DNA from: Fragilariopsis cylindrus CCMP1102
Taxonomy: Eukaryota; Bacillariophyta; Bacillariophyceae; Bacillariales; Bacillariaceae
NCBI GenBank assembly: GCA_900095095.1
Contig: FMBT01000396.1
Span: forward strand, 62,001 to 126,000
Direction of reading: 5' to 3'
DNA: 64,000 nucleotides
The notes beneath the pieces were generated by a model, which was given only the letters and a program-made list of their open reading frames with translations, was not told the DNA's origin and did no database searches. Shown piece by piece: positions 1-64,000 of this stretch. Position numbers and translations under genes: made by a program. Numbering within the stretch: the first letter of the stretch is position 1; each line of letters starts with the position of its first letter.

Positions 1-191
1 GTTCGTTCCACATCCGTAGCGGTGTAAAGTTTGAGATGAGGGGCAACAGGCGATACGTTCCAAGAACAAGTTGACCTAGTACCAGTAGTATCATCAGGAC
101 GAGCTGGCTTAAGGTACAGCACGATATTGGTGAGTGGTTCGTATTGTCTTCTTTTGCCATGGTAGCAGTCTATTTTCGAGCGTTTGGAATG
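1..191 (-). CDS. Edge exon of an unrecognised conserved-looking protein (partial)
   Basis: One minus-strand frame is open from a possible 3' splice site (CTAG just above 191) to the left edge, about 63 residues. It reads as ordinary protein, including NIVLYLKPARPDDTTGTRS and further on APHLKLYTATDVER, while the other frames carry stops. I do not recognise the family. The exon start is inferred from the AG and from the lack of an in-frame ATG; an alternative frame starts with ATG at 160 and gives a hydrophobic peptide, which I find less convincing. The gene would run off the window to the left. Confidence 0.45.
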
Positions 192-1038
192 CTAGTCTTT
201 ATTATCATCATTATTATAATATCAAGCTTGTCTTTGTAACGAACCCGAAGAGCATACGATTTGTATTCCAGTGGTGTCGAAAAAAAAAAAGCAATAAATG
301 AGACATTAACAGGTTTTAACACGTATTTTGATTATGAACTCTTTTCAAATCAAAAATCGGAAAACCTGGTTACTCCGAAGTAGATGCGTGAGACTTTGGT
401 ACACGCATTAGGGTACAGTACATTAATTTCCAAGCGTGCATGTACACCTTAGTTGCGGACTGATCAGCTATGATTAAGCTAATTCAGCTATGACCGTTAT
501 ATTTAAAAAACGTTAAGTCGCCGGCTGTCCGTGATTCAGTCTTGATACGTTTCCTTCCAGAAACATATCACATAACAAATTCGAAAATAATACCTTAATC
601 GACTAAGTCGACTACAATCAAATTGTAAAGAATATCATGTTTCAAATCGTCATGGATCCAACAAAACGAACAACGTGCACCTACCATGGGATAGCAAACG
701 TTGCTACTTTCTTCTTAACCAATACTGCAGCACTACTGTACAAAGTACAAGTAAAACAAAATCGAGAAATACACAGCTAATAGTAGCACTACTACTTGTG
801 GCGATACGATTTTTCTATTTACGAATTTCCTGGCGTGAATTAATTTTTCAGCACCATCCAGAAAAGACGCATCAAACATCGTCGCTCAAATCGTTTTTTA
901 AAGGACCTCCTGCCCCTGTTTATCCTTGGTGTCTATTCGTTCTATTAGAAACGTCTTTACTACACGTCTATAAATTTCGATAAGAATCTATATTTGTCTG
1001 CTTGCTGTAACAACGATAACGATAACGACCATCTACGT
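192..1038. other. Intergenic stretch, no supported gene
   Basis: AT-rich DNA upstream of the PLP-enzyme gene. A 102-codon frame at 675-983 opens with GTG, has no recognisable domain and reads like random sequence, so I do not call it. It may hold the promoters of the two flanking divergent genes. Confidence 0.5.
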
Positions 1039-1493
1039 ATGTTGTCCGTCAACGCCAACGGCGGTACAGATAATAATAACAACAAAAAGGAGAACCAAGA
1101 AAACAAAAACAGATACGGAAGAAAAAGGAGACACAATACATACAGTCATAATTTTTCGAAACATTACGTAGGCTTAGTAACTATAGTAGTTGCTACCTTT
1201 CTTCTACAAAATGCAACGACGACGACGACGACGACGACGATGGTGTTATCTTTTTCGATCGTCACAATCAGGACCATGACACGACGACGCCATCATCATC
1301 ACGCAGCGATGAAGACAATAATACCATCGCTATTGCAGAGGTACTCAAAATTGGATGATTTTTTGTCGGACACAGATGGGGACGTGAGTCGATTAGTGGA
1401 ACAACTTGAACAGAAACAGAAACAGAAGAAACTTGTCGTCGTTTCTAATAATAATGTTACTAACACCACCGACGACGATACTATAACAATGAC

Positions 1494-1536
<43 letters not shown>

Positions 1537-3120
1537 AATAATAACAACAATATAATAGTTGGATAGATGGGATAAAATTTTCGGAAGAGAAATATGGTAA
1601 CGACGATGACTCACAAAATCAACAACAACAACAGACATCCTCACCATCACCATCACCAGTGGAACTACTGACCATTCGTGATCGAACTATACATATAAAA
1701 TCTGACCAGCAGCTACGATTATTCGGAAGTGGTATTGTGGTAACAAAGCAAGGAAGATGTGGTCTTGAACAAGGTATCAGTGTCCGAATTTCCAAAGTGT
1801 TTAGTTAGTTATGGTGGACCTCAAAGTAATTCTATGTTGGCATTGGCTGCGATCACGAATTACAAAAATAGAGAATTAGCAGAAGAAGAGAAAGAAGGAA
1901 CAACAAGGATGAATAATAACGGCAGCAGAAACAACAATGACAACGACAACGACAACGACATGACAATGACAACATATCTATAAGTACACCAATACGGTTC
2001 GTATACTACACGAAGAAACTTCCTCGATTTTTAAAAAACCAGCCCAATGGGAATTTATTTCGTGCTCTTTCGTTGGAATGGAATTGAAAGAATTATCCCG
2101 TGAGGAGTACTCGAACCTCTTCGAACATCGTTCCGAAGACAATGACGGTGGTGGTGGTCGAGAAGGAAAAAGACCTCCCATGGGATTATTGCTCCAGCTC
2201 CTAATCGTTGTATGTACCACAAGGGGGGGCGTTTTCTTATGCCCTAGTTGGAGTCAACCGACTTTCCGAGGAGATTTACACGGTAAGATGGACCTTCTTC
2301 TTCTCTAGACTAACTATTGATACCATCTCGTATGTGTGTGTGTGTGTGTGTGTGTGTTTTCTTATCCAATTCTTCGATCCGGAAACTTGATTGTCGCTAA
2401 CATATTGTTCCTTGTTGCCAATTATTCCATAGTATTGGCTAGAACATGGCAATGATCGTCCGCTTACGATATTCGTACCTGGTGGAACATGTACAACCGC
2501 ATTGTGTTTGCATCATGGACTGAAACGTCTGTCGCTTCTAGCAGATAGAGAAGACGATGACAATGGTGACTATTCCTCTTCCGCAAAGTCGATGATGGAC
2601 ATCGAAGTTGTGGTCGTTCCTTGCGTCGGCGACGCTGCCTACGCGAGAAAACAAATGATGTCCCTCTCAACTCAAATAGGAGCTAAAGCAGACGATATAC
2701 CCGCTATTTTACAGCCAGAACCGGAAGAACGAGAAAATCTGACCAGCAGTTCACGGCGAAAGTACTTTACCTTTGGAAAACCGAACAAAGAGATTTTGGA
2801 AACCTTCCAAGAACTTCAAAAGGAAAATAATTTATTGGTCGACCTATTGTATGGAGCTCCCTCATTTTCACTTATGTTCCGACACTGGGATGAAGACATG
2901 AAAAAAAATAAAAAAACCATCACTGAGTCCTGACTTGTCGTTCGATCCAAATCAACCGCTATCATCTGGAAGAGAAATTATGTACGTACATAGCGGTGGA
3001 TTAGAAGGTATCACTAGTCAGTTGTTAAGGTATCAACATATCGGGCTAATGAAAATAAAAGACGTCCAGCTACCGGGAAGAAGGAATAAAAAGAAAGGCA
3101 CCGAACAAACGAATACGTAG
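1039..3120 (+). CDS. PLP-dependent ACC deaminase / D-cysteine desulfhydrase-like enzyme, frame-broken
   Basis: Fold-type II PLP enzyme of the ACC deaminase/D-cysteine desulfhydrase family, expected to deaminate ACC or release sulfide from D-cysteine; the substrate cannot be told here. Visible motifs in order: a CGNKARKM block near 1735-1760, where the Lys after Asn is the PLP lysine in this family; LVSYGGPQSNSMLA (about 1798-1845); KLPRFLKNQPNGNLFRAL (2012-2070); VPQGGAFSYALVGVNRL; FVPGGTCTTALCLHHGLKRL; and YVHSGGLEG near the C-terminus. A GT-AG intron lies at 2283-2432. The N-terminus has a hydrophobic segment (VGLVTIVVATFLLQ) and Asn/Thr runs, perhaps a targeting anchor. The frame changes at least six times. 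Near 1738, 1765 and 2070 adding one T, T and G restores the expected family sequence; the break near 2901-2908 instead looks like one extra A in an A8 run. The ATG at 1039 is the first in the opening frame. Family sure, exact boundaries less so. Confidence 0.72.
2283..2432 (+). other. Intron of the PLP-enzyme gene
   Basis: Donor ACG|GTAAGA and acceptor CCATAG|TATTGG join EEIYT to YWLEHGND in one frame. The intron contains a (GT)n microsatellite at about 2333-2358. Confidence 0.75.
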
Positions 3121-3343
3121 TTTTGACATGCTTGCTGATTATTGATTATTATCTTACATTGTAGTAAAATTAAAATATGCTAGAATCTATCCAATTTTAT
3201 CAACCTCCGACTATTATACGCAGTTACATCACGCGCTTGCTTCAAGTCATTGGTATATTTTTTTGTGCAGCTAAATTATGTATACGTTTGAATTACGAAG
3301 TGGGTAGAATAGCTATATCTTCTAAAAATATTATAATATATTA

Positions 3344-5765
3344 TCACCAAGAATATTCTTCATCCGAGCCTTCCTCTGAGTGATCAAAGTCACTGACAGA
3401 GTCCCATTCATCGTCATCTCTATACACCTCATCATCTCTACTATGCCGACGAGAATCTGGAGGTGGTGAGCCCCAATCCGATTCTCGTTCGGCATCAGCT
3501 CTTGCTCTTGCGGCCGCCATCCGTGTTGCCTTCAACGCTCGTTCGCGAGCTTCTCGTAAAATTTCTAAAGCATCTAAGTAACTGTCTGCCATGTCTGACA
3601 ATTGATCGTTGTAGCCCGATCCGCCATTTAGTGCATCAATGATATCTTCTTCCAATACATTGTTCATTGTCAAATCCATTGTCAATTTTATTCTGGATAT
3701 TTTTGTCTAGATTCTTGTATGACAGCCGCTAGTGCCTCTGCAGCTCTTGTCTCAAACGAGCAGTGTCTCAAACCCAGTACGAAATGGTCGAGGGTATTAT
3801 CATTATTTTCCGAATCCATGCCTGATTCTTCTGCACGGTCTTCGTCATCATCGATAAAGGCTTCGGCAAAGGAAAGGGCGCCACATTTTATCTTGGAATC
3901 ATCATCGTCATCGTCCCCCATTCGATCCTCCTCCTCGTCATCACTTTCTAAGGTATCTAGTCCTTCGCCGTTGATGTTTTCAGATAATCCTCGGATTTTC
4001 TTGCCAATGATGTTCATGTACGCCGACGTGGTGGCTGTAGCTTTACTTCGTAATGCTTTGGCGGAATATTTATTTCCCGACGACTTCTTTTGGTTAAAAT
4101 TCCAAGCGGATTGCCACTTAAATCGATCGAACGCCTTCTGCTTGTCGTTCTTTCTGCTGCTGCTGCTGCTGCTGATGGTGACGGTGACGAGGATGACGAT
4201 ACACTGTTCGCTTGCGAAGCCAAGATCCGTAGGGCATTACCGAGATAGGCTGCACCGTCTGCTTTTATGTTGCAGCTTCTAAGGATTAAATTTGAGATAC
4301 CATCCTCCTGAAATGCACGAGCCAGTTCTTTAGCTCCACGGTCGCTCAAATCATTGTTGTTACTCAAATCAAGTGTTTCAACGAAACCGGGGTCAGATCG
4401 AGGACGACTATGACGATCGTCTGTATTGTCTATTACACCACCCAGTGATCGTGCGATGCGCTGTGCCCCTTCATCAGAAATTTGATTGTTGCTCAAGTCT
4501 AAATATTTCACACATAGTGGATGGTTCTCCAATGCTATCGCCAAGGCTTCAGCCCCAACGTCTCCTATTTTACATCCCGATAGGTCTAATCGTTCAAAAA
4601 TTACTATATTAGTTCTTGTCAAAGAATCATAGGCTTCGCTAGGATCATCATTGTCTTGTTCAGTAGTTGTTGAGCTACTGGCGGAATCGTTTTCAGCATC
4701 ATTGTCTTTGTTCTCGTCGTCGAGTTTCTTGATCGATTCCTTCTTTTTCTTTTGTCTGTCGTTTTCCTTCCGTTGTTGCTGAGACGCAACAGTACGAATT
4801 GCAGCAGCTAATGCGGCAACACCTGCGTCGCCAATGCCTTCGTTGCGAGCTAAATCCAATGACAATGGTAGAGGACAGTATAAAGGAACATTTTCTTCTT
4901 CTTCTTCTTCTTCGTCGACATCACTTCCTTGCTTTATATCGTATCGTTCCACAATACCCTTGGCAATATCTCTACACGATGATGGGCCCAACCCACAGAC
5001 ACTTAATCGGATCGAAGGAGGACATTGTCGACTATCTGAGAGAAGTCGTCGTAATGCCTTGTTCATTGTTTTAACTCCAGACGATGCTGCTCTACTACCA
5101 CTAACACGACCAAGGTTGTTCCAACCCAAGTCAAGACTCTGTATCGAAACAAATGCGAGGGGTGACTTATCTTTATTCCCCATATGAATTTTTCCATCAG
5201 TCTTCGTCGTTTCTTCTTCCTCTTCCTTGTTTTTGTCGATGGTGATATTGTTGTCATCATCGGTCTCTGTTATAACTACTACTGCGCCGGCGTTATCGCT
5301 GTCGTCGTCGTCGTCTTTTTCTTCGACGCTAGACACATTTGTTATTATTTCGTTCGGACCATTTTCTAGAATGAAATTAAGAATTTTAATCGCATCCTCT
5401 GAAGACCATTGATTACGTCGAGCTGTAAGTCGAACAGAAGTCGTCGTCGTTGTTGTTGTCTGTGACGGAGGATTCTGCAGTGGTGAGCCTTCGTATTTAT
5501 TATCAAACGGTTTCAGTGATTCTAGTATCCCTGAAATATTTTTACCAATTAAAGATGCTGTTAGGTCAATGTCCACGATGGGATCTTGCTGCTGTTGATG
5601 TGTCAAAGTTTCTCGTATAGCAACGGCAAGATCATCAGACGGGCAACTATGCAAATATGAAAGATCGAGCGAAAGTTGTGTTGTACTCGATGACGTCGAA
5701 CTGCAAAGTAATAACAACAGTAATAATAATATGAACCACCGTGACAGCATCGTTATTGCAATCAT
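3344..5765 (-). CDS. Leucine-rich-repeat protein with signal peptide and acidic tail
   Basis: The first 583 residues (4014-5765) begin with a clear signal peptide or anchor, WFILLLLLLLLCSSTSSS. They carry ribonuclease-inhibitor-type LRRs such as LDLSGCKIGDVGAEALAIAL, LDLSNNQISDEGAQRIARSL and LDLSNNNDLSDRGAKELARAF, interrupted by Asp/Glu/Lys-rich inserts (about residues 330-370). LRRs of this kind bind proteins; no enzyme domain is seen. Two further minus-strand frames follow directly (3688-4017 and 3344-3685), acidic and charged, the last ending EEGSDEEYSW. Because they abut without intron signals and other genes here are frame-broken, I join them as the acidic C-terminal tail, with breaks expected near 4030-4090 and 3675. 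They could instead be a separate small gene. ATG at 5765 opens the signal peptide. Confidence 0.66.
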
Positions 5766-6178
5766 CGAATTAGAATCCCAACTCCTGTAAACTCCTCTTC
5801 AGACAAAACTAACTTGCTGTAAAGGACGATGTTCAATGCATCAACAAGTAGTATGTGACAATAAAAGTCGAAAAAGTCGTTGTCGGTTGTCGTATCTTGT
5901 ATTATTTATTACGTACTATACCGCGTGGAAGATGCGTGCGTGACTGAGTGAGTCCGTCTAAAAGAAAATAAAAATACAAAAAACACAGTAAAAAATAAAT
6001 CAACTATGACAATGACGCAGTATCCTCAACGCCCAACCTCAACAATACTGACTACCCGTTGCATATCTTTGTGCAAGATGATATATGAGACTTGGACAAA
6101 TTAATTAATCATAATATAGTACTACAGTATTGAATAATATAAGAGCAAAGAATATAGCAACATCAATTTCATTAAAAA
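5766..6178. other. Intergenic stretch between two minus-strand genes
   Basis: About 410 bp of AT-rich sequence holding the promoter side of the LRR gene and the 3' flank of the TFIIE beta gene. No coding pattern or RNA gene seen. Confidence 0.6.
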
Positions 6179-7910
6179 TTACATCCCTCCATCTCCTACT
6201 GCCTGTCCTTGTTGCTGCTTCTCAGTTGCTCGGCGTAATACTGCCCCGATCTCTGTACCTTCTAAATGCGTGTTAGTCATTCGTTGATTCTTACGTTCGT
6301 AGTACCGTCGTTTCTTTGGTTTGCCGTCATTGTCCACATTGGCTCGCTTTTTCAGTCTCGCCCGTCTCATTTCTTCATCAGGTTCTAATAGTTTGTGCTC
6401 TATTAATGCTGCCTTTAAATCTGCTCCAGCTTCTGGAACCTTACCTCTTGTCTTTAGGTACATTTCTCGTACGTCTTTTGTACATCCATGTCGTCTCGCA
6501 TGCGAATACAACGATAAGTATGGATCTAATGCCGCCTCCTTGAGCTTTACCATTGTTTCTTGTGCTGCTGCTCTCATACTTGCATTCGATGCCGTGCTAC
6601 TACCCCCACCCCGTGGACCTTAGGCCGACGACGTGATCCTGTGGCATGACTAGTTCCAATGATGCAGCCAATGCAACGGGATTAGAAGAGTGGGCGTTAA
6701 CACCTAGCAGCTGTGATGCAGCACCTCCCGCTCTTCCACCATGCGCCAATTTGAGCAAACGTTCACGGGCTTCCTTAGCATTTTTCAGATTTTCGATCGC
6801 TGAAGGGGGAAGAGCTGCATCGGCGGGTACGATCCTTTCGGAGAATGGTCGTATGTAGCCATCAATTTCGTTCCGCTTGGATAGATCTTTCCGAGAGACA
6901 ACCGAAAGTGGTGCTGTTGCTCGAGCTGGTTGATCTTTGAGAGGTCCCTCCTTGACAGCACTAGAAACGCGGAACCACGATCCACCGATCTGAATGGCTT
7001 CTCCTCTTCGGACTTGACTCCTTGGATCTGAGTCGGTTTCTACACAATACACTGGACGACGTGGTGGTGGCATTTTGCTTCTGAACTACCGGTCGTGGAT
7101 TCGTCCATCTTTTTCTCTTCTAGTAAAGCGATTTGATAGCATGATCTATACTGGCATCGGATTCTTTTTTGATGTCTTCTTCCTTGATATCACTTTTCTT
7201 TTCCTGCGACGTCATCAAAGATCCCATTTCTGTATTATTCATTGTAGTATAGTTGATTTCTTCTTCTTTTTCGGTGGTGGGTTTATTATTCCATCCAATT
7301 CTACAAAAAAAGGTTCTCCTCTCGGAAACAATACCTTGTCTTTGTCTTCGGTATTAAACAAGGCCAGCACGTCTCCAGCTGTTATTAGGGCATCCAAATC
7401 GTCCATCACATTGTCGTAACTATCGATCATATCTCGCATAGGAACACCATTCTTGCATCGATTGATTTGTGCTAACAACGTCTTCCTATCCCGAACGTTG
7501 TTATATTTCGCCTGATATGCGTACGTGTCAATCGTCAGTGATGGATTTTCAGGGTCCGGAATAACTTCAACTTTTATTTTTGGATTCCGTTTCAGCATCT
7601 GTGCAACATTTACATTTTCTTCTAAATCAATCCCCGTTCGTTGGTAAATAACTGATGGTGGCATCCATCCAGCGGATCTATGAGCCTGTAAGAAATGTAT
7701 GACATCGAATTGCTTTTCAAGGTCGGGTTTGTTTGCGACAGAGGCAGCAAGGGCTTCCGTATCTATATCATCGACACGATCACCATCATCATCGTCAGAG
7801 GAATCGTTTTTCGCACTCCCAGTTCGACGAGGATTTTGGTTCGAACCAACTTCATCAAGTACATGTTCTCGTCGCAAGAAATCGAGTCCGTAACGGTTCA
7901 CCTGGGCCAT
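6179..7910 (-). CDS. Transcription initiation factor IIE beta subunit, frame-broken
   Basis: TFIIE beta is the winged-helix subunit of TFIIE, which recruits and regulates TFIIH in the RNA polymerase II pre-initiation complex. The N-terminal block (7239-7910) starts MAQVNRYG and contains a TFIIE-beta core winged helix: EKQFDVIHFLQ, then KYNNVRDRKTLLAQINRC, GVPMRDMIDSYDNVMDDLDA and DKVLFPRGEPFFVELDG. The middle block (6600-7073) holds QIGGSWFRVSSAV, and the last (6179-6577) is basic, with KPKKRRYYERKN and MTNTHLEG, resembling the basic C-terminus of the family (human ends in a similar NEHLAG stretch). The three blocks lie in different frames; a readable linker (MTSQEKKSDIKEEDIKKES) sits between the first two, so single-base breaks are more likely than separate genes. 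Alternative GTG/TTG starts upstream were not used. Confidence 0.82.
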
Positions 7911-9569
7911 GATATGATACGATTTCAATTTCGTATTGTTTCGTACTGTTTTTTACATATGATTCTGGATATTCAGTTTTATTCTATTTTTTTAAATGAT
8001 GTGTTTTTAGTGTGCTATTTTCGCTCGCTCTCGTCGCTCTCGTGAGCCCTCGAAAGGCAAAAGCGAGATCCAAAGCAATGACAGGATGAAATGAGAGAGA
8101 GAGTCTTGTAATATGCTGTTTATTAGTTGGTATTAGTTATAAAGTGGTTTAACAATCAGTAATACAAGTAGCAGCTAGGCATGTTCAGCTAATGTTCAGC
8201 TAATAATGTTCATGTTGTTGCTGTTTTGAAAAAGACAAATTAATTCGAAGAAACAAAAATTTCTTTTTAAAAATTGAACGAAAGAAAACGTATTTTCTCT
8301 GACCCCCCCGAAAATTAATTTTTTTTGATTGACAAAAGTTTAAAAGTAGTAAAACAATTGACACTTTGTGGTCGGCTTTCTCAATTAACACACCACCTCC
8401 AGTACTGTATAGTCAATTAATTGATTCAAACATTCTCTCTAACTTGGTGCTCTTTGAGGAACTTATTCTCTCTCAATGGCACCGTCCCAACCAAAACATG
8501 TTCATTCCTGCAGCAATTGCTAAATGAGACATACAGATATATATCATCCTGTGAGCTACACCACTGTGATTATTGCTGTGGCCATTTATTTGAAGTCTCA
8601 AGTAAGAAATAATTATAGTAATATATATTTAGTCATCCAGTCAAACTGGATTGACTATTCACTATAGAACAATAGTATTGATCAAACAGTAACATAACCC
8701 CTAAAGATACAAAGAATGAGTAGATGCTACTCCGGTAGCTAGCATCAAACAATCACATTATCTTTGAATATTGGCAAATATTGTCATAGGAACTTCAACA
8801 TCTAGCTAGTGGTATATATTATGTGTGGGATCTATATTATCTTGTCAGCACACCGTTTTGTGTGTGCTTGTGGATTGCTGTAATACATGTGTATGAACAT
8901 AACTAAACAGTTATTATACCAATAGTTGTAGGTAAAAAGAATACAAAGATGAATTTAGTATCGGCCGTGAGTGAGTACGACGCGTTCCTTTATTCGTTGC
9001 TCTTAATTCTTTTCTGGCTAGCCAGTATTACAGTAGATGTTTTCAGTATGAGTTTTGATTTTGGTTCAAAAGAATTGAATGGCATAACTCAAACAACAAA
9101 CGATCGTACTTCATGGATGATTATTCTAAGCGTGTAAAAATTATAGTAAAGAATTAAAAACATTCATTGTAATTAAAATTATATTAGGTATTATATATTA
9201 ATGAGTATCGTCATTTTTGAATTATATTATTTGGATTCTTTTCGTCTCTTGAAGGAATTTCCCTACCAATTGCAATAGTATAAAAATAGACGAAAGAAAG
9301 AAAGATAGAATTGAATGAGTGGTGCGTACGATTATTACATCATTTTTGTTTTTTAGAAGATTTTTCAATATATAAAATATAATCATCAGGAATATAAATT
9401 CGATTTTGTCGGTTACCGCGGGGTGACCACTAAAGACCGTTCTAACATATGTTTGTTAAAAACACCATTTGGATATATATAGATATCGATACTGCTCACA
9501 ATAGAGCAAGAAACAGAGTTTCTTTTGTCATTTGCTTACCTGTCTTTTTGTTAGCTTGCTTGAATGGAA
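7911..9569. other. Long intergenic stretch (about 1.66 kb)
   Basis: AT-rich, between the start of TFIIE beta and the 3' end of the zinc-knuckle gene. An ATG-initiated 62-codon frame at 8949-9137 (+) encodes a Leu-rich hydrophobic stretch (FLYSLLLILFWLASI) and could be a tiny membrane protein, but nothing supports it beyond that. A small hairpin (GATGCTA/TAGCATC) lies at 8723-8746. Nothing else seen. Confidence 0.5.
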
Positions 9570-10073
9570 TTACTCAGTCGATCTGGGTTGTGGGCATTCT
9601 CTTGCTATATGACCATCCTCTCCACAATTGTAACATCTAATATGTGTGTGTGTGTGTGTGGTGTGTGTAAAAAAAAAAAGGTAAAGCGATAAGATAGAGA
9701 GAGAGAGGTGAGAGAAAGTTTAGAGCTTGTATTGCATATATGTCAAAACAAAAACAAAAAGGCGTCGCGAATGGCAGTACAAAGTAGAGTATAAAACATG
9801 TGCGTACGTACCCTTTATTCCCTGAGGTTTGGTACAGTCGGCAGAGATATGACCCGTTTTCCCACAATTAAAGCATCTACGATATTGAGCACGAGCCTTG
9901 TTAATAACTTGTCTAGCATCTCCCTCTAAACGTTCTCCTTGACAGTCACGTGCGACATGTCCAGATTTTCCACAATTATAACATGTCTTGTCACCGCCGC
10001 TTGTTTTTGCTGGCTTTGGTGGTGCTTCGGTACTAGTAGACGGCTTTGGTGCTTCGTTATTTTGGTCTGCCAT
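9570..10073 (-). CDS. CCHC zinc-knuckle protein of the CNBP/Gis2 type
   Basis: Small nucleic-acid-binding protein with three CCHC knuckles (Cx2Cx4Hx4C). CYNCGKSGHVARDC and CFNCGKTGHISADC are in exon 1 (9808-10073), and CYNCGEDGHIARECPQP is in exon 2 (9570-9636). CNBP/Gis2 proteins bind single-stranded G-rich DNA or mRNA and act in translation control. The intron (9637-9807) uses donor GGTAC|GTACGC and acceptor ATATTAG|ATG; with these the frame is kept and the product ends RSTE. The first exon alone would read through into a meaningless tail. The N-terminus is Pro/Ser/Thr/Lys rich. ATG at 10073 lies in the only long frame. The intron ends in a (CA)n tract next to the acceptor. Confidence 0.85.
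9637..9807 (-). other. Intron of the zinc-knuckle gene
   Basis: Phase-2 GT-AG intron (171 bp) whose 3' end on the coding strand is an A-rich/(CA)n tract. It separates the second and third knuckles. Confidence 0.8.
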
Positions 10074-11209
10074 GGTTGTGTTGTTGAATACTGTATACTA
10101 ATTGTAAGCGAACAAAGGAGTAGTGAACAATATTCAGACGTTACGGTAATCAAAACCAATTGTTGTGCGTGATACTACTTTTGTTTTTGCGTACAAATAC
10201 TGTAACGAGTTTGTGAAAGTGGTGGTGTCAGTCGATCGTTCTTTCACTACGTTGAACGTCGTGAAAGAACACCAAAACACAAACGTATTTTTTTTGTGTG
10301 GTGTCAAGAGATAGATGATATTATGATATACGGGACTGGGTTTGATCACGGATTGCTAAAACTGTCTGCTAGTAGCTGATACGTTATATTCAGTACACAG
10401 ATAGTGTAACAGCAAGTTAGTAGGTAGTTGTTGTCAATTATATTTTTGAATTGAATCGAATTATAACCTATTCTAGTGATTATTAATAGAACCTATTTGT
10501 AGATCAGAACAATCATATAGCAGTCAATGATGTAGGCATTATTTGAATTGTGTTATAATATTCCACCAATGTTGTATATATATAATAATCAATAATTAAG
10601 AATACGTCTACAGTCGACTTTAGGAAACAAAAGTACAGGCAACATCATGATATAAATTGATGTCAACAAAAATAATAACTATTCTTTGTAACAACAGCTC
10701 TGCTCTTACAATACTGTAATTGTAATCTGATTTTAGAGGAGAACTGTTGCAAACAAATATTTCCTCATGCTGCATCACACAGCATATCTGTTGTTATTAC
10801 CACGACCATGGTAATAAATATGACAATTATGGCCAAACATAATATTGAATATGTTGTCTGGCATGCTTCATTTTTTACGTCTCCGGGCTGGTGTATCGTA
10901 TTAAGATAAAAATGACAACGACGTTGTATAATAATGACATGATTGTACAGTATGGACGTTGCAGTAATATACTGTATCAATCGAGTAGAATGAATCGATC
11001 GAATCCATGCTGATCTTTTTTTTTGCTTTTGTTGAAATACACATACACCGAAGATACTGTACAAGTAAACATTTATAGTTGCCAACTTGTACTTCTTCTT
11101 CCTTCTACTTCTTCTTAATGTAAATGGTTTCCCCCTGATGATTTTATTTTTATTATTTAACATTCCCAGTATGAATTAAGCTACAACTGCCGTGGTTAAG
11201 TTGTTTACA
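10074..11209. other. Intergenic stretch (about 1.1 kb)
   Basis: Between the zinc-knuckle start and the SYS1 stop. Several frames of 70-130 codons exist (for example 10765-11163 minus) but they are Ile/Tyr/Lys rich, lack domains and look like AT-rich noise. Nothing supported. Confidence 0.55.
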
Positions 11210-12134
11210 TTACAGTTGTAGCATCGGAATATCCTCCATTTCTCGTCGTGCACATAGATATTCTCCCAATAATACCATAGCTATCATAGAACAAATATGA
11301 ACGATCCACCAATCCCAAGTGGCAGGAAAACCATCATAGGCACAAACAATTACAAGATGGACGACGAATAATGTAAATGAAAAATCCTATTGTTTTTTTT
11401 ACACAATAGAATGAATCAATAAAAAAGTTAATCAATAAATAAAAGAATAATGTTAGCATACCGGTACGTTAAAAAGAAAAGAACAAAAAAACAAAATCTG
11501 TTCTCTTTCATTTGAATGCAGATAAAATAATTGATTGATATTATATAACGCACCAGACATTTTTTACTTTTCTCAACAATGATTGCCATGAGGAAAGATC
11601 TGAATAGAATAGACGAGAAAAGGAGAAAAAAAAATGCCGATGCATGATGCATGATGATGATGTACGTCGATTTAATTTAACGTGAGTATAGTATAGTATA
11701 GTTCGGCACAAGAATTGTAAATAATAATAAATAAATACACAAAATACTTCTATTGATTATAGTGATAGAAAAAAACCCGTCCGACCGATAATCTGCCAAA
11801 AATAACACACAATATTTCTTAAAAGAAAAAAGAAACGTAACGTAACGTAACGTAACGTAACGTATACGTACCCGACTATCGAATAGGATAAAAAGACAGC
11901 AAATGAATCCGGCCAACCAATTGTATGCCATATTTGTATATATTCATCCGTAAACATTCTGTCGATAGTGATAGATTGACCATACAGTATATGATTAATT
12001 TGAAACAATAGACCCAAAAATAAATAATGACAACATTGCATTGCCACTATTTGACTAAATATTAATCGTGGATTAAAATTCTTCATGGATGCTTGTCGTA
12101 ATCGTGATGGTGCATTCTTATTCCGTCCCGACAT
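11210..12134 (-). CDS. SYS1: SYS1 family Golgi membrane protein, three exons
   Basis: SYS1 is a four-helix Golgi membrane protein that recruits the GTPase ARFRP1/Arl3 to the trans-Golgi. Exon 1 (11872-12134) encodes FNPRLIFSQIVAMQCCHYLFLGLL and the loop IDRMFTDEYIQIW; exon 2 (11554-11599, only 46 nt) encodes SFLMAIIVEKSKKCL; exon 3 (11210-11386) encodes DFSFTLFVVHLVIV, DGFPATWDWWIVHI and the family-typical end GEYLCARREMEDIP. Joining them with phase-2 and phase-0 GT-AG introns gives exactly 162 codons with stop and no frame break. The length (161 aa) suits the family. Intron 1 starts in a (GTAAC)n-like repeat. It is head to head with the + strand gene at 12645. Confidence 0.9.
11387..11553 (-). 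other. SYS1 intron 2
   Basis: GT-AG intron, donor TGTCTG|GTGCGT and acceptor AACAATAG|GAT; 167 bp. Confidence 0.8.
11600..11871 (-). other. SYS1 intron 1
   Basis: 272 bp; donor GTCGG|GTACGT and acceptor TATTCAG|ATC. Its 5' part carries tandem 5-bp repeats (ACGTA/GTAAC type, about 11834-11865). Confidence 0.8.
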
Positions 12135-12644
12135 TGTTCTAAATGTTGTATATTATATATTATATATCAATGGTAAAAGAGTGGGTGTGGATTGGTGTGC
12201 ACAATGTATATATTATAACATGAATGTTGAAAGAATAAAATAATGTTTATGCTTCGCATTTCAATATTTTTGTAGAGGCTTTTATTAAAATAATTGATAA
12301 TGATGCTCATCATGCTGAATGCTGCTGTACATTCTGCGTCCTTCGCTTTGCTTCGCGTGAAAGAAATCAAACGGGATTCGATTCATTCGAGTCGCGAGTG
12401 AGTCGTGATTAGAGCGTGCATAATAGATAGATTTATTACAAGAATGAATGAGTCAATCATAAAAATCTTTTTCGTAGCATTAATTTGTTCCAAAAGTTGT
12501 AAATCTTGATAGACTTTACAAGGACAAGCAAGGTTCGACGAAGGTGCACCTAGACATGAATTGTATCTACGTATCTTGATGGAATCAATCTAATTGGTAT
12601 TGTATTGTGGGTTGCTCTTCTATTCAGTGATTTAAAAAGAGAAA
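12135..12644. promoter_or_regulatory. Shared upstream region of two divergent genes
   Basis: About 510 bp separates the SYS1 start (minus) from the plastid-like membrane-protein gene (+). No gene or RNA is seen, so it presumably holds both promoters. Inference from orientation only. Confidence 0.4.
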
Positions 12645-13489
12645 ATGACGTTTTTTGTTCAAGCTTTCGTTCATCCTTCTTGCGATACGTTAACAACTAC
12701 CACATCGAATCAACGACAACGACAACGACAACTTCAAATAAAAAAACGAAGACTTGACAGTACTACTGCTACTGCTACTACTACTACTACTACTACTACT
12801 ACTGCATTTATGTCCACTTCACTGTTTGAACAACCTTCTGCTGACTATTCATTCCTCGATGGTACCTCTATTGATCATCCGCTTCTTCTCGCTGCAACTA
12901 GTACAATAACAACAACAGCAACAAATTTTGGTGAATCTGCTGTAACATCCTTTGAACCGATTTTGAATGTACCAGCATTAGTTACTTTTCTTTTTATTAC
13001 AACTATCTTTACAGCACTAATATTACGAACGAATCAAGTAGAAGATGCTGTTCGATTACGGAAACAACGATTAGAAGAATTAAGAATATTAAAAACAAAA
13101 GAAATTTCTAATGATGTTGGTAGTAGTATAGTAAGTTCAGAAGATGTACAGAAATCATTACATTTATATGAAGATGCTGTCCAACGAGAAGAGTCGTTGC
13201 GGCAAATTGTACCCGGTGTACGAATTGTTCCACCAAGTTCTAATGATCGAAAGGAGGAAGAGGCCAGTTTGATAGCAAAGCAATTATTAGGTAAAGATAT
13301 AATATCGGTCGAGAAAAGCGAGTAGATGAATACGATGACGAAGAACAACAACGAAAGAATAATGGAAAGTTACCCAACGTAGCTATTGGAATACTGTTAA
13401 TGGTAGGGCTTAGTCAAGTGGGTCTATTAGCCTTTTTGAATTTTGGATTTGCTGCTGATGCCAATAATTCGTTGTTTAATAAGTTGTAG
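12645..13489 (+). CDS. Small two-helix membrane protein, possibly plastid
   Basis: The first 226 residues contain a low-complexity Thr/Arg/Gln N-terminus, a hydrophobic helix (VPALVTFLFITTIFTALIL) followed by a charged helix (VEDAVRLRKQRLEELRILK), and a charged middle. The frame breaks near 13310-13325; the next frame continues as RVDEYDDEEQQRKNNGKLPN and a second hydrophobic helix (VAIGILLMVGLSQVGLLAFL), ending NSLFNKL at 13489. A one-base deletion explains it. No enzyme motif is visible. VQAF near the N-terminus resembles a diatom plastid cleavage motif, but no good signal peptide precedes it. I do not recognise a named family; two-helix plastid membrane protein is an inference. Confidence 0.68.
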
Positions 13490-13768
13490 CTCTCTATTCA
13501 ATAATCATTGACTTTATAATTTACTGTTTTATGGTGTAAAAAGTTCTTATTAGAGCAGAATATGTTAGGCTGAACAAAATAAATGGCACAATAATGATTC
13601 TATTCTACTGATGATTAGTAAGAGTGATAGATTCTTTCTCAGTATTGTACCAACTTGACTTTAGCTCCCAGTATATTTGTTGGTATTTGTCAATATTCAC
13701 AGAACAATCATTATTCTATTCCGATACGATAGTAATATAAGTCTTCCCCTAGGTGATTATTAAAGAGA

Positions 13769-14579
13769 TCATCCCCGTCCTACGAAGGGCTGGGTAGTTG
13801 GAATAACAGTTAATTCCAAAACATTGACGTTATAAGGAAAGCTTGCCATCGTCAAAACACACTTCGCTACATCATCTGCAGTGAGAAATCCTTCAGTCCT
13901 TCCTCTAACTTCTACTTCTTCCGGTGATAATAGATCTGAAATGACATTACCAGGATGAATAATACCTACTGCAATACCATGTTCACGACAATCCAAAGAC
14001 AAACTTTTTGTAAGTCCTTCAATTGCAAATTTAGATGTCGTATAGGCGGTAGAGTTTGGTCGAGGACTTGTTGAAGAAATACTACCAATATTAATAATAC
14101 GACCACGGCCTTTTTCTCTTTCGACTATTTCGTCCTCGTCGTCTTTTTGCTTCATACGTTTGATAGCTTCCCGAGAACAAAGGAATGCACCAACTACATT
14201 AACTCCTAACACATCCTCCATATCTTTCGCTGTCAATTCTTCAATTGAATTGGCAGTCACATTGATACCAGCATTATTAACTACTATATCTACACCACAC
14301 TACCAAACACTCGTCCATTTGATCGATTTCTTGAAAGAGTTTGATAACGCTGTCTTCCTTGGATATATCACTCTGAATCACATGACAAAAAGTATTGTTC
14401 CCCGTCGTCGTCGTTTTCGTTTTCAATGTCCTTTTCGTTTCTTCGAGTTTGGACAGTGTACGACCTGTCAAAATTACGGATATATTATTTGATAGGAATA
14501 CATGAGCTATAGCCTTACCAAATGTACCAGATCCGCCGGTTATAAGTGCAATCTTATTTCGTGCGAGAGGAGGCATCAT
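13769..14579 (-). CDS. Short-chain dehydrogenase/reductase, frame-broken
   Basis: NAD(P)-dependent Rossmann oxidoreductase of the classical SDR type, closest in style to 3-oxoacyl-ACP reductases. Seen: cofactor motif TGGSGTFG (residues 14-21), NNAG within VDIVVNNAG (about 14270-14295), catalytic Ser in GSISS and YxxxK as YTTSK, then HPGNV. The N-terminal half (14277-14579) and C-terminal half (13769-14260) are in different frames; reading across the break near 14295 gives the expected GVDIVVNNAG, consistent with one missing base. Length about 270 residues fits the family. Substrate unknown. Divergent from the PDZ coiled-coil gene. Confidence 0.85.
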
Positions 14580-15153
14580 GTATTACAACTTTGCGTTTGT
14601 TTTTTCGAGAGTTGTATTTTTATGTTTGTCGATTGTCAATTTGCGAAGTCAATTAATGTCGAAGAGGAAAGAAGGTTTTTAGAATGATTTCATTGTTAAA
14701 TCACGAGTATTCGATACCCACGACTCAACTGGCTTGCCGTACCCGGCTCGCTCACTTGAAATTTCGAAATGGATGCACAAAAAATACTGGTATTTCAAAA
14801 GAAAAGTATTCATAACAAAGATGCAACAAAAAGCACCTCTCATACCAAATAAGCGTTGTGTAGTCAAATAGACAAAAACAGATTACCACGTCCATAGAAG
14901 TCAGTCTGAAGTTTGTAACAACCAATATTTGTATGAGACCATGAGATTCTTTGGGGGCAAAGAGAACGTGGCTACTAGCGTTGATACCACGGTAAGTAAA
15001 TAACATGTAGATTTGGAAGTTTGTTTCGGATCAATTCATAGGACGAGTCGATGCGATTCGAATTTAGGGTTTTATCTAATTGGTAATATGATCGAATCAA
15101 TCATCATTCTAACGTGCAAAGTATCTGTTTTTTTGTCGTCGCATTCCTTTTAG
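14580..15153. other. Upstream region, may hide a first exon
   Basis: Lies between the divergent SDR and PDZ coiled-coil genes. The latter's first readable codons follow a splice-acceptor-like TTTTAG at 15148-15153, so a short 5' exon with the ATG should be here (candidate ATG at 15051), but I could not find a convincing donor that keeps frame. Confidence 0.4.
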
Positions 15154-18100
15154 CAACTACACCAATCATCGTCAAATGCGAGGAAATTTGGAACACCTTT
15201 ACGTAGCAATGTAGACAAATCTCAACGATCTGTACAATATAGCCTCAAAAAGAAGAAAGTGGTTAGAGTACGAACGCCAAATAATAATTCTAAAGCAACT
15301 GGACAGAAATTGATTCAGCAACAGAATCATTGCCGTTGTTATCGTCATCTAATACTACAACTACTGCTGGGAAGGAAAACACTGTTGTTTTCGTTCCTGG
15401 ACCTGTTGGTTTGCAATTGGAGCCCGTTAATGAGTCTCCTCGGTACGGTTGTCGTGTTGCTAGATTCGTTGATGGGGGTCCGAATGATCCTGGACAAGGT
15501 AGAAAGTCTGGTAAAATTTCCTGTGGTGATTTGGTATTGAAAGTCGAAGCTGAGGGAGAATTAATGGCAGCGACAACATACGATGAGATTATTAAATTAC
15601 TACAATTGTCTCATAAAAAAAGGATCATTACAGTCCAATCTATCTGGGGATCTAATAAAAATGTATCGGAACCAACAACTAATAAAAGCGATCGCGGCAC
15701 CAAAATTGGACAGTTCATTCCAACTAAAAGAGGTAATTCTACCACGACCAAGACTCGTGACAAGGATAAGCTACCACCACCGCCACCACCAATTCTTTCT
15801 CAATCTCAGGGAACTCCAAACTCTACGATCGAAGATGACATGATCTTCCTGCCTCCGTTTCAGTCTGTAGTCCATTCGTCTTCAGAAGAAGAGTTTAGTG
15901 AAGCGAGTCCTATTAGGAATAGAACAATATTACCACCACCAGCAGCAGTGGCAACAGACGCACCCATTATTGTTAACATGTCATCGCAAGACAGCACTCC
16001 ACTCTCGCGAAGCTCCTCTTTTCGAAGTCAAAGTACAACCAAGTCATCGAAGAAATCTATGACACCACCATCGCAGAATATTGCCGATCAATTTCTACTA
16101 TTTGACGGTTTTATGGGTGGACTTGAACAAGAGTCTTCACAATATTCTAGCAATTCAGCGTCATCGAGCTTCGAAAGTATGAGCATTGCGGAAGATATCG
16201 ACGCAACCAAGTCTAGAGATAACTGTTTCATCAACGTCGAGACACCAGATCGTCAGTCACAAAATTCTGCGTGCGATGATCACTGCGAGAATACCGTCAG
16301 GTCCCAAATTCAACAACAGCAAGATTTATTTGAGCTTAGTCTCGCACGTGCTGATTTCGAACAGCGTCTCCAGGCGGCGAGGACTGAACACTCCAAGACG
16401 GAACGAGAATTGAAAGATCTGTATATCCACTCGTGCGAAAGGAATGAAGATAAAATTCGTGAGCTTGTGGTCGACAATGATTCACTCCAAAAGCTCTCGA
16501 CGAAACTAAGGCTAAGCAAACGTTACTGACCGATACGAGAATCAAAGGAATGGAAAAGCAGGTAGCCGAGCTAGAGAAGATTCGTGTTCAAACACAAATT
16601 GAAGCAGGGGCGAAAATTAAGGATGTGACAAACGAATTCTCTCGTAAAATGGTAGCAAAAGAGGGGCACTGGAATAGGAAGTTCGCCGAACTAGACGATG
16701 AGATCAACGATTTACGGGGAAATCTGCGTCTACAATAATGGAGCTAGATATGTCGCGAACCATGATAGCAGAGATGGAATCTCGGATCCTCGCAGCAGAA
16801 GGAGAGAAAGACGACTTTTCGGGTCGTCTTCAAGATGCGCACAGATCTATCGAAGATTTAGAGGAGTCCATCCACCGACATAAAGAAGAGGATAAAGTCA
16901 AGGAGCAAGTACTTCAAAAATCTCAAGAAAGACAAGAAAAGGTCATGAATGAAAATCGATCATTGGCAGAAGAAATTGAAAGCTATGACTCATTCAGGGA
17001 AGAATCCTCTGTGCTCACAGAAAAACTAGCGAACTCGGTGCAAGAGAAGCACAAGGTAGTTATCGAGAGTCAATCCGTCGCATCCAAACTTGAGACGGAA
17101 AATGAGAATCTGGCGAAGCAGATTGACGAGAAAACCAGTGATGTTGACCAGCTTCTGCAAGAGAAGCTATTGCTGGAAGACAAGTTGGCGCAGACTTGGA
17201 ATCAGTATAGAAAGCAAAGAACGCTGCATCCACTGTTCAGGATACTTTGATGGAGAAGCTAGAGAATGGCGAATATTTCACATCGGCTGATGTTGAAGAG
17301 AAAGAAGTTACCATTCAATCGTTGTCAAATGAGATGAAGCGCGTCAAGGCAGCTTTGAAAGATGAATTATTTAAAGCAACCAAGAAATCCGTGAACTTGC
17401 ACCTGCAATTACGAGGGGTAGAACTGAAACTTCGTGAAAGAGAAGAGTCGAATATCAAGATAACCGGGGAAAGAGAAGAGTCGAACAAAAAAATCCTAGA
17501 GCTTGGGGAAAATCTAGATACAGTCAAGAATCAGATTCAAATGGTGACCGAAATGTACGACGACGAAAAGGTCGTTGTAATTGAGCTCAAAGGACAAGTA
17601 GAAGCTTTGTCATCATCAAAAGAAGAAGCAGAGATCTCTCATCAAAAGTCAGTTGAATTACTATCATCAGAGCTCGAGGCAAAGAAGGATGAGCTTATGT
17701 CTTGCCAGGATAGGCTAAAGGAGATACAGCCTTTGATGCAGAAAGAAATGGCAATTAGTGCAGATCTCGGGTCTCAAGTTGAATCAATCACAAAATCAAA
17801 GGAAGACGTAGGGGTGCAGTATCAGAAATCAATTGAATCAATATCATCAGAGCTTGAAGCAAAGAAGAGTGAGCTTCTACTGTGTCAAGATAGTTTGGAA
17901 GAGATGCAGTCTTTGAAAGACAAAGAAATGGCAATTAGTGCAGACCTCAAGGCTCAAGTTGAATCAATCACAAAATCAAAGGAAGACGTAGTGGTGCAGT
18001 ATCAGCAATCAATTGAATCATATCATCAGAGCTTAAAGCAAAGAAGAGTGAGCTTCTACTGTGTCAAGATAGTTTGGAAGAGATGCAGTCTTTGAAGGAC

Positions 18101-21100
18101 AAAGAAATTACAGATAGTGCAGACCTCAAGGCTCAAGTGGAATCATTGACAAAAGCAAAAGTGGAGGCAGATGTACAAAATCAGAAATCAAATGAAACAA
18201 TATCATCAGAGCTCGAGTCAACGAAGAATGAAATGTTCTGCTGTCAAAACAGATTAAACGAAGCGAAGAATGTTAACATTTCTTTGAGGAAGAGTAACGA
18301 CGAGCTTGGACAAGATCTTGCTACTCTCACTTGCACGACGGAAGAAGCAGATTCTCACACCAAGAAAATGCTTATAGAAGTCCAGAAGGAAGTTCAGTCG
18401 CAAAAGATGAAGGTGAACTCAGCAGAAGCTCAAAGGGGTGAAATCTTAGACGAGCTGCACCAGCTCAAGTCCAGGGAAGAATATCTGCAACAACAAATTG
18501 TTCATTTGGAAACCACGCTTGATCAATCCGAGCAGGAGCTGTTTTTGGCGAAAGCAGAGGCAAAAGAATATTCCGACGAATGCGCTAGTCTGTGTGAAGA
18601 GCTTTCGTGTACGGAAACGAGACTACAGATTCTTGAAGAAGATTACAATGTTGTGAAGTTGGTACAAGAGAAATCACGGGAAGAAATCGACAGTTTGGTT
18701 CTTGAAAAGAAGAACATAGATAGTAACCATCAAGAAACAATTAAGGAATTGAATTCTGTGCTACAGTCCAAGCAAGCGCTCCTCGAAACAACGAAAGAAG
18801 CTCTTCAGCAGTCAATTGACAAGTTGACTTTAGAAAGCAACGAAGCGGGGCTTCAGTACCGAAATGATATCAAAGAACTAACAACTGAACTTGAACGTAA
18901 AGAAGGCGAGCTCTCTACCACAGAAGCGCAGCTAATAAATAGTCAAGACGATGGTTTAATTGCCATGGAAGCCATGGAAGGATTACGCAAGACAATACAT
19001 TTATTAACGTCAGAAAACGAAACTGTTTCAACACAATACTGGGAAAGTGTCGGCGAATTGACTGCCGAATTACAATCTAAGACGGAAGAGCTCTCATGCA
19101 AGCAATCGAGATTGGATGATCTGCAGGTGGAAATTCAGTTCAACAAAATGAATCTACAAGAAAAGGAACAGCATCAGTTCCATGACCTTAGGGAAACGAT
19201 AGCTTCTCAAACCAGATTGCTTGATTTTAGTGAATTTGAGAATTCAAAGATGGAGGATCTAAACTCTACTCTACAGTCAACAATAATTGACTTAGAGAAT
19301 CGCCTATCTGAGTCTTATTCTACACTTAACGGAAAGTTTACCTCTTTATCACAAGAAAAAGCGGAAATTGAAGAAGTTGCAAATCTGCAACAGGAAAAAA
19401 ATAAAGATGAAATAAAAGATCTTCAGTCAAAAATATTGTCAATGAGCCATGCAAATTGTGGTCAGCAAATCAAACTACGTGCATTGACGCAAGATACTGG
19501 TGAAAGACTAAAGCTGCAAAAAAATTGTGATGATTTAAGTGAATATGTTGCAAATCTTGAAGTATCGAAGGAAAAGATGTCAATTAACTATTGCTCAGAG
19601 ATTTTTCGACTCGTCAAACGGCTGGCTATACTTGAGTCGACACACGCCGAGATAAACGAGCAGCGAAGAAAGGCAATGGTGTTTGCATCTACGCAACTGA
19701 ATGTTTCCTCGGCACGAGCAACTCAGCTTCATAACAAATTGAAACATAATCTCGGACAGCAAGAAGAAGAAGAAAGACTAATTGCTGTCGAATTAGCCGA
19801 AAAAACCAAGCAATTAAAGTTCCAGAATGTCATGACATCATCCCTGCAAGTAGAAACATCTTCTATATTGCTCCTGGTGAAAGATCTTGAGGAATCCAAA
19901 GAAAAAGAATTCAATGCCTTAAAAGCGATCACCGAGGGTTTGCAGTCAGAGCTATCCTCTGAAAAAATGAGAAATGCTCAGTCTTCGGCAGATGCATTTG
20001 ATGCAAGAATCGAGTTGAAGATATTGGACAACAAGTACAGTTTAATGTTACAAAGCAAGGATGAAGCTTTGCTTAAATCAGAGAATGCCCGAACAACCAT
20101 GGCACGTAATATGCTTCAAGCAAATGCTATTTTGACCAGTCTTCGTGAACAGCTGAAGGAAAAGGATCACGAGATCGAGGATGTAATGCACGACCTCCAA
20201 CAAACTAAGGAAGAAATGGGTAACAAACATGATGGCATGATCGAATCAAAAAGGCTTGCACTGGAACTTGCGGCTGTTCAACAATCAGAAATTGAGTTGA
20301 GGAAGGAAATCGTGACTCAAGCAACGGAAATCGATGTTCTTTTGGATTTCAATTCTATACTAAAAACTGATCTGGAAGCCAAAGAAAGGAATCTGGACGA
20401 ACTTATCGAGGAACTGAAAGATAAAGAAGGATCATCGTGTCATCTGAGGGAAGATATACAGCAGGTTGGACGCGAATTTCAGCGGGACGTTACAGGGCTA
20501 CAACGTCAGGTGTTATCATCGAGAGCTACTTATATCGCTAAACACATACAAAATGGTTGTCTTGAACAAAATCTTGAAAGGCTAAACCATCAATTACATT
20601 CGTTGCAAGAGGACGAACAGTCATTAAAGAAAAATATCTTGAAGCTGCAGGTACATTATGTTTCAAAACATCTTCAGACTCAAATTTTGGAGAGAAATAA
20701 TGCCTGTTTTAATCAAAAAGAAAATGTTTCTGAAAAGAAGATTAACGACCTCAAGGAGGCGAACGCAATTCTCGAAGGTGAAATGGAGACGATGAGTGTG
20801 ACTCTCAACGAAAGCAAAAATCAAATCGAACAGCTCCAAACCATGGGAGCATTAGAAATCGATATTCTCAACGAGGAAGGAAAGAATAAGGACCCCGAAT
20901 CTCGAAAGAGGACTGAGTCGAAAGAGAAAACTCAATTATTGAGGAATATTGAATGTCTGTCGAGCAAGTAAGTACTGGTACATTTACACAAGATAGTTGT
21001 AACGAATAATTGATCATGCTTTATCCTCCTGTTTGGTTTTCTTCCATCGTAACTTACACATCTCTATTTCTTTCTTTCTTTGCCTCTACCAATTTTTAAC

Positions 21101-22907
21101 GACTTTTGGACTTTCGTACGATTGTATGATATTGTAGATTAATCTCTATGGAAGAATCTCAAAGGCAGTGTGCTGATTTTGATGAGTCACTGAAGAGGAA
21201 TCTTTTAAAGCTTCGTGCAGAGTTCGTTTCAAAACACCTCGAAGCGGTTGCGTTAAAGAAAGAAATTGTCATTCTTCGCCACAGTAATAAATCTACTAAA
21301 AAGAAGAATACAGAACTCAACGCTAATGTTTCAAGCCTTCGGAACGAATTGGAATTGCAGGATAATAGTAATGATATCATCCTGGAAAACAAAGCAAAAG
21401 AGTTGACATTGATCACTTCGCAACTCGATGGTCTAAAAGTTGAGAAGAATTCTTTGGAAGAGACATATGCAAGATTTCAGGAGGAACTTAAATTATCTCT
21501 ATCGACAAAAGAGACTGAACTTGAGCAGTTGCGTCATTCAATATTGGGTTTAACAAATCGTCTTGAGATTGCGAAAAAACAAACTAGTGAGCACGAAGTA
21601 ATTCGAGAAGCTGAAGCAGAGCGAATGTTATTTCTCGAAAAAGAAATAAGCACGATGGCTCAAACAATCTCGAAAAAGGATGGTATGCTTGCTGAATACA
21701 GCAGATCTCTTGAATCAGAACGTAGCCGTATCAACACTCTTCTTGCAGTCATCTGTGAGAAAGATGCACTGGAAAAAGATATATTGAATCAGAGTCGGCA
21801 GCTAGATATTGATAAGGAAAAAAGTCAAGACGAAGTTGGTAATCTTCAAGAGAGAGTTCGTCACTTCGAAGGAATAAAGGATGAAGTACAACGCCTGCAA
21901 ATTCAATGTGATGAAAAAGAGCGCCGCACGTTGCAACTTGAAGATGAGATGTTGGAATCAGAAAGAGAGCTGCACAAGTTAAAAGACCAATTTTTCAATC
22001 GAGAGCGCCGAATTGCTGACATGGCAATGATTGTCCAGCTCACAGCATCTATTCCTAGTAATGATAAACGAACGGCGAGATCGGACCCACCATCTTTTGA
22101 CGGTACTACAATGTCTGATCACTTAAATTCGGTCAAGGATGCATTCCATAAGCAAAGATCGATCTTAGACGATGTAAAACTCTCAGAGACGGTGCTTTAC
22201 AACTTCATCCAAGAAGCTGTGGAATTATCGACTCAAGCCGAAGGAGATCTGCTAGAATTGTCTTCTTCAATTGGAACTATGGATGATCTTTTACTCAATC
22301 CGTCCAGTCTTATTTCATCGCTGGCTCTTGAGGGACTGGATTCATCGAAGTCTTATTTTGACGAAGTGAGATCTCGCCTTGAAGATATGGCTTCGCTTGC
22401 ATACACAACTGGACTAGAATTGAAAAGACGCCAAAAGCAACTTTCGCATTGGAGCTCAAATCGTGCAGAATTTCCAGCCATTCCTGTCACACCATCACCT
22501 TCCTCGAAGCAGATGAAAAAAGTTTTGTTTGATTTGAACGATGTCGAATCGAGTACTGATAACTCTAACGCAATATTATCTAGAGACACACAGGAATTTC
22601 GTAATAAGGTCGCTGGGGCGCGACTTTATGCTGTGTAATGGAAAAACGAAATAGAACGGAACTGGCCTCATCCTTTCGGAAATGGTCGTGCTCTATGGGT
22701 GCCATAAATGCCATTAAAGCTAGTTCTATAGCAGAAGGTCACAAAGAGACAGCTGCTGAATTGGGTCACCAGCTTGAGATAACCCGAGAAAAGTTAATAG
22801 TCCTGACATCAAAGTTGAAAGGAAAGGGAGTTCAAAGAAAGAAACCCAAACTAAGGAGAATCCTTGAGCGAATCGAAAATCATCAAGATTGTTCGTTCGA
22901 AATTTAA
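15154..22907 (+). CDS. Giant PDZ-coiled-coil protein, frame-broken
   Basis: A protein of roughly 2,500 residues. The N-terminal part carries a PDZ-like domain (about 15390-15650): FVPGPVGLQLEPV, CRVARFVDGGPND, SCGDLVLKVEAEG, then YDEIIKLLQL. A Pro/Ser/Thr-rich linker follows, and from about 16310 to 22030 almost everything is heptad-type coiled coil rich in Glu, Lys, Leu and Ser, like myosin tails, golgins or SMC arms, with no ATPase head. Four copies of a 60-residue repeat lie at 17641-18360. The C-terminal 300 residues (from about 22130) are helical but not obviously coiled. One intron (20968-21137). Frame breaks near 16500, 16735, 17215, 18015 and 22636 all fit one missing base each. Likely a structural scaffold for a membrane, Golgi or centrosome site; which one cannot be told. 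The start codon was not found. Confidence 0.75.
17641..18360 (+). repeat. Four tandem copies of a 180-nt coding repeat
   Basis: Units begin at 17641, 17821, 18001 and 18180, each opening with a version of ATCAGAAATCAATTGAATC. Spacing is 180, 180 and 179 nt. Each encodes 60 residues of coiled coil (QKSIESISSELEAKKSELL... type). The fourth unit is more diverged. The 179-nt unit lacks one A (GAATCATATC against GAATCAATATC) and is where the frame breaks. Confidence 0.9.
20968..21137 (+). other. Intron of the PDZ coiled-coil gene
   Basis: Donor AGCAA|GTAAGT and acceptor TTGTAG|ATTAATC join SSK to LISMEESQ in frame; 170 bp. Confidence 0.85.
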
Positions 22908-23003
22908 TTTATAGAAAAAATTAAACTTGCTTCTTTGTGCTAAATGTAGAATCTTGTCTTTATAAATTGTACCATTTTATTTTTATTGTAACATATCCTC
23001 TAT

Positions 23004-23867
23004 TTAAAGACGAATGGTAGCAGGTCCCTGTATATTATTAAACATGTCAAACGAGCGTTTGGCGCCTTCGGAAATTTTTTATCTTCGTATTCATTTCTAG
23101 GTTCCCATCCTTCACTATCTATAAAATCGGCAGCGCAAAATCCACACTGACCACCCCCTCCACAGTTGCCCAATTTTTGTTTCATTCCTGATTGATTGAT
23201 AACCCAGAAAGAAGAAGAAGAAAATTGTGAGTATGAACATAAGCGGGAAAAAATAAGATAAGGATAATATAATATATTATATACAAATGAAAAAAAATTG
23301 GTACTGACTGACCTTTGTACACTTCAATATTGTTGTCCAATAATGTTGTTCGTAAATTGTCTCCAACTTTGCCTTCGATCACAGTCTCTTCACCATCTTT
23401 ATCACCTAATACTTTTATTGATACGATGGTTCCAACAGGAAATAGATCTACAGGTGGAGATTTAAATTCTATGCTTATTGGTGAGGGTGCCGCTATTAAT
23501 TGATCCATAATTGCGTCGAACCCTAAATGTTCGACGTTTTGTCCCATAACTGATGCAAGTCGCATTCCACGAGCTGATCTTTCCATTGAGATGCCGCCGC
23601 AGATCCATCCTCTCCAAGTTCTGATACATAAACACCACTAGGTTGACCTTCTTCAACCTCTTCCAAAATCAAACCAAGTGGCTTTTCCAATGATACAGGC
23701 AAATCTGTGGTGGCGGTTTCCACGGAGGAAGCCAATCTCGTCATGGATGGTGCCGTCGTCGACCTGTGCACAAACGCATTAGAGACCAGCGGTAAAGTAC
23801 AACATATCGCGGCGAAGAACGCGAACACGAAGGATAGTCGAGAAGATTTGATCGATGTTGTCATCAT
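23004..23867 (-). CDS. Plastid PDZ-[2Fe-2S] ferredoxin-like fusion protein
   Basis: The N-terminus is a signal peptide (LSFVFAFFAAICCTLPLV) ending in SNAF-VHRS, a typical diatom bipartite plastid motif, so the protein is probably plastid-targeted. Next comes a PDZ-like stretch (LGLILEEV, GVYVSELGEDGSAA, MRLASVMGQNVEHLGFDAIM). After a beta-rich linker (VGTIVSIKVLGDKDGEETVI) there is a plant-type [2Fe-2S] cluster motif, GNCGGGGQCGFCAADF (C-x5-C-x2-C), with the fourth Cys in ARLTCL. An intron (23188-23312; donor AAAG|GTCAGT, acceptor AATCAG|GAATG) sits just before the cluster. Two frame breaks occur, near 23580 and 23030; at the latter one missing base restores NNIQGPATIRL. Start taken at the ATG pair at 23867 because it opens the signal peptide. 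Electron-transfer role inferred. Confidence 0.82.
23188..23312 (-). other. Intron of the PDZ-ferredoxin gene
   Basis: 125 bp phase-1 GT-AG intron joining VYKG to MKQKLGNC. Confidence 0.8.
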
Positions 23868-24378
23868 TGTGAATGCAAATATGTGTATTGTATTCGTAGT
23901 ATGAATATAATATCCAGTATTATGAGCAGACTGGATGAGCTTTTTCGAAGTGCTGTTGACTATTTTATGAATTCTGAATAACATCTTCTAATCAATCAAT
24001 GAATGAATCCAAAAAGTTACTGCACAAAATCAAAAGAACAACGCACAAAATCAAAAGAACAACGTGCCGTTCACTGACTCAAATAAATTGAAATTACGTC
24101 ATCAGATTGATTAGCCTCCTTAAGTAAATTATTTAAAATTAGCAAATAGTAGTAGCTGATAGTAATCGCGTTAATAATGGTGATATATTTAATAACACGA
24201 TATTCTTTAAAAAAAACACACTGCAACAATGGGGGAATGAGGAATGGCTATGATTTCAACTACTCACAAAGCTAACCGCCGTTAAGAACCGTGTTATTCT
24301 AAGAACTCGTAGCTTTATCAACGTTTTCATCCTTGAGGTCGCCATATTTTTCCCAAAGCAAGATTCGCCTGGCCTACC
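23868..24378. promoter_or_regulatory. Upstream region of two divergent genes
   Basis: About 510 bp between head-to-head genes. Contains a direct repeat of CACAAAATCAAAAGAACAAC (two copies, about 24015-24062). No coding signal. Confidence 0.4.
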
Positions 24379-24846
24379 ATGGCCGACGTAGACGACAATT
24401 ACAATTTCGATGGGGACCACCGACATCATCACCCTCAACGAAGCTCGCCATCATGTACGAAACTAGAATGTATTCGGTTGGTACAAGAATTCTCTGCAAA
24501 AATTGTTCTGGAAGTAGTGGGAGGTGGAGGTGCTATTTGGGGATTCAGCGAAGTTTTAGGTTTACGGACCACTGAAAACCGAGATCTTTGGCGTACAATC
24601 GCTATGTGTATCGCATTTTTATTCTTTTTAAGATGGTCCAGGCAACTACGAAGTAAATACTTGCTTCTATCGTCGTCGTCGTCGTCGTCTTTGAACGCAC
24701 TAGATCAAAGGAAAAACAATGCAGACGACAATGGGCACAGCCTAGAGTTAGATGAGATAGATGGGTTATTCCTACAAACTGAATCTGTGGAGTCCACCGC
24801 ACTCACGCCACCAAAATTATCACACAAAAAAATATCCCAATATTAA
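24379..24846 (+). CDS. Small membrane protein of unknown function
   Basis: 155 residues from an ATG in good context (ACCATGG). Residues about 28-80 form the best-structured part: ECIRLVQEFSAKIVLEVVGG, GAIWGFSEVLGL, then a likely membrane helix TIAMCIAFLFFLRW. The rest is Ser-, Asp- and Lys-rich and probably disordered. No family is recognised with certainty; the Gly-rich WGFSEV helix pair suggests a small membrane-embedded protein. No frame break is seen. Confidence 0.55.
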   Translation: MADVDDNYNFDGDHRHHHPQRSSPSCTKLECIRLVQEFSAKIVLEVVGGGGAIWGFSEVLGLRTTENRDLWRTIAMCIAFLFFLRWSRQLRSKYLLLSSSSSSSLNALDQRKNNADDNGHSLELDEIDGLFLQTESVESTALTPPKLSHKKISQY

Positions 24847-25637
24847 ATGAATATTATCGCTGAGATGTCCGCCTGTGCAAACAATGCTACTATCATTTTT
24901 ACCATTCTATAAAGATGTTATCGGTGGGAGGATATATATCTACTCTGTCTATTATTTGATATTGTACTGACGCATTAAATAATGCCATATGGAAGACGAA
25001 GCATTTATTTGGTATTTGACTAATTGGGATTTTGAAAAAGAAACTTACCCAGTGTATTATATAAATATAAAGGAAATAAAGTGCCGACAACAACCGATGC
25101 AGAGAGACCCCAAAACCTTTGAAGAATTCAGGACACAGTCAGTATGCCCTGTTATTCTCCTTTTTCGAAGAATGCAGGCTATATCTACCGTATAATCAAA
25201 TCATCAGATGACAAACAAAAATTGTGACATTAAAAGTGATATATGAACAGATTTATGAAAATGTCAGTAACAGTACTGATACTGTATAAAACAATATAGC
25301 TAGTTGAGTATCCATATTTGAATTAGCCACTTTTGGTGCAACTACAGTAGATTCATTCGATTCGATTCATTCAAGATTGTTGTTTGCATTATTATTAGGA
25401 GCTGACTTAGTGCTTTGTGAGCAATTCAGTCCCGTTTAAATTGTATCCAAATTCTTGTTCTTTCAAAATCAAAATTGTTGGTTTTGATGATGTAGACTCC
25501 ATGCTAGTTTCGAAACGGATTTGTAACCGATTCCGAAAGATGCCGACACTACAATGAAACTACTATATTGTTCCTCCAGTATCTAGTACAAGTATAAACA
25601 ATAACAAATAAGATAGCAATAGATAGTATCCAACATC
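24847..25637. other. Intergenic stretch (about 0.8 kb)
   Basis: Two same-strand genes flank it. A 68-codon ATG frame at 24989-25195 (+) has no recognisable feature. Nothing else seen. Confidence 0.5.
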
Positions 25638-27192
25638 ATGCACTGGAATACATTACAGGAAATTTTTGTCGTCGTGGCGACAGCCATGACTATTCTGCAG
25701 TTGTCATTATCGATCGCGCCCGTATTGTCGTTGTCTCATTCTTCGTATTATTCCTCGACCACAATAAGTGATGATAAACCACGATGGTTGGTTTCTCTTC
25801 GAGGTGGTGCGGTCGGCAGCGATGGCAACAAAGATAAAATAACAAGCGATAGCGACGAAAAAAATGACAGCATGAAGGAAGAAGAGATTTGTGATGCCCA
25901 TACAAAGACTAGTACCAGTACTAGTACTACCGAGATTGAGAAGGAGGAGGACAACAAAAAACCTGAACCATCGCATTCGTATCGTACAGTTCAAGTTCAG
26001 GTTATTCACCGCCACGGAGATCGAACACCAATTACTCCATTGAATAATGAAGAGTATTGGGGAAAATCTTTGGTACCCGATGACTTAATGAAGAAATTGC
26101 TGAAGGAACCAATATTTTACGTCATGATAATATCAATACTAACAACACCAATACACAGAATCATGCTGCCGTCGGAAGAGGACCGTTTGGTAAACTCACG
26201 AAATAGGATTGTTGCATATGATTGAAGTCGGAATAGCCTGAAGGAAGAGTTAGAAAATGACACGATATGGGCAGAAACAGTTACAGCAACCGTACCACAA
26301 AAACGGTTACAAATAATGGTGTTCAGATACAACTTACGCCTAAAGATATCCGAGTATATTCTACTGATTTTGCTAGAACTATTCAAAGCGCACAAGGATT
26401 ACTGGTGGGATTCTTTCCAGAGAACAACAACATGATAATCGATATCGACTGTCGTGATACGACTCAATGGATGATCCCCGATCCACAACCAAGACAAACA
26501 CGAGAACAAGAACTTCTAGAGAGTCATTAGCTCAACGACCACACGTTGTAGAGAAAGAAGCGACTATGCGACATCTGGCAGTAAGAGTAACACAAGAACT
26601 GTTGCCACTATTACAAGATGGAGCATTTGATATCTCATTTGGCGTAGAAGATAACGAGGACGATGAGATAGACTCTTCTCCCACTTTATCCTGGATTCAA
26701 CTCACTGAAATCACCAAGTGTCTTAGCGTACGAAGTATGCTACCGGAATCAATAACTGTAGAGGACCAACAGGCATTATCAGATCACACTGCATGGAAAT
26801 GGTTCCAATCCCTCCGTTCTCCACGATTGGCATATTTATCCATGCGTCGGTTTACAAAAACGCTCGCAATGACAATGCAACGAAACGAACAAGAGCCGCC
26901 TCTAATTGTGTATAGTTGTCATGACTCTTCATTGATCGGTCTTCTTTGTGCATTGAATTTAGAACAACCATCACGTTGGCCAGAATATGGTGCAGTTATG
27001 AAATTGGAATTACTGGAAAAGAAAACGCAAGTAGATGGGGAAGAAGATAATGGCGATGTCGAATATGTACTTCGATTTTATCTAAATGGGGAACTGCTTC
27101 GCTCCATGTGGAATGACGATTTGCGCGAAGAACTTTCTCTAGAAGAATTCATCCACTATACTTCAACGGTAGGTAAGGATGAAATTTTTTGA
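25638..27192 (+). CDS. Histidine acid phosphatase (clade 2), frame-broken
   Basis: Phosphomonoesterase of the histidine phosphatase superfamily, branch 2. A signal peptide (VVVATAMTILQLSLSIAPVL) implies entry to the secretory pathway. The catalytic RHGDRTP sits at residues 125-131 and accepts the phosphate on His. Further on come GKLT and IGLLHMIEVGNSL (family G-x-LT-x-x-G region), VYSTDFARTIQSAQGLL (the family's second Arg region), and the C-terminal proton-donor motif as CHDSSL within YSCHDSSLIGLLCALNL. At least three breaks (near 26100, 26205, 26500) move the frame each time as a single deletion would. Extra Asp/Lys/Thr-rich sequence after the signal is probably disordered. Could be a secreted or vacuolar acid phosphatase used in phosphate scavenging; substrate unknown. 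Convergent with UFL1. Confidence 0.85.
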
Positions 27193-27282
27193 TGAGGTTC
27201 ACCAATAGTAGCTAGCTGAGGTAGAATAAAAATACTTTATTGTGGGAAATTTTAAACTGGTAGCATTTTCTCTCTTTATATT

Positions 27283-30241
27283 TTACTGCTCCTCTATCTT
27301 TCTTTTTGCATGATAATTATCTAAGATTGTTGTATCATGTTTGTTGATGTCACGGACAAGTCCGCAATCCTTAACCAATTGTACCAATTCGTCGTCTACA
27401 GTATTATTATCGATCGCCTCGTTCAATGATTGTAGCGCCACTCCAATCGATGGTGGAATTTTTCTTTCCCGTACCAGAGCTTCTAGTACGGGACCACGTA
27501 ACAACGAACCAAAAACTATCAGATTTCTAACTTGTTGAAATAAAATCATTATGGTATATTCCAAAACGTCAACAGGATTTGTTGTCACATCAGTATTGGT
27601 TAGCAGATGATTCAATTGTTGTTTGCGAGAAAATAAAAGGTTCTTTTCAGCTTTCTTGTCCAATTTTTTATATGGTAGACCACATAGTGTTAAACAATTT
27701 TCTTCGGCGTATGATAAGAAATCCATATCCCCCGGGCGGAATAACGTGCTGTCAATATCCTCATCTTCTCCTTCTTGTGACTTAACAAGCCTCCTCTGTA
27801 ACATTCTCCTCCACATTTTTTCCATAGTCTTGACAAAACGATCCCAGTATTTCCGGAAAAACTTTCTCGTAGGACGGCGAGTGGCTCTCTTGGTGATGGA
27901 CACGATAAGTAGCTTTGAGGGTGACGACGAGCTGTAATGTCAACATCAATACAATATGGAGGGAGACCACAAGAAAGATCTCCATTCTCCTCTTTCGCTT
28001 CAGTAGTGGGGTGTACAAACGTAAAAATACTATCTTCTTCATCTTCATCTTGAAACAAGCGATACTGAGTAATTCTACTGGTCAAGTCGGCGCATGGACC
28101 TCGTAAAAATTCTTCTTGTAACTTTTTCATAGATATCTCGTCGAAAATATTATCAGAGTTATTGGATGCAAATAGAATAAATTTCGCTTGGGCTTGTATG
28201 ATATGACAAAGAATGATAAAAGCATCTTGGAATGCAGCTTCAACACTGCGGACCTTTGCAGCAGCATCCTTACGACTAATATTATTAGACTTTGAGTTCA
28301 TTTCGGATCGTAATCGTTGTAATTCGCATTTACTCCTCGTTCACATTGTTTGATAAATGATCCTGTATACAGTTCTTGTCTACAAAAAGTAACAACCAAA
28401 CTTGGTATCTCGCTACTATCATCTTTTTGTTCCCAGTCCATAAATTGTTGTAAGAAACTATCGGATGATATTTCATCATCGTTTTGAAACGATGGGTAGG
28501 ATTCGATGATTGCAGCTACAACGATTGATAGGGAACAACAGCACCCACTGATGCGTTCTTTGTTTCCTTTGAGGACGACTTGTTGTTATGTTTGGAACTT
28601 TTATTATTACCTTTTCGTTTGGATTTCGACTTTCCACTGTTGCGAGCTGTTGTTGACTCTTCATTATCGTTGTCATCGTCATTGTCGATTTCATCTTCGT
28701 TATCCCCATTTATATCAGCTTGAATGATTTTATTGGCTCGAATCTTTGCATATCCTGTACTAATTGGGATAAATTTTAGTTTCTATGTGCTTTACTATCT
28801 CATTTGATACCACAATTGCTTGATATTTTCCGATCACTGCTATTCCATCGGTAGATGAGGTGTTGAACCCAGATTTTTCAAGTATACTAGGTACGATAGT
28901 TGACTTGATCAAATCTACTGGTAGGTATTCCTGCAGGTCCATTACTTCGGACATTATTGGTGATGACAAATAATTCTGGATTCCTACCCGGAGTTGTTGT
29001 AAGGTATTATCATTAACGAGGACTTCATCGTCATCATCAGTAGTTCCGATCATTGTCACATCTGGAAAGACATCACAGACCAGAGTCGTTATTTGAGTGA
29101 CAGAAAGACCTTGCTGATATTGACGTTGTGCACGTTCCATTGTAATATAACCATTGGCTGTGATAAATTCAAGAATATCTTGTTCTTGTCGCTTCCGGTA
29201 CGATGTGGGTAAAAACATCGCCGTTTGAGACGTAGCAGTATCCATATGAATTTCTCCCTTAATTATTGTGCATGATTCTTTTTCATTAAGCCAATCTAAA
29301 ACTTGGTTGAGTTCCCAGTCTTGTTTTTGACAGATAGTATCGATATGTGTAGGTTCACCAAGACGTCTAAAGTATTCGATAACATCTTGCTTTTGTCTAT
29401 ACACGAAACGGTCCGAAACCAATTTTTTGGAATCATCCATAAGTCTTATAATACCATCAGCGCAGTTATTGCTGGTCGTAACTACATAGTTTAAAATTTC
29501 CTCTCGAGATAAGGAGTAACGATTCATCAGGTCCGAAATCAAGACGCTGTCTTCATCATTGACTTTCATAACGACTTCTGCGCGGATTGTTTCCCAATAC
29601 AGTTTGGATACGAGTTCTACATTATTGTGGACTCCACCACCGATGATACTACCCAAAACTGTCACCTCGGATAATGATTCTACTAGTAGAAGAGTTTTCC
29701 AAAGTAATGATTCTTCTTGGTGATGAGGCAGTGATGATGGTAGGAATAGTTCGTAATCCACATTGATCTCACGACATAAGTCTCGAAGCGAAGCGCGACC
29801 ACCCACTTTAACTTCACTACCATTACTATAACTTAAGATTCCTTTCTTAGTATCGTCTTTTGTTAGTTCCAGTCGATGTATAAGATCATTGATTACACCT
29901 TTTGGAGTTGTATAATAACAATCATTGGTAATAGTGGAAATCAACTGGGATCGGGAATTTTTATCAACCTTTGAACTTTCTTTCAGTCGTTGTGTAAATT
30001 TTCGATACGATTCAAGGCTATCGTCTAAGTCGTAGTCGTCGTCGTCGTCGTCGTCGTCACTGGCGTGATCTTCCTCGTCGTGAAAATGTCCCAGCGTCAC
30101 GAGCTGGTTAAGCACCTGGTTCGCATTATTGTCGGATATCATCCTATGTATAGCAGCATAATCGACCTGCTGTGGCTTAGAAGTGACGATAGTAGTATAG
30201 AATTGCGTCGTAATCACTGTAAGAACTAATTCAAGCTTCAA
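27283..30241 (-). CDS. UFL1: UFM1 E3 ligase UFL1, frame-broken
   Basis: UFL1 transfers UFM1 from UFC1 to substrates such as ribosomal protein uL24 at the ER. The 490-residue N-terminal block (28760-30241) follows human UFL1 segment by segment: YTTPKGVINDLIHRLEL, GGRASLRDLCREINVDYELF, VLISDLMNRYSLSREEILNYV, DVIEYFRRLGEPTHIDTI and MFLPTSYRKRQEQDILEFI. After a charged, low-complexity linker (28476-28760) the C-terminal region continues (27283-28301) with FLRGPCADLTSRI, LTLCGLPYKKLDKKAEKNLLF and a helical end. Those pieces lie in different frames, as elsewhere in this window. The true start is uncertain: the frame at 30241 opens with TTG, and an acceptor-like CTTACAG at about 30207 suggests an upstream exon. 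UFL1 is missing from fungi but present in many algae. Confidence 0.85.
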
Positions 30242-30561
30242 GCATTATTATATGCGAGAAGCAATAAGATAAATTTTATTTCTGATTTCTTCGTCGTAAT
30301 TATTCTTCATTATGTTCATTATTATTTTCCCAAAGGATCTTTAAAAAACATAACATTAATAAAATCATCACGACCTCTTTCGGTAGGAGACTACACGCTA
30401 TTATATGGCCTTATTTTTTGTGGGGCTACGAGTTTCTTTTTCCGCTTTTTACGCGCGCCGAAATCAAAAAAACATCAACTCGACGAACCGTATCGTTATT
30501 TTAATACATAATACACACTGTACTCTGTTTTTCATTCAGGGCTCTTACCATCATAGATACC
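30242..30561. promoter_or_regulatory. Divergent promoter region of UFL1 and MAGOH
   Basis: Only about 320 bp lie between the two start regions. It may also contain a short UFL1 5' exon. No motif is assigned. Confidence 0.4.
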
Positions 30562-31264
30562 ATGGCGAATGTTGCTTATTACAATGATGAGGAATTCTAT
30601 CTTCGAGTATACATGGGTCACAAGTCACGGTAAGGTTCTTGTCTTGTCTTGTCTTGTCTGAAACCGATTTGTATTCTCTTGTTACCCAAAAATCGAATAA
30701 ACTTACCTCCCTCTTTCTTTTTTTCCCTTCCCATAGGCGGTTTGGTCACGAATTTATGGTAAGAAAATTGATAGATACTTCGATAGCCTGCTGGATAAAA
30801 CACAGTATCAACTTTTCGTCTTCACTCTGTCTCTAATCTATTCTTTCAAATCTGTTTTTTCTCATTCTGCTACTAACTACAAAACAATAGGAATTTGAGG
30901 TCTGCCCATCGGGGAAACTTCGATACGCTAACAATAGCAACTACAAGGATGATACAATCATTCGAAGAGAGGTTTGTTTGGGACCTGCTGTTGTTTCTGA
31001 ATTAAAACGAATTATACGGATGTCAGAAATAACACAAGTCGATGATGAGCGATGGGAAGAACCACCATCCGCACGACGATGGGAACTTGAAATCAAAATA
31101 GGGAATGAACATATTGTTTTAATTGTGCTGAAATTATGTCATTAAATGACATCAAAGATTCACCAGATCCGAATGGGTTAACAGTTTTATACTATCTCAC
31201 TCAAGATCTGAAGTGTTTCATTATGAGTCTGATTAATTTACATTTCAAGAAAAAACCGATTTGA
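30562..31264 (+). CDS. MAGOH: MAGOH / Mago nashi, exon junction complex core
   Basis: MAGOH pairs with Y14 to lock eIF4A3 on spliced mRNA. Exon 1 (30562-30629) encodes [17 protein letters not shown]; exon 2 (30737-30758) is only 22 nt and encodes RFGHEFM; exon 3 (30891-31264) encodes [20 protein letters not shown], then [21 protein letters not shown] and, after one frame break near 31118, [20 protein letters not shown] ending FKKKPI. The break is a single missing T: restoring it gives [17 protein letters not shown] as in the family. Length about 150 residues is standard. Introns 30630-30736 and 30759-30890 are GT-AG. Confidence 0.93.
30630..30736 (+). other. MAGOH intron 1
   Basis: Donor CACG|GTAAGG, acceptor CCATAG|GCGG; contains a short CTTGT tandem repeat near 30640-30658. 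Confidence 0.85.
30759..30890 (+). other. MAGOH intron 2
   Basis: Donor ATG|GTAAGA, acceptor ACAATAG|GAA; 132 bp, phase 0. Confidence 0.85.
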
Positions 31265-31699
31265 ATTCCATCATCATTAATAATAATTCTCGATAATCGA
31301 TTCAAAAGGTGAGGATGTAATGTAACACGTCATCTATTCAAATCAAATAGGGGGAGGTTAAAAATAATATATAGAAATAGACGGGGTTTAAGTTTACGTT
31401 ACTGTACAGGTCGTTTTTCTTTCCTGCCTGGCCTTAATGTGTAAGGAAGATAATTATTATGTGCTGATTGAAAATAATATAGTAGCGGCTGATATATTTT
31501 AGTACACAGCGCTACTAGCAAAGGAAGAATAATATCTAGTTGTATTGACGATGTCCAATAATGATGATCAGGATCAGCAACCGTTTTGACAATACCTGAT
31601 AGGCCGTTAAAGCTGGTTGGAACCAACCTTCATGTTAGATATCATCACATAATACATAGACGTATTTCTATAGTGACGCAGCGCAATGAATGCATCGTT
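31265..31699. other. Convergent 3' region between MAGOH and the ABCG gene
   Basis: About 435 bp, no conserved coding pattern. A 75-codon minus frame at 31399-31626 has no recognisable domain. Confidence 0.5.
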
Positions 31700-34579
31700 T
31701 TAGTAGAATTTTGTTGCCTTCTTGGTTAAAATGAATAGCGCAATCAGGCGGAATACGATGAAGAGAGAACCAAGAACTAAGTAATACCACCAGACATCAT
31801 CTGCATCTGCGTTGGTACTCGACAAAATACTTCACACGTATTGACTTCGGACGTAATATTGGCGCAACGGTCCCCACCAAATTCCGCCACCAAGAGAATT
31901 CGAACGGCGTACGTCAAAGGACATATAACTAATCCAAGACAACCATACAGGAATAAGTTCTGGTGAACAAAGAATCCTAGACAAATATATATGAAATATA
32001 GTATCAGAACACCAATAGCAAAAAGAGAAAGAAGATCAGGAAAAGTACTATGATTTCGATTCAAGATAGAGACAAGAAGAGATCGGACACGTACCAGAAA
32101 AAAGGATTTGGGGCAGCAACACTGCAGGCAATAACTCTATTGCTGACGAGGCGCTTTCGGTACTACATCCTACCATGACACCGAGGGCAGCTGATCCACA
32201 GGCGAGTAAGTACACAGTAGTCCATAGCATCCAATATTCCATGGCGAAGCCGACCAAAAAGTAAGTAATTACGGTTGATACAGTTACTTGCATAGCAGTG
32301 ACAAGAAGTTCAATGGTTAATCTTGATGCGAAGTACGCGAGTACTGAATAGTGGTTTGTAGAGTACTCTCGCAGAAACACAGGACGCTCTTCAGGGAAAC
32401 AAGTAAGGCTAGGAAGGGCGACGGAAAAGACATTTGCAAGTAAAGCCATCAAAAGAGCTCCGAATGTACTCTGTGCATTGATATATTTAGAGAAATCGTT
32501 GTCTTATTCAATGATAATAACAATAACAATAACAATAACAATAACAATAATAATAACAGTAATAATAACAGTAATAATAACAGTAACAATAACAAAAAAG
32601 GCTCGTTGAAAATTAGTGCACGAAGGATTGAAATTGAATACAATATTTATCAAACAGAAGAATCGTACCTGCAACCTGGTAGAAAATACATCCAATTAAT
32701 AATGATACAAACGTTGTCATCATACTCCTTGTTTTCAACGTGTGTGTGTTACGGTACAAATTTTTGATTTCTCGATCGAACAAAAGTCGAGTCTGAGCAA
32801 CAAATCCTTGCTTTACCGATTGGTAATCGCCAGGACCAGCTATGCTGATTCTTAGAGGATTGTTTCCTTTTCCATTAGAATAAGCTGGTTCCGAATATGC
32901 ACGTTGATCGGGGGTAAAGAAACCAGAACATTCCATCTCGTCGATAGAATGTGTCAATGCTACGCGCATGATGTGATCTGCAGGATTAAAATGAACTGGG
33001 ACAGGGTAACCACGCTCCTTAAAATAGCTAGGTATAGAAGAAACCGACCCATTGTACATAACTCGTCCTTTGTTGAGTAGAATCAGACGATCAAATGAGC
33101 TGAAAATTTCTGATGATGGTTGATGGATGGTGACTAAGACAGTTGAGCCTCTAGACGCAATCTTCCGTAAAAGATTGCAAAGTAACAGCGCGTTGTGCGA
33201 GTCTAAGCCAGATGTTGGTTCGTCCAAGAATACAAGTGGTGGTTCTGTGACAAGTTCAACACCTATAAAAGAATAAAATATAATATCAAACCTGATGAGG
33301 GATATATACAAAAACGAAATATTGCCTGTGAACAATGATTTCTTTAATGTCATCTTTTCGATGCCACGCTTACCAACGGCTGTCCTCTTTCTTTCACCGC
33401 CTGAAATACCCTTCAACAATGCTCCCCTGTTTTTTTTTGGTGCGATCAAATTGTAAATCATAGTATTTAGTTAGTATTTCAGATAATATATTGATTGATC
33501 GATCAACTCACATTTTCAGACTAGAACAATCACATATTATATAGCTTACCAACGATGACATTAGCACAGCTTAATAGACCCAGTTCCTCCAACATATCTT
33601 CTGTGAGTTCACCGATAGCTTCATCCGTTGTAGTTCTCGGCAGACGAAGTTTGGCTGAGAATCGAATGGCTTCTCGTGGAGTAGCTGTTATCTGAAGCGA
33701 TTCATCTTGGGCAACAAAGGCGATTTTTCGTCGTACACTAATTTTAGTAGGGTCTATACTATAATTATTTATCCGTATGTCGGATTCAATAACAAGCTTG
33801 TCTCCCTGTGAGCGAACTCTTCCTGCTAAAATATTAAGTAATGATGTCTGGATGACACAGTCACAATTACGAAACATAATATAATATACAGTCAGAAGGA
33901 GGGAAAAAAGAGAAAGAAAGAAAAATTGAGGTTCGATTTACACCAATAAATGATTGATTCGTAAAGCAGCAGCAGCAGCAGCAGCTAGAAATTTCCCCAC
34001 GTACCTTTCCAGATCCACTAGGGCCCATAATAGCTGTGACTTGCTTTGAAGGAACGTCTCCCCAAACGTTATCTAATATTTTGTTATCTAGTATTTTCAT
34101 ATTTACATTTGCCCATCTCAGATCATAACCACCCGAGAATGATCCATCAGAATCACTATATCGGTGTTTCGAATTGCACCCTATGTCACTTTCATCTAGA
34201 TTTACTTCCGTGCTCTCACCGTCTATATTTATTTCTCTGTCTTTTTCGACTTCGTTCTGAATCGTAATGCGGGATTCGTCTACCCAAAGCTCATGATAGG
34301 TACCATCATCGTCGTGAATAAAATCTTTATGATTGATAATGGCACACATCGTCTTATTCTGATTGATTAACTTTGGACGTATATCAACTACTATAGCATC
34401 ATTAAGTATGCGATCCTTTAACCGTGTAGAAATATTTTATCTCGTATTATGTGTGGATGCAGGTATTTGACAGGAAACGACACGATTTGTTCTTTCTTTG
34501 TTTTTATACAACCTTCAGCCATTATTTTACTTTCCCCTACGATTTTGTCTTCATATACTTTATCTGTTTGAGTCGCCAT
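31700..34579 (-). CDS. ABCG-type half-transporter, six exons
   Basis: ATP-driven exporter with the ABCG order (nucleotide-binding domain first, then membrane domain). Exon 1 (34005-34579) holds an N-terminal tail and Walker A GPSGSGK; exon 2 (33550-33847) TSLLNILAGRV and the Q-loop AFVAQDE; exon 3 (33374-33426) the signature ISGGERKRTAVG; exon 4 (32669-33262) Walker B VFLDEPTSGLDSH, switch His in TIHQPSSE, and the first membrane helix; exon 5 (32095-32470) LLMALLANVFSVALPSL and more helices with LFSG; exon 6 (31700-31976) GFFVHQN, CPLTYAVRILLVAEF and a Lys-rich end KKATKFY. Introns are about 105-200 bp. Frame breaks near 34415 and in exon 6, and two phase mismatches, fit missing bases. Likely lipid or sterol export at a cell membrane, substrate unknown. 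Confidence 0.87.
32515..32597. repeat. AAC/AAT-type microsatellite in an ABCG intron
   Basis: Long ATAACA/ATAATAACAGTA-type tandem run inside intron 4 of the ABCG gene. In one frame it encodes poly-Leu, which is an artefact. Confidence 0.8.
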
Positions 34580-35307
34580 ATTAATATATATATTTAATCT
34601 CCGAACGGTCTGATGGTCTTCGAAGGCCTCGAATTCCTTGAATATGGGGGCCTCAAGCTTCGAATCAAAGTATTTGTTGGTTTGCCTCTACTGTACACCA
34701 TCAAATGTTTGATATTACAGATCAAATACTTAGCGTTCCAGTAGACCTCAAGCAGTCATTCCGGTTCGGTGCCGGACGTTGTTGAGATTGGACCGACGAA
34801 CGCAGCAAACTAATTGACTTTTTCGTGTTTGTTCCTTATGAAAGGAGTTCATGATCGACCTCTCGTGCAAATTAGATCCTCTCTTCATTCCTTACAGTAT
34901 CGAATTGGTTACCTACCTCATTTATGCCGCGTTGATGCTGTAAGCGAAATTCCGTGCAGTGATCCTAAGTGAGAAGTAGTACATATGTGCATTACGTAAC
35001 AGGTTATTATTTAAATTACTGTATTACGTAACGTATTCTCAATTCTCCTTCAATTAGCGCTCATTTAATCTACTATATTACAATATGTAAGAACGTTAGT
35101 ACGAATGTTCGCATTTTTTAATCAATTAATTTATCATAAGTAGCTTTCAGTCCTTGTTGGAAGTAAATAGTGAGGCTCTTAAGTAAAGAATATGCACTAT
35201 TTTCGCCAAAGAATAGGCACATGTGTAAAAAAACACTCTGATTCCTGTCATACAGTACGCCATTGCCATTACAACATAGTATCTTGCGCGAATACTACGC
35301 GCGTGGG

Positions 35308-35327
35308 AAACTGGAACGTTCCAGTTT
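35308..35327. promoter_or_regulatory. Perfect 20-bp palindrome with heat-shock-element-like core
   Basis: AAACTGGAACGTTCCAGTTT is its own reverse complement. The core GGAACGTTCC matches the inverted nGAAn/nTTCn units bound by heat-shock factors. Whether it is bound is unknown; no gene lies within 1 kb. Confidence 0.4.
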
Positions 35328-35417
35328 TAAAATAAAATAAAATACTGTAATACACGCATTTTACGTGAAATAAACAAAAAATATGAATTTATGTGGAAAA
35401 GACTACTATTTACTTAT

Positions 35418-35437
35418 GGGGGGGGGGGGGGGGGGGG
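35418..35437. repeat. Poly-G run of 20
   Basis: Twenty consecutive G in an AT-rich gap; likely unstable and poorly sequenced. Confidence 0.9.
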
Positions 35438-36619
35438 TCTAATAAATCAAAGAGAACATGCTCAAAGTGCTCATAGTAATGTAACAATCTATTCTATTAT
35501 ATACAAGGAAGAGGAAAATGTACCTACTTTGGTTTCAGGAGTACACTGATATTGATCTATTACAGATCAAATTAACTAAAAAATTGAGATTTAACACGTG
35601 AAAAACAGATGCAATTTTGGCCAAATATACTACTTACTCACTGGTAAATTGTTTGCCAGTACAACGGAGAAATGTTATATTGTAGTTACTTTATCTTGTT
35701 CAACCCTGTAGGCACCAAAGATTAGTATAATACAAAGGACTGGTCAATTGGTGGATTAACGAGCTCCCTTCGAGTTATTAATTCCACCATAAAGAGGGTA
35801 CTGTGTGTGCTTTTCACGTGTAGGTTCTAAAATAGAGGTCACGAGCAGACAGACGAGTAACTTTTGTGATTTAGATAATTTGGATCCATCTAAAATGTGC
35901 CATGAGTCAACTACATCTATGAAACAAGAAGATTATTCCTTGAATGTATAGCTTTGTAAATGGGCAGCCGAAAGGTGACAGCAAACTTAATATAATGAGA
36001 TTGCGTAACAACATACTATATTAAATATCCAGGAAGGAATATGTGTCAGCTTCATTCAATAGTACTGACTGTACAAGTTTGTTGTGTACATCTTGATGCT
36101 AAAAAGCTACATAATTTTTGAAGTAGGTGGGAAAAAATATCACATTACAATACTCTTGGTAGTATGTTCCAGGACAATGACATTTATGATTTTAACTGAG
36201 ATAGATTTGAAACTTTGATTTTATACAAGTAGAGTAGTTGTTGGTAGCCACAGACAATGACATTGGAACATAAATGTGAGAGCATGAATAATGCTTCAGG
36301 AAAGACCAGAATATTGATGCCAGTTTATATCTGCATTTTCCAACCATCACTTAGGTATGACTACACTCTTCAGGTGGTGGCTTCTTCTGTTTGAAGATTA
36401 TACTCTAGTACGTAACCAGTTTTGAAGACTATACTACTAGTACACATACAGTGATATTAAAGAAGAATATGGTCTGGTTTGCCTAAAGACAGGTTGAGGA
36501 GTGTTGCAAATATTTAAAGGGACTGGATAAACTACGCATAAGGTAAAGAAGACATCATCTAGTGGTAGGCTAGTTGTGATAGTGTGCCCATAAAAAGGTT
36601 TTGGTTGAAGGTTTGGTGC

Positions 36620-38374
36620 TTAATTTACAGCCTTAATCTTTCTTTTCGCCGTTGATAACATCCCGCATGCAGCATTTTCTTCATCACCGCGTGTTGTCCG
36701 TACAAAACAAAGAATGCCATTTTCTACTAAGATTTTTTGATATTCCACAACACGTTCCATTTTGGGTTGTCGATAGGTTGATGCAGGACCAGATGAAGCA
36801 GAAATATCATTCCAGGGTATGAGGTTGACTGTTAACTTGATTCCTTTTACCGCATCGGGTCCTTCAAAAAATGGGCGACAAAATTCTGCTAAATGCTCTG
36901 CATCCTCTGGTGAGTCATTGATCCCATCTAAAAGCGCAATCTCAAGCATCGTATTACGAAGCCTCTTGGATCGTCCCTTTAATGCTTCCATCAAACCGTT
37001 TCGCAATTCCACCATCGTGTGTTTGGTGGTAGGAACTAATTGACGCCGAATCTTATCCCTACTAGAATGTACACTCCATGCCAATACTACCGGGGCCTTC
37101 GATAAGGTTGAAAAAACTCGGGATTGGGGCAATTGTTGAATTGTGACACGCCGTGGTGCTAGAGAAAACATGTTGACATCAACCATGATTTTTGCAGCTT
37201 CAACAACGCTGTCAGCATTATCTGCTGGTTCCCCCATACCCATAAAAACGCTTCAAGGACAAAAGGGGTATAGAAAATATTAGTAATGAACGAGAAAAAT
37301 GGGTGAAGCAACGCGACGAACTTTAAATATTATTTGTTATCTTTTTTTTTGTATGTCTTACCAGTTATCGATGGGATATAACATCTTACCCGTTCCATCA
37401 TCGCTGCTACTAGTAGAATATCCTTGTTGTTGCGGAAGTAATCGGCATATTTTTTCGCCCAATACTATCAATTTGCGTACAGGAAGAGAGAGAAAAAAAA
37501 CGGTATTGAGTTTTAATACCCTTAACTTTCTTATTAGTACAGTAACTTTACTCATAATCTCGACTGACTCACCATTTGGGCTAATATTTCAGATGTAGTT
37601 AAACTGCGTACTATCCCATACGACCTGTGAACAGAATGTACATCCTTGTCGACATCCGACTTGAGATGAAACACAAAGGGTAGATCTTTTTCTCTCCTCC
37701 CAAGGAATAATCACAGTTTCAACTTCCAGACCATCAGATACAATCTCAAGTAGAAGTTTAGTTGTACCGTCAGGAGAGATTGACAATTTGGATAATTTCA
37801 TTCCCTCTTCAATACTATCCATTATACCGATCTTCTTCAAAGTATCATGTCCCAAACGGTTGGTGAACCCCTTTTATTTGTCCCTATCAATTGGTCTTTG
37901 ACTTGTTGATGAGTCCATCCCTTCAAAAGGGACCTGCATCTTCTTTATCGTCTTCTTCTTCTTTTGTTGTTGACTCATCAGCGTTACTACGACTGCTGTA
38001 GTACCAACTCGGATCTATGCCTATATTAAAACAATTCCAACATGCCTTTGCTTTTCCTGAGCCACCGAGATATTGTGAAAGTTCGTCGAACGTCAACGAC
38101 AAGAGAGGAAAACTAGGAATTTCTATGTTGTTGTTGTTGTTCTCCTCTTCCTCCTGGACAGGATTTGACGGTTTTATATTGGTGATATTTCTGACGAAAG
38201 CTCAAATTGAATATCGTTCGTCACAAATAATGTAGTAGACATAGATGATGAACGACCCGTCCTTCTTATTTGTTTCGATTGTTGTTGCGACGTCCATCCC
38301 TCTACCATGAGTACAACGGTGCAGGGTGTCGTGCATATCACGCCCATTAAAATTGTGTGCATTAATCTCCTCAT
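36620..38374 (-). CDS. RlmN-type radical-SAM RNA methyltransferase, frame-broken
   Basis: Adenosine C2 methyltransferase of rRNA/tRNA (RlmN/Cfr family) with a radical-SAM cluster. The N-terminus is hydrophobic ([17 protein letters not shown]) and may be an organelle-targeting leader. Then [20 protein letters not shown], and the [4Fe-4S] motif [10 protein letters not shown] (about 37612-37645). GTKxLP-like GTTKLLLEI and the second exon's KMLYPIDNC precede [27 protein letters not shown] and LIPWNDIS; the C-terminal [15 protein letters not shown] contains the conserved resolving Cys. Two GT-AG introns: 37465-37572 and 37251-37361. Frame breaks within 37590-37640 fit two single missing bases, after which [20 protein letters not shown] appears. 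Breaks also lie near 37860 and 38190. Probably acts in plastid or mitochondrion. Confidence 0.87.
37251..37361 (-). other. RlmN-like gene intron 2
   Basis: Donor AACTG|GTAAGA, acceptor CTTGAAG|CGT; joins DN to CVFMGMGE in frame. Confidence 0.8.
37465..37572 (-). other. RlmN-like gene intron 1
   Basis: Donor AAATG|GTGAGT, acceptor TTGATAG|TAT; phase does not match by one base, as expected if a base is missing nearby. Confidence 0.65.
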
Positions 38375-38786
38375 AATTTTGTGTGTGATTTTTATGGCAG
38401 GTGATACCGATAGAATAGCCTATTGTATTGTCAATAAAATAAATGATAAAGTAATTACCACTGTCAATATTATATGTTCTACAGTGTTTGTATTTGAATG
38501 AATTAAATTAAAAAACATCACAGAAAATGAAACAGAAACACATCTTTGGCTGTCAGCTGTCAAGCATGAATTGAAGTTAATGCGGGACTGACAGCAACAG
38601 GGCCAAGCTTTTCATGCCGCGCGCGCGCATATTTATTTCCAACCAATCGCAAATCGAACAAGCAGAACACAAAGCCGAAAGCTGAAAGCACAAACAACAT
38701 CATTACTGGATAACAACAAACAACAACACTAAACACATCATTGTACACTTTAGCCTGTCGATACTGCAACGCCTATCCAGATAATA
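38375..38786. promoter_or_regulatory. Divergent promoter region of the RlmN-like and RPC9 genes
   Basis: About 410 bp between head-to-head starts; contains a GCGCGCGC run near 38619-38627. No gene. Confidence 0.4.
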
Positions 38787-39354
38787 ATGGAAATTCTAAC
38801 CGATTCTAAATCCCGTAATCCGGTCCTCCTTCCCAATCTTACCCTAATGGAATGTTGGAAAAGGATGTTCGAGACAACAAGAAGATACAACGAGAGAAGC
38901 AAAAGAAACAACGACGAAACGGTCGCCATAATAATGACAAAAGCAAATTCGAGCATCGTGATTGGATTCAGGAACACGTTTAGAGTACTTGAAAAGCACA
39001 CCTTGCGTCAACATAAAACCCACCTCGAAGTTAGAAGAATTAAAATCTAAAGTGAAGGGATACGGTGTCACCGAAGCAGAATCTATTCAAATTCTTAATC
39101 TTATGCCAACAGAGCCAGTTGAAATCCATTTGATGGTAGAAGATTTGCACTCGCGGATGTCGGAAACGAAACAAGAAGAATTTTTAACTATGATTCAATC
39201 CTACAACTCAACGACGAATAATAGTAGTAATGACGATACGACGCAACAAAACACACCTGATGTCGTAGAAGATTCGATAGAATCTTTAGAAAAAATGCAT
39301 GACGAGGACAACGACAACGAGCTTGTTGACGCTATGATCAAACAAGAAATATAG
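38787..39354 (+). CDS. RNA polymerase III subunit RPC9 (CRCP/Rpc17), frame-broken
   Basis: RPC9 forms the stalk of RNA polymerase III with RPC8. The start MEILTDSKSRNPVLLPNLTL matches the family's N-terminal strand, and the C-terminal block has VLEYLKSTPCV, then YGVTEAESIQILNLMPTEPV and EIHLMVEDLHSRM, the family's HRDC-like helices. Two breaks, near 38896 and 38987, separate the blocks; adding one base near 38987 restores HVLEYLKSTPC. The C-terminal tail is acidic. Length about 185 residues. No intron is needed. ATG at 38787 begins the conserved N-terminus. Confidence 0.83.
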
Positions 39355-40335
39355 CCCGAATCAGCACCGTTCTTGTATTATTTTGCAGCTTCAAACGAAC
39401 ACAAACAAAAACAAAGAACGGATCACAATGGAAAGAAAGAAAACCCACCATCGATTCATTCATTTATATATCCGACATCATTTATTACTGTGTGTACACA
39501 TTTTTCGGATAAAAATGTCTACATCGATTGGTTAGTTAATTCTTAAATGAACACTCAAGTTGGACGAAAGAAGTACGTTAAAAGGTATGGTCATTTCTGG
39601 TAGTAGGTAGTATAAATAAGATGATTTTATTAATATTATCTCTAATCGATGATATATTCTACTCATCATAAGATCTTATTCTTGCAAAAGCGATGTATAT
39701 ATTCATTTCCTCAGAAACATATATTTATTTCATTCCCCTCCCAAAATATAATTACTGCCTTCCCGAACTGAAAAGTAGTCTCTCTCTCCATGAAGTGAAA
39801 GTAGATGGACACTCCCCGATATGTGCTATATCCTTTTCTATTATTCAAATCCCGCCTTTCTTTCTCCCTTGATTGTGTGTGTGTTGGGTGTATTTAGTGT
39901 TATAGCTATTTTTTTGTAAGGCGTTCAATAGAGAAAACGCCATTGTCGATACATTATTTGAATTATTTGTTTGTTAATGCTACAGTATTGTCTATTGTTC
40001 TATGTGGATATGAGTTAGTCCTTAAAATATTGCGCGAATGTCACGTGTTATTATTTGTTGTACCGGTATGCTTTAGCGCGTGTCAATTTCTACCGTAGTG
40101 AGTAGGACGGAAGATCAAGATTGAAATCTGAAATCTGAAATCTGCCTGTTGGGAAATTTAATCGTAAGTAATACTCAATACTGTAATAAAGCAACGCGAT
40201 AAAGTTGTTAACATAACCATCGATCAATCCTGAAATACCACACATACTGTAGCTAATTTTCAAAAGACATCTCTCTATATCTCTCTTTTATTATTGTCCT
40301 CAGCACGTAGCTAGAGACGATTTTCTTTTTAAAAA
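39355..40335. other. Intergenic stretch (about 1 kb)
   Basis: AT-rich DNA between two same-strand genes. Short repeats such as GAAATCTGAAATCTGAAATCTG (40122-40143) are present. No coding or RNA gene seen. Confidence 0.55.
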
Positions 40336-41112
40336 ATGACGAATCGAAATAATAAGTTTCGATGCACTGTGATTCTTTTGCTACAGATTATTGGTAGCAC
40401 AACTTCTTTCCAACAACTGAATGATATCAGAAGTGCGAACAAAGCTCGTTGCCTACCGACGAGAAGTGCATCGACTTTATCATCTTTATCTGCAGCAGCA
40501 GCATCAGAATCCTCTTCGTCGTCGTCGTCGTCAAAGACACCATCAACTGAAGAATATACAGTACAATTACATTATGAAAACAATTCATGTGATATCCAAG
40601 TTAGATCAAATGAAAATTTGTTAACAGCATTTGAACGGAATCAACATTCGTTGGAACAAAAATTAGGTCTCCCCAGTCATATGATTCCATCTGATTGTCG
40701 GAAAGGGAATTGTTTAACATGCACAGGTACACATGCCTCAGCATCAAGTCGATCAAGTTCAGGTACATCAGTTGTCTGTGATGATGATGGTTTGTCGCCA
40801 CATATGTCACAAACAATACAAGAAAAGGGATACATATTAACATGTTCCACAAGAGTTATTGGAGAAGGATTACAATTAAATCTAGGTGAAAATCAAAAAG
40901 TTTGGAAAGATGTATACCAAGAACGATTTGAAAATGGACCGGTTCAGGATGTAGCATGGGCTGCAATGGCTAGAACTAAACGATTAAGTGATGAACGGAA
41001 CAAACCTAGATGGCAAAAAGCAACAGAAGAAGGAATAATATTGGCGGGAGATAATGATGAATCAGACGACTCATCATCTACTACTACTACGACTAGCGAT
41101 GACAAAGAGTAA
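40336..41112 (+). CDS. [2Fe-2S] ferredoxin-domain protein, likely plastid
   Basis: 258 residues, unbroken. The N-terminus has a signal-like helix (TVILLLQIIGSTTSF) with an S-F step like a diatom plastid motif, then a Ser-rich linker. The ferredoxin domain (about residues 72-180) starts YTVQLHYENN and carries CRKGNCLTC (C-x4-C-x2-C) with the fourth Cys in YILTCSTRV, a plant-type cluster. An insert of about 45 residues separates the third and fourth Cys, longer than in photosynthetic ferredoxin. A C-terminal extension (WAAMARTKRLSDERNKPRWQ and an acidic tail) is unusual. Probably an electron carrier of a specific plastid pathway rather than the main ferredoxin. Confidence 0.83.
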   Translation: MTNRNNKFRCTVILLLQIIGSTTSFQQLNDIRSANKARCLPTRSASTLSSLSAAAASESSSSSSSSKTPSTEEYTVQLHYENNSCDIQVRSNENLLTAFERNQHSLEQKLGLPSHMIPSDCRKGNCLTCTGTHASASSRSSSGTSVVCDDDGLSPHMSQTIQEKGYILTCSTRVIGEGLQLNLGENQKVWKDVYQERFENGPVQDVAWAAMARTKRLSDERNKPRWQKATEEGIILAGDNDESDDSSSTTTTTSDDKE

Positions 41113-41345
41113 TAATATATGCTCAAGTCAACAAGCAAATCCTTTGTTTTATTTCTACTTTTACGTACTATACTCAATACAGCACTATTATATATTAGAT
41201 AAGAAAAAGTTCATTTTTTGAAAGCTTTAAAGTATGCATATGAATATTAATAAAAGAAAAAAGAAACATTTATGAAACTAAATTATTGTTTTTTTGCTAA
41301 AAGTGAAAGTTGGAAAATATCCACTCATATCGAGCAATATATACT
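41113..41345. other. Convergent 3' flank
   Basis: About 230 bp between the ferredoxin and MINDY stops, AT-rich, nothing seen. Confidence 0.6.
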
Positions 41346-44300
41346 TCAAGGTATAAACTCGAACAAAAATTCCAAAACTCCCCCATTCATACCAGTCGTA
41401 TTATACAATCGGGAATTGACCATCCTTGGGAGTGAAATTGTCATTTTTGCATCGGGCCATCGAGTCCAAAGAATTGTATTGATTTTCGGTCCCAACTTGA
41501 TTTCAACAATTTTCTTTTGACGAGATGTTAGCCGGTAGTAAGGAATCCAATTCTCGGCTTGCATTTTTCGATCCTCCAATGGTGTATTCTCGTCTTGGTT
41601 GTTGCCAATTTCGTACCGCCAAAGGGCATGTTTTTGAGGGTAAAACTTTTGATCATCCGGGTGAATCTTCATGCGTTCCAATTCCAAAGGACGAATTTGA
41701 TTTTCGCTTTCTCTGGTATTGTTCGATTTATGTTCCTCTACACTGACTGTCTTGACAAGGTTTTCGCGACGACGTCGTTCCATCAATAGAGATTTTGTGC
41801 TTTCTGTACCTTGACGATGATGATGATCCGAAAACCGAGAAAGAAGTTCTTTGGACGGAATCTGATTTTTTTCCTTGGAGGTTATCAATCGCATCCCAGA
41901 TTTTCCGCGTTGTCCGTACCATCCATTCCAATGACAAAAATCGATCGACATTCCCGGCTGATCTACTTTCGACACAGTTTCCAGATCCGGTAACTGTCCA
42001 CCAAATTTGCAACCCCAGCGACCCTCAAAGGATAGCACCGAATAACACGTATCTCCTCGCAACAGCCAAACAGGATTTTTGGGCCGAGCCAATGAATGTC
42101 CGACCTCTCCAGAATGTTCAGTCAAGAGACCAAAACCCAATCCTTCGGTCGAGCAATTACTCCAATTCGAGTGAGCGCGTCCTGTTAGAATCAACGTCAG
42201 TAGTTGAACCGATGCACATTCATTGCCCGGAGGTGTTGTATCTAACAGCTTCCTGGGGTCGATACGGATATTCAAAGGTAAAGGCTTTTCCTCGTAGATC
42301 TTTTTTTGTAGTTCTTCGCAGGTGCAACGAATCAAAGACCGGATACTTTTGTTGTTACTTGAAGAAGTGCATCCACCCCAAATTTCTTTAGGTTCTGCCT
42401 TTACACTTAACTGCCTCAATTGCCGGGCGATTACTTTGTGTCCGTGGATTTTGGTAATTGTCTCTAAGAGAAGCGCGACGCCACCTTTCGCAGTAAATGC
42501 TCTCATATTGCTTCTAACGTACAGTTTTATATCACGGATGTTCGTCCACGACGTCTTGACCTTCACGTCATTGTTGTACGCCGGTCCCTCAGCAGTTCTA
42601 GATGAAATAGTGACTTTCTCATCATCCCAAACGCATGTGGGAATCAAGTCCAGACGTCGACGCATTTGTTCCTTCTTATTTTTTAATGTCGCTTTCTTCT
42701 CTGAATTCGTCGTCTTATCATTGCTACTAACAGGTTCATCAGTGCTGTTGTTGTTGTTATTATAACTTCCATCTGATCTTTCACTCTTCTTGTTCTGTTT
42801 TCGTTCTTCGGTAGCTTGTTGTTTTTCCTTCGTATTAGTGTTGGTATTATCCATGTTATCATAAGCACGAATGGTTTTGCGATAAGCCTTTTGTTTTCGT
42901 TTCAACGACGCTCGAGCAGCGACGAAGATTAATGAAGAAAGAGCATCAACCAATCGTGATTCAAACTCCCGTTTCCTTTCTTCAGCGGTGAGAGAGGCAT
43001 ACGGTTTTTTGCCCGATGTACAGTTAACTTCATCTCCTTGAATGGAAACTCCCGTATACAGTAAGGCAGTAACACTTGAAATGATTGCCGTGAGGGCTTT
43101 GCAATGGTAAGGCGGTGGCACTGCATTCCGGTTACCACCAGTTTGTTGTTGTCTCCAGGTAAAGAATTCAATATCTTCAACGTTCGGAGATTTAATGACA
43201 AGGCCTGATCCGCAATCTGATAACTCAAAGCCACAGTTCAACCATGTGTGAGGAATTCCCACGACAGCAGATGATACGTCTATCTGTACATCCACCACCG
43301 CCGATCCGAGAGAAGAAGATGCGTTGTTATCTGCATCCTTCTCTTCCCCAGCAACAATTTGGACCTCGTCATCATCTTCTGCTACGACATTGCCCCCCTC
43401 GTTGTTGTTGTTGTTGTTGTCATTATTATTGTTATCGTCGTTGTTATTGTTTTCTTCACCCGGAGGCAGAGGCGGTGGCAAAGGGGTGAAGGTTCCCCAT
43501 AAAGAATCCGAAGATAATGAGGGTTTTACATCAACCTCTAGCCAGTCACTATCACTAATATAATCTCCAGGATCTTCTAAATCATTGCCATCCCCCGAAC
43601 GATGACGTCTTCCTTTTCTCGGTTCCCGTTCAGGACTTGGAAACATTTTTTTATAAATATTAAGTTGGTTTGGCGCTACCTTTCGAGAAATACTTTCGGC
43701 TGCCTTGAAGACTGCAGCTCGACGAGCAGTATCCATCTTCAAGGGAGATTTAGGTCTACGTGGTGGATTCCCCCGTCGGCGGGTTTGTTTTCTTTTTACT
43801 TCACCTAATTCATCATCGGAAACCGAAATAGATGCTTCGGCTTCACCATCTAATTCAATAATCCCCCTCTGGGGGGCCCTCTGGGGAGCCCTCTGGGGTC
43901 CTCCTCTTGCGTATCTTGGGCGATTACGTCGAGCAGCCCGTCGTTGCGCTGCTGCATTGTCAAAGAGCCCCTGTATGTCGTTATTATCAGGATCATCACC
44001 GTCATCATCTTGATCGTTACCTTCATTATTGCGATTAATGGCGGGCATTTTTTCGTCGTCATTATTATCTGATTCATTGTTGGAATCGTCATTGTTATTT
44101 TTGAAATTGTTTTTACGATTCTTCTTTTTCTTCTTCTTTTTCTTTTCGTCTTTTTCTTCTGCCGCACGAAAATCTGAATCCAAACTTCGTCGAAGTCGAC
44201 GTTTTGGTTGAGGTGATGAATCATCTTCTAAATACGCTTCTAAATTCGATCTCTTGAGGTTCTTCTTGGAGGATGAACTGTTCCGCGTGCTCCGGCGGCG

Positions 44301-44999
44301 TTGACCTGGTAAAGCATCCTTTGCATCATCATCGTCACCCGACTCATTGTCGTCATCGTCGTCTTGATGTCCATGTCGTTGTGATGAACGTTGACCACGT
44401 GCAGCGGGTTTTCGATCTAATCCCTCATCGTTGAGACGAGCATCATCAGCGTGATTGTCCGCCATTGCTGCAGCCGCCATATGATTGTTGTTGTTGTTGT
44501 TGTTGTTGTTGGCCTGAGATGCAAAATAATTATCCCAATATAAATTCATTGCCAAGGATAGGTTACCAGCTGCTGCTTCCAAGACGTTAGATGCGATCTC
44601 AAGATCGATGTGGATATCTTCGTGTTCGGGTTCACCACCAGCACCCAGGCCTGCTTGCTGTGGAGCACCCTGTTGAAGCATATTATAAAACGCTGTAAGA
44701 ACCTCGTTCTGGGATGGTGGTTGTTGGGCCTCGTCTCCTCCTCCTCCTGCTTCATCATTGTTATTATTAAGATTGTCACGATTATTATTCGATGGTCCAC
44801 CCTTGCGTTTATTTTTACTGCTACCTCCACCTGCTACGCTTCTTTTGTCACGACGACGACTGCTGCGTTCTTCTTGTTTGACCTCCCGTTCGTCTTCTTT
44901 TTTAATACTGCCGCCGCCTGCAGAAGTAGCATCTGCTGCTGCTGCTGCTGCGGCAATGCTGTTTCGACGTGCAGCGCGTTGGGCACGAGATTCGGTCAT
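41346..44999 (-). CDS. MINDY-3/4-like deubiquitinase with UBA-like segment
   Basis: A single 1,217-residue frame without introns or breaks. The N-terminal 570 residues are low complexity (Asn, Asp, Arg, Lys) around a UBA-like stretch, IASNVLEAAAGNLSLAMNLYWDNYF. The C-terminal part resembles MINDY-3/4 (FAM188) deubiquitinases, which trim K48-linked ubiquitin chains: WLNCGFELSDCGSGL, PPYHCKALTAIISSVTALLY with the candidate nucleophile Cys633, SVQLLTLILTGRAHSNW, GFGLLTEHSGEVGHSLARPK, and PVWLLRGDTCYSVLSF. In animal MINDY-3/4 the last motif reads SHFSVLF with the catalytic His; here Cys985 lies at that place. So it may be inactive, or use another His. The start MTESRAQRAARRN is chosen because upstream codons read as 5' leader. 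It is head to head with the P4H gene. Confidence 0.76.
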   Translation of the reverse strand: MTESRAQRAARRNSIAAAAAAADATSAGGGSIKKEDEREVKQEERSSRRRDKRSVAGGGSSKNKRKGGPSNNNRDNLNNNNDEAGGGGDEAQQPPSQNEVLTAFYNMLQQGAPQQAGLGAGGEPEHEDIHIDLEIASNVLEAAAGNLSLAMNLYWDNYFASQANNNNNNNNNHMAAAAMADNHADDARLNDEGLDRKPAARGQRSSQRHGHQDDDDDNESGDDDDAKDALPGQRRRSTRNSSSSKKNLKRSNLEAYLEDDSSPQPKRRLRRSLDSDFRAAEEKDEKKKKKKKKNRKNNFKNNNDDSNNESDNNDDEKMPAINRNNEGNDQDDDGDDPDNNDIQGLFDNAAAQRRAARRNRPRYARGGPQRAPQRAPQRGIIELDGEAEASISVSDDELGEVKRKQTRRRGNPPRRPKSPLKMDTARRAAVFKAAESISRKVAPNQLNIYKKMFPSPEREPRKGRRHRSGDGNDLEDPGDYISDSDWLEVDVKPSLSSDSLWGTFTPLPPPLPPGEENNNNDDNNNNDNNNNNNEGGNVVAEDDDEVQIVAGEEKDADNNASSSLGSAVVDVQIDVSSAVVGIPHTWLNCGFELSDCGSGLVIKSPNVEDIEFFTWRQQQTGGNRNAVPPPYHCKALTAIISSVTALLYTGVSIQGDEVNCTSGKKPYASLTAEERKREFESRLVDALSSLIFVAARASLKRKQKAYRKTIRAYDNMDNTNTNTKEKQQATEERKQNKKSERSDGSYNNNNNSTDEPVSSNDKTTNSEKKATLKNKKEQMRRRLDLIPTCVWDDEKVTISSRTAEGPAYNNDVKVKTSWTNIRDIKLYVRSNMRAFTAKGGVALLLETITKIHGHKVIARQLRQLSVKAEPKEIWGGCTSSSNNKSIRSLIRCTCEELQKKIYEEKPLPLNIRIDPRKLLDTTPPGNECASVQLLTLILTGRAHSNWSNCSTEGLGFGLLTEHSGEVGHSLARPKNPVWLLRGDTCYSVLSFEGRWGCKFGGQLPDLETVSKVDQPGMSIDFCHWNGWYGQRGKSGMRLITSKEKNQIPSKELLSRFSDHHHRQGTESTKSLLMERRRRENLVKTVSVEEHKSNNTRESENQIRPLELERMKIHPDDQKFYPQKHALWRYEIGNNQDENTPLEDRKMQAENWIPYYRLTSRQKKIVEIKLGPKINTILWTRWPDAKMTISLPRMVNSRLYNTTGMNGGVLEFLFEFIP

Positions 45000-45548
45000 A
45001 CTGATGATGGGGATACCGTAAGGGTTCGAGGATATACAATATAAGAGGTTGTAATGGTCTGTAGATGGAATGTAAGAGGGGGGCAGCGATGAGTGTTTTA
45101 AGTTAGTTGTGTCGTTCTTTGCTTGTCTGGTTGTTGCCTCTTGTATGTTGTCCGCTTTCACTTGCATTTTGATAGGACCGAAAACAATAACAAAGAAGCG
45201 TGCGTGCATTCAAAATTAATATGATTTGACATTCGCTCGTATTTAAATTTCGATTCGATTCGATTCGATTCATTCGACTCAATTTACAGACGGGACTGAT
45301 AAAAACCTGATCAGGGCCAAACGTCACAAAACTGAAAACAAGAAAATAAAACAATTGATTGATGATTGATGGATGTGATGTGATGCGAATAAATACTGTA
45401 GATCAAAGTGTGTAAAAGAAGTTTCTTCAAAGTCAAAGTAACGAATCAAAACAATTGATACAACAGTCGACTCGCCATTGTGTCAGAAGTCAGCTAGCTA
45501 GTTGGAAAAACAGATAATCGAAAGGAAAACAAAACGAGTGTTGCCGAT
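45000..45548. promoter_or_regulatory. Divergent promoter region of the MINDY-like and P4H-like genes
   Basis: About 550 bp. Contains GATTC tandem repeats (about 45250-45275) and TGATT/GATTGATGG repeats near 45355. No gene. Confidence 0.4.
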
Positions 45549-47331
45549 ATGATGAAAATTATTTCCGTTCAAACAATGAACCTGTTGGTCGTCGTAGTGT
45601 TTCTATATCCCGGAATAGTATCGGCATTTATTCTAAGGCAATCGCCAGCTAAGTCCGCAATTTCGTACCACACTCTATTTCTAGCGAAAGTAAAAACGAA
45701 AAATCAGAAGAAGAAGAAAACCAAATCGAAGAGTTCAGCGGGATCATCGATTTCGGGTGGGGGATTTGCAAAAAAGGTTGAAGCTACAAAATCAACGGGT
45801 CCCGATGATGATTATGTGATGTTTCCAAAACTTGAGCCTAATGTATGTGAAACAATTTTACAGACTCCACCTAGTGTGATGGAAGAAATAAAAAGATCCG
45901 GATCTGTTCCATTGGAAGTTTATGATCGCCTAGAGCAGATATACGGATTTCCGAACTTCAATCATGAAGTTTCGTCAGTTGAAAAAATGATAGAAGAGGA
46001 ACAAAACAACGATGAGGAGGAGGACGGGAGCTTTTCATTTGAAGATCTATTGGCTGCACCATCACCATCCGTTCCTAATACCAACACAAAAGACACCGCA
46101 ACAACATCATCAGACTTTAGCGACCTGATAGCTGCCGCAACGGGTGATGGTGGTCAAGTTGAAACGCAAAAGCAGGATAGTAGTAGTAATGACAACAAAG
46201 AAAATAATGCGGTTGCCAAATCGGAAATGAGGAATGCAATTTCGAGTTTGCCACAATTTGAAAAAGTCCAAGTCTTGCATTTGGACCCATTGATTTTACA
46301 AGTTGACGATTTTCTTAGCGAAGAGGTTAGTAATATCCTAGTATATTATGAGTTCTATTTCACGATATAATACCGTATCTCCAATTCTCATATTTTTTCT
46401 TTTTTTTGATGATAAAAATCAATCACATAATACAATATAATGATCAGGAATGTGATCGATATGTAGATATGTCACTGGCACCAGTTGATAATGATGGGAA
46501 CCAAAAAACAGTCGATAGCTTTCAAACGCGATCCAAGACTGTAGGAAAAGACGCCAGTGCTAAGGCGCAACGAACAAGCACCACGTGGTTCCATCACTAT
46601 AGGAACGTTCCTGAACTCATGGCCAAAGCTAGTCGTCTTGTTGGTTTGGATTCTATCGATCGGTGGGAAGAACCCCAAACTGTTAGGTATCAACGAAGCG
46701 AAAAGTTTACGTGGCACTTGACGCATTGGCTCCGGTACAATCAACCGATGATCTTGGTGGTCAACGATTAGCCACGTTAATCGTCTATCTGAAGGATCTA
46801 GAATCGGGCGGTGCAACAGTATTCCGAGATCTTGGGCCGCTTAAAGTGTAAGTAGTGTGATGGGAAATATTATACGGTAACAAAGGCAGAAAATTTCATA
46901 TCGTTATAAATTATTTTTGTGACTAAATTCATTATCGTGAATTCGATTCAAATCATCTTATCCTTATCCATCCATATAAACAGTCAACCCAAGAAAGGGT
47001 CCGCATTGTTATTTTTTCCTGCTGCAGGAGGTATCCCTAATGCACCTTTCGACATAAGGACTTTGCACTGTGGAGAAATCGTCCCGGACTCATCCGTGAC
47101 TGACAAATGGATTTCTCAATTATGGTAAGTAAATACGTTGCTACTAGGTGCTATATTGCTTTACTATTAGTTGCATTTGTTCGAAACTAATATGTGCTTG
47201 TTGTTTGGTTTGGTCCTTTTCTGTTTGGCTTTAGGCTACGGGCTGGGCCCTATTCGCCCACGGCTCCACCAGGAAATCTACACGAGGATGCTTTGAACGA
47301 TGTAAAGAAATATTGCAATTCATCGTCATAA
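45549..47331 (+). CDS. Prolyl-4-hydroxylase-like 2OG-Fe(II) oxygenase, four exons
   Basis: 2-oxoglutarate and iron-dependent oxygenase. Exon 1 (45549-46325) has a signal peptide (LLVVVVFLYPGI) ending VSAF-ILR, a diatom plastid-type motif, then a basic, disordered region. The P4H fold begins LHLDPLILQVDDFLSEEE. Exon 2 (46448-46847) encodes RTSTTWFHHY, QTVRYQRSEKFTWHL and LIVYLKDLESGGATVF; exon 3 (46984-47124) GSALLFFPAAGG, RTLHCGEIV and VTDKWISQLW; exon 4 (47235-47331) LRAGPYSPTAPPGNLHEDAL. Iron ligands are seen as H-x-D (WHLDAL once a missing T near 46720 is restored) and the distal His of TLHCGE; Lys of TDKW binds 2OG. Introns 46326-46447, 46848-46983 and 47125-47234. Target protein unknown. 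Confidence 0.87.
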
Positions 47332-47790
47332 AACCAAAACGAAACGAAAACCCCCCACAACAGAAATCAGTACAAGTGACTTGTGGTCGCGGCGGCGATC
47401 TCTGACCAAAATAAGGTTTGAAATTCCTCGAATAATAATGGTAATAATCTTGCTGAAGTAGAAAATATTCATATAAAAGTAGTAGTGGTTTTCAATATTA
47501 TTGTCTATTCTTTCATTTTATGCTACATACGCCCTACTTTTGCAAATTTGCGCGCGCCAATCTTTTCCATATATCTCAATCTACTTATCATCGATCCATA
47601 CACACATCACACATCACACATCCTCGTCATCCATCATCAGAATCATCATCTTCTCACACAAAAAACACCCCATATCTCGTCGTCGCATCTCAAATGCATC
47701 GTCTAGAGATCTAGAAGAACTAGAGTACAATAGCTTGAGGAGCTAGTAGAGTACGATGAAGATTTCATACTGCTATTTTGTTGGTTTTTG
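47332..47790. other. Intergenic stretch (about 460 bp)
   Basis: 3' flank of the P4H-like gene and upstream part of the DUF4336 gene. CACACATCACACATCA-type repeats at about 47600-47622. Overlapping 60-80 codon frames are Ile/His/Ser repeats, not genes. Confidence 0.5.
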
Positions 47791-49060
47791 ATGCTAGCAA
47801 CATTCCTACGATATATGGATGGAGCAATAAAATTAAAGTGAGAACTTCCTCACAGCTTGGTGCTCTTTCCCTTAACCGAAGGGATTACTAGCAGGAGCAG
47901 GTGCAGCCGCTGTATTAAGTACTTGTGGTGTTTCTAATTCAAATGCTCTCGAATTGGTTTTCAACGAAAAACAACAATACGTCCAGAAATTTCCGACCCT
48001 ATTTGCTCCTCTATACGGAGAAGCATTTAAGAAAACTATTAAACGATCATTAGAACCAAATAATAATGCCAATACTACAATTTGGGCTATAGAACAAAAT
48101 CTGGAGCTTGGTCCTCTACAAACACCAATACGATGTGTAGTTGTTCGACTAAAAAATGGAAGTTTATGGGTCCATGCCCCATTGGCACCTACGCAAGAGT
48201 TTTTTGAATTGGTCGAATCATGTGGAGAGAAAGTGGCACACATTGTGGTACCGACCTATGCGCTCGAACACAAAGTATTCGTTAAGGATGCACTGCGACG
48301 TTGGCCTGACGCTAAACTTTGGACTTCTCCAGGTCAATTTTCCTTTCCGTTTGATGTTTCCGAAGAATTCGTTTTTGGTAAAAGAGTAGATGGTGTTTTG
48401 GATGCAAAATCTCATCCGCTAATACCATGGAGCGACGAAATTGATTATGCAACTCTGGCAGGGGGGACTTTTGATATTGGTGGCAAGTCCACTACTCTGT
48501 TTGAGACGGCCTTTCTCCATAAAGCTAGCAAATCATTGATTGTCACTGACGCAGTTGCTCAGATTCCAAAAACTGTTCCACCACTAAATAATCCTGAAAA
48601 CCTCCTCTTGATATCGAAGCTATCCACAGCTGATCCCATGCCAGACGATACACCATCATCAAGACTTATTGGTTGGGAGAAGACTGCTCTATTAGTTTCG
48701 TATTTCTTCCCAGAACACGAAGAATTTGATCCAAAGAAACTAGGAGTCGTCACTTGGACGGAAGGGTGGCATGATAATTTTAATGCCCTAGCGGGACGGC
48801 TGATAGTTCCTCCTGTTGTTCGGACCCTTATTTACGCTCAGAATCGATCACGGGTTGGAGAATGGGTAGACGAAGTAGTAGAACGATGGGAGTTTGATCA
48901 GATAGTACCCGCTCATTTCGAGGCACCTATAAAAGCAACATCGAGAGACTTTGCCAATGCATTTTTGTTCCTAAAAGATGATACTGTGGACGCATTTCCA
49001 GAAAATGATCTAGCACGAGGGTTGAGACCAATTGCCGATGCTGCCTTGAAAGTACTTTGA
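47791..49060 (+). CDS. DUF4336 protein with twin-arginine-like leader, frame-broken
   Basis: The 368-residue main frame reads PTLFAPLYGEAFKKTIKRSL, then WAIEQNLELGPLQTPIRCVV, SLWVHAPLAPTQEFF, HIVVPTYALEHKVF, FPDVS-type core and HDNFNALAGRLIVPPVVR. This is the metallo-hydrolase-like DUF4336 family found in cyanobacteria and plastid-bearing eukaryotes. The frame just upstream reads NRRD, and adding one T at about 47888 gives RRDLLAGAGAAAVLS, a twin-arginine leader as used for thylakoid lumen import. Without the addition the frame stops. In-frame ATGs at 47791 and 47815 are possible starts; no classical signal peptide precedes them. Function unknown. Confidence 0.7.
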
Positions 49061-49758
49061 TATAACGTCACTAATTGAACAGTTAAATGATCATATCGTA
49101 GCTCAGAAAGAACTTGGTATAAAGAATATTAGTTAAAGCATTATTATCTACCAATTGTAAAATCACTGCCAGTAGCTTGATTGCATTTTAAGGTCAAATT
49201 GAAGTTTTGATTAACACACACACACACACACACAGATTCCAAGCTATTTGTCTCTACTGATAAAACTAGTATGTAGTCTACAAGGTGAGGACCCCTTTGC
49301 TTCCTTGTCAAAATTTGTTTTGGTTGGCTACTAGGTAATGATGTCTCTATTTGTCAGCAGTCAGACAGTTTGTGTTATCATTTTGTCCTATCTTTTATCT
49401 TGTTATCTGAGTGACATTGTATTGGTTTGTTGGAATGAATCAAGATACATGAAATGAAACATTCTTAAACATTGATACAATAAACAGTGTAATCTTGGGG
49501 TTACAAAGTAATTACATTAGATTTGAACATAAGACTAATATAATATATATGTAATTTGTATTTTGTGATTCAATCCAGTCCCGTATGAGGTGTGTTTTCG
49601 CTACTCTTTAACTTCAACGGATGAAAATTTCAAATTCGAGAACGAGAACGTGACAAAACAAGCTACAAGTTACTAGCAGCAAACGGGCAACGACAAAAGC
49701 CGAGTAACGGTAACAACAACAGAAGGAACATCCAGATCACAGAACAAATAGAACATAC

Positions 49759-49803
<45 letters not shown>

Positions 49804-49823
49804 ACAAACACACAAAATACAAA
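49061..49823. other. Intergenic stretch with microsatellites
   Basis: About 760 bp. (AC)n at 49215-49234 and (AATC)n at about 49760-49801, the latter ending 23 bp before the next ATG and so in the 5' leader. No gene. Confidence 0.6.
49763..49801. repeat. (AATC)n tetranucleotide repeat in a 5' leader
   Basis: About ten tandem copies of AATC/CAAT directly upstream of the ATG at 49824. Confidence 0.9.
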
Positions 49824-50513
49824 ATGGGTTGGTGGGGATCTGTAAAGAATGCTGCCGAGAAGACTAAACTTAGAGGTGATATTGCTTTGACGCAACGTGG
49901 GATTACCGCAAGAAAGAAGAAGTTTGGAGAAGAATATTTTGATGTATTAACAAATGATAAACAAAAGTCATTCGGTGGAATAGGTGGAACGGGTGGAACA
50001 TTAGCGGTATTTAAAAAATCAGAAAATGATGATCCAATGAAAATTGCCTTTGAAACATGTCGTGATGATATACGTGGTATGCAAGTAAGAAAAGAAGAGC
50101 ATCATAAACAATTAGACGTAATGGAAGTAAAAGGTTGTCATACGATGCCGGATGAAACGATGGGACAAAATATACGGAAAACTGGGAGGATGTTTTCGGA
50201 TGCTGGTGTTGGTGCAAAAATCCGTGCACAGATGGCATTCATTGATCGTGAAATGAAAATAAGAAAAGAAAATTTTGGTGTAGAAGTGTATGATCTTGCG
50301 AAAGCATCGGACGATCAAGAAAAGAAGGGTGGACTGAAAGGAACGATCTCCAAGGCACTTTCCGGTTTAAGTGAACAAGAAAAGGAAATGCAAAAAACCA
50401 TCGATGCTGCCAAGAATGACGTAGAAGGAATAGAAGGTCGAGTGATATCAATGGAAAGACAAATTGCTTTTCTTGATTCAGAAATGGAACCACTCGCAGC
50501 AACATCATCGTAA
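49824..50513 (+). CDS. Protein of two similar halves, function unknown
   Basis: 229 residues, unbroken, no signal or membrane helix. Two halves look alike: KLRGDIALTQRGITARKKKF then GEEYFDVL (residues about 15-43), and KIRAQMAFIDREMKIRKENF then GVEVYDLA (about 132-161). Both are followed by a helix with Lys/Asp/Glu (FETCRDDIRGM; IDAAKNDVEGI) and a further heptad-like stretch. This implies an internal duplication of a helical unit of about 110 residues, probably forming coiled coils. The N-terminus MGWWGSVKNAAEKT is Trp-rich and may contact membrane. I do not recognise a named family. Confidence 0.72.
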   Translation: MGWWGSVKNAAEKTKLRGDIALTQRGITARKKKFGEEYFDVLTNDKQKSFGGIGGTGGTLAVFKKSENDDPMKIAFETCRDDIRGMQVRKEEHHKQLDVMEVKGCHTMPDETMGQNIRKTGRMFSDAGVGAKIRAQMAFIDREMKIRKENFGVEVYDLAKASDDQEKKGGLKGTISKALSGLSEQEKEMQKTIDAAKNDVEGIEGRVISMERQIAFLDSEMEPLAATSS

Positions 50514-51114
50514 TCATCGTAATCATCATCATTATCTCAGCTACGTGCTGTTGTGTTTTTGGTTTGATTTTGTGAAGGATGACGTAGAAAAACAATATTC
50601 TTATATCATTACTTTCTTGCATTCGATTGATAACTTTGAAGGAACGAAGACTATTTCCGCCGAGGCTGGTAATAATATTGTTGCTATTATTATTACTCTG
50701 AATGGAGAGAATTTTAAATATATACATACATGCACACATACAAACAACCATACATACATAAACGACGAAACTGATCAATCATCATAGTGCTGCAAAGGAT
50801 GAATATACGCTTACAAGAATTAATGATCTTAAACGTTTCATATAATAATAACGATATAATATTATCATCGCTTAATATCTTTCACATAGACATACATACA
50901 TACATACATACATTCAACATTTACGTGAGTGTGTCTGTGTGTGTTTTGTTCACAATTTTATCTACTTCAGTAACTAGAATATCTAGATATATTTTAGAAG
51001 GACCTGTACGCCAGAAAAGTCATGCTAATATAAAACTTGATACAAAATATGTATTTTTCCGTGTCGAAATGAGATGAAATGTAGTAGTTAATATATTATA
51101 GTTGCATGACTTAG
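50514..51114. other. 3' flank, no supported gene
   Basis: Contains (CATA)n at about 50884-50911. Overlapping frames are AT-repeat noise. Confidence 0.5.
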
Positions 51115-51291
51115 TATTCACCTTTAAACGATCTAGCATTATTTCTCTTACTACTTGCAATATTGTATGGAACTTCATTTCGTCTAGCTACTAGAACTCA
51201 AAAACCATCATATCCCTCGCAACAAGAATTTCAACAATCAAGGACACATCAACCACCATCAATGTCCATTAATTACAATCGCAACTGGTAA
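51115..51291 (+). CDS. Possible terminal exon or small membrane protein
   Basis: An acceptor-like ATTAG/TTAG precedes TAT at 51115, and the frame runs YSPLNDLALFLLLLAILYGT and RLATRTQKPSYPSQQEF to NYNRNW and TAA. It has a clear hydrophobic helix and a Pro/Gln-rich tail. After the stop the same frame goes on as DDRRRKQKLAARPDQKSLWG to a second TAA at 51364, which also looks protein-like. Upstream, ATG-ACT-TAG would put a stop at codon 3. I cannot find the 5' exon. Low confidence. Confidence 0.3.
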   Translation, partial: YSPLNDLALFLLLLAILYGTSFRLATRTQKPSYPSQQEFQQSRTHQPPSMSINYNRNW

Positions 51292-52300
51292 GATGATCGG
51301 CGTAGGAAACAAAAACTTGCAGCAAGACCTGACCAAAAATCTTTGTGGGGGCAATCCAATTCATAACTCGATATCATCACAATAATCTACCCCCTAATGC
51401 TGTACTCGTCGGTAAACTATGTGCCACGATCGAATCGAATGAATGCAAAAGAAATGTGATCAACAAAGTGTTGTTCGCAAACCTGTTTTCGGATACATAC
51501 GCAAAACGGCTGATGTAAGATAGTCGTTTATCATAGTATATCTGGTCGTGAAAATACTACGCTAACATTAAGCCATCGATTGATTCTTCAAGAAGATTTC
51601 AGTCAAGGTTGAGGAATTATATGTATTATTCTTGCTTTCCCTATTTTTTGATGACCTCATACAGAGATGAGGATGTTAAGGTGCACCTTAAGTAACTCAA
51701 TACGATACTAAGTTGAAACGAAGAAGATTAGGACATACAGTACGCGACAAGACATTTTTATTTATTTTGTTAATGAAAAAAAAAAAAGTGCGATCTCACG
51801 GACATAAACGATTGTTTCACGATTATTGAAAAAAATAGAAATATTGAAACACGAATTGCTTCATCGGTATTTGTCAGTGAGATCGAGTGGATCTCAAACG
51901 ATTTTATTCCCACAACTTTGGCTTTTGGCTAAGGATTTCTTTCTTTGTGTGCGGGTAGAAAATCCACAAGTGAAACACATAGGTACACGATCTCAAAGAC
52001 ATTTAGTGCACGTTATACTTCCACGTGCTTAAAAAGTAGTGCCTAATACATACGGAACTTATAGTTCACGTGATGTAACACCTAACTAAATATGCTTAAA
52101 TCATTTATGCTAAAACTTTTGCACAACCATTAGGTTCTACTTTTATTCTGTTTTGATATCCTCCGTCGCCTTTTCGTTCATAAAACACTATCTTATCAAC
52201 TTTCAATTGATATTGCCTACATCAAATAACTTTGGCACAACCTTGTATCAGACAATACAGACAACATACATTTCAAACAGGTAACACAAACATAATCGCA
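51292..52300. other. Intergenic stretch upstream of the HSF gene
   Basis: About 1 kb; no gene recognised apart from the readable tail noted before 51366. An ORF with ATG at 51826 (68 codons) has no features. Confidence 0.5.
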
Positions 52301-53812
52301 ATGAACGTACCAACAACTCCTATCACAATAACCGAACGAGCTGCTACCCAGATCTCACTAGATCAAACCATCAAGTTGGAGCTTATATCTCCATTTTCTA
52401 CCGGTCTCATCCCGATTCGGCGTCGTGTACTACGGTCTAGTTCTTTCAAGAATACTAATACTTGTGGCAGCAACAACAAGATATCCAATGACCGACGAAG
52501 AAAGAGGAAGAGTGCTGGTGCTACTACTACCGGTAGTGCTGTGTCGACAAACGCTCAGTGCATCGTTTCGGATGACGATGAGTCGATCTTGAACAAAAAG
52601 AAAAGGAAGAAGGATGTCACTATCAACTACAACACTAGCACCAACACTAGCAATCCAGCTCCTACTGCTTTCTCTACGAAGAATGTCGGTGGCAATGCTA
52701 CTATATCTTCAGTATCATCCTCATCATCATCATCACCATCGTCTTTGAACTCACAAGCACAGATTCATTCCAAGAAATATCCTTTTCCCCATAAGTTATA
52801 CGATCTTATGGCGAAAACTGATAGTAGAGATGTTATTTCTTGGTCGGCCGATGGAACGGAATTCGTCGTACATGACCATGCCCGGTTCGCATCTATACTT
52901 TTACCAATCTACTTTGGTCATAATCAGATGAGAAGTTTTGATCGTCAATTGAATTATTGGGAGTTTGAAAGAACCAATACAAATAAAATTTCAAATAAAT
53001 CCTTTGGTGGAAAGTCATGGAAACATCCATTCTTTCAAAAGGATCGACGTGATCTACTCAAAGAGATTGTACGTAAGAAGATCAAAAACGGACCAGCATC
53101 CACTCGACGTTATACATTCAACGACGGTGACGACAAGAAGAAGAACAAGAAGAAGAACAAGGACAAGAACACCGCGGCGACAAAGATTAAAAAAGAACAA
53201 CGAGGTATGGAAGAAGTTCTCGAGTCAGTAATACCCGGTCCTACCCATGCCAACGTTCGGAAGAATATGCTCCTCAAGATTCAGTCTATAAATCGGAAAG
53301 GGGAGAATCTCGCATCAATGGGGTTACGAAGAAATATCATCAGTCCTGTGGTGAATCAAGAATCATCCTCGTTATCATTATCGTCGTCGTCATCATCGAA
53401 GGAGTCATTACCACCGTTACCAGAATTAGAAATCGAAATCGCACCGCCAATACAGTTACGAAGAAACATCAATCTTGTGGTGTTTCAAGAATCATCATTG
53501 TTATCAACGTCGTCATCTTCGTCATTGTCATCGGAGGAGGAAGAGTCATTACAACCGTTATCAGAATACGTTCGCACTCCTTCCGAGATGATTGCTACTG
53601 CATTGTATGAAGACATCGAAGATGAATTTTTACCCCTTCTACACATCGATTGTTTTAATGACGTCGACGTCGATGGCGATGGCGACCACAAGGGGGACAA
53701 GAACGAGGACAAGCATAATATGCACAATAGCAGTAACAATACTGATGGCGGTATGGTATACCAATGGGATCATAATGGCATAGTATTCGGAGGAAAATCT
53801 TCCACGATATAA
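52301..53812 (+). CDS. HSF-type DNA-binding transcription factor
   Basis: 503 residues from the ATG at 52301 (an earlier TTG was not used). The HSF domain spans about residues 158-262: KKYPFPHKLYDLM, ISWSADGTEFVVHDHARFAS, LPIYFGHNQMRSFDRQLNYW with the recognition helix, and GKSWKHPFFQKDRRDLL. Diatoms have many such factors, mostly of unknown target. A basic, Lys-rich segment follows (about residues 290-310), probably a nuclear signal, and the rest is Ser/Glu-rich and disordered with two similar segments, SMGLRRNIISPVVNQESSSL and QLRRNINLVVFQESSLL, suggesting a short internal duplication. No coiled-coil oligomerisation domain is seen. Confidence 0.88.
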   Translation: MNVPTTPITITERAATQISLDQTIKLELISPFSTGLIPIRRRVLRSSSFKNTNTCGSNNKISNDRRRKRKSAGATTTGSAVSTNAQCIVSDDDESILNKKKRKKDVTINYNTSTNTSNPAPTAFSTKNVGGNATISSVSSSSSSSPSSLNSQAQIHSKKYPFPHKLYDLMAKTDSRDVISWSADGTEFVVHDHARFASILLPIYFGHNQMRSFDRQLNYWEFERTNTNKISNKSFGGKSWKHPFFQKDRRDLLKEIVRKKIKNGPASTRRYTFNDGDDKKKNKKKNKDKNTAATKIKKEQRGMEEVLESVIPGPTHANVRKNMLLKIQSINRKGENLASMGLRRNIISPVVNQESSSLSLSSSSSSKESLPPLPELEIEIAPPIQLRRNINLVVFQESSLLSTSSSSSLSSEEEESLQPLSEYVRTPSEMIATALYEDIEDEFLPLLHIDCFNDVDVDGDGDHKGDKNEDKHNMHNSSNNTDGGMVYQWDHNGIVFGGKSSTI

Positions 53813-53912
53813 AATCGGGGGTAACGATGACAATAACAGGAATGAAAACAATGATGACGACGGCGATGACGACCGACGGCGATGACGATGACGATGACGA
53901 TGAGATGAAGCA

Positions 53913-54245
53913 ATGTCGACGTTGATGTCTATAATCCTCAAAGACGAAGAAAAATCTCCACTCCTCACCTACAAGGACGACATCAACGAAGTATACGATT
54001 ATTCTGTCCCTTGCTTGTTCGAAGCCGCCATCAACGATAGTGACGATGATATAGGTGACTCAGAAAGTGAGCGTGAGAAGAAAAGAGACGTCCTAAAGAA
54101 ATTGACCGTCCCGAAGTTGAAGGATAGACTCCTTGAAGCTGGTGCTAAACATTCACAGTTCAGAAGTTTACGGAAATCGGATCTGATTGAATTGCTTATC
54201 CAGATGGATCAAGATCTAACGACGACAACGACGTTAGTGCACTGA
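53913..54245 (+). CDS. SAP-like segment, perhaps the C-terminus of the HSF gene
   Basis: 110 codons; an SAP-type helix-turn-helix (LKKLTVPKLKDRLLEAGAKH, then LRKSDLIELLIQM) near the C-terminus binds DNA or chromatin in other proteins. It follows the HSF frame by 100 bp of Asp/Arg-repeat sequence and lies in another frame. It could be the end of the same protein reached through a frame break in the (GAC)n/(GATGAC)n run, or a small separate gene. ATG at 53913 is used provisionally. Confidence 0.5.
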   Translation: MSTLMSIILKDEEKSPLLTYKDDINEVYDYSVPCLFEAAINDSDDDIGDSESEREKKRDVLKKLTVPKLKDRLLEAGAKHSQFRSLRKSDLIELLIQMDQDLTTTTTLVH

Positions 54246-54696
54246 TAATACACTGATACAGTACTATATACTCTATATAAAAACAAATTCCATATGAAAA
54301 AGAAGAAGAAGAAGAAGAAGAAGAAGAAGAAAACAATACATACTGAGGAAGAGAAGGAAAAAATGAATACCGAGAAAAGGAAAGGTACGGATAGAACAAG
54401 ACACATTTAGAATACTTCGGTAACTATATACTATAATTTATAGGTTAACTATATACACGAAATATAGAAGCTTTAATAGTAGTTTAAATCCTGTAGCTAG
54501 TGTGTGTGTGTGTGTGCGTGTGTATATATATATATATATATATATATTATGAATGCATCATTTCTTGCTTCCGTATGTGTTGATTTCGTGTAAACCTCCC
54601 TACTATTTTACTCTCTCTATTCATTTCTTGCAATTGTGTTTGTGTTTGTTTGAATCAATGTCGAATATCGTGTAATCATCATCATCGTCTACCGTC
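54246..54696. other. Convergent 3' flank
   Basis: Holds the (AAG)n run above and a (TG)n/(TA)n block at about 54501-54546. No gene. Confidence 0.6.
54297..54331. repeat. (AAG)n microsatellite
   Basis: About eleven AAG/GAA units in the 3' flank of the HSF/SAP segment. Confidence 0.85.
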
Positions 54697-55967
54697 CTAA
54701 CAATCTAAACAAAACGTTCCATCACCTCCTTCTTTTTGTGATTTTTGTGTCGTCGCTGATGCACAAAAAGAACAAAAACTTTTTGACAATTTTGACATTC
54801 TCTTCGACAATTTGTACAACTTGGTCGATCACAACAAGAACAACAAGCTGGATTATTCTTCATTGCATCATTTATGTTGGTGTTGTTATTATTACTATTA
54901 TTATTCTTATTATTATTACTTCTCTCATCAATCGTCATCGCAGTGACAGTAGCAATAGTAGTAGTAGCAGTAGCCGGTTGTTTATGATGTGTATTGCTTT
55001 TTGTAAAGGAAAAGTAATTTAATATCGCATTATTGGGCATAACATTATGGACAGTAGGCAGAACGGGAAGCTGGAAAGAATTTTGACAAATATGACAAGC
55101 CACAAAAATAGATGATGATGATAATGATGATAATGATGGTGTTGTTGCTATTGCCTCCTTTTTAATAAAATTTACACCGGTCCTACTATCATTTAGTAGT
55201 ACGCGTTGTAGTACGTGACCAGATCCGGATTCTGGATTTAATTCGTCGGTTGTTATATCCATTGATTCATCTTCTTCTTGTTCTAGAGATTGAGGAGCAA
55301 CAACGTCAATGTCATCATCATTATTTGTATAACCTCCACCCCTATGATCATCAGTAGTAGTAGTAGTAGTAGTAACAGTAACAGAAGGTCGTTGTTGTTT
55401 CCACCATTCTTTGGTGGTCGTCTCTAGTACTGCTACTGTCTCTGCTGTCGTCGGCGTCGTCGTGAACCTTATCGTTGGATCATTATTATTATCGTCTTTT
55501 TCGTTGTTGTTATTGTTGCCGCCAATATTATTGGTACTACAAAAATGTGATTGATTCCAAATGGGAGGAGGAATTTCGACGAAGCAACGACGTCGTTTGT
55601 GAGGAGGAGAACTGTAGCAGTCATTCCCACTACTGATATCCATCATAATCTCGCCGTCGTTGTCGTCGTTGTTGTTGTTGTCGTCGTTATCGTCTGGAGA
55701 GGATGGGATAATCACATGATGATATTGACGTTTATTATTGATCATCATCGACGATAAGATGTTATTACTACCGTTATCGTTGTTACTGTTACTATCATTA
55801 ATCATTAACTTTTCATGTGTACTATTATTGCTCATTGTACTTGTACTTGTACTGGTAGTGGTTGTAGACGGTAAACCGAATGGAGACGACCAAGGGTGAT
55901 AGAATGATGGACGAGGACGGTTGTTGTATTTGCCGTTGTCGTTACGATGATGATTATGATGAGGCAT
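54697..55967 (-). CDS. Siva-like Cys-rich zinc protein, frame-broken at the end
   Basis: About 420 residues, mostly low complexity (Asn, Asp, Thr, Ser), with a Cys-rich C-terminus. After CHICQNSF come CCSCCDRPSCTNC, RRECQNCQ and, once one A is added to an A5 run near 54780, SFCSFCASATTQ and TFCLDC as the last residues (stop at 54697-54699). The spacing of CxxC pairs resembles the C-terminal zinc region of Siva (CD27-binding) proteins, which have CxxC in C-x2-C-x5-C-x2-C and a final CxxC. Without the added base the end would be a meaningless basic tail. Function in diatoms unknown; a nuclear or cytosolic zinc adaptor is inferred. ATG at 55967 opens the only long frame. Confidence 0.68.
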
Positions 55968-56693
55968 GGTGATAGTTATGAGATATTATTACTATTACTA
56001 GTATTAATTTCTTATTATCTCTTTTTATCTGTTGTCGCAACAAGTTTGAATATAATATATTATCTGCAGTTCCTATCCGATCCGATGCTGGAATTTTTTA
56101 TGTATTGTATTGAATAGAACTCTCCTTTGTCAATTCTCACAGGAGACAATTAATCAGTATTGGATATGGTGTTTCTTATATCCTTTCTTCTTGATCGTTG
56201 ATCTACCGGTATGTAATAGTATGTAATTCTACAGTACAGTATTCTATTGCCGTGAACTCTGTTTCTGCTCGTATTTTCAATTTTTGTAATTGAAATGCTC
56301 TTCGTGGTCAACAACGAGTTGGCCTAACAAAGTATCCTCGCGCCAGAAAATGCAGCACTTTGCTCAGTAATAGAAATTTTATTGTACAAGAAGAAGAACC
56401 AACAAGGCTGGGCATAATAACTATGACTACTTACAATAAGCCTATTCCTTAGATCAAATCGCATTCATGAAACAAGACAACAACCAAGGTGTGGTCCCCA
56501 ATTGGCCATCAAAAATGTGTTGCATGTATATATGTTTACATTACATGATACCACGTACACTAGGTTAGTATTAGGTGCGTTTGTGTACATTATAATATGT
56601 ATATTATATAATATGTGTCATAATGTCATCATCATCATGAGTTATTAGTGTAAGGTAGTATCACTACAATTTGTTGTGATAAACAAGAGATCT
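55968..56693. other. Intergenic stretch
   Basis: About 725 bp between divergent genes; AT-rich, nothing supported. Confidence 0.5.
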
Positions 56694-56894
56694 ATGCAGC
56701 GCATGTTACTCTACAATTTTTCAGTTTTAGTGTTGGCATGGCAACATGCAGCATCAGCCTATATATTATTCAGCTTTCCAGCAGCCACTCTCTCTCTACC
56801 CTTCAAGAAGAACCATAAAAAGAAGCATACTAGTATCATTGAAGAATCCAGTAGAGCAGCAATAGCCTCCTCTTTGTTACAGGATATAAACTGA
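56694..56894 (+). CDS. Possible short secreted peptide or first exon
   Basis: 66 codons from ATG: MLLYNFSVLVLAWQHAASAY looks like a signal peptide with an A-S-A cleavage site, followed by a short basic and Ser-rich part. There is no homology that I can see. It may be an isolated small secreted protein or chance. Confidence 0.25.
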   Translation: MQRMLLYNFSVLVLAWQHAASAYILFSFPAATLSLPFKKNHKKKHTSIIEESSRAAIASSLLQDIN

Positions 56895-58337
56895 ATACAT
56901 AAACCAAGCCACTAACCAACATATTACATATCTCTAAATATTACCATTTTTAAACAAACATGGCAGGTTCTCCCAACAATCATTGCAGTTTTTGGACTGC
57001 GGTGATACCATGCTCACATTAAGGAAAATTGTTCTTATATGCTGGATATATGCATACACTCCCAATAAGCTAGTAGAACACAATCAGTTGAATGACCATG
57101 TCATGCGCATATGCCAGCAGTAGCAGCAGTAGCAGCTTAAATGAGAGACAGAATGATAAAATGAAAGCAATATTATTAGATGCATACTTTTAACAACAGC
57201 TGAGTTCAAATGGATACTCTTGGAAAGTGTAGCCTAGGTATCTATCATGAGTGTGGTGATATTAATGCTACATGTTTATATAAATATATAGTCAATTCTG
57301 ATCATTGATAATAACGCAACCTCCAGCAAAAGTCCACAGAAAAACTACAAATAAAGCACCATTTTCCAATTTCTACAAACAAAGTAATCCCATGGCTTTA
57401 ATTTAGAGAATATTTCTACAAAATAACATGCGTATCATTATTTTTGCTACCATCATCATCATATCAGCACGCTATGCTTTGAACAAGTCCAAGTAAGAAA
57501 AAGTAGAAAATTATCATAAAGAGAATAGTTAAGAATGTCAAGCCGTAGTCAATATGATATGCAGGAGGATTCACTCAAATGAACAGCATCCTAGTAGAAT
57601 AAATAAGGAGCTAGTCACAACCACAATATGGGGGCATCACACTGGATACACACATTCAGTAAATAATGATAGAAAATATTTAACTAAACATGATTGAATG
57701 AAAATAAACCCAAATAATAGAGTATAAAAGGATAATAAAATGCTAGAAAAATTATATATAGAAGGAAAAACAGTTAGGAACTAAACCAATGGCAAGAAAC
57801 TAACCGCAGCCGCCCACTAAGCAGCCATCCCCAAATTGGAGCATGCATATTATACAATGACCATACATATTATACAATGAAACAGGTAAAATTATTATGC
57901 AGTAGTATAATTAAAGAAGACTGCAAAAAGTTATGAATAATGACATAATATATTATTATTGGAACAGGACAAAATTTAGAACAGCAATTCCCTTTAGTAT
58001 CCTATGATTTCCATAACCACAGAGCAGGGTCATCACTTCATGCACATTGAATAGAATAAGATTAAAAATGAAGTAATGATAAGACACAAAACTTGTAAAA
58101 GAAACCACCAATAATATTTAGATAACAACAGGAATAAGACCGTAAAATTCAGGACTGAACTTTTGATGTGGCAGACAAAGATGTGGTTGTTGCCCTGTCA
58201 CAAAGAATTGAGTACCACTGTACTGGGGACACACATTGGATAGATAGTAAAAATAGTAGTGTATAGTAAAAAGAAATACTGTACGATAGTATTTTATTGA
58301 TAACAAGAAAAAAATAGAAAAAAGTGAATGCAGACAG
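56895..58337. other. Gene-poor stretch (about 1.4 kb) left of tRNA-His
   Basis: AT-rich. Two fragments resemble parts of the neighbouring tRNA-His: about 57999-58032 (anticodon side) and 58191-58216 (acceptor/T-arm side). A 22-codon ATG frame with a signal-like start sits at 57429. No supported gene. Confidence 0.45.
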
Positions 58338-58345
58338 AAAAAAAA
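58338..58345 (-). terminator. RNA polymerase III terminator of tRNA-His
   Basis: Eight T on the tRNA strand, five bases after the discriminator base. Confidence 0.8.
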
Positions 58346-58350
58346 GTACT

Positions 58351-58422
58351 TGCCCTGTCGTAGAATCGAACTACGGTTTCCGCAACCACAATGCAGGGTC
58401 CTAACCACTGGACGAACAGGGC
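58351..58422 (-). tRNA. trnH(gug): tRNA-His (GTG)
   Basis: Full cloverleaf on the minus strand: acceptor GCCCTGT/ACAGGGC (7 bp), D-arm GTCC...GGAC, anticodon stem CTGCA/TGCGG (one T-G pair) with loop TTGTGGT and anticodon GTG, T-arm CGTAG/CTACG with loop TTCGATT, discriminator A. Length 72 nt, no intron, no encoded CCA. The base before G1 is A, so the extra G at position -1 typical of tRNA-His must be added after transcription. Box A/B-like internal promoter parts lie in the D- and T-arms. A T8 terminator follows. Confidence 0.93.
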
Positions 58423-58834
58423 TTGATGCGCGTCTTTGCTGAACAATGGAGAATTTTACGTTACATCAATTCCACACTAATGTATCACGAAAACTGGTTT
58501 TGCATCGTTTCTCAAAAAAACATAATATGAGAGTTTACAAGAAAAGATATACAGTACATGAAGTAACTTGATTTCTGTTGCGGTTTTCAGATAAAGGGGG
58601 AAGACGATACAATGCTGTCGAGTGTAGCTTAGCTGTAACAACAATACTAGTGATACGGAATTTGATTTCCAACTTTTAAAACATAAATCATAGTCGATCA
58701 TTAAAGTCTATTAAACTAAAGGAAAGATATCACACATGGAATGATCACCTCCATGCCACAACGAATACAAACTTGATAGGCATAGTGTTTGAAGTTAGAG
58801 CTATCATCCACATTCCTATATTCATGGATTACAT
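58423..58834. other. Intergenic stretch
   Basis: About 410 bp, no gene. Confidence 0.5.
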
Positions 58835-59317
58835 CTATCGTGAAGAAGGTATCTCCAAGAAGCTTTTTCTTCCAATGGCCAGTTCCAAAAGCGATGTTCG
58901 TTCCATGTTTTCGTACTTCACCAACTGTTCTTCATTGTTATCCAAAGATAAAGGTTTGTCGGTGAAAATATGTTTGTATCGTAGGTCATTCATTTTCCAC
59001 TGCCATTTCTCCAATCCAAGCAGCGACACCCGGCTATCAAATTTTGACAATGCAGTGAATCGATCGTTATATTTCTCGTAAAAATTATCTTTCCGTTCAA
59101 CCAATTCTCTCTTTTGAATTTCCAATGCTTGTATTTGAATCAGCGCATTGTATCTCTTTCTGTGTCTCCCCCCGTGAAAGTGGCTACCTCTAAATACTTT
59201 CGTCATCCATCCTGTCCCACACAAGTTGTATTTTACGTCCCCATCTTCGTGAATATCTACATATTCGACATCTCTAAATGTATGAACTCCCATAAGGAAT
59301 GCATTGATAGAAGCCAT
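58835..59317 (-). CDS. Orphan protein of 160 residues
   Basis: ATG-initiated uninterrupted frame. It contains CGTGWMTKVFRGSHFHGGRH and a helical, charged middle (YNALIQIQALEIQKRELVE) followed by WQWKMNDLRYKHIF. Composition is ordinary, unlike AT-repeat noise, and no membrane helix or signal is seen. I recognise no family. It lies downstream of the CRAL-TRIO-like gene on the same strand, but 500 bp away. Could be a species-specific gene or a chance frame. Confidence 0.45.
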   Translation of the reverse strand: MASINAFLMGVHTFRDVEYVDIHEDGDVKYNLCGTGWMTKVFRGSHFHGGRHRKRYNALIQIQALEIQKRELVERKDNFYEKYNDRFTALSKFDSRVSLLGLEKWQWKMNDLRYKHIFTDKPLSLDNNEEQLVKYENMERTSLLELAIGRKSFLEIPSSR

Positions 59318-59823
59318 TTCAAATAGACCTTTGAAGTATAGAACAAGGAATGTTTTAAAGATAGAGGAATCTTATACAAGCTACCATATATCGGATCTCA
59401 ACCATTCGCTCTAGCTGTGCTGATTGCAATAATTCTCACGACATCTAAGTACAGTTCCGCGAACTTCGAAACGATGAGCAGCAGCTTCACCAATGGGTAT
59501 TTCAGATGGAGAGCGAAGCGAATGAGCAAAAGATTAAGATAATCCATCTTGCTCGAAAATCTCTGAAATACCCTTTAAAGTACAGGTGTGTTGCACATGA
59601 AAAATAGCCAAAACAGTGACCAGATTGACGTACTGTACCATGATTTACTACTTCGTTTAAACTCGTCTTGGTTGAAGTTGAAGTTCGATACGGCAAATCG
59701 GGAACAGAACAGTTGCAGTTTATAGAGGAACAGTAAGATAGGAATAGTTCACAAGTTAACCATTTCACAAGTTAACCATTCGACCAAATGATGGTCGAAT
59801 GCATTAAAAAAAGATCGTCGGTA
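59318..59823. other. Intergenic stretch
   Basis: About 500 bp. A direct repeat of TTCACAAGTTAACCATT occurs at about 59748-59779. No supported gene. Confidence 0.5.
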
Positions 59824-62005
59824 TTATTGTCTCACTTCGCTACAATCGGAATCATAATCCCATCCGCCGAGCATGGCAGTATAAGTAGACGTGTCATCAT
59901 GCCCCAATTTTGTTTTGTGTCCTAACTTGATAAACAAGGTGGGGATTTATCACAATCACAAAAGGCTTCATCTGTCGCTCTCTTTCGCTTACTGCCAGTT
60001 TCAAGCATAAATTCGGATGTAAAGCTTTCGCTAGTTTGAGTGTGTTTCATCGCGCTTAATTTTCTACGATAAGTTCGGAAACAGGATGATACTTTGGATC
60101 TGATAAGGGCTCTGTCTAAGATTTGCGACCACATGCCTTCCGAGTTCCATTCGAGAAAATTGCCTCCTTTCAGCTCCACTTGCTCCACGATCCACCAGGT
60201 GATTAAAGCTTTGTCATCTTGGTGAGATTGGGAGTGCTCCTCGTGCCTCGCTTCGATTAAGCTTTGGAAACTTGCATTTCCTACATGTATAATATATATA
60301 TATATATATATAGTTATATATATAACGTATTTTTATAACAAGAGAGTTAGAGATTTTACAAGTATTTTTATACAAAAAAATACAAATATCACCGAAATAA
60401 ATACTTACCTGGGTGACTCATGTGATTCTTTCCAGAACGGAAGATCACGTCATTCAACCCTGGGCATTCGATATTATTACTATCAATCCATCCACTAGCT
60501 CGTGCATGACTGATAATTCCGTTGTGATCCTTCGCAATGCTTTCGTCTAAAGCTTTACGAACCTTTATCCATTGCAACAAATTCTTCGTTTTAATATTCC
60601 CGGTATCCGTAAGGGGCAACAGATCAACCGGTATTCCATATCCCATCAGGCTGTATTGTATGTTAGTTCTGTCGCCTACGGAAGAAAATCCCCAACGAAA
60701 TGTCAAATGAGTTAGATAATTATGCTTGCAATTATACCTGGGCGGTTTTGTGTGTGATGTGATGTGATGCGATGCGATTGAACGTAACATACCTGTATGG
60801 ATTTTGATCCGTATTCTGGTACCAATTGCTAAAGATGCTAAGTAGCCCATAGCTATCTTTAAGAACGGACCCGCAGTGCCCTTGCATATATGGATGGCAA
60901 TGATCCTGATGGGAATTGTTCTTATAAATTGATTCCAACAGGCAGCCGCCGCAAGAGGTGGGGTATACCTTGAGTTTTCTTTGTTGTTTTCAGAAATTTG
61001 AGGCCAACAAACTGCAACAACACCTCTCTTCTGGGTCTCCTCGTTATCAGCCGCCACAGACCATATATAAAGAAACACCTTACTCTATACAACAGAGTGA
61101 AAGGAAAGAAAAAGAGGAATGTTAGCATGCCAAAACAGGATATAAATTAAATAGATAAATAAATAAATCACTGAAAGCAGGAAAGAGAAAGGATTAGAAA
61201 ACCACTTACTCTCAGTCGAATGCAAAAGTTTTTTCTATCCATATTTGGTACCTGCAAAATAGGAGAAAAAGGAAAGACCCGTGAGGTTCGTTCGTAGGAG
61301 TATTGAGAATTTTAGCAGTACCACCACGGGAAGATTCCAACACAAACAAAACAAAACATACAGTACTGCACGTACAATGGCTAAAACCCGCCTTCCACTT
61401 CGATCTCGAAAGGGAAGAAGTTGATGAAATCCGGACCTTAAACAATCTCGTTCCTCTCTTGTCTTCAAATCGATCAATCCGATAGGTCGTCGAAGCAGTT
61501 CTTCATCACCACCATATAAGTCATGAATCATTTCTAAATAATTCACTATACGTATGGCTGCTTTTTTAGCATCAAATAGTTCACATCTTAGAAATCGTAA
61601 TCGAAAGTCAACGGTGTTTACGTATGTCGTGTGTGTTCCGGCGGCAATAGTTGTTTTGTTATAACTGTATATACTTTGAGTACAATCGATTGTTGGAAAT
61701 GAATTGCACAATGAGTTCCATTGTTGACTTTTATCGAATGCTGGTTTGTGTGGTATAGCAGCTATCTCAAGTGATAATTGATGTAATGCATTTGCCAACA
61801 TTTCGGGTGTTTCGTCAGGAGCAGGATTATGTACACCATGAATTTCTTCATATATTGCATTCCGATCATGAAATGATAGCTTGGTAAAATCTTGTGCGAT
61901 CTGATCATCGATTGATCCTGCTTCATTATACCTGTTGCCGTTGTACTGGCGACGACGTTGTCGATTCTCCCCATTCATCATCATCGTATCGAAGGCGGAT
62001 GGCAT
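59824..62005 (-). CDS. CRAL-TRIO-like protein, five exons
   Basis: Exon 1 (61376-62005) has DFTKLSFHDRNAIYEEIHGV and a CRAL-TRIO-N-like helix, RLRFLRCELFDAKKAAIRIV, then LPFRDRSGRRVLAI. Exon 2 is 42 nt (61210-61251, VPNMDRKNFCIRLR). Exon 3 (60793-61084) has VFLYIWSVAADNEETQKRGV and IRIIAIHICKG. Exon 4 (60409-60675) has YGIPVDLLPLTDTGNIKTKN and IECPGLNDVIFRSGK. Exon 5 (59824-60280) has LITWWIVEQVELKGGNFLEW and, after one break near 59932, GHDDTSTYTAMLGGWDYDSD. Four GT-AG introns keep frame: 61252-61375, 61085-61209, 60676-60792, 60281-60408. Sec14/CRAL-TRIO domains bind hydrophobic ligands. The family here is large in diatoms and its ligand is unknown. Assignment rests on the N-terminal helix and overall order; moderate. 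Confidence 0.78.
60281..60408 (-). other. CRAL-TRIO-like gene intron 4
   Basis: Donor CCCAG|GTAAGT, acceptor ATGTAG|GAA; contains a (TA)n microsatellite at about 60293-60322. Confidence 0.8.
60676..60792 (-). other. CRAL-TRIO-like gene intron 3
   Basis: Donor ACAG|GTATGT, acceptor TCCGTAG|GCG; phase 1. Confidence 0.8.
61085..61209 (-). other. CRAL-TRIO-like gene intron 2
   Basis: Donor GAGA|GTAAGT, acceptor TTGTATAG|AGT. Confidence 0.75.
61252..61375 (-). other. CRAL-TRIO-like gene intron 1
   Basis: Donor GCCATT|GTACGT, acceptor TTTTGCAG|GTA. Confidence 0.75.
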
Positions 62006-62291
62006 CACACTGTTATTCTTATTATTCTTATTCTTATTATGTTCGGTTCTCTCGTAAAATGTATGTTGGATTTTTTACAAAACGAATTCTTGAGAGCCCA
62101 TCTATGGATGTCGTTGACAGTAGAAAGGCTCTTGTACATAAAATAAATATTATGCTTAGTATTATCGTTCTGCCTATCAGCTACTGTACAGTATCTAGAT
62201 AGGACAAGCCAGTAGTACAGGTAGTATTGTAGTAGTAATACAAATTGATGACGACGTTGACATTGCATACAGTACAGCAGAAGTATATAAG

Positions 62292-62311
62292 TCAATTCTA
62301 CGTAGAATTGA
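62292..62311. other. Perfect 20-bp palindrome
   Basis: TCAATTCTACGTAGAATTGA equals its reverse complement; no spacer. Confidence 0.9.
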
Positions 62312-63399
62312 TTCTTTTTAGATTTCATTAAATAACAAAGCGCAGTAATTTCTAATAAGGATTTAATTTTTGAAGCAAAATTGAAAATAGCTATCCCGAA
62401 GGCGCGTGCAAAAAAAAATCGAAGCACATGACAATGTTCTCTAAGAGGCGCAGGGAATTACATATTGCAATTTGGTGAGAGCACAGTAATTGAAAACATA
62501 GTACGTTAAAAGGCAGACTCTATTCTGATGGATAGTTTATCTGTTATACACCATCAAATATACTATAGTTTAGTGGTATTATCTAGTTAAAGAACCAAAA
62601 AGAAAAGGGGGCAAGGGATAGATTTGAATTTCTGACCAAACATGGCTCGCGAGAAAAAACATTTCTAGACTTTTGCCATGATTTTATGCCCGCGCGGATG
62701 ACTATCAGACACCATGTCACGCCCCTCTTTCTATGACCCCTGTGCAACAATATTAGAATCAGAAGAAGAAATCAGCATTGTTCAAATTCATTATATATCA
62801 TGACAATGGAGAATGCATTAATCAATATACAAGAGTGGATTCAAAAGAAGGCGCTTTCTACCTCTAGGCTTACCATTAAGGAAATCACACCACATTCCTT
62901 ACCTTCCTGAGCATTTAAAACAGTTCAAGTGCACTCCTGACAGTGCCCCTCTCCATTTATCATCAACAGCAGTAAATTATAATAAAAATAATCAACTTTA
63001 GATTGATTGAGTGGTAGATCCAAATATGTGTAATTTTGTGGATATTACAAAGTACTAACCATATCAAAAATCTGTATCACACACACTTGACTAATAAGCA
63101 ACTATCATCTTTCAGTGATGGTGTAAGGTATTTGAATGAATCTATCACAATACTGACAATATGAAATTACTGTATTCAATCGAATCTGTGGCTAATACTG
63201 CCCCCTTTCTATTCAGTCGCAAGCATAACTCGACCCCCAAATCTTGATCGAAGAGGGAGGACGGACGAGCAAATTCGAAAAATAAGAGCGACAAGAAAAG
63301 AAATACTAAGTTCACGCTTCACGCTAAAAACGAATGCACATTTCCAACCTTGAACATCGAACGAGTTGGATGGATTTTGAGGGCTCCAGCTGCAAGGCA

Positions 63400-63570
63400 C
63401 TAGTGTACCACCAAATGCATGGCTTTTTTATCCAACTAATTGCTTACAACTTAGATATTTTTTTGTCTTAGACATATAAATCACATAGACTACTGTACTC
63501 TATACATCTTAGTACTAGTGTACCACCAACTGCGTGGATTTTTTGTCCAACTACCTAATAATTGCTTACG
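63400..63570. repeat. Two imperfect direct repeats of about 50 bp
   Basis: Both copies start CTAGTGTACCACCAA, continue with TGGxTTTTTTxTCCAACTA and end AATTGCTTAC; starts are 115 bp apart, just upstream of the ATG at 63581. Confidence 0.85.
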
Positions 63571-63580
63571 ATAGTAATTA

Positions 63581-64000
63581 ATGCCGAGAACAAAGGTAAA
63601 GCGAGAAGACTGGATTGCCAGGAACCGTTTCGTGGAACGCTTCTTTGGTAATGGGGACGACAACAACAACAACAACAACAACAACAAAACCTCCACATCC
63701 GAACCGTTGGTGCGCAAGGAAGATGTGATACAAGCTATACGGTACCAGCTTGTGACGTGGAGCGAGCTACAACTCCACCAGTGGAAGAACGACCGTGATG
63801 TGGTAATGGCGTGCATCAAAACGAAAACGAATCAAATTCTGTGGACCGATATCCCGTTCGAGTTGCAGCAACATCTTGATATTTTGTTGTTGGCGATCCA
63901 ATGGCGGTGTCTGACGTGGGGCCATATTAATACTACATTAAATACTACTACTACTACTTGTATGGAAGGATCCAATAATAATAATAATAATAAGTGGAAG
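63581..64000 (+). CDS. DUF4116-like protein, 5' part (runs off window)
   Basis: Open frame from ATG at 63581 to the right edge, about 140 residues. It starts MPRTKVKREDWIARNRFVER and contains an Asn run, then VIQAIRYQLVTWSELQLHQW and KNDRDVVMACIKTKTNQILW, a pattern like DUF4116 repeats (NDREVVLAAV type), and LDILLLAIQWRCLTWGHI. DUF4116 proteins are repeat proteins common in stramenopiles, function unknown. Only the beginning is visible, so the family call is tentative. Confidence 0.6.
   Translation, partial: MPRTKVKREDWIARNRFVERFFGNGDDNNNNNNNNKTSTSEPLVRKEDVIQAIRYQLVTWSELQLHQWKNDRDVVMACIKTKTNQILWTDIPFELQQHLDILLLAIQWRCLTWGHINTTLNTTTTTCMEGSNNNNNNKWK

Follow-up and report, generated by a model that had tools for sequence, protein, structure and literature searches.

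Open reading frames broken by indels are an already known problem of long-read assemblies, where they hamper the prediction of genes and proteins (PMC12007338 and others). The assembly of the diatom Fragilariopsis cylindrus was made from PacBio reads and polished with Quiver (PMC5634323). In its comparison with 13 Sanger fosmids, 0 to 135 indels per fosmid were counted, with allele differences included, and indels outnumbered SNPs in 7 of the 13 fosmids (PMC5634323). Here, a 64,000-nucleotide stretch of diatom DNA (the window) was analysed as a whole. Many of its genes are broken by frame changes which are very probably errors left in the consensus, for the most part single omitted bases, of a noisy-long-read diatom assembly, most likely the PacBio FALCON/Quiver assembly of F. 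cylindrus. Ice-binding domains in the genome point to this assembly; the sequencing platform, the species, and the identity with the assembly of PMC5634323 are inferred.

The frame changes were counted with a codon-usage frame model, in which missing and extra bases carried equal penalties, stops were forbidden, and GT-AG introns of 35-500 bases (one run) or 45-400 bases (the other run) were permitted. With introns of 45-400 bases and a frameshift probability of 1e-4 per codon, frame changes were found in 9 of the 17 window genes, 18 by a missing base and 5 by an extra base. The ratio of missing to extra bases was 9:3 at 1e-5, 16:5 or 18:5 at 1e-4 (depending on the intron settings), 22:8 at 1e-3, and 29:8 at 3e-3, with two-sided binomial p values of 0.15, 0.027, 0.011, 0.016, and 0.0008, respectively; the sign bias at the strictest penalty (9:3) alone has no significance. 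Among implanted changes, 271 of 300 deletions and 268 of 300 insertions were recovered with the correct sign at 1e-4, and 284 and 281 of 300 at 1e-3. Since both kinds were detected about equally, the model has no bias toward missing bases. In 14 unmodified test genes, it called three extra bases and no missing base at 1e-4, and four extra bases and one missing base at 1e-3. The model merged the adjoining TFIIE and leucine-rich-repeat genes, and some of the long introns that it called are doubtful. A sequence-only reading had proposed one-base frame breaks in many recognisable genes, and the counts, made with symmetric detection, bear this out.

A hand tally, made with prior knowledge of that claim, gave about 32 missing and 5 extra bases. 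Of the 32, 24 are model calls at some setting and eight come from reading only (near 1742, 1764, 1985, 2075, 23030, 31117, 37630, and 37614), as do the extra bases near 2200 and 2905. For the tallied shifts at 7137 and 7075, an intron is an alternative reading. Two calls of extra bases, at 1749 and 1981, were replaced in the tally by four missing bases, and several calls made at the loosest setting were omitted (missing bases at 1216, 4082, 15194, 15304, and 34438; extra bases at 1344, 53786, and 53874). The genuine or possible extra bases left are those at about 2200, 2905 (in poly-A, where two missing bases are possible), 6620, 14297, and 28771. Thus, the sign pattern is strongly but not entirely one-sided. 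The claim of one-sided deletions holds in that missing bases predominate, and it fails for a minority of extra bases. Genes of the window are listed below; the Siva-like gene named by the sequence-only reading was not recognised among them.

1545 to 3117, forward strand: gene of an ACC deaminase / D-cysteine desulfhydrase-like PLP enzyme, read in three frames; the joined read matches 9jqf_A (E 5.5e-10).
3344 to 5798, reverse strand: leucine-rich-repeat protein gene (PF13516, E 3.4e-24), with a missing-base break near 4100-4154 and a weaker one near 3690.
6182 to 7910, reverse strand: TFIIE beta gene (PF18121 above and PF02186 below the cut-off).
12645 to 13489, forward strand: protein gene without a Pfam match, with one missing-base break near 13299 (model).
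13769 to 14579, reverse strand: short-chain dehydrogenase in two frames, split near 14300 by a net one extra base.
15303 to 22907, forward strand: long coiled-coil protein gene of 2,473 codons by the model, with an intron at 20968-21137.
23003 to 23987, reverse strand: ferredoxin-like gene with one intron (PF00111, E 7.6e-4, just below the cut-off) and a putative PDZ part, so labelled by the sequence-only reading.
25638 to 27192, forward strand: histidine acid phosphatase gene, whose two end pieces match PF00328 (one with E 1.8e-5, above the cut-off, the other with E 0.0074, below it).
27283 to 30142, reverse strand: UFM1 E3 ligase (UFL1) gene (PF09743, E 3.5e-18; PF25041, E 0.0027, below the cut-off).
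30557 to 31262, forward strand: MAGOH gene (PF02792) with two GT-AG introns and a T run at 31117-31120 that is one base short.
36620 to 37873, reverse strand: RlmN-like radical SAM gene with introns; the joined read matches RlmN 3rf9_A (E 6.1e-36).
38852 to 39354, forward strand: Rpb4-family (RPC9-like) RNA polymerase subunit gene (PF03874, E 1.5e-11), with one missing base near 38960.
40336 to 41112, forward strand: ferredoxin-like gene of 258 codons with no break called (weak match to PF00111, E 0.012, below the cut-off).
41346 to 45167, reverse strand: MINDY-like gene of 1,273 codons with no break called (weak match to PF13898, E 0.013, below the cut-off).
45549 to 47320, forward strand: prolyl 4-hydroxylase-like gene with GT-AG introns and one missing base near 46685-46742.
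47876 to 49060, forward strand: DUF4336 gene (PF14234, E 1.8e-92), main ORF unbroken.
52301 to 54245, forward strand: heat shock factor (HSF) gene (PF00447, E 1.7e-24), DNA-binding domain intact.

In the three-frame reading of the PLP enzyme gene, there are about five missing-base breaks (near 1552, 1742, 1764, 1985, and 2075), two extra-base or double-missing breaks (one near 2200, the other within the A8/A7 tracts at 2901-2916), and one GT-AG intron, placed after about 2285 by reading and at 2210-2432 by the model. The model called a missing base at 1552 and extra bases at 1749 and 1981. The latter two were rejected as extra bases; two missing bases at each place fit better, because the third frame between them holds family sequence. 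By alignment, the GNKARK motif in this frame is supported, and the second third-frame stretch weakly so. The TFIIE beta gene, whose C-terminal part probably resembles TFIIE, lacks a base near 7292, has either an intron or a pair of missing bases near 7151-7040, and carries a surplus G in the G run near 6613-6600. In the short-chain dehydrogenase, PF00106 positions 1-73 lie in one frame and positions 78-188 in the other.

The coiled-coil gene, whose tested pieces had no Pfam match, has five missing-base breaks at 16491, 16724, 17209, 18021, and 22633. Around the break at about 18021 (18015-18025), the base is retained in three further copies of a repeat within this gene, and this break is thus settled at the DNA level. 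The ferredoxin-like gene at 23003 to 23987 lacks bases near 23588 and 23030 by reading, the model calling only the former. The phosphatase gene has five successive frame changes of the missing-base sign (26088, 26198, 26239, 26310, and 26519), called by the model at a probability of 0.003 only, while stricter settings give two separate genes. The UFL1 gene lacks bases near 28536, 28327, and 27845, and an extra base was called near 28771. The MAGOH break was found by reading and is absent from the model calls. As had been suggested for this gene, a base added at the break restores the family sequence: the joined read matches 2hyi_A, a Mago nashi homolog, collinearly and with no gap at the break (E 4.2e-51). 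The frame also seems to change in an ABC transporter gene (about 31780-34580), which was left out of the tally. The RlmN-like gene lacks two bases, one near 37630 and one near 37614; both were found by reading and are likewise absent from the model calls, and the homology is collinear past the break. The gene at 45549 to 47320 presumably belongs to the prolyl 4-hydroxylase family, with no Pfam match in the three pieces tested. MINDY, HSF, and the ferredoxin gene at 40336 had been described as intact. MINDY and the ferredoxin gene are without a call, while HSF has a frame change or an intron at 53751-53902. Unbroken frames of 1,273 and 984 codons adjoin broken ones. In many recognisable genes of the window, the frame changes are too tight for an intron. 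Where frames were read by hand, stops come after a frame change and the protein continues in another frame.

It had also been claimed that the missing bases often fall in short homopolymers, and this has weak support. Runs of at least four bases were found in 17 of 30 break intervals at 14.0 expected, an enrichment that is not significant. A slippery heptamer was found in 5 of 30 intervals at 2.6 expected, and 11% of random sets reach five. For at least 4 of these 30 intervals, the break as read by hand lies outside the computed limits. No shared motif was seen at the window breaks. In duplicate contigs of the same assembly, 19 of 108 one-base gaps lie in runs of at least four, which comprise about 8% of bases; this enrichment is mild.

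These duplicates lie on contigs other than the window and were compared by local alignment, since global alignment inflated the substitutions in noisy patches. The alignments comprise 15 stretches from 13 contig pairs (L023/L024 overlaps L031/L032). In two 3-kb stretches, the copies of the pair C376/C792 are set apart by 9 and 17 one-base gaps, with 0 and 1 substitutions, respectively. In three diverged pairs, 86, 67, and 78 substitutions go with 7, 5, and 6 one-base gaps (231 and 18 in total). In the other nine pairs, seven are identical or have at most eight one-base gaps, and two have one-base gaps about as numerous as substitutions. Of the 108 one-base gaps, seven from four contig pairs could be scored in coding sequence, and in all of these few cases the longer copy is open. 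This result and the indel-rich fosmids of the likely assembly support the interpretation of the breaks as consensus errors, which the sequence-only reading had put forward. For the window itself, the search for a second copy of 1-9000 found only repeats, and no duplicate was found for 40000-46000. The exons are clean in some duplicate pairs. RNA-seq polishing was considered as the reason and rejected: one-base gaps occur in exons too (12 in 32 kb of the global alignment), and the assembly section of PMC5634323 gives Quiver with PacBio data.

Outside the window, the model made 21 calls in 26,850 codons (14 missing and 7 extra bases); four of these calls are so near the end of a locus (within 15 bases) that an edge effect is the probable cause. 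The call density is 0.75 per kb of coding sequence in the window and 0.26 in the other places together, about a threefold difference. On other contigs, HSP70, TCP1, and silicon-transporter genes are split beside intact genes. Thus, one-base breaks occur genome-wide, in patches, irrespective of gene function. In-frame stops were seen in some matches on other contigs, e.g., C655, C693, C639, C77, and C307.

Might the breaks be real inactivating mutations in a window of decaying genes, either pseudogenes or one degenerate haplotype? The higher call density in the window, the in-frame stops on other contigs, and the highly diverged haplotypes reported over about 25% of the F. cylindrus genome (PMC5634323) are compatible with decay. 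However, because the diverged pairs show 231 substitutions per 18 one-base gaps, substitutions in the hundreds, about 4.9% of them nonsense, would be expected to accompany about 37 one-base shifts. In the segments read, the stops trail a frame change and the protein resumes in another frame. Moreover, most of the frame changes share one sign, the genes hit include presumably essential ones (MAGOH, TFIIE beta, and the RPC9-like gene), and conserved genes on other contigs are broken as well. Decay is very unlikely.

Still less credible is that the breaks are real in the DNA and bypassed by programmed -1 ribosomal frameshifting or RNA-polymerase slippage. The shift sign is consistent, and both the runs and the heptamers exceed expectation in the break intervals, but neither excess is significant and the breaks share no visible motif. 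Duplicate copies of other genes in the assembly are without the break, the deletion at 18021 is absent from three repeat copies, and the intact frames of 1,273 and 984 codons stand next to broken ones. That the cell corrects real deletions of the diatom DNA during transcription or translation has next to no probability. Finally, it is hardly conceivable that the eye mistook ordinary spliceosomal introns for shifts in most cases: GT-AG introns do exist in the genes (e.g., MAGOH and the prolyl 4-hydroxylase-like and RlmN-like genes) and a higher shift penalty makes the model swap a shift for an intron at some places, but 16 or 18 missing-base shifts are still required with introns of 35-500 or 45-400 bases permitted, and the homology (MAGOH and RlmN) or the repeat (18021) runs on across the break with nothing to splice out.

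As for the origin of the consensus errors, the raw reads would carry indels at scattered places. Low read depth per haplotype, or the collapse of two alleles, may then let polishing omit single bases, and this may be the cause of the patchiness. In the living cell, the genes are most likely intact; the broken genes here are most likely a data-quality problem and no biological feature. In such patches, gene models and protein predictions made from the assembly are untrustworthy at the single-base level, as are pseudogene counts and comparisons of alleles, and a base missing from one allele copy may pass for divergence between alleles or for a lost function. The duplicate-contig test, in which one-base gaps are weighed against substitutions and the open copy is identified, needs no reads and is usable on other diploid-aware assemblies.

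The general long-read indel cases (PMC12007338 and others) differ from the window in coming mostly from bacterial or small genomes, with no diatom among the matches listed. A long-read assembly of Trypanosoma brucei (PMC8445201) is alike in its apparent frameshifts and artificial ORF truncations, and collapsed alleles made indel errors there, too; it differs in the organism and in that the errors were fixed with Illumina data. The PacBio FALCON/Quiver assembly of F. cylindrus (PMC5634323) resembles the present case in coming from a diatom, in its indel-rich fosmid comparisons, and in the mention of identical copies on alternate contigs.

Stop-to-stop frames of at least 60 aa in the window served as the starting list, and they were read with a frame model whose codon usage was trained on the window, which allows GT-AG introns and penalises a missing and an extra base equally. 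With introns of 45-400 bases, the model assigns 17 window genes (10,280 codons) a total of 18 missing and 5 extra bases, and 9 of the 17 carry at least one such call. Other model settings gave missing-to-extra counts of 9:3, 16:5, 22:8 and 29:8, with a binomial p from 0.15 (9:3) down to 0.0008 (29:8). Detection was nearly equal for the two types (271/300 implanted deletions, 268/300 insertions). A hand tally of the window, which was not blind, counted about 32 missing bases against 5 extra ones, and 24 of these 32 were also model calls at some setting. Both counts bear out the claim that one-base frame breaks, mostly missing bases, run across the window genes. The sequence-only reading had called the changes one-sided; missing bases do prevail, but there is a minority of extra bases, and after the reading of the frames these are still plausible near 2200, 2905, 6620, 14297 and 28771. 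As had been claimed, MINDY and the 40336 ferredoxin are intact, with zero calls in their 4.6 kb of coding sequence. Features of the window are as follows.

482-573, repeat of about 80 bases, with eight copies on other contigs (89-93% identity)
15303-22907, plus strand, coiled-coil gene
30557-31262, plus strand, MAGOH
31780-34580, ABC transporter gene (PF01061 and PF19055 pieces; G-type by eye), with introns and probable additional frame changes outside the tally
36620-37873, minus strand, RlmN-like gene
40336-41112, ferredoxin-like gene
41346-45167, minus strand, MINDY-like gene
58351-58422, tRNA-His (gtg), full-length match

Two breaks are fixed independently of the frame model. The coiled-coil gene has a tandem repeat of 180 bases (17781-18110, copies 97% identical), which can serve to gauge sequence errors from within the gene; around 18015-18025, one copy has one base fewer than the three others, where the base is A in two and C in the third, and one of these copies is 97% identical. 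MAGOH was joined over the break by a single unknown residue; from residue 10 onwards, its alignment with the human Mago nashi homolog 2hyi_A extends to the MAGOH end, and the sole gap lies near the N-terminus and not at the break. In the PLP gene, the two extra bases of the model are better read as four missing ones, because the third frame holds the GNKARK motif and another stretch that resembles the family, although this stretch aligns only weakly with the homolog 9jqf. The phosphatase gene has five frame changes, all of the missing-base sign when read by hand, and the model concurs only at its loosest setting. The RlmN-like gene lost two bases adjoining its cysteine cluster.

The window occupies bases 62001-126000 of a contig of 148,738 bases (C75) in a genome of 67.9 Mb and 818 contigs, and this assembly holds second copies of many places. 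Evolving alleles should gain substitutions faster than one-base deletions, which does not have to hold for a noisy consensus. The comparison covered 62,386 aligned columns in 15 stretches, taken from 13 contig pairs and all on contigs other than that of the window, and gave 298 substitutions, 108 one-base gaps and 61 longer gaps. Three pairs look like diverged alleles, with 86, 67 and 78 substitutions vs 7, 5 and 6 one-base gaps. In contrast, two 3-kb stretches of contigs C376 and C792 (each about 15.6 kb) have 0 and 1 substitutions vs 9 and 17 one-base gaps; over these 6 kb (L053/L054, L059/L060) a single substitution stands beside 26 gaps of one base and 3 longer ones, and the two contigs may represent the same locus, assembled twice, rather than two alleles. 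C61/C149, C32/C551 and C180/C572 are intermediate (30 to 30, 22 to 23 and 6 to 8), and the remaining pairs are identical or almost so. For 7 of the 108 one-base gaps, the site lies in an evidently open coding frame of one copy, and the open copy is the longer one in 7/7. Together with the repeat copies at 18015-18025 and the collinear MAGOH, this upholds the consensus-error reading. The window breaks are almost certainly an artefact of assembly, without biological interest.

If the breaks were real inactivating mutations in pseudogenes, which is very improbable, the frameshifts should come with many substitutions (natural pairs have 12.8 per one-base gap). Moreover, 4.9% of random changes in the window genes would be nonsense, yet stops in the read segments come after frame changes; in-frame stops in some matches on other contigs speak for pseudogenes. 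Breaks that are real in the DNA and bypassed by programmed frameshifting or slippage are hardly credible: a slippery heptamer occurs in 5/30 break intervals (2.6 expected) and a run of 4 or more in 17/30 (14.0 expected), and the open duplicates would be left unexplained. Homopolymers, for which a preference had been proposed earlier, seem only mildly favoured. That most frame changes are ordinary introns is just as hard to believe, since introns exist and were in the model, yet the breaks were not absorbed.

Elsewhere in the genome, 26,850 codons yielded 21 calls of the frame model, 14 for a missing and 7 for an extra base; 4 of the 21 lie no more than 15 bases from the end of a locus. Call density is 0.75 per kb in the window vs 0.26 elsewhere (p = 6e-4), ranging by place from 0.08 on contig C91 through 0.35 in the sampled rest of C75 to 0.93 on C265 (3 calls, 1,070 codons). 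Thus, the effect is patchy and not window-only, and is denser in the window than in the other places summed; low depth or collapsed alleles could be the reason. Of the matches to HSP70 and TCP1, many are unbroken and some are split (C693, C70, C347, C655), and among 27 silicon-transporter matches (best E 1e-226) split genes occur on C600, C639 and C77. The ice-binding domain (PF11999) has 53 matches across the genome, some of them in frames that stay open for 700 to 1,980 codons; three lie at C674:243466-245442, inside a single 760-codon frame. The silicon transporters and these domains mark the genome as that of a diatom, probably a polar one. Several copies of the 482-573 repeat have a second inverted copy (about 78-79%) starting 227 to 359 bases off (e.g. 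C91:469833 minus and 470082 plus; C90:533318 minus and 533554 plus), an arrangement as in a short inverted-repeat transposon; a search of window 1-1000 itself yielded no inverted repeat.

The artefact matters to all users of gene models from this assembly. For the PacBio FALCON assembly of F. cylindrus, the assembly section of PMC5634323 describes polishing with Quiver from PacBio data; the paper also gives, against 13 Sanger fosmids, 0 to 135 indels per fosmid. Summed here over 421 kb, these counts, which include allele differences, come to 622 indels vs 1,185 SNPs; in 7 of the 13 fosmids there are more indels than SNPs. This validation fits the error reading. For a T. brucei long-read assembly, PMC8445201 reports that 98% of error-suggesting variants were indels or complex, and that collapsed alleles produced more indel errors.
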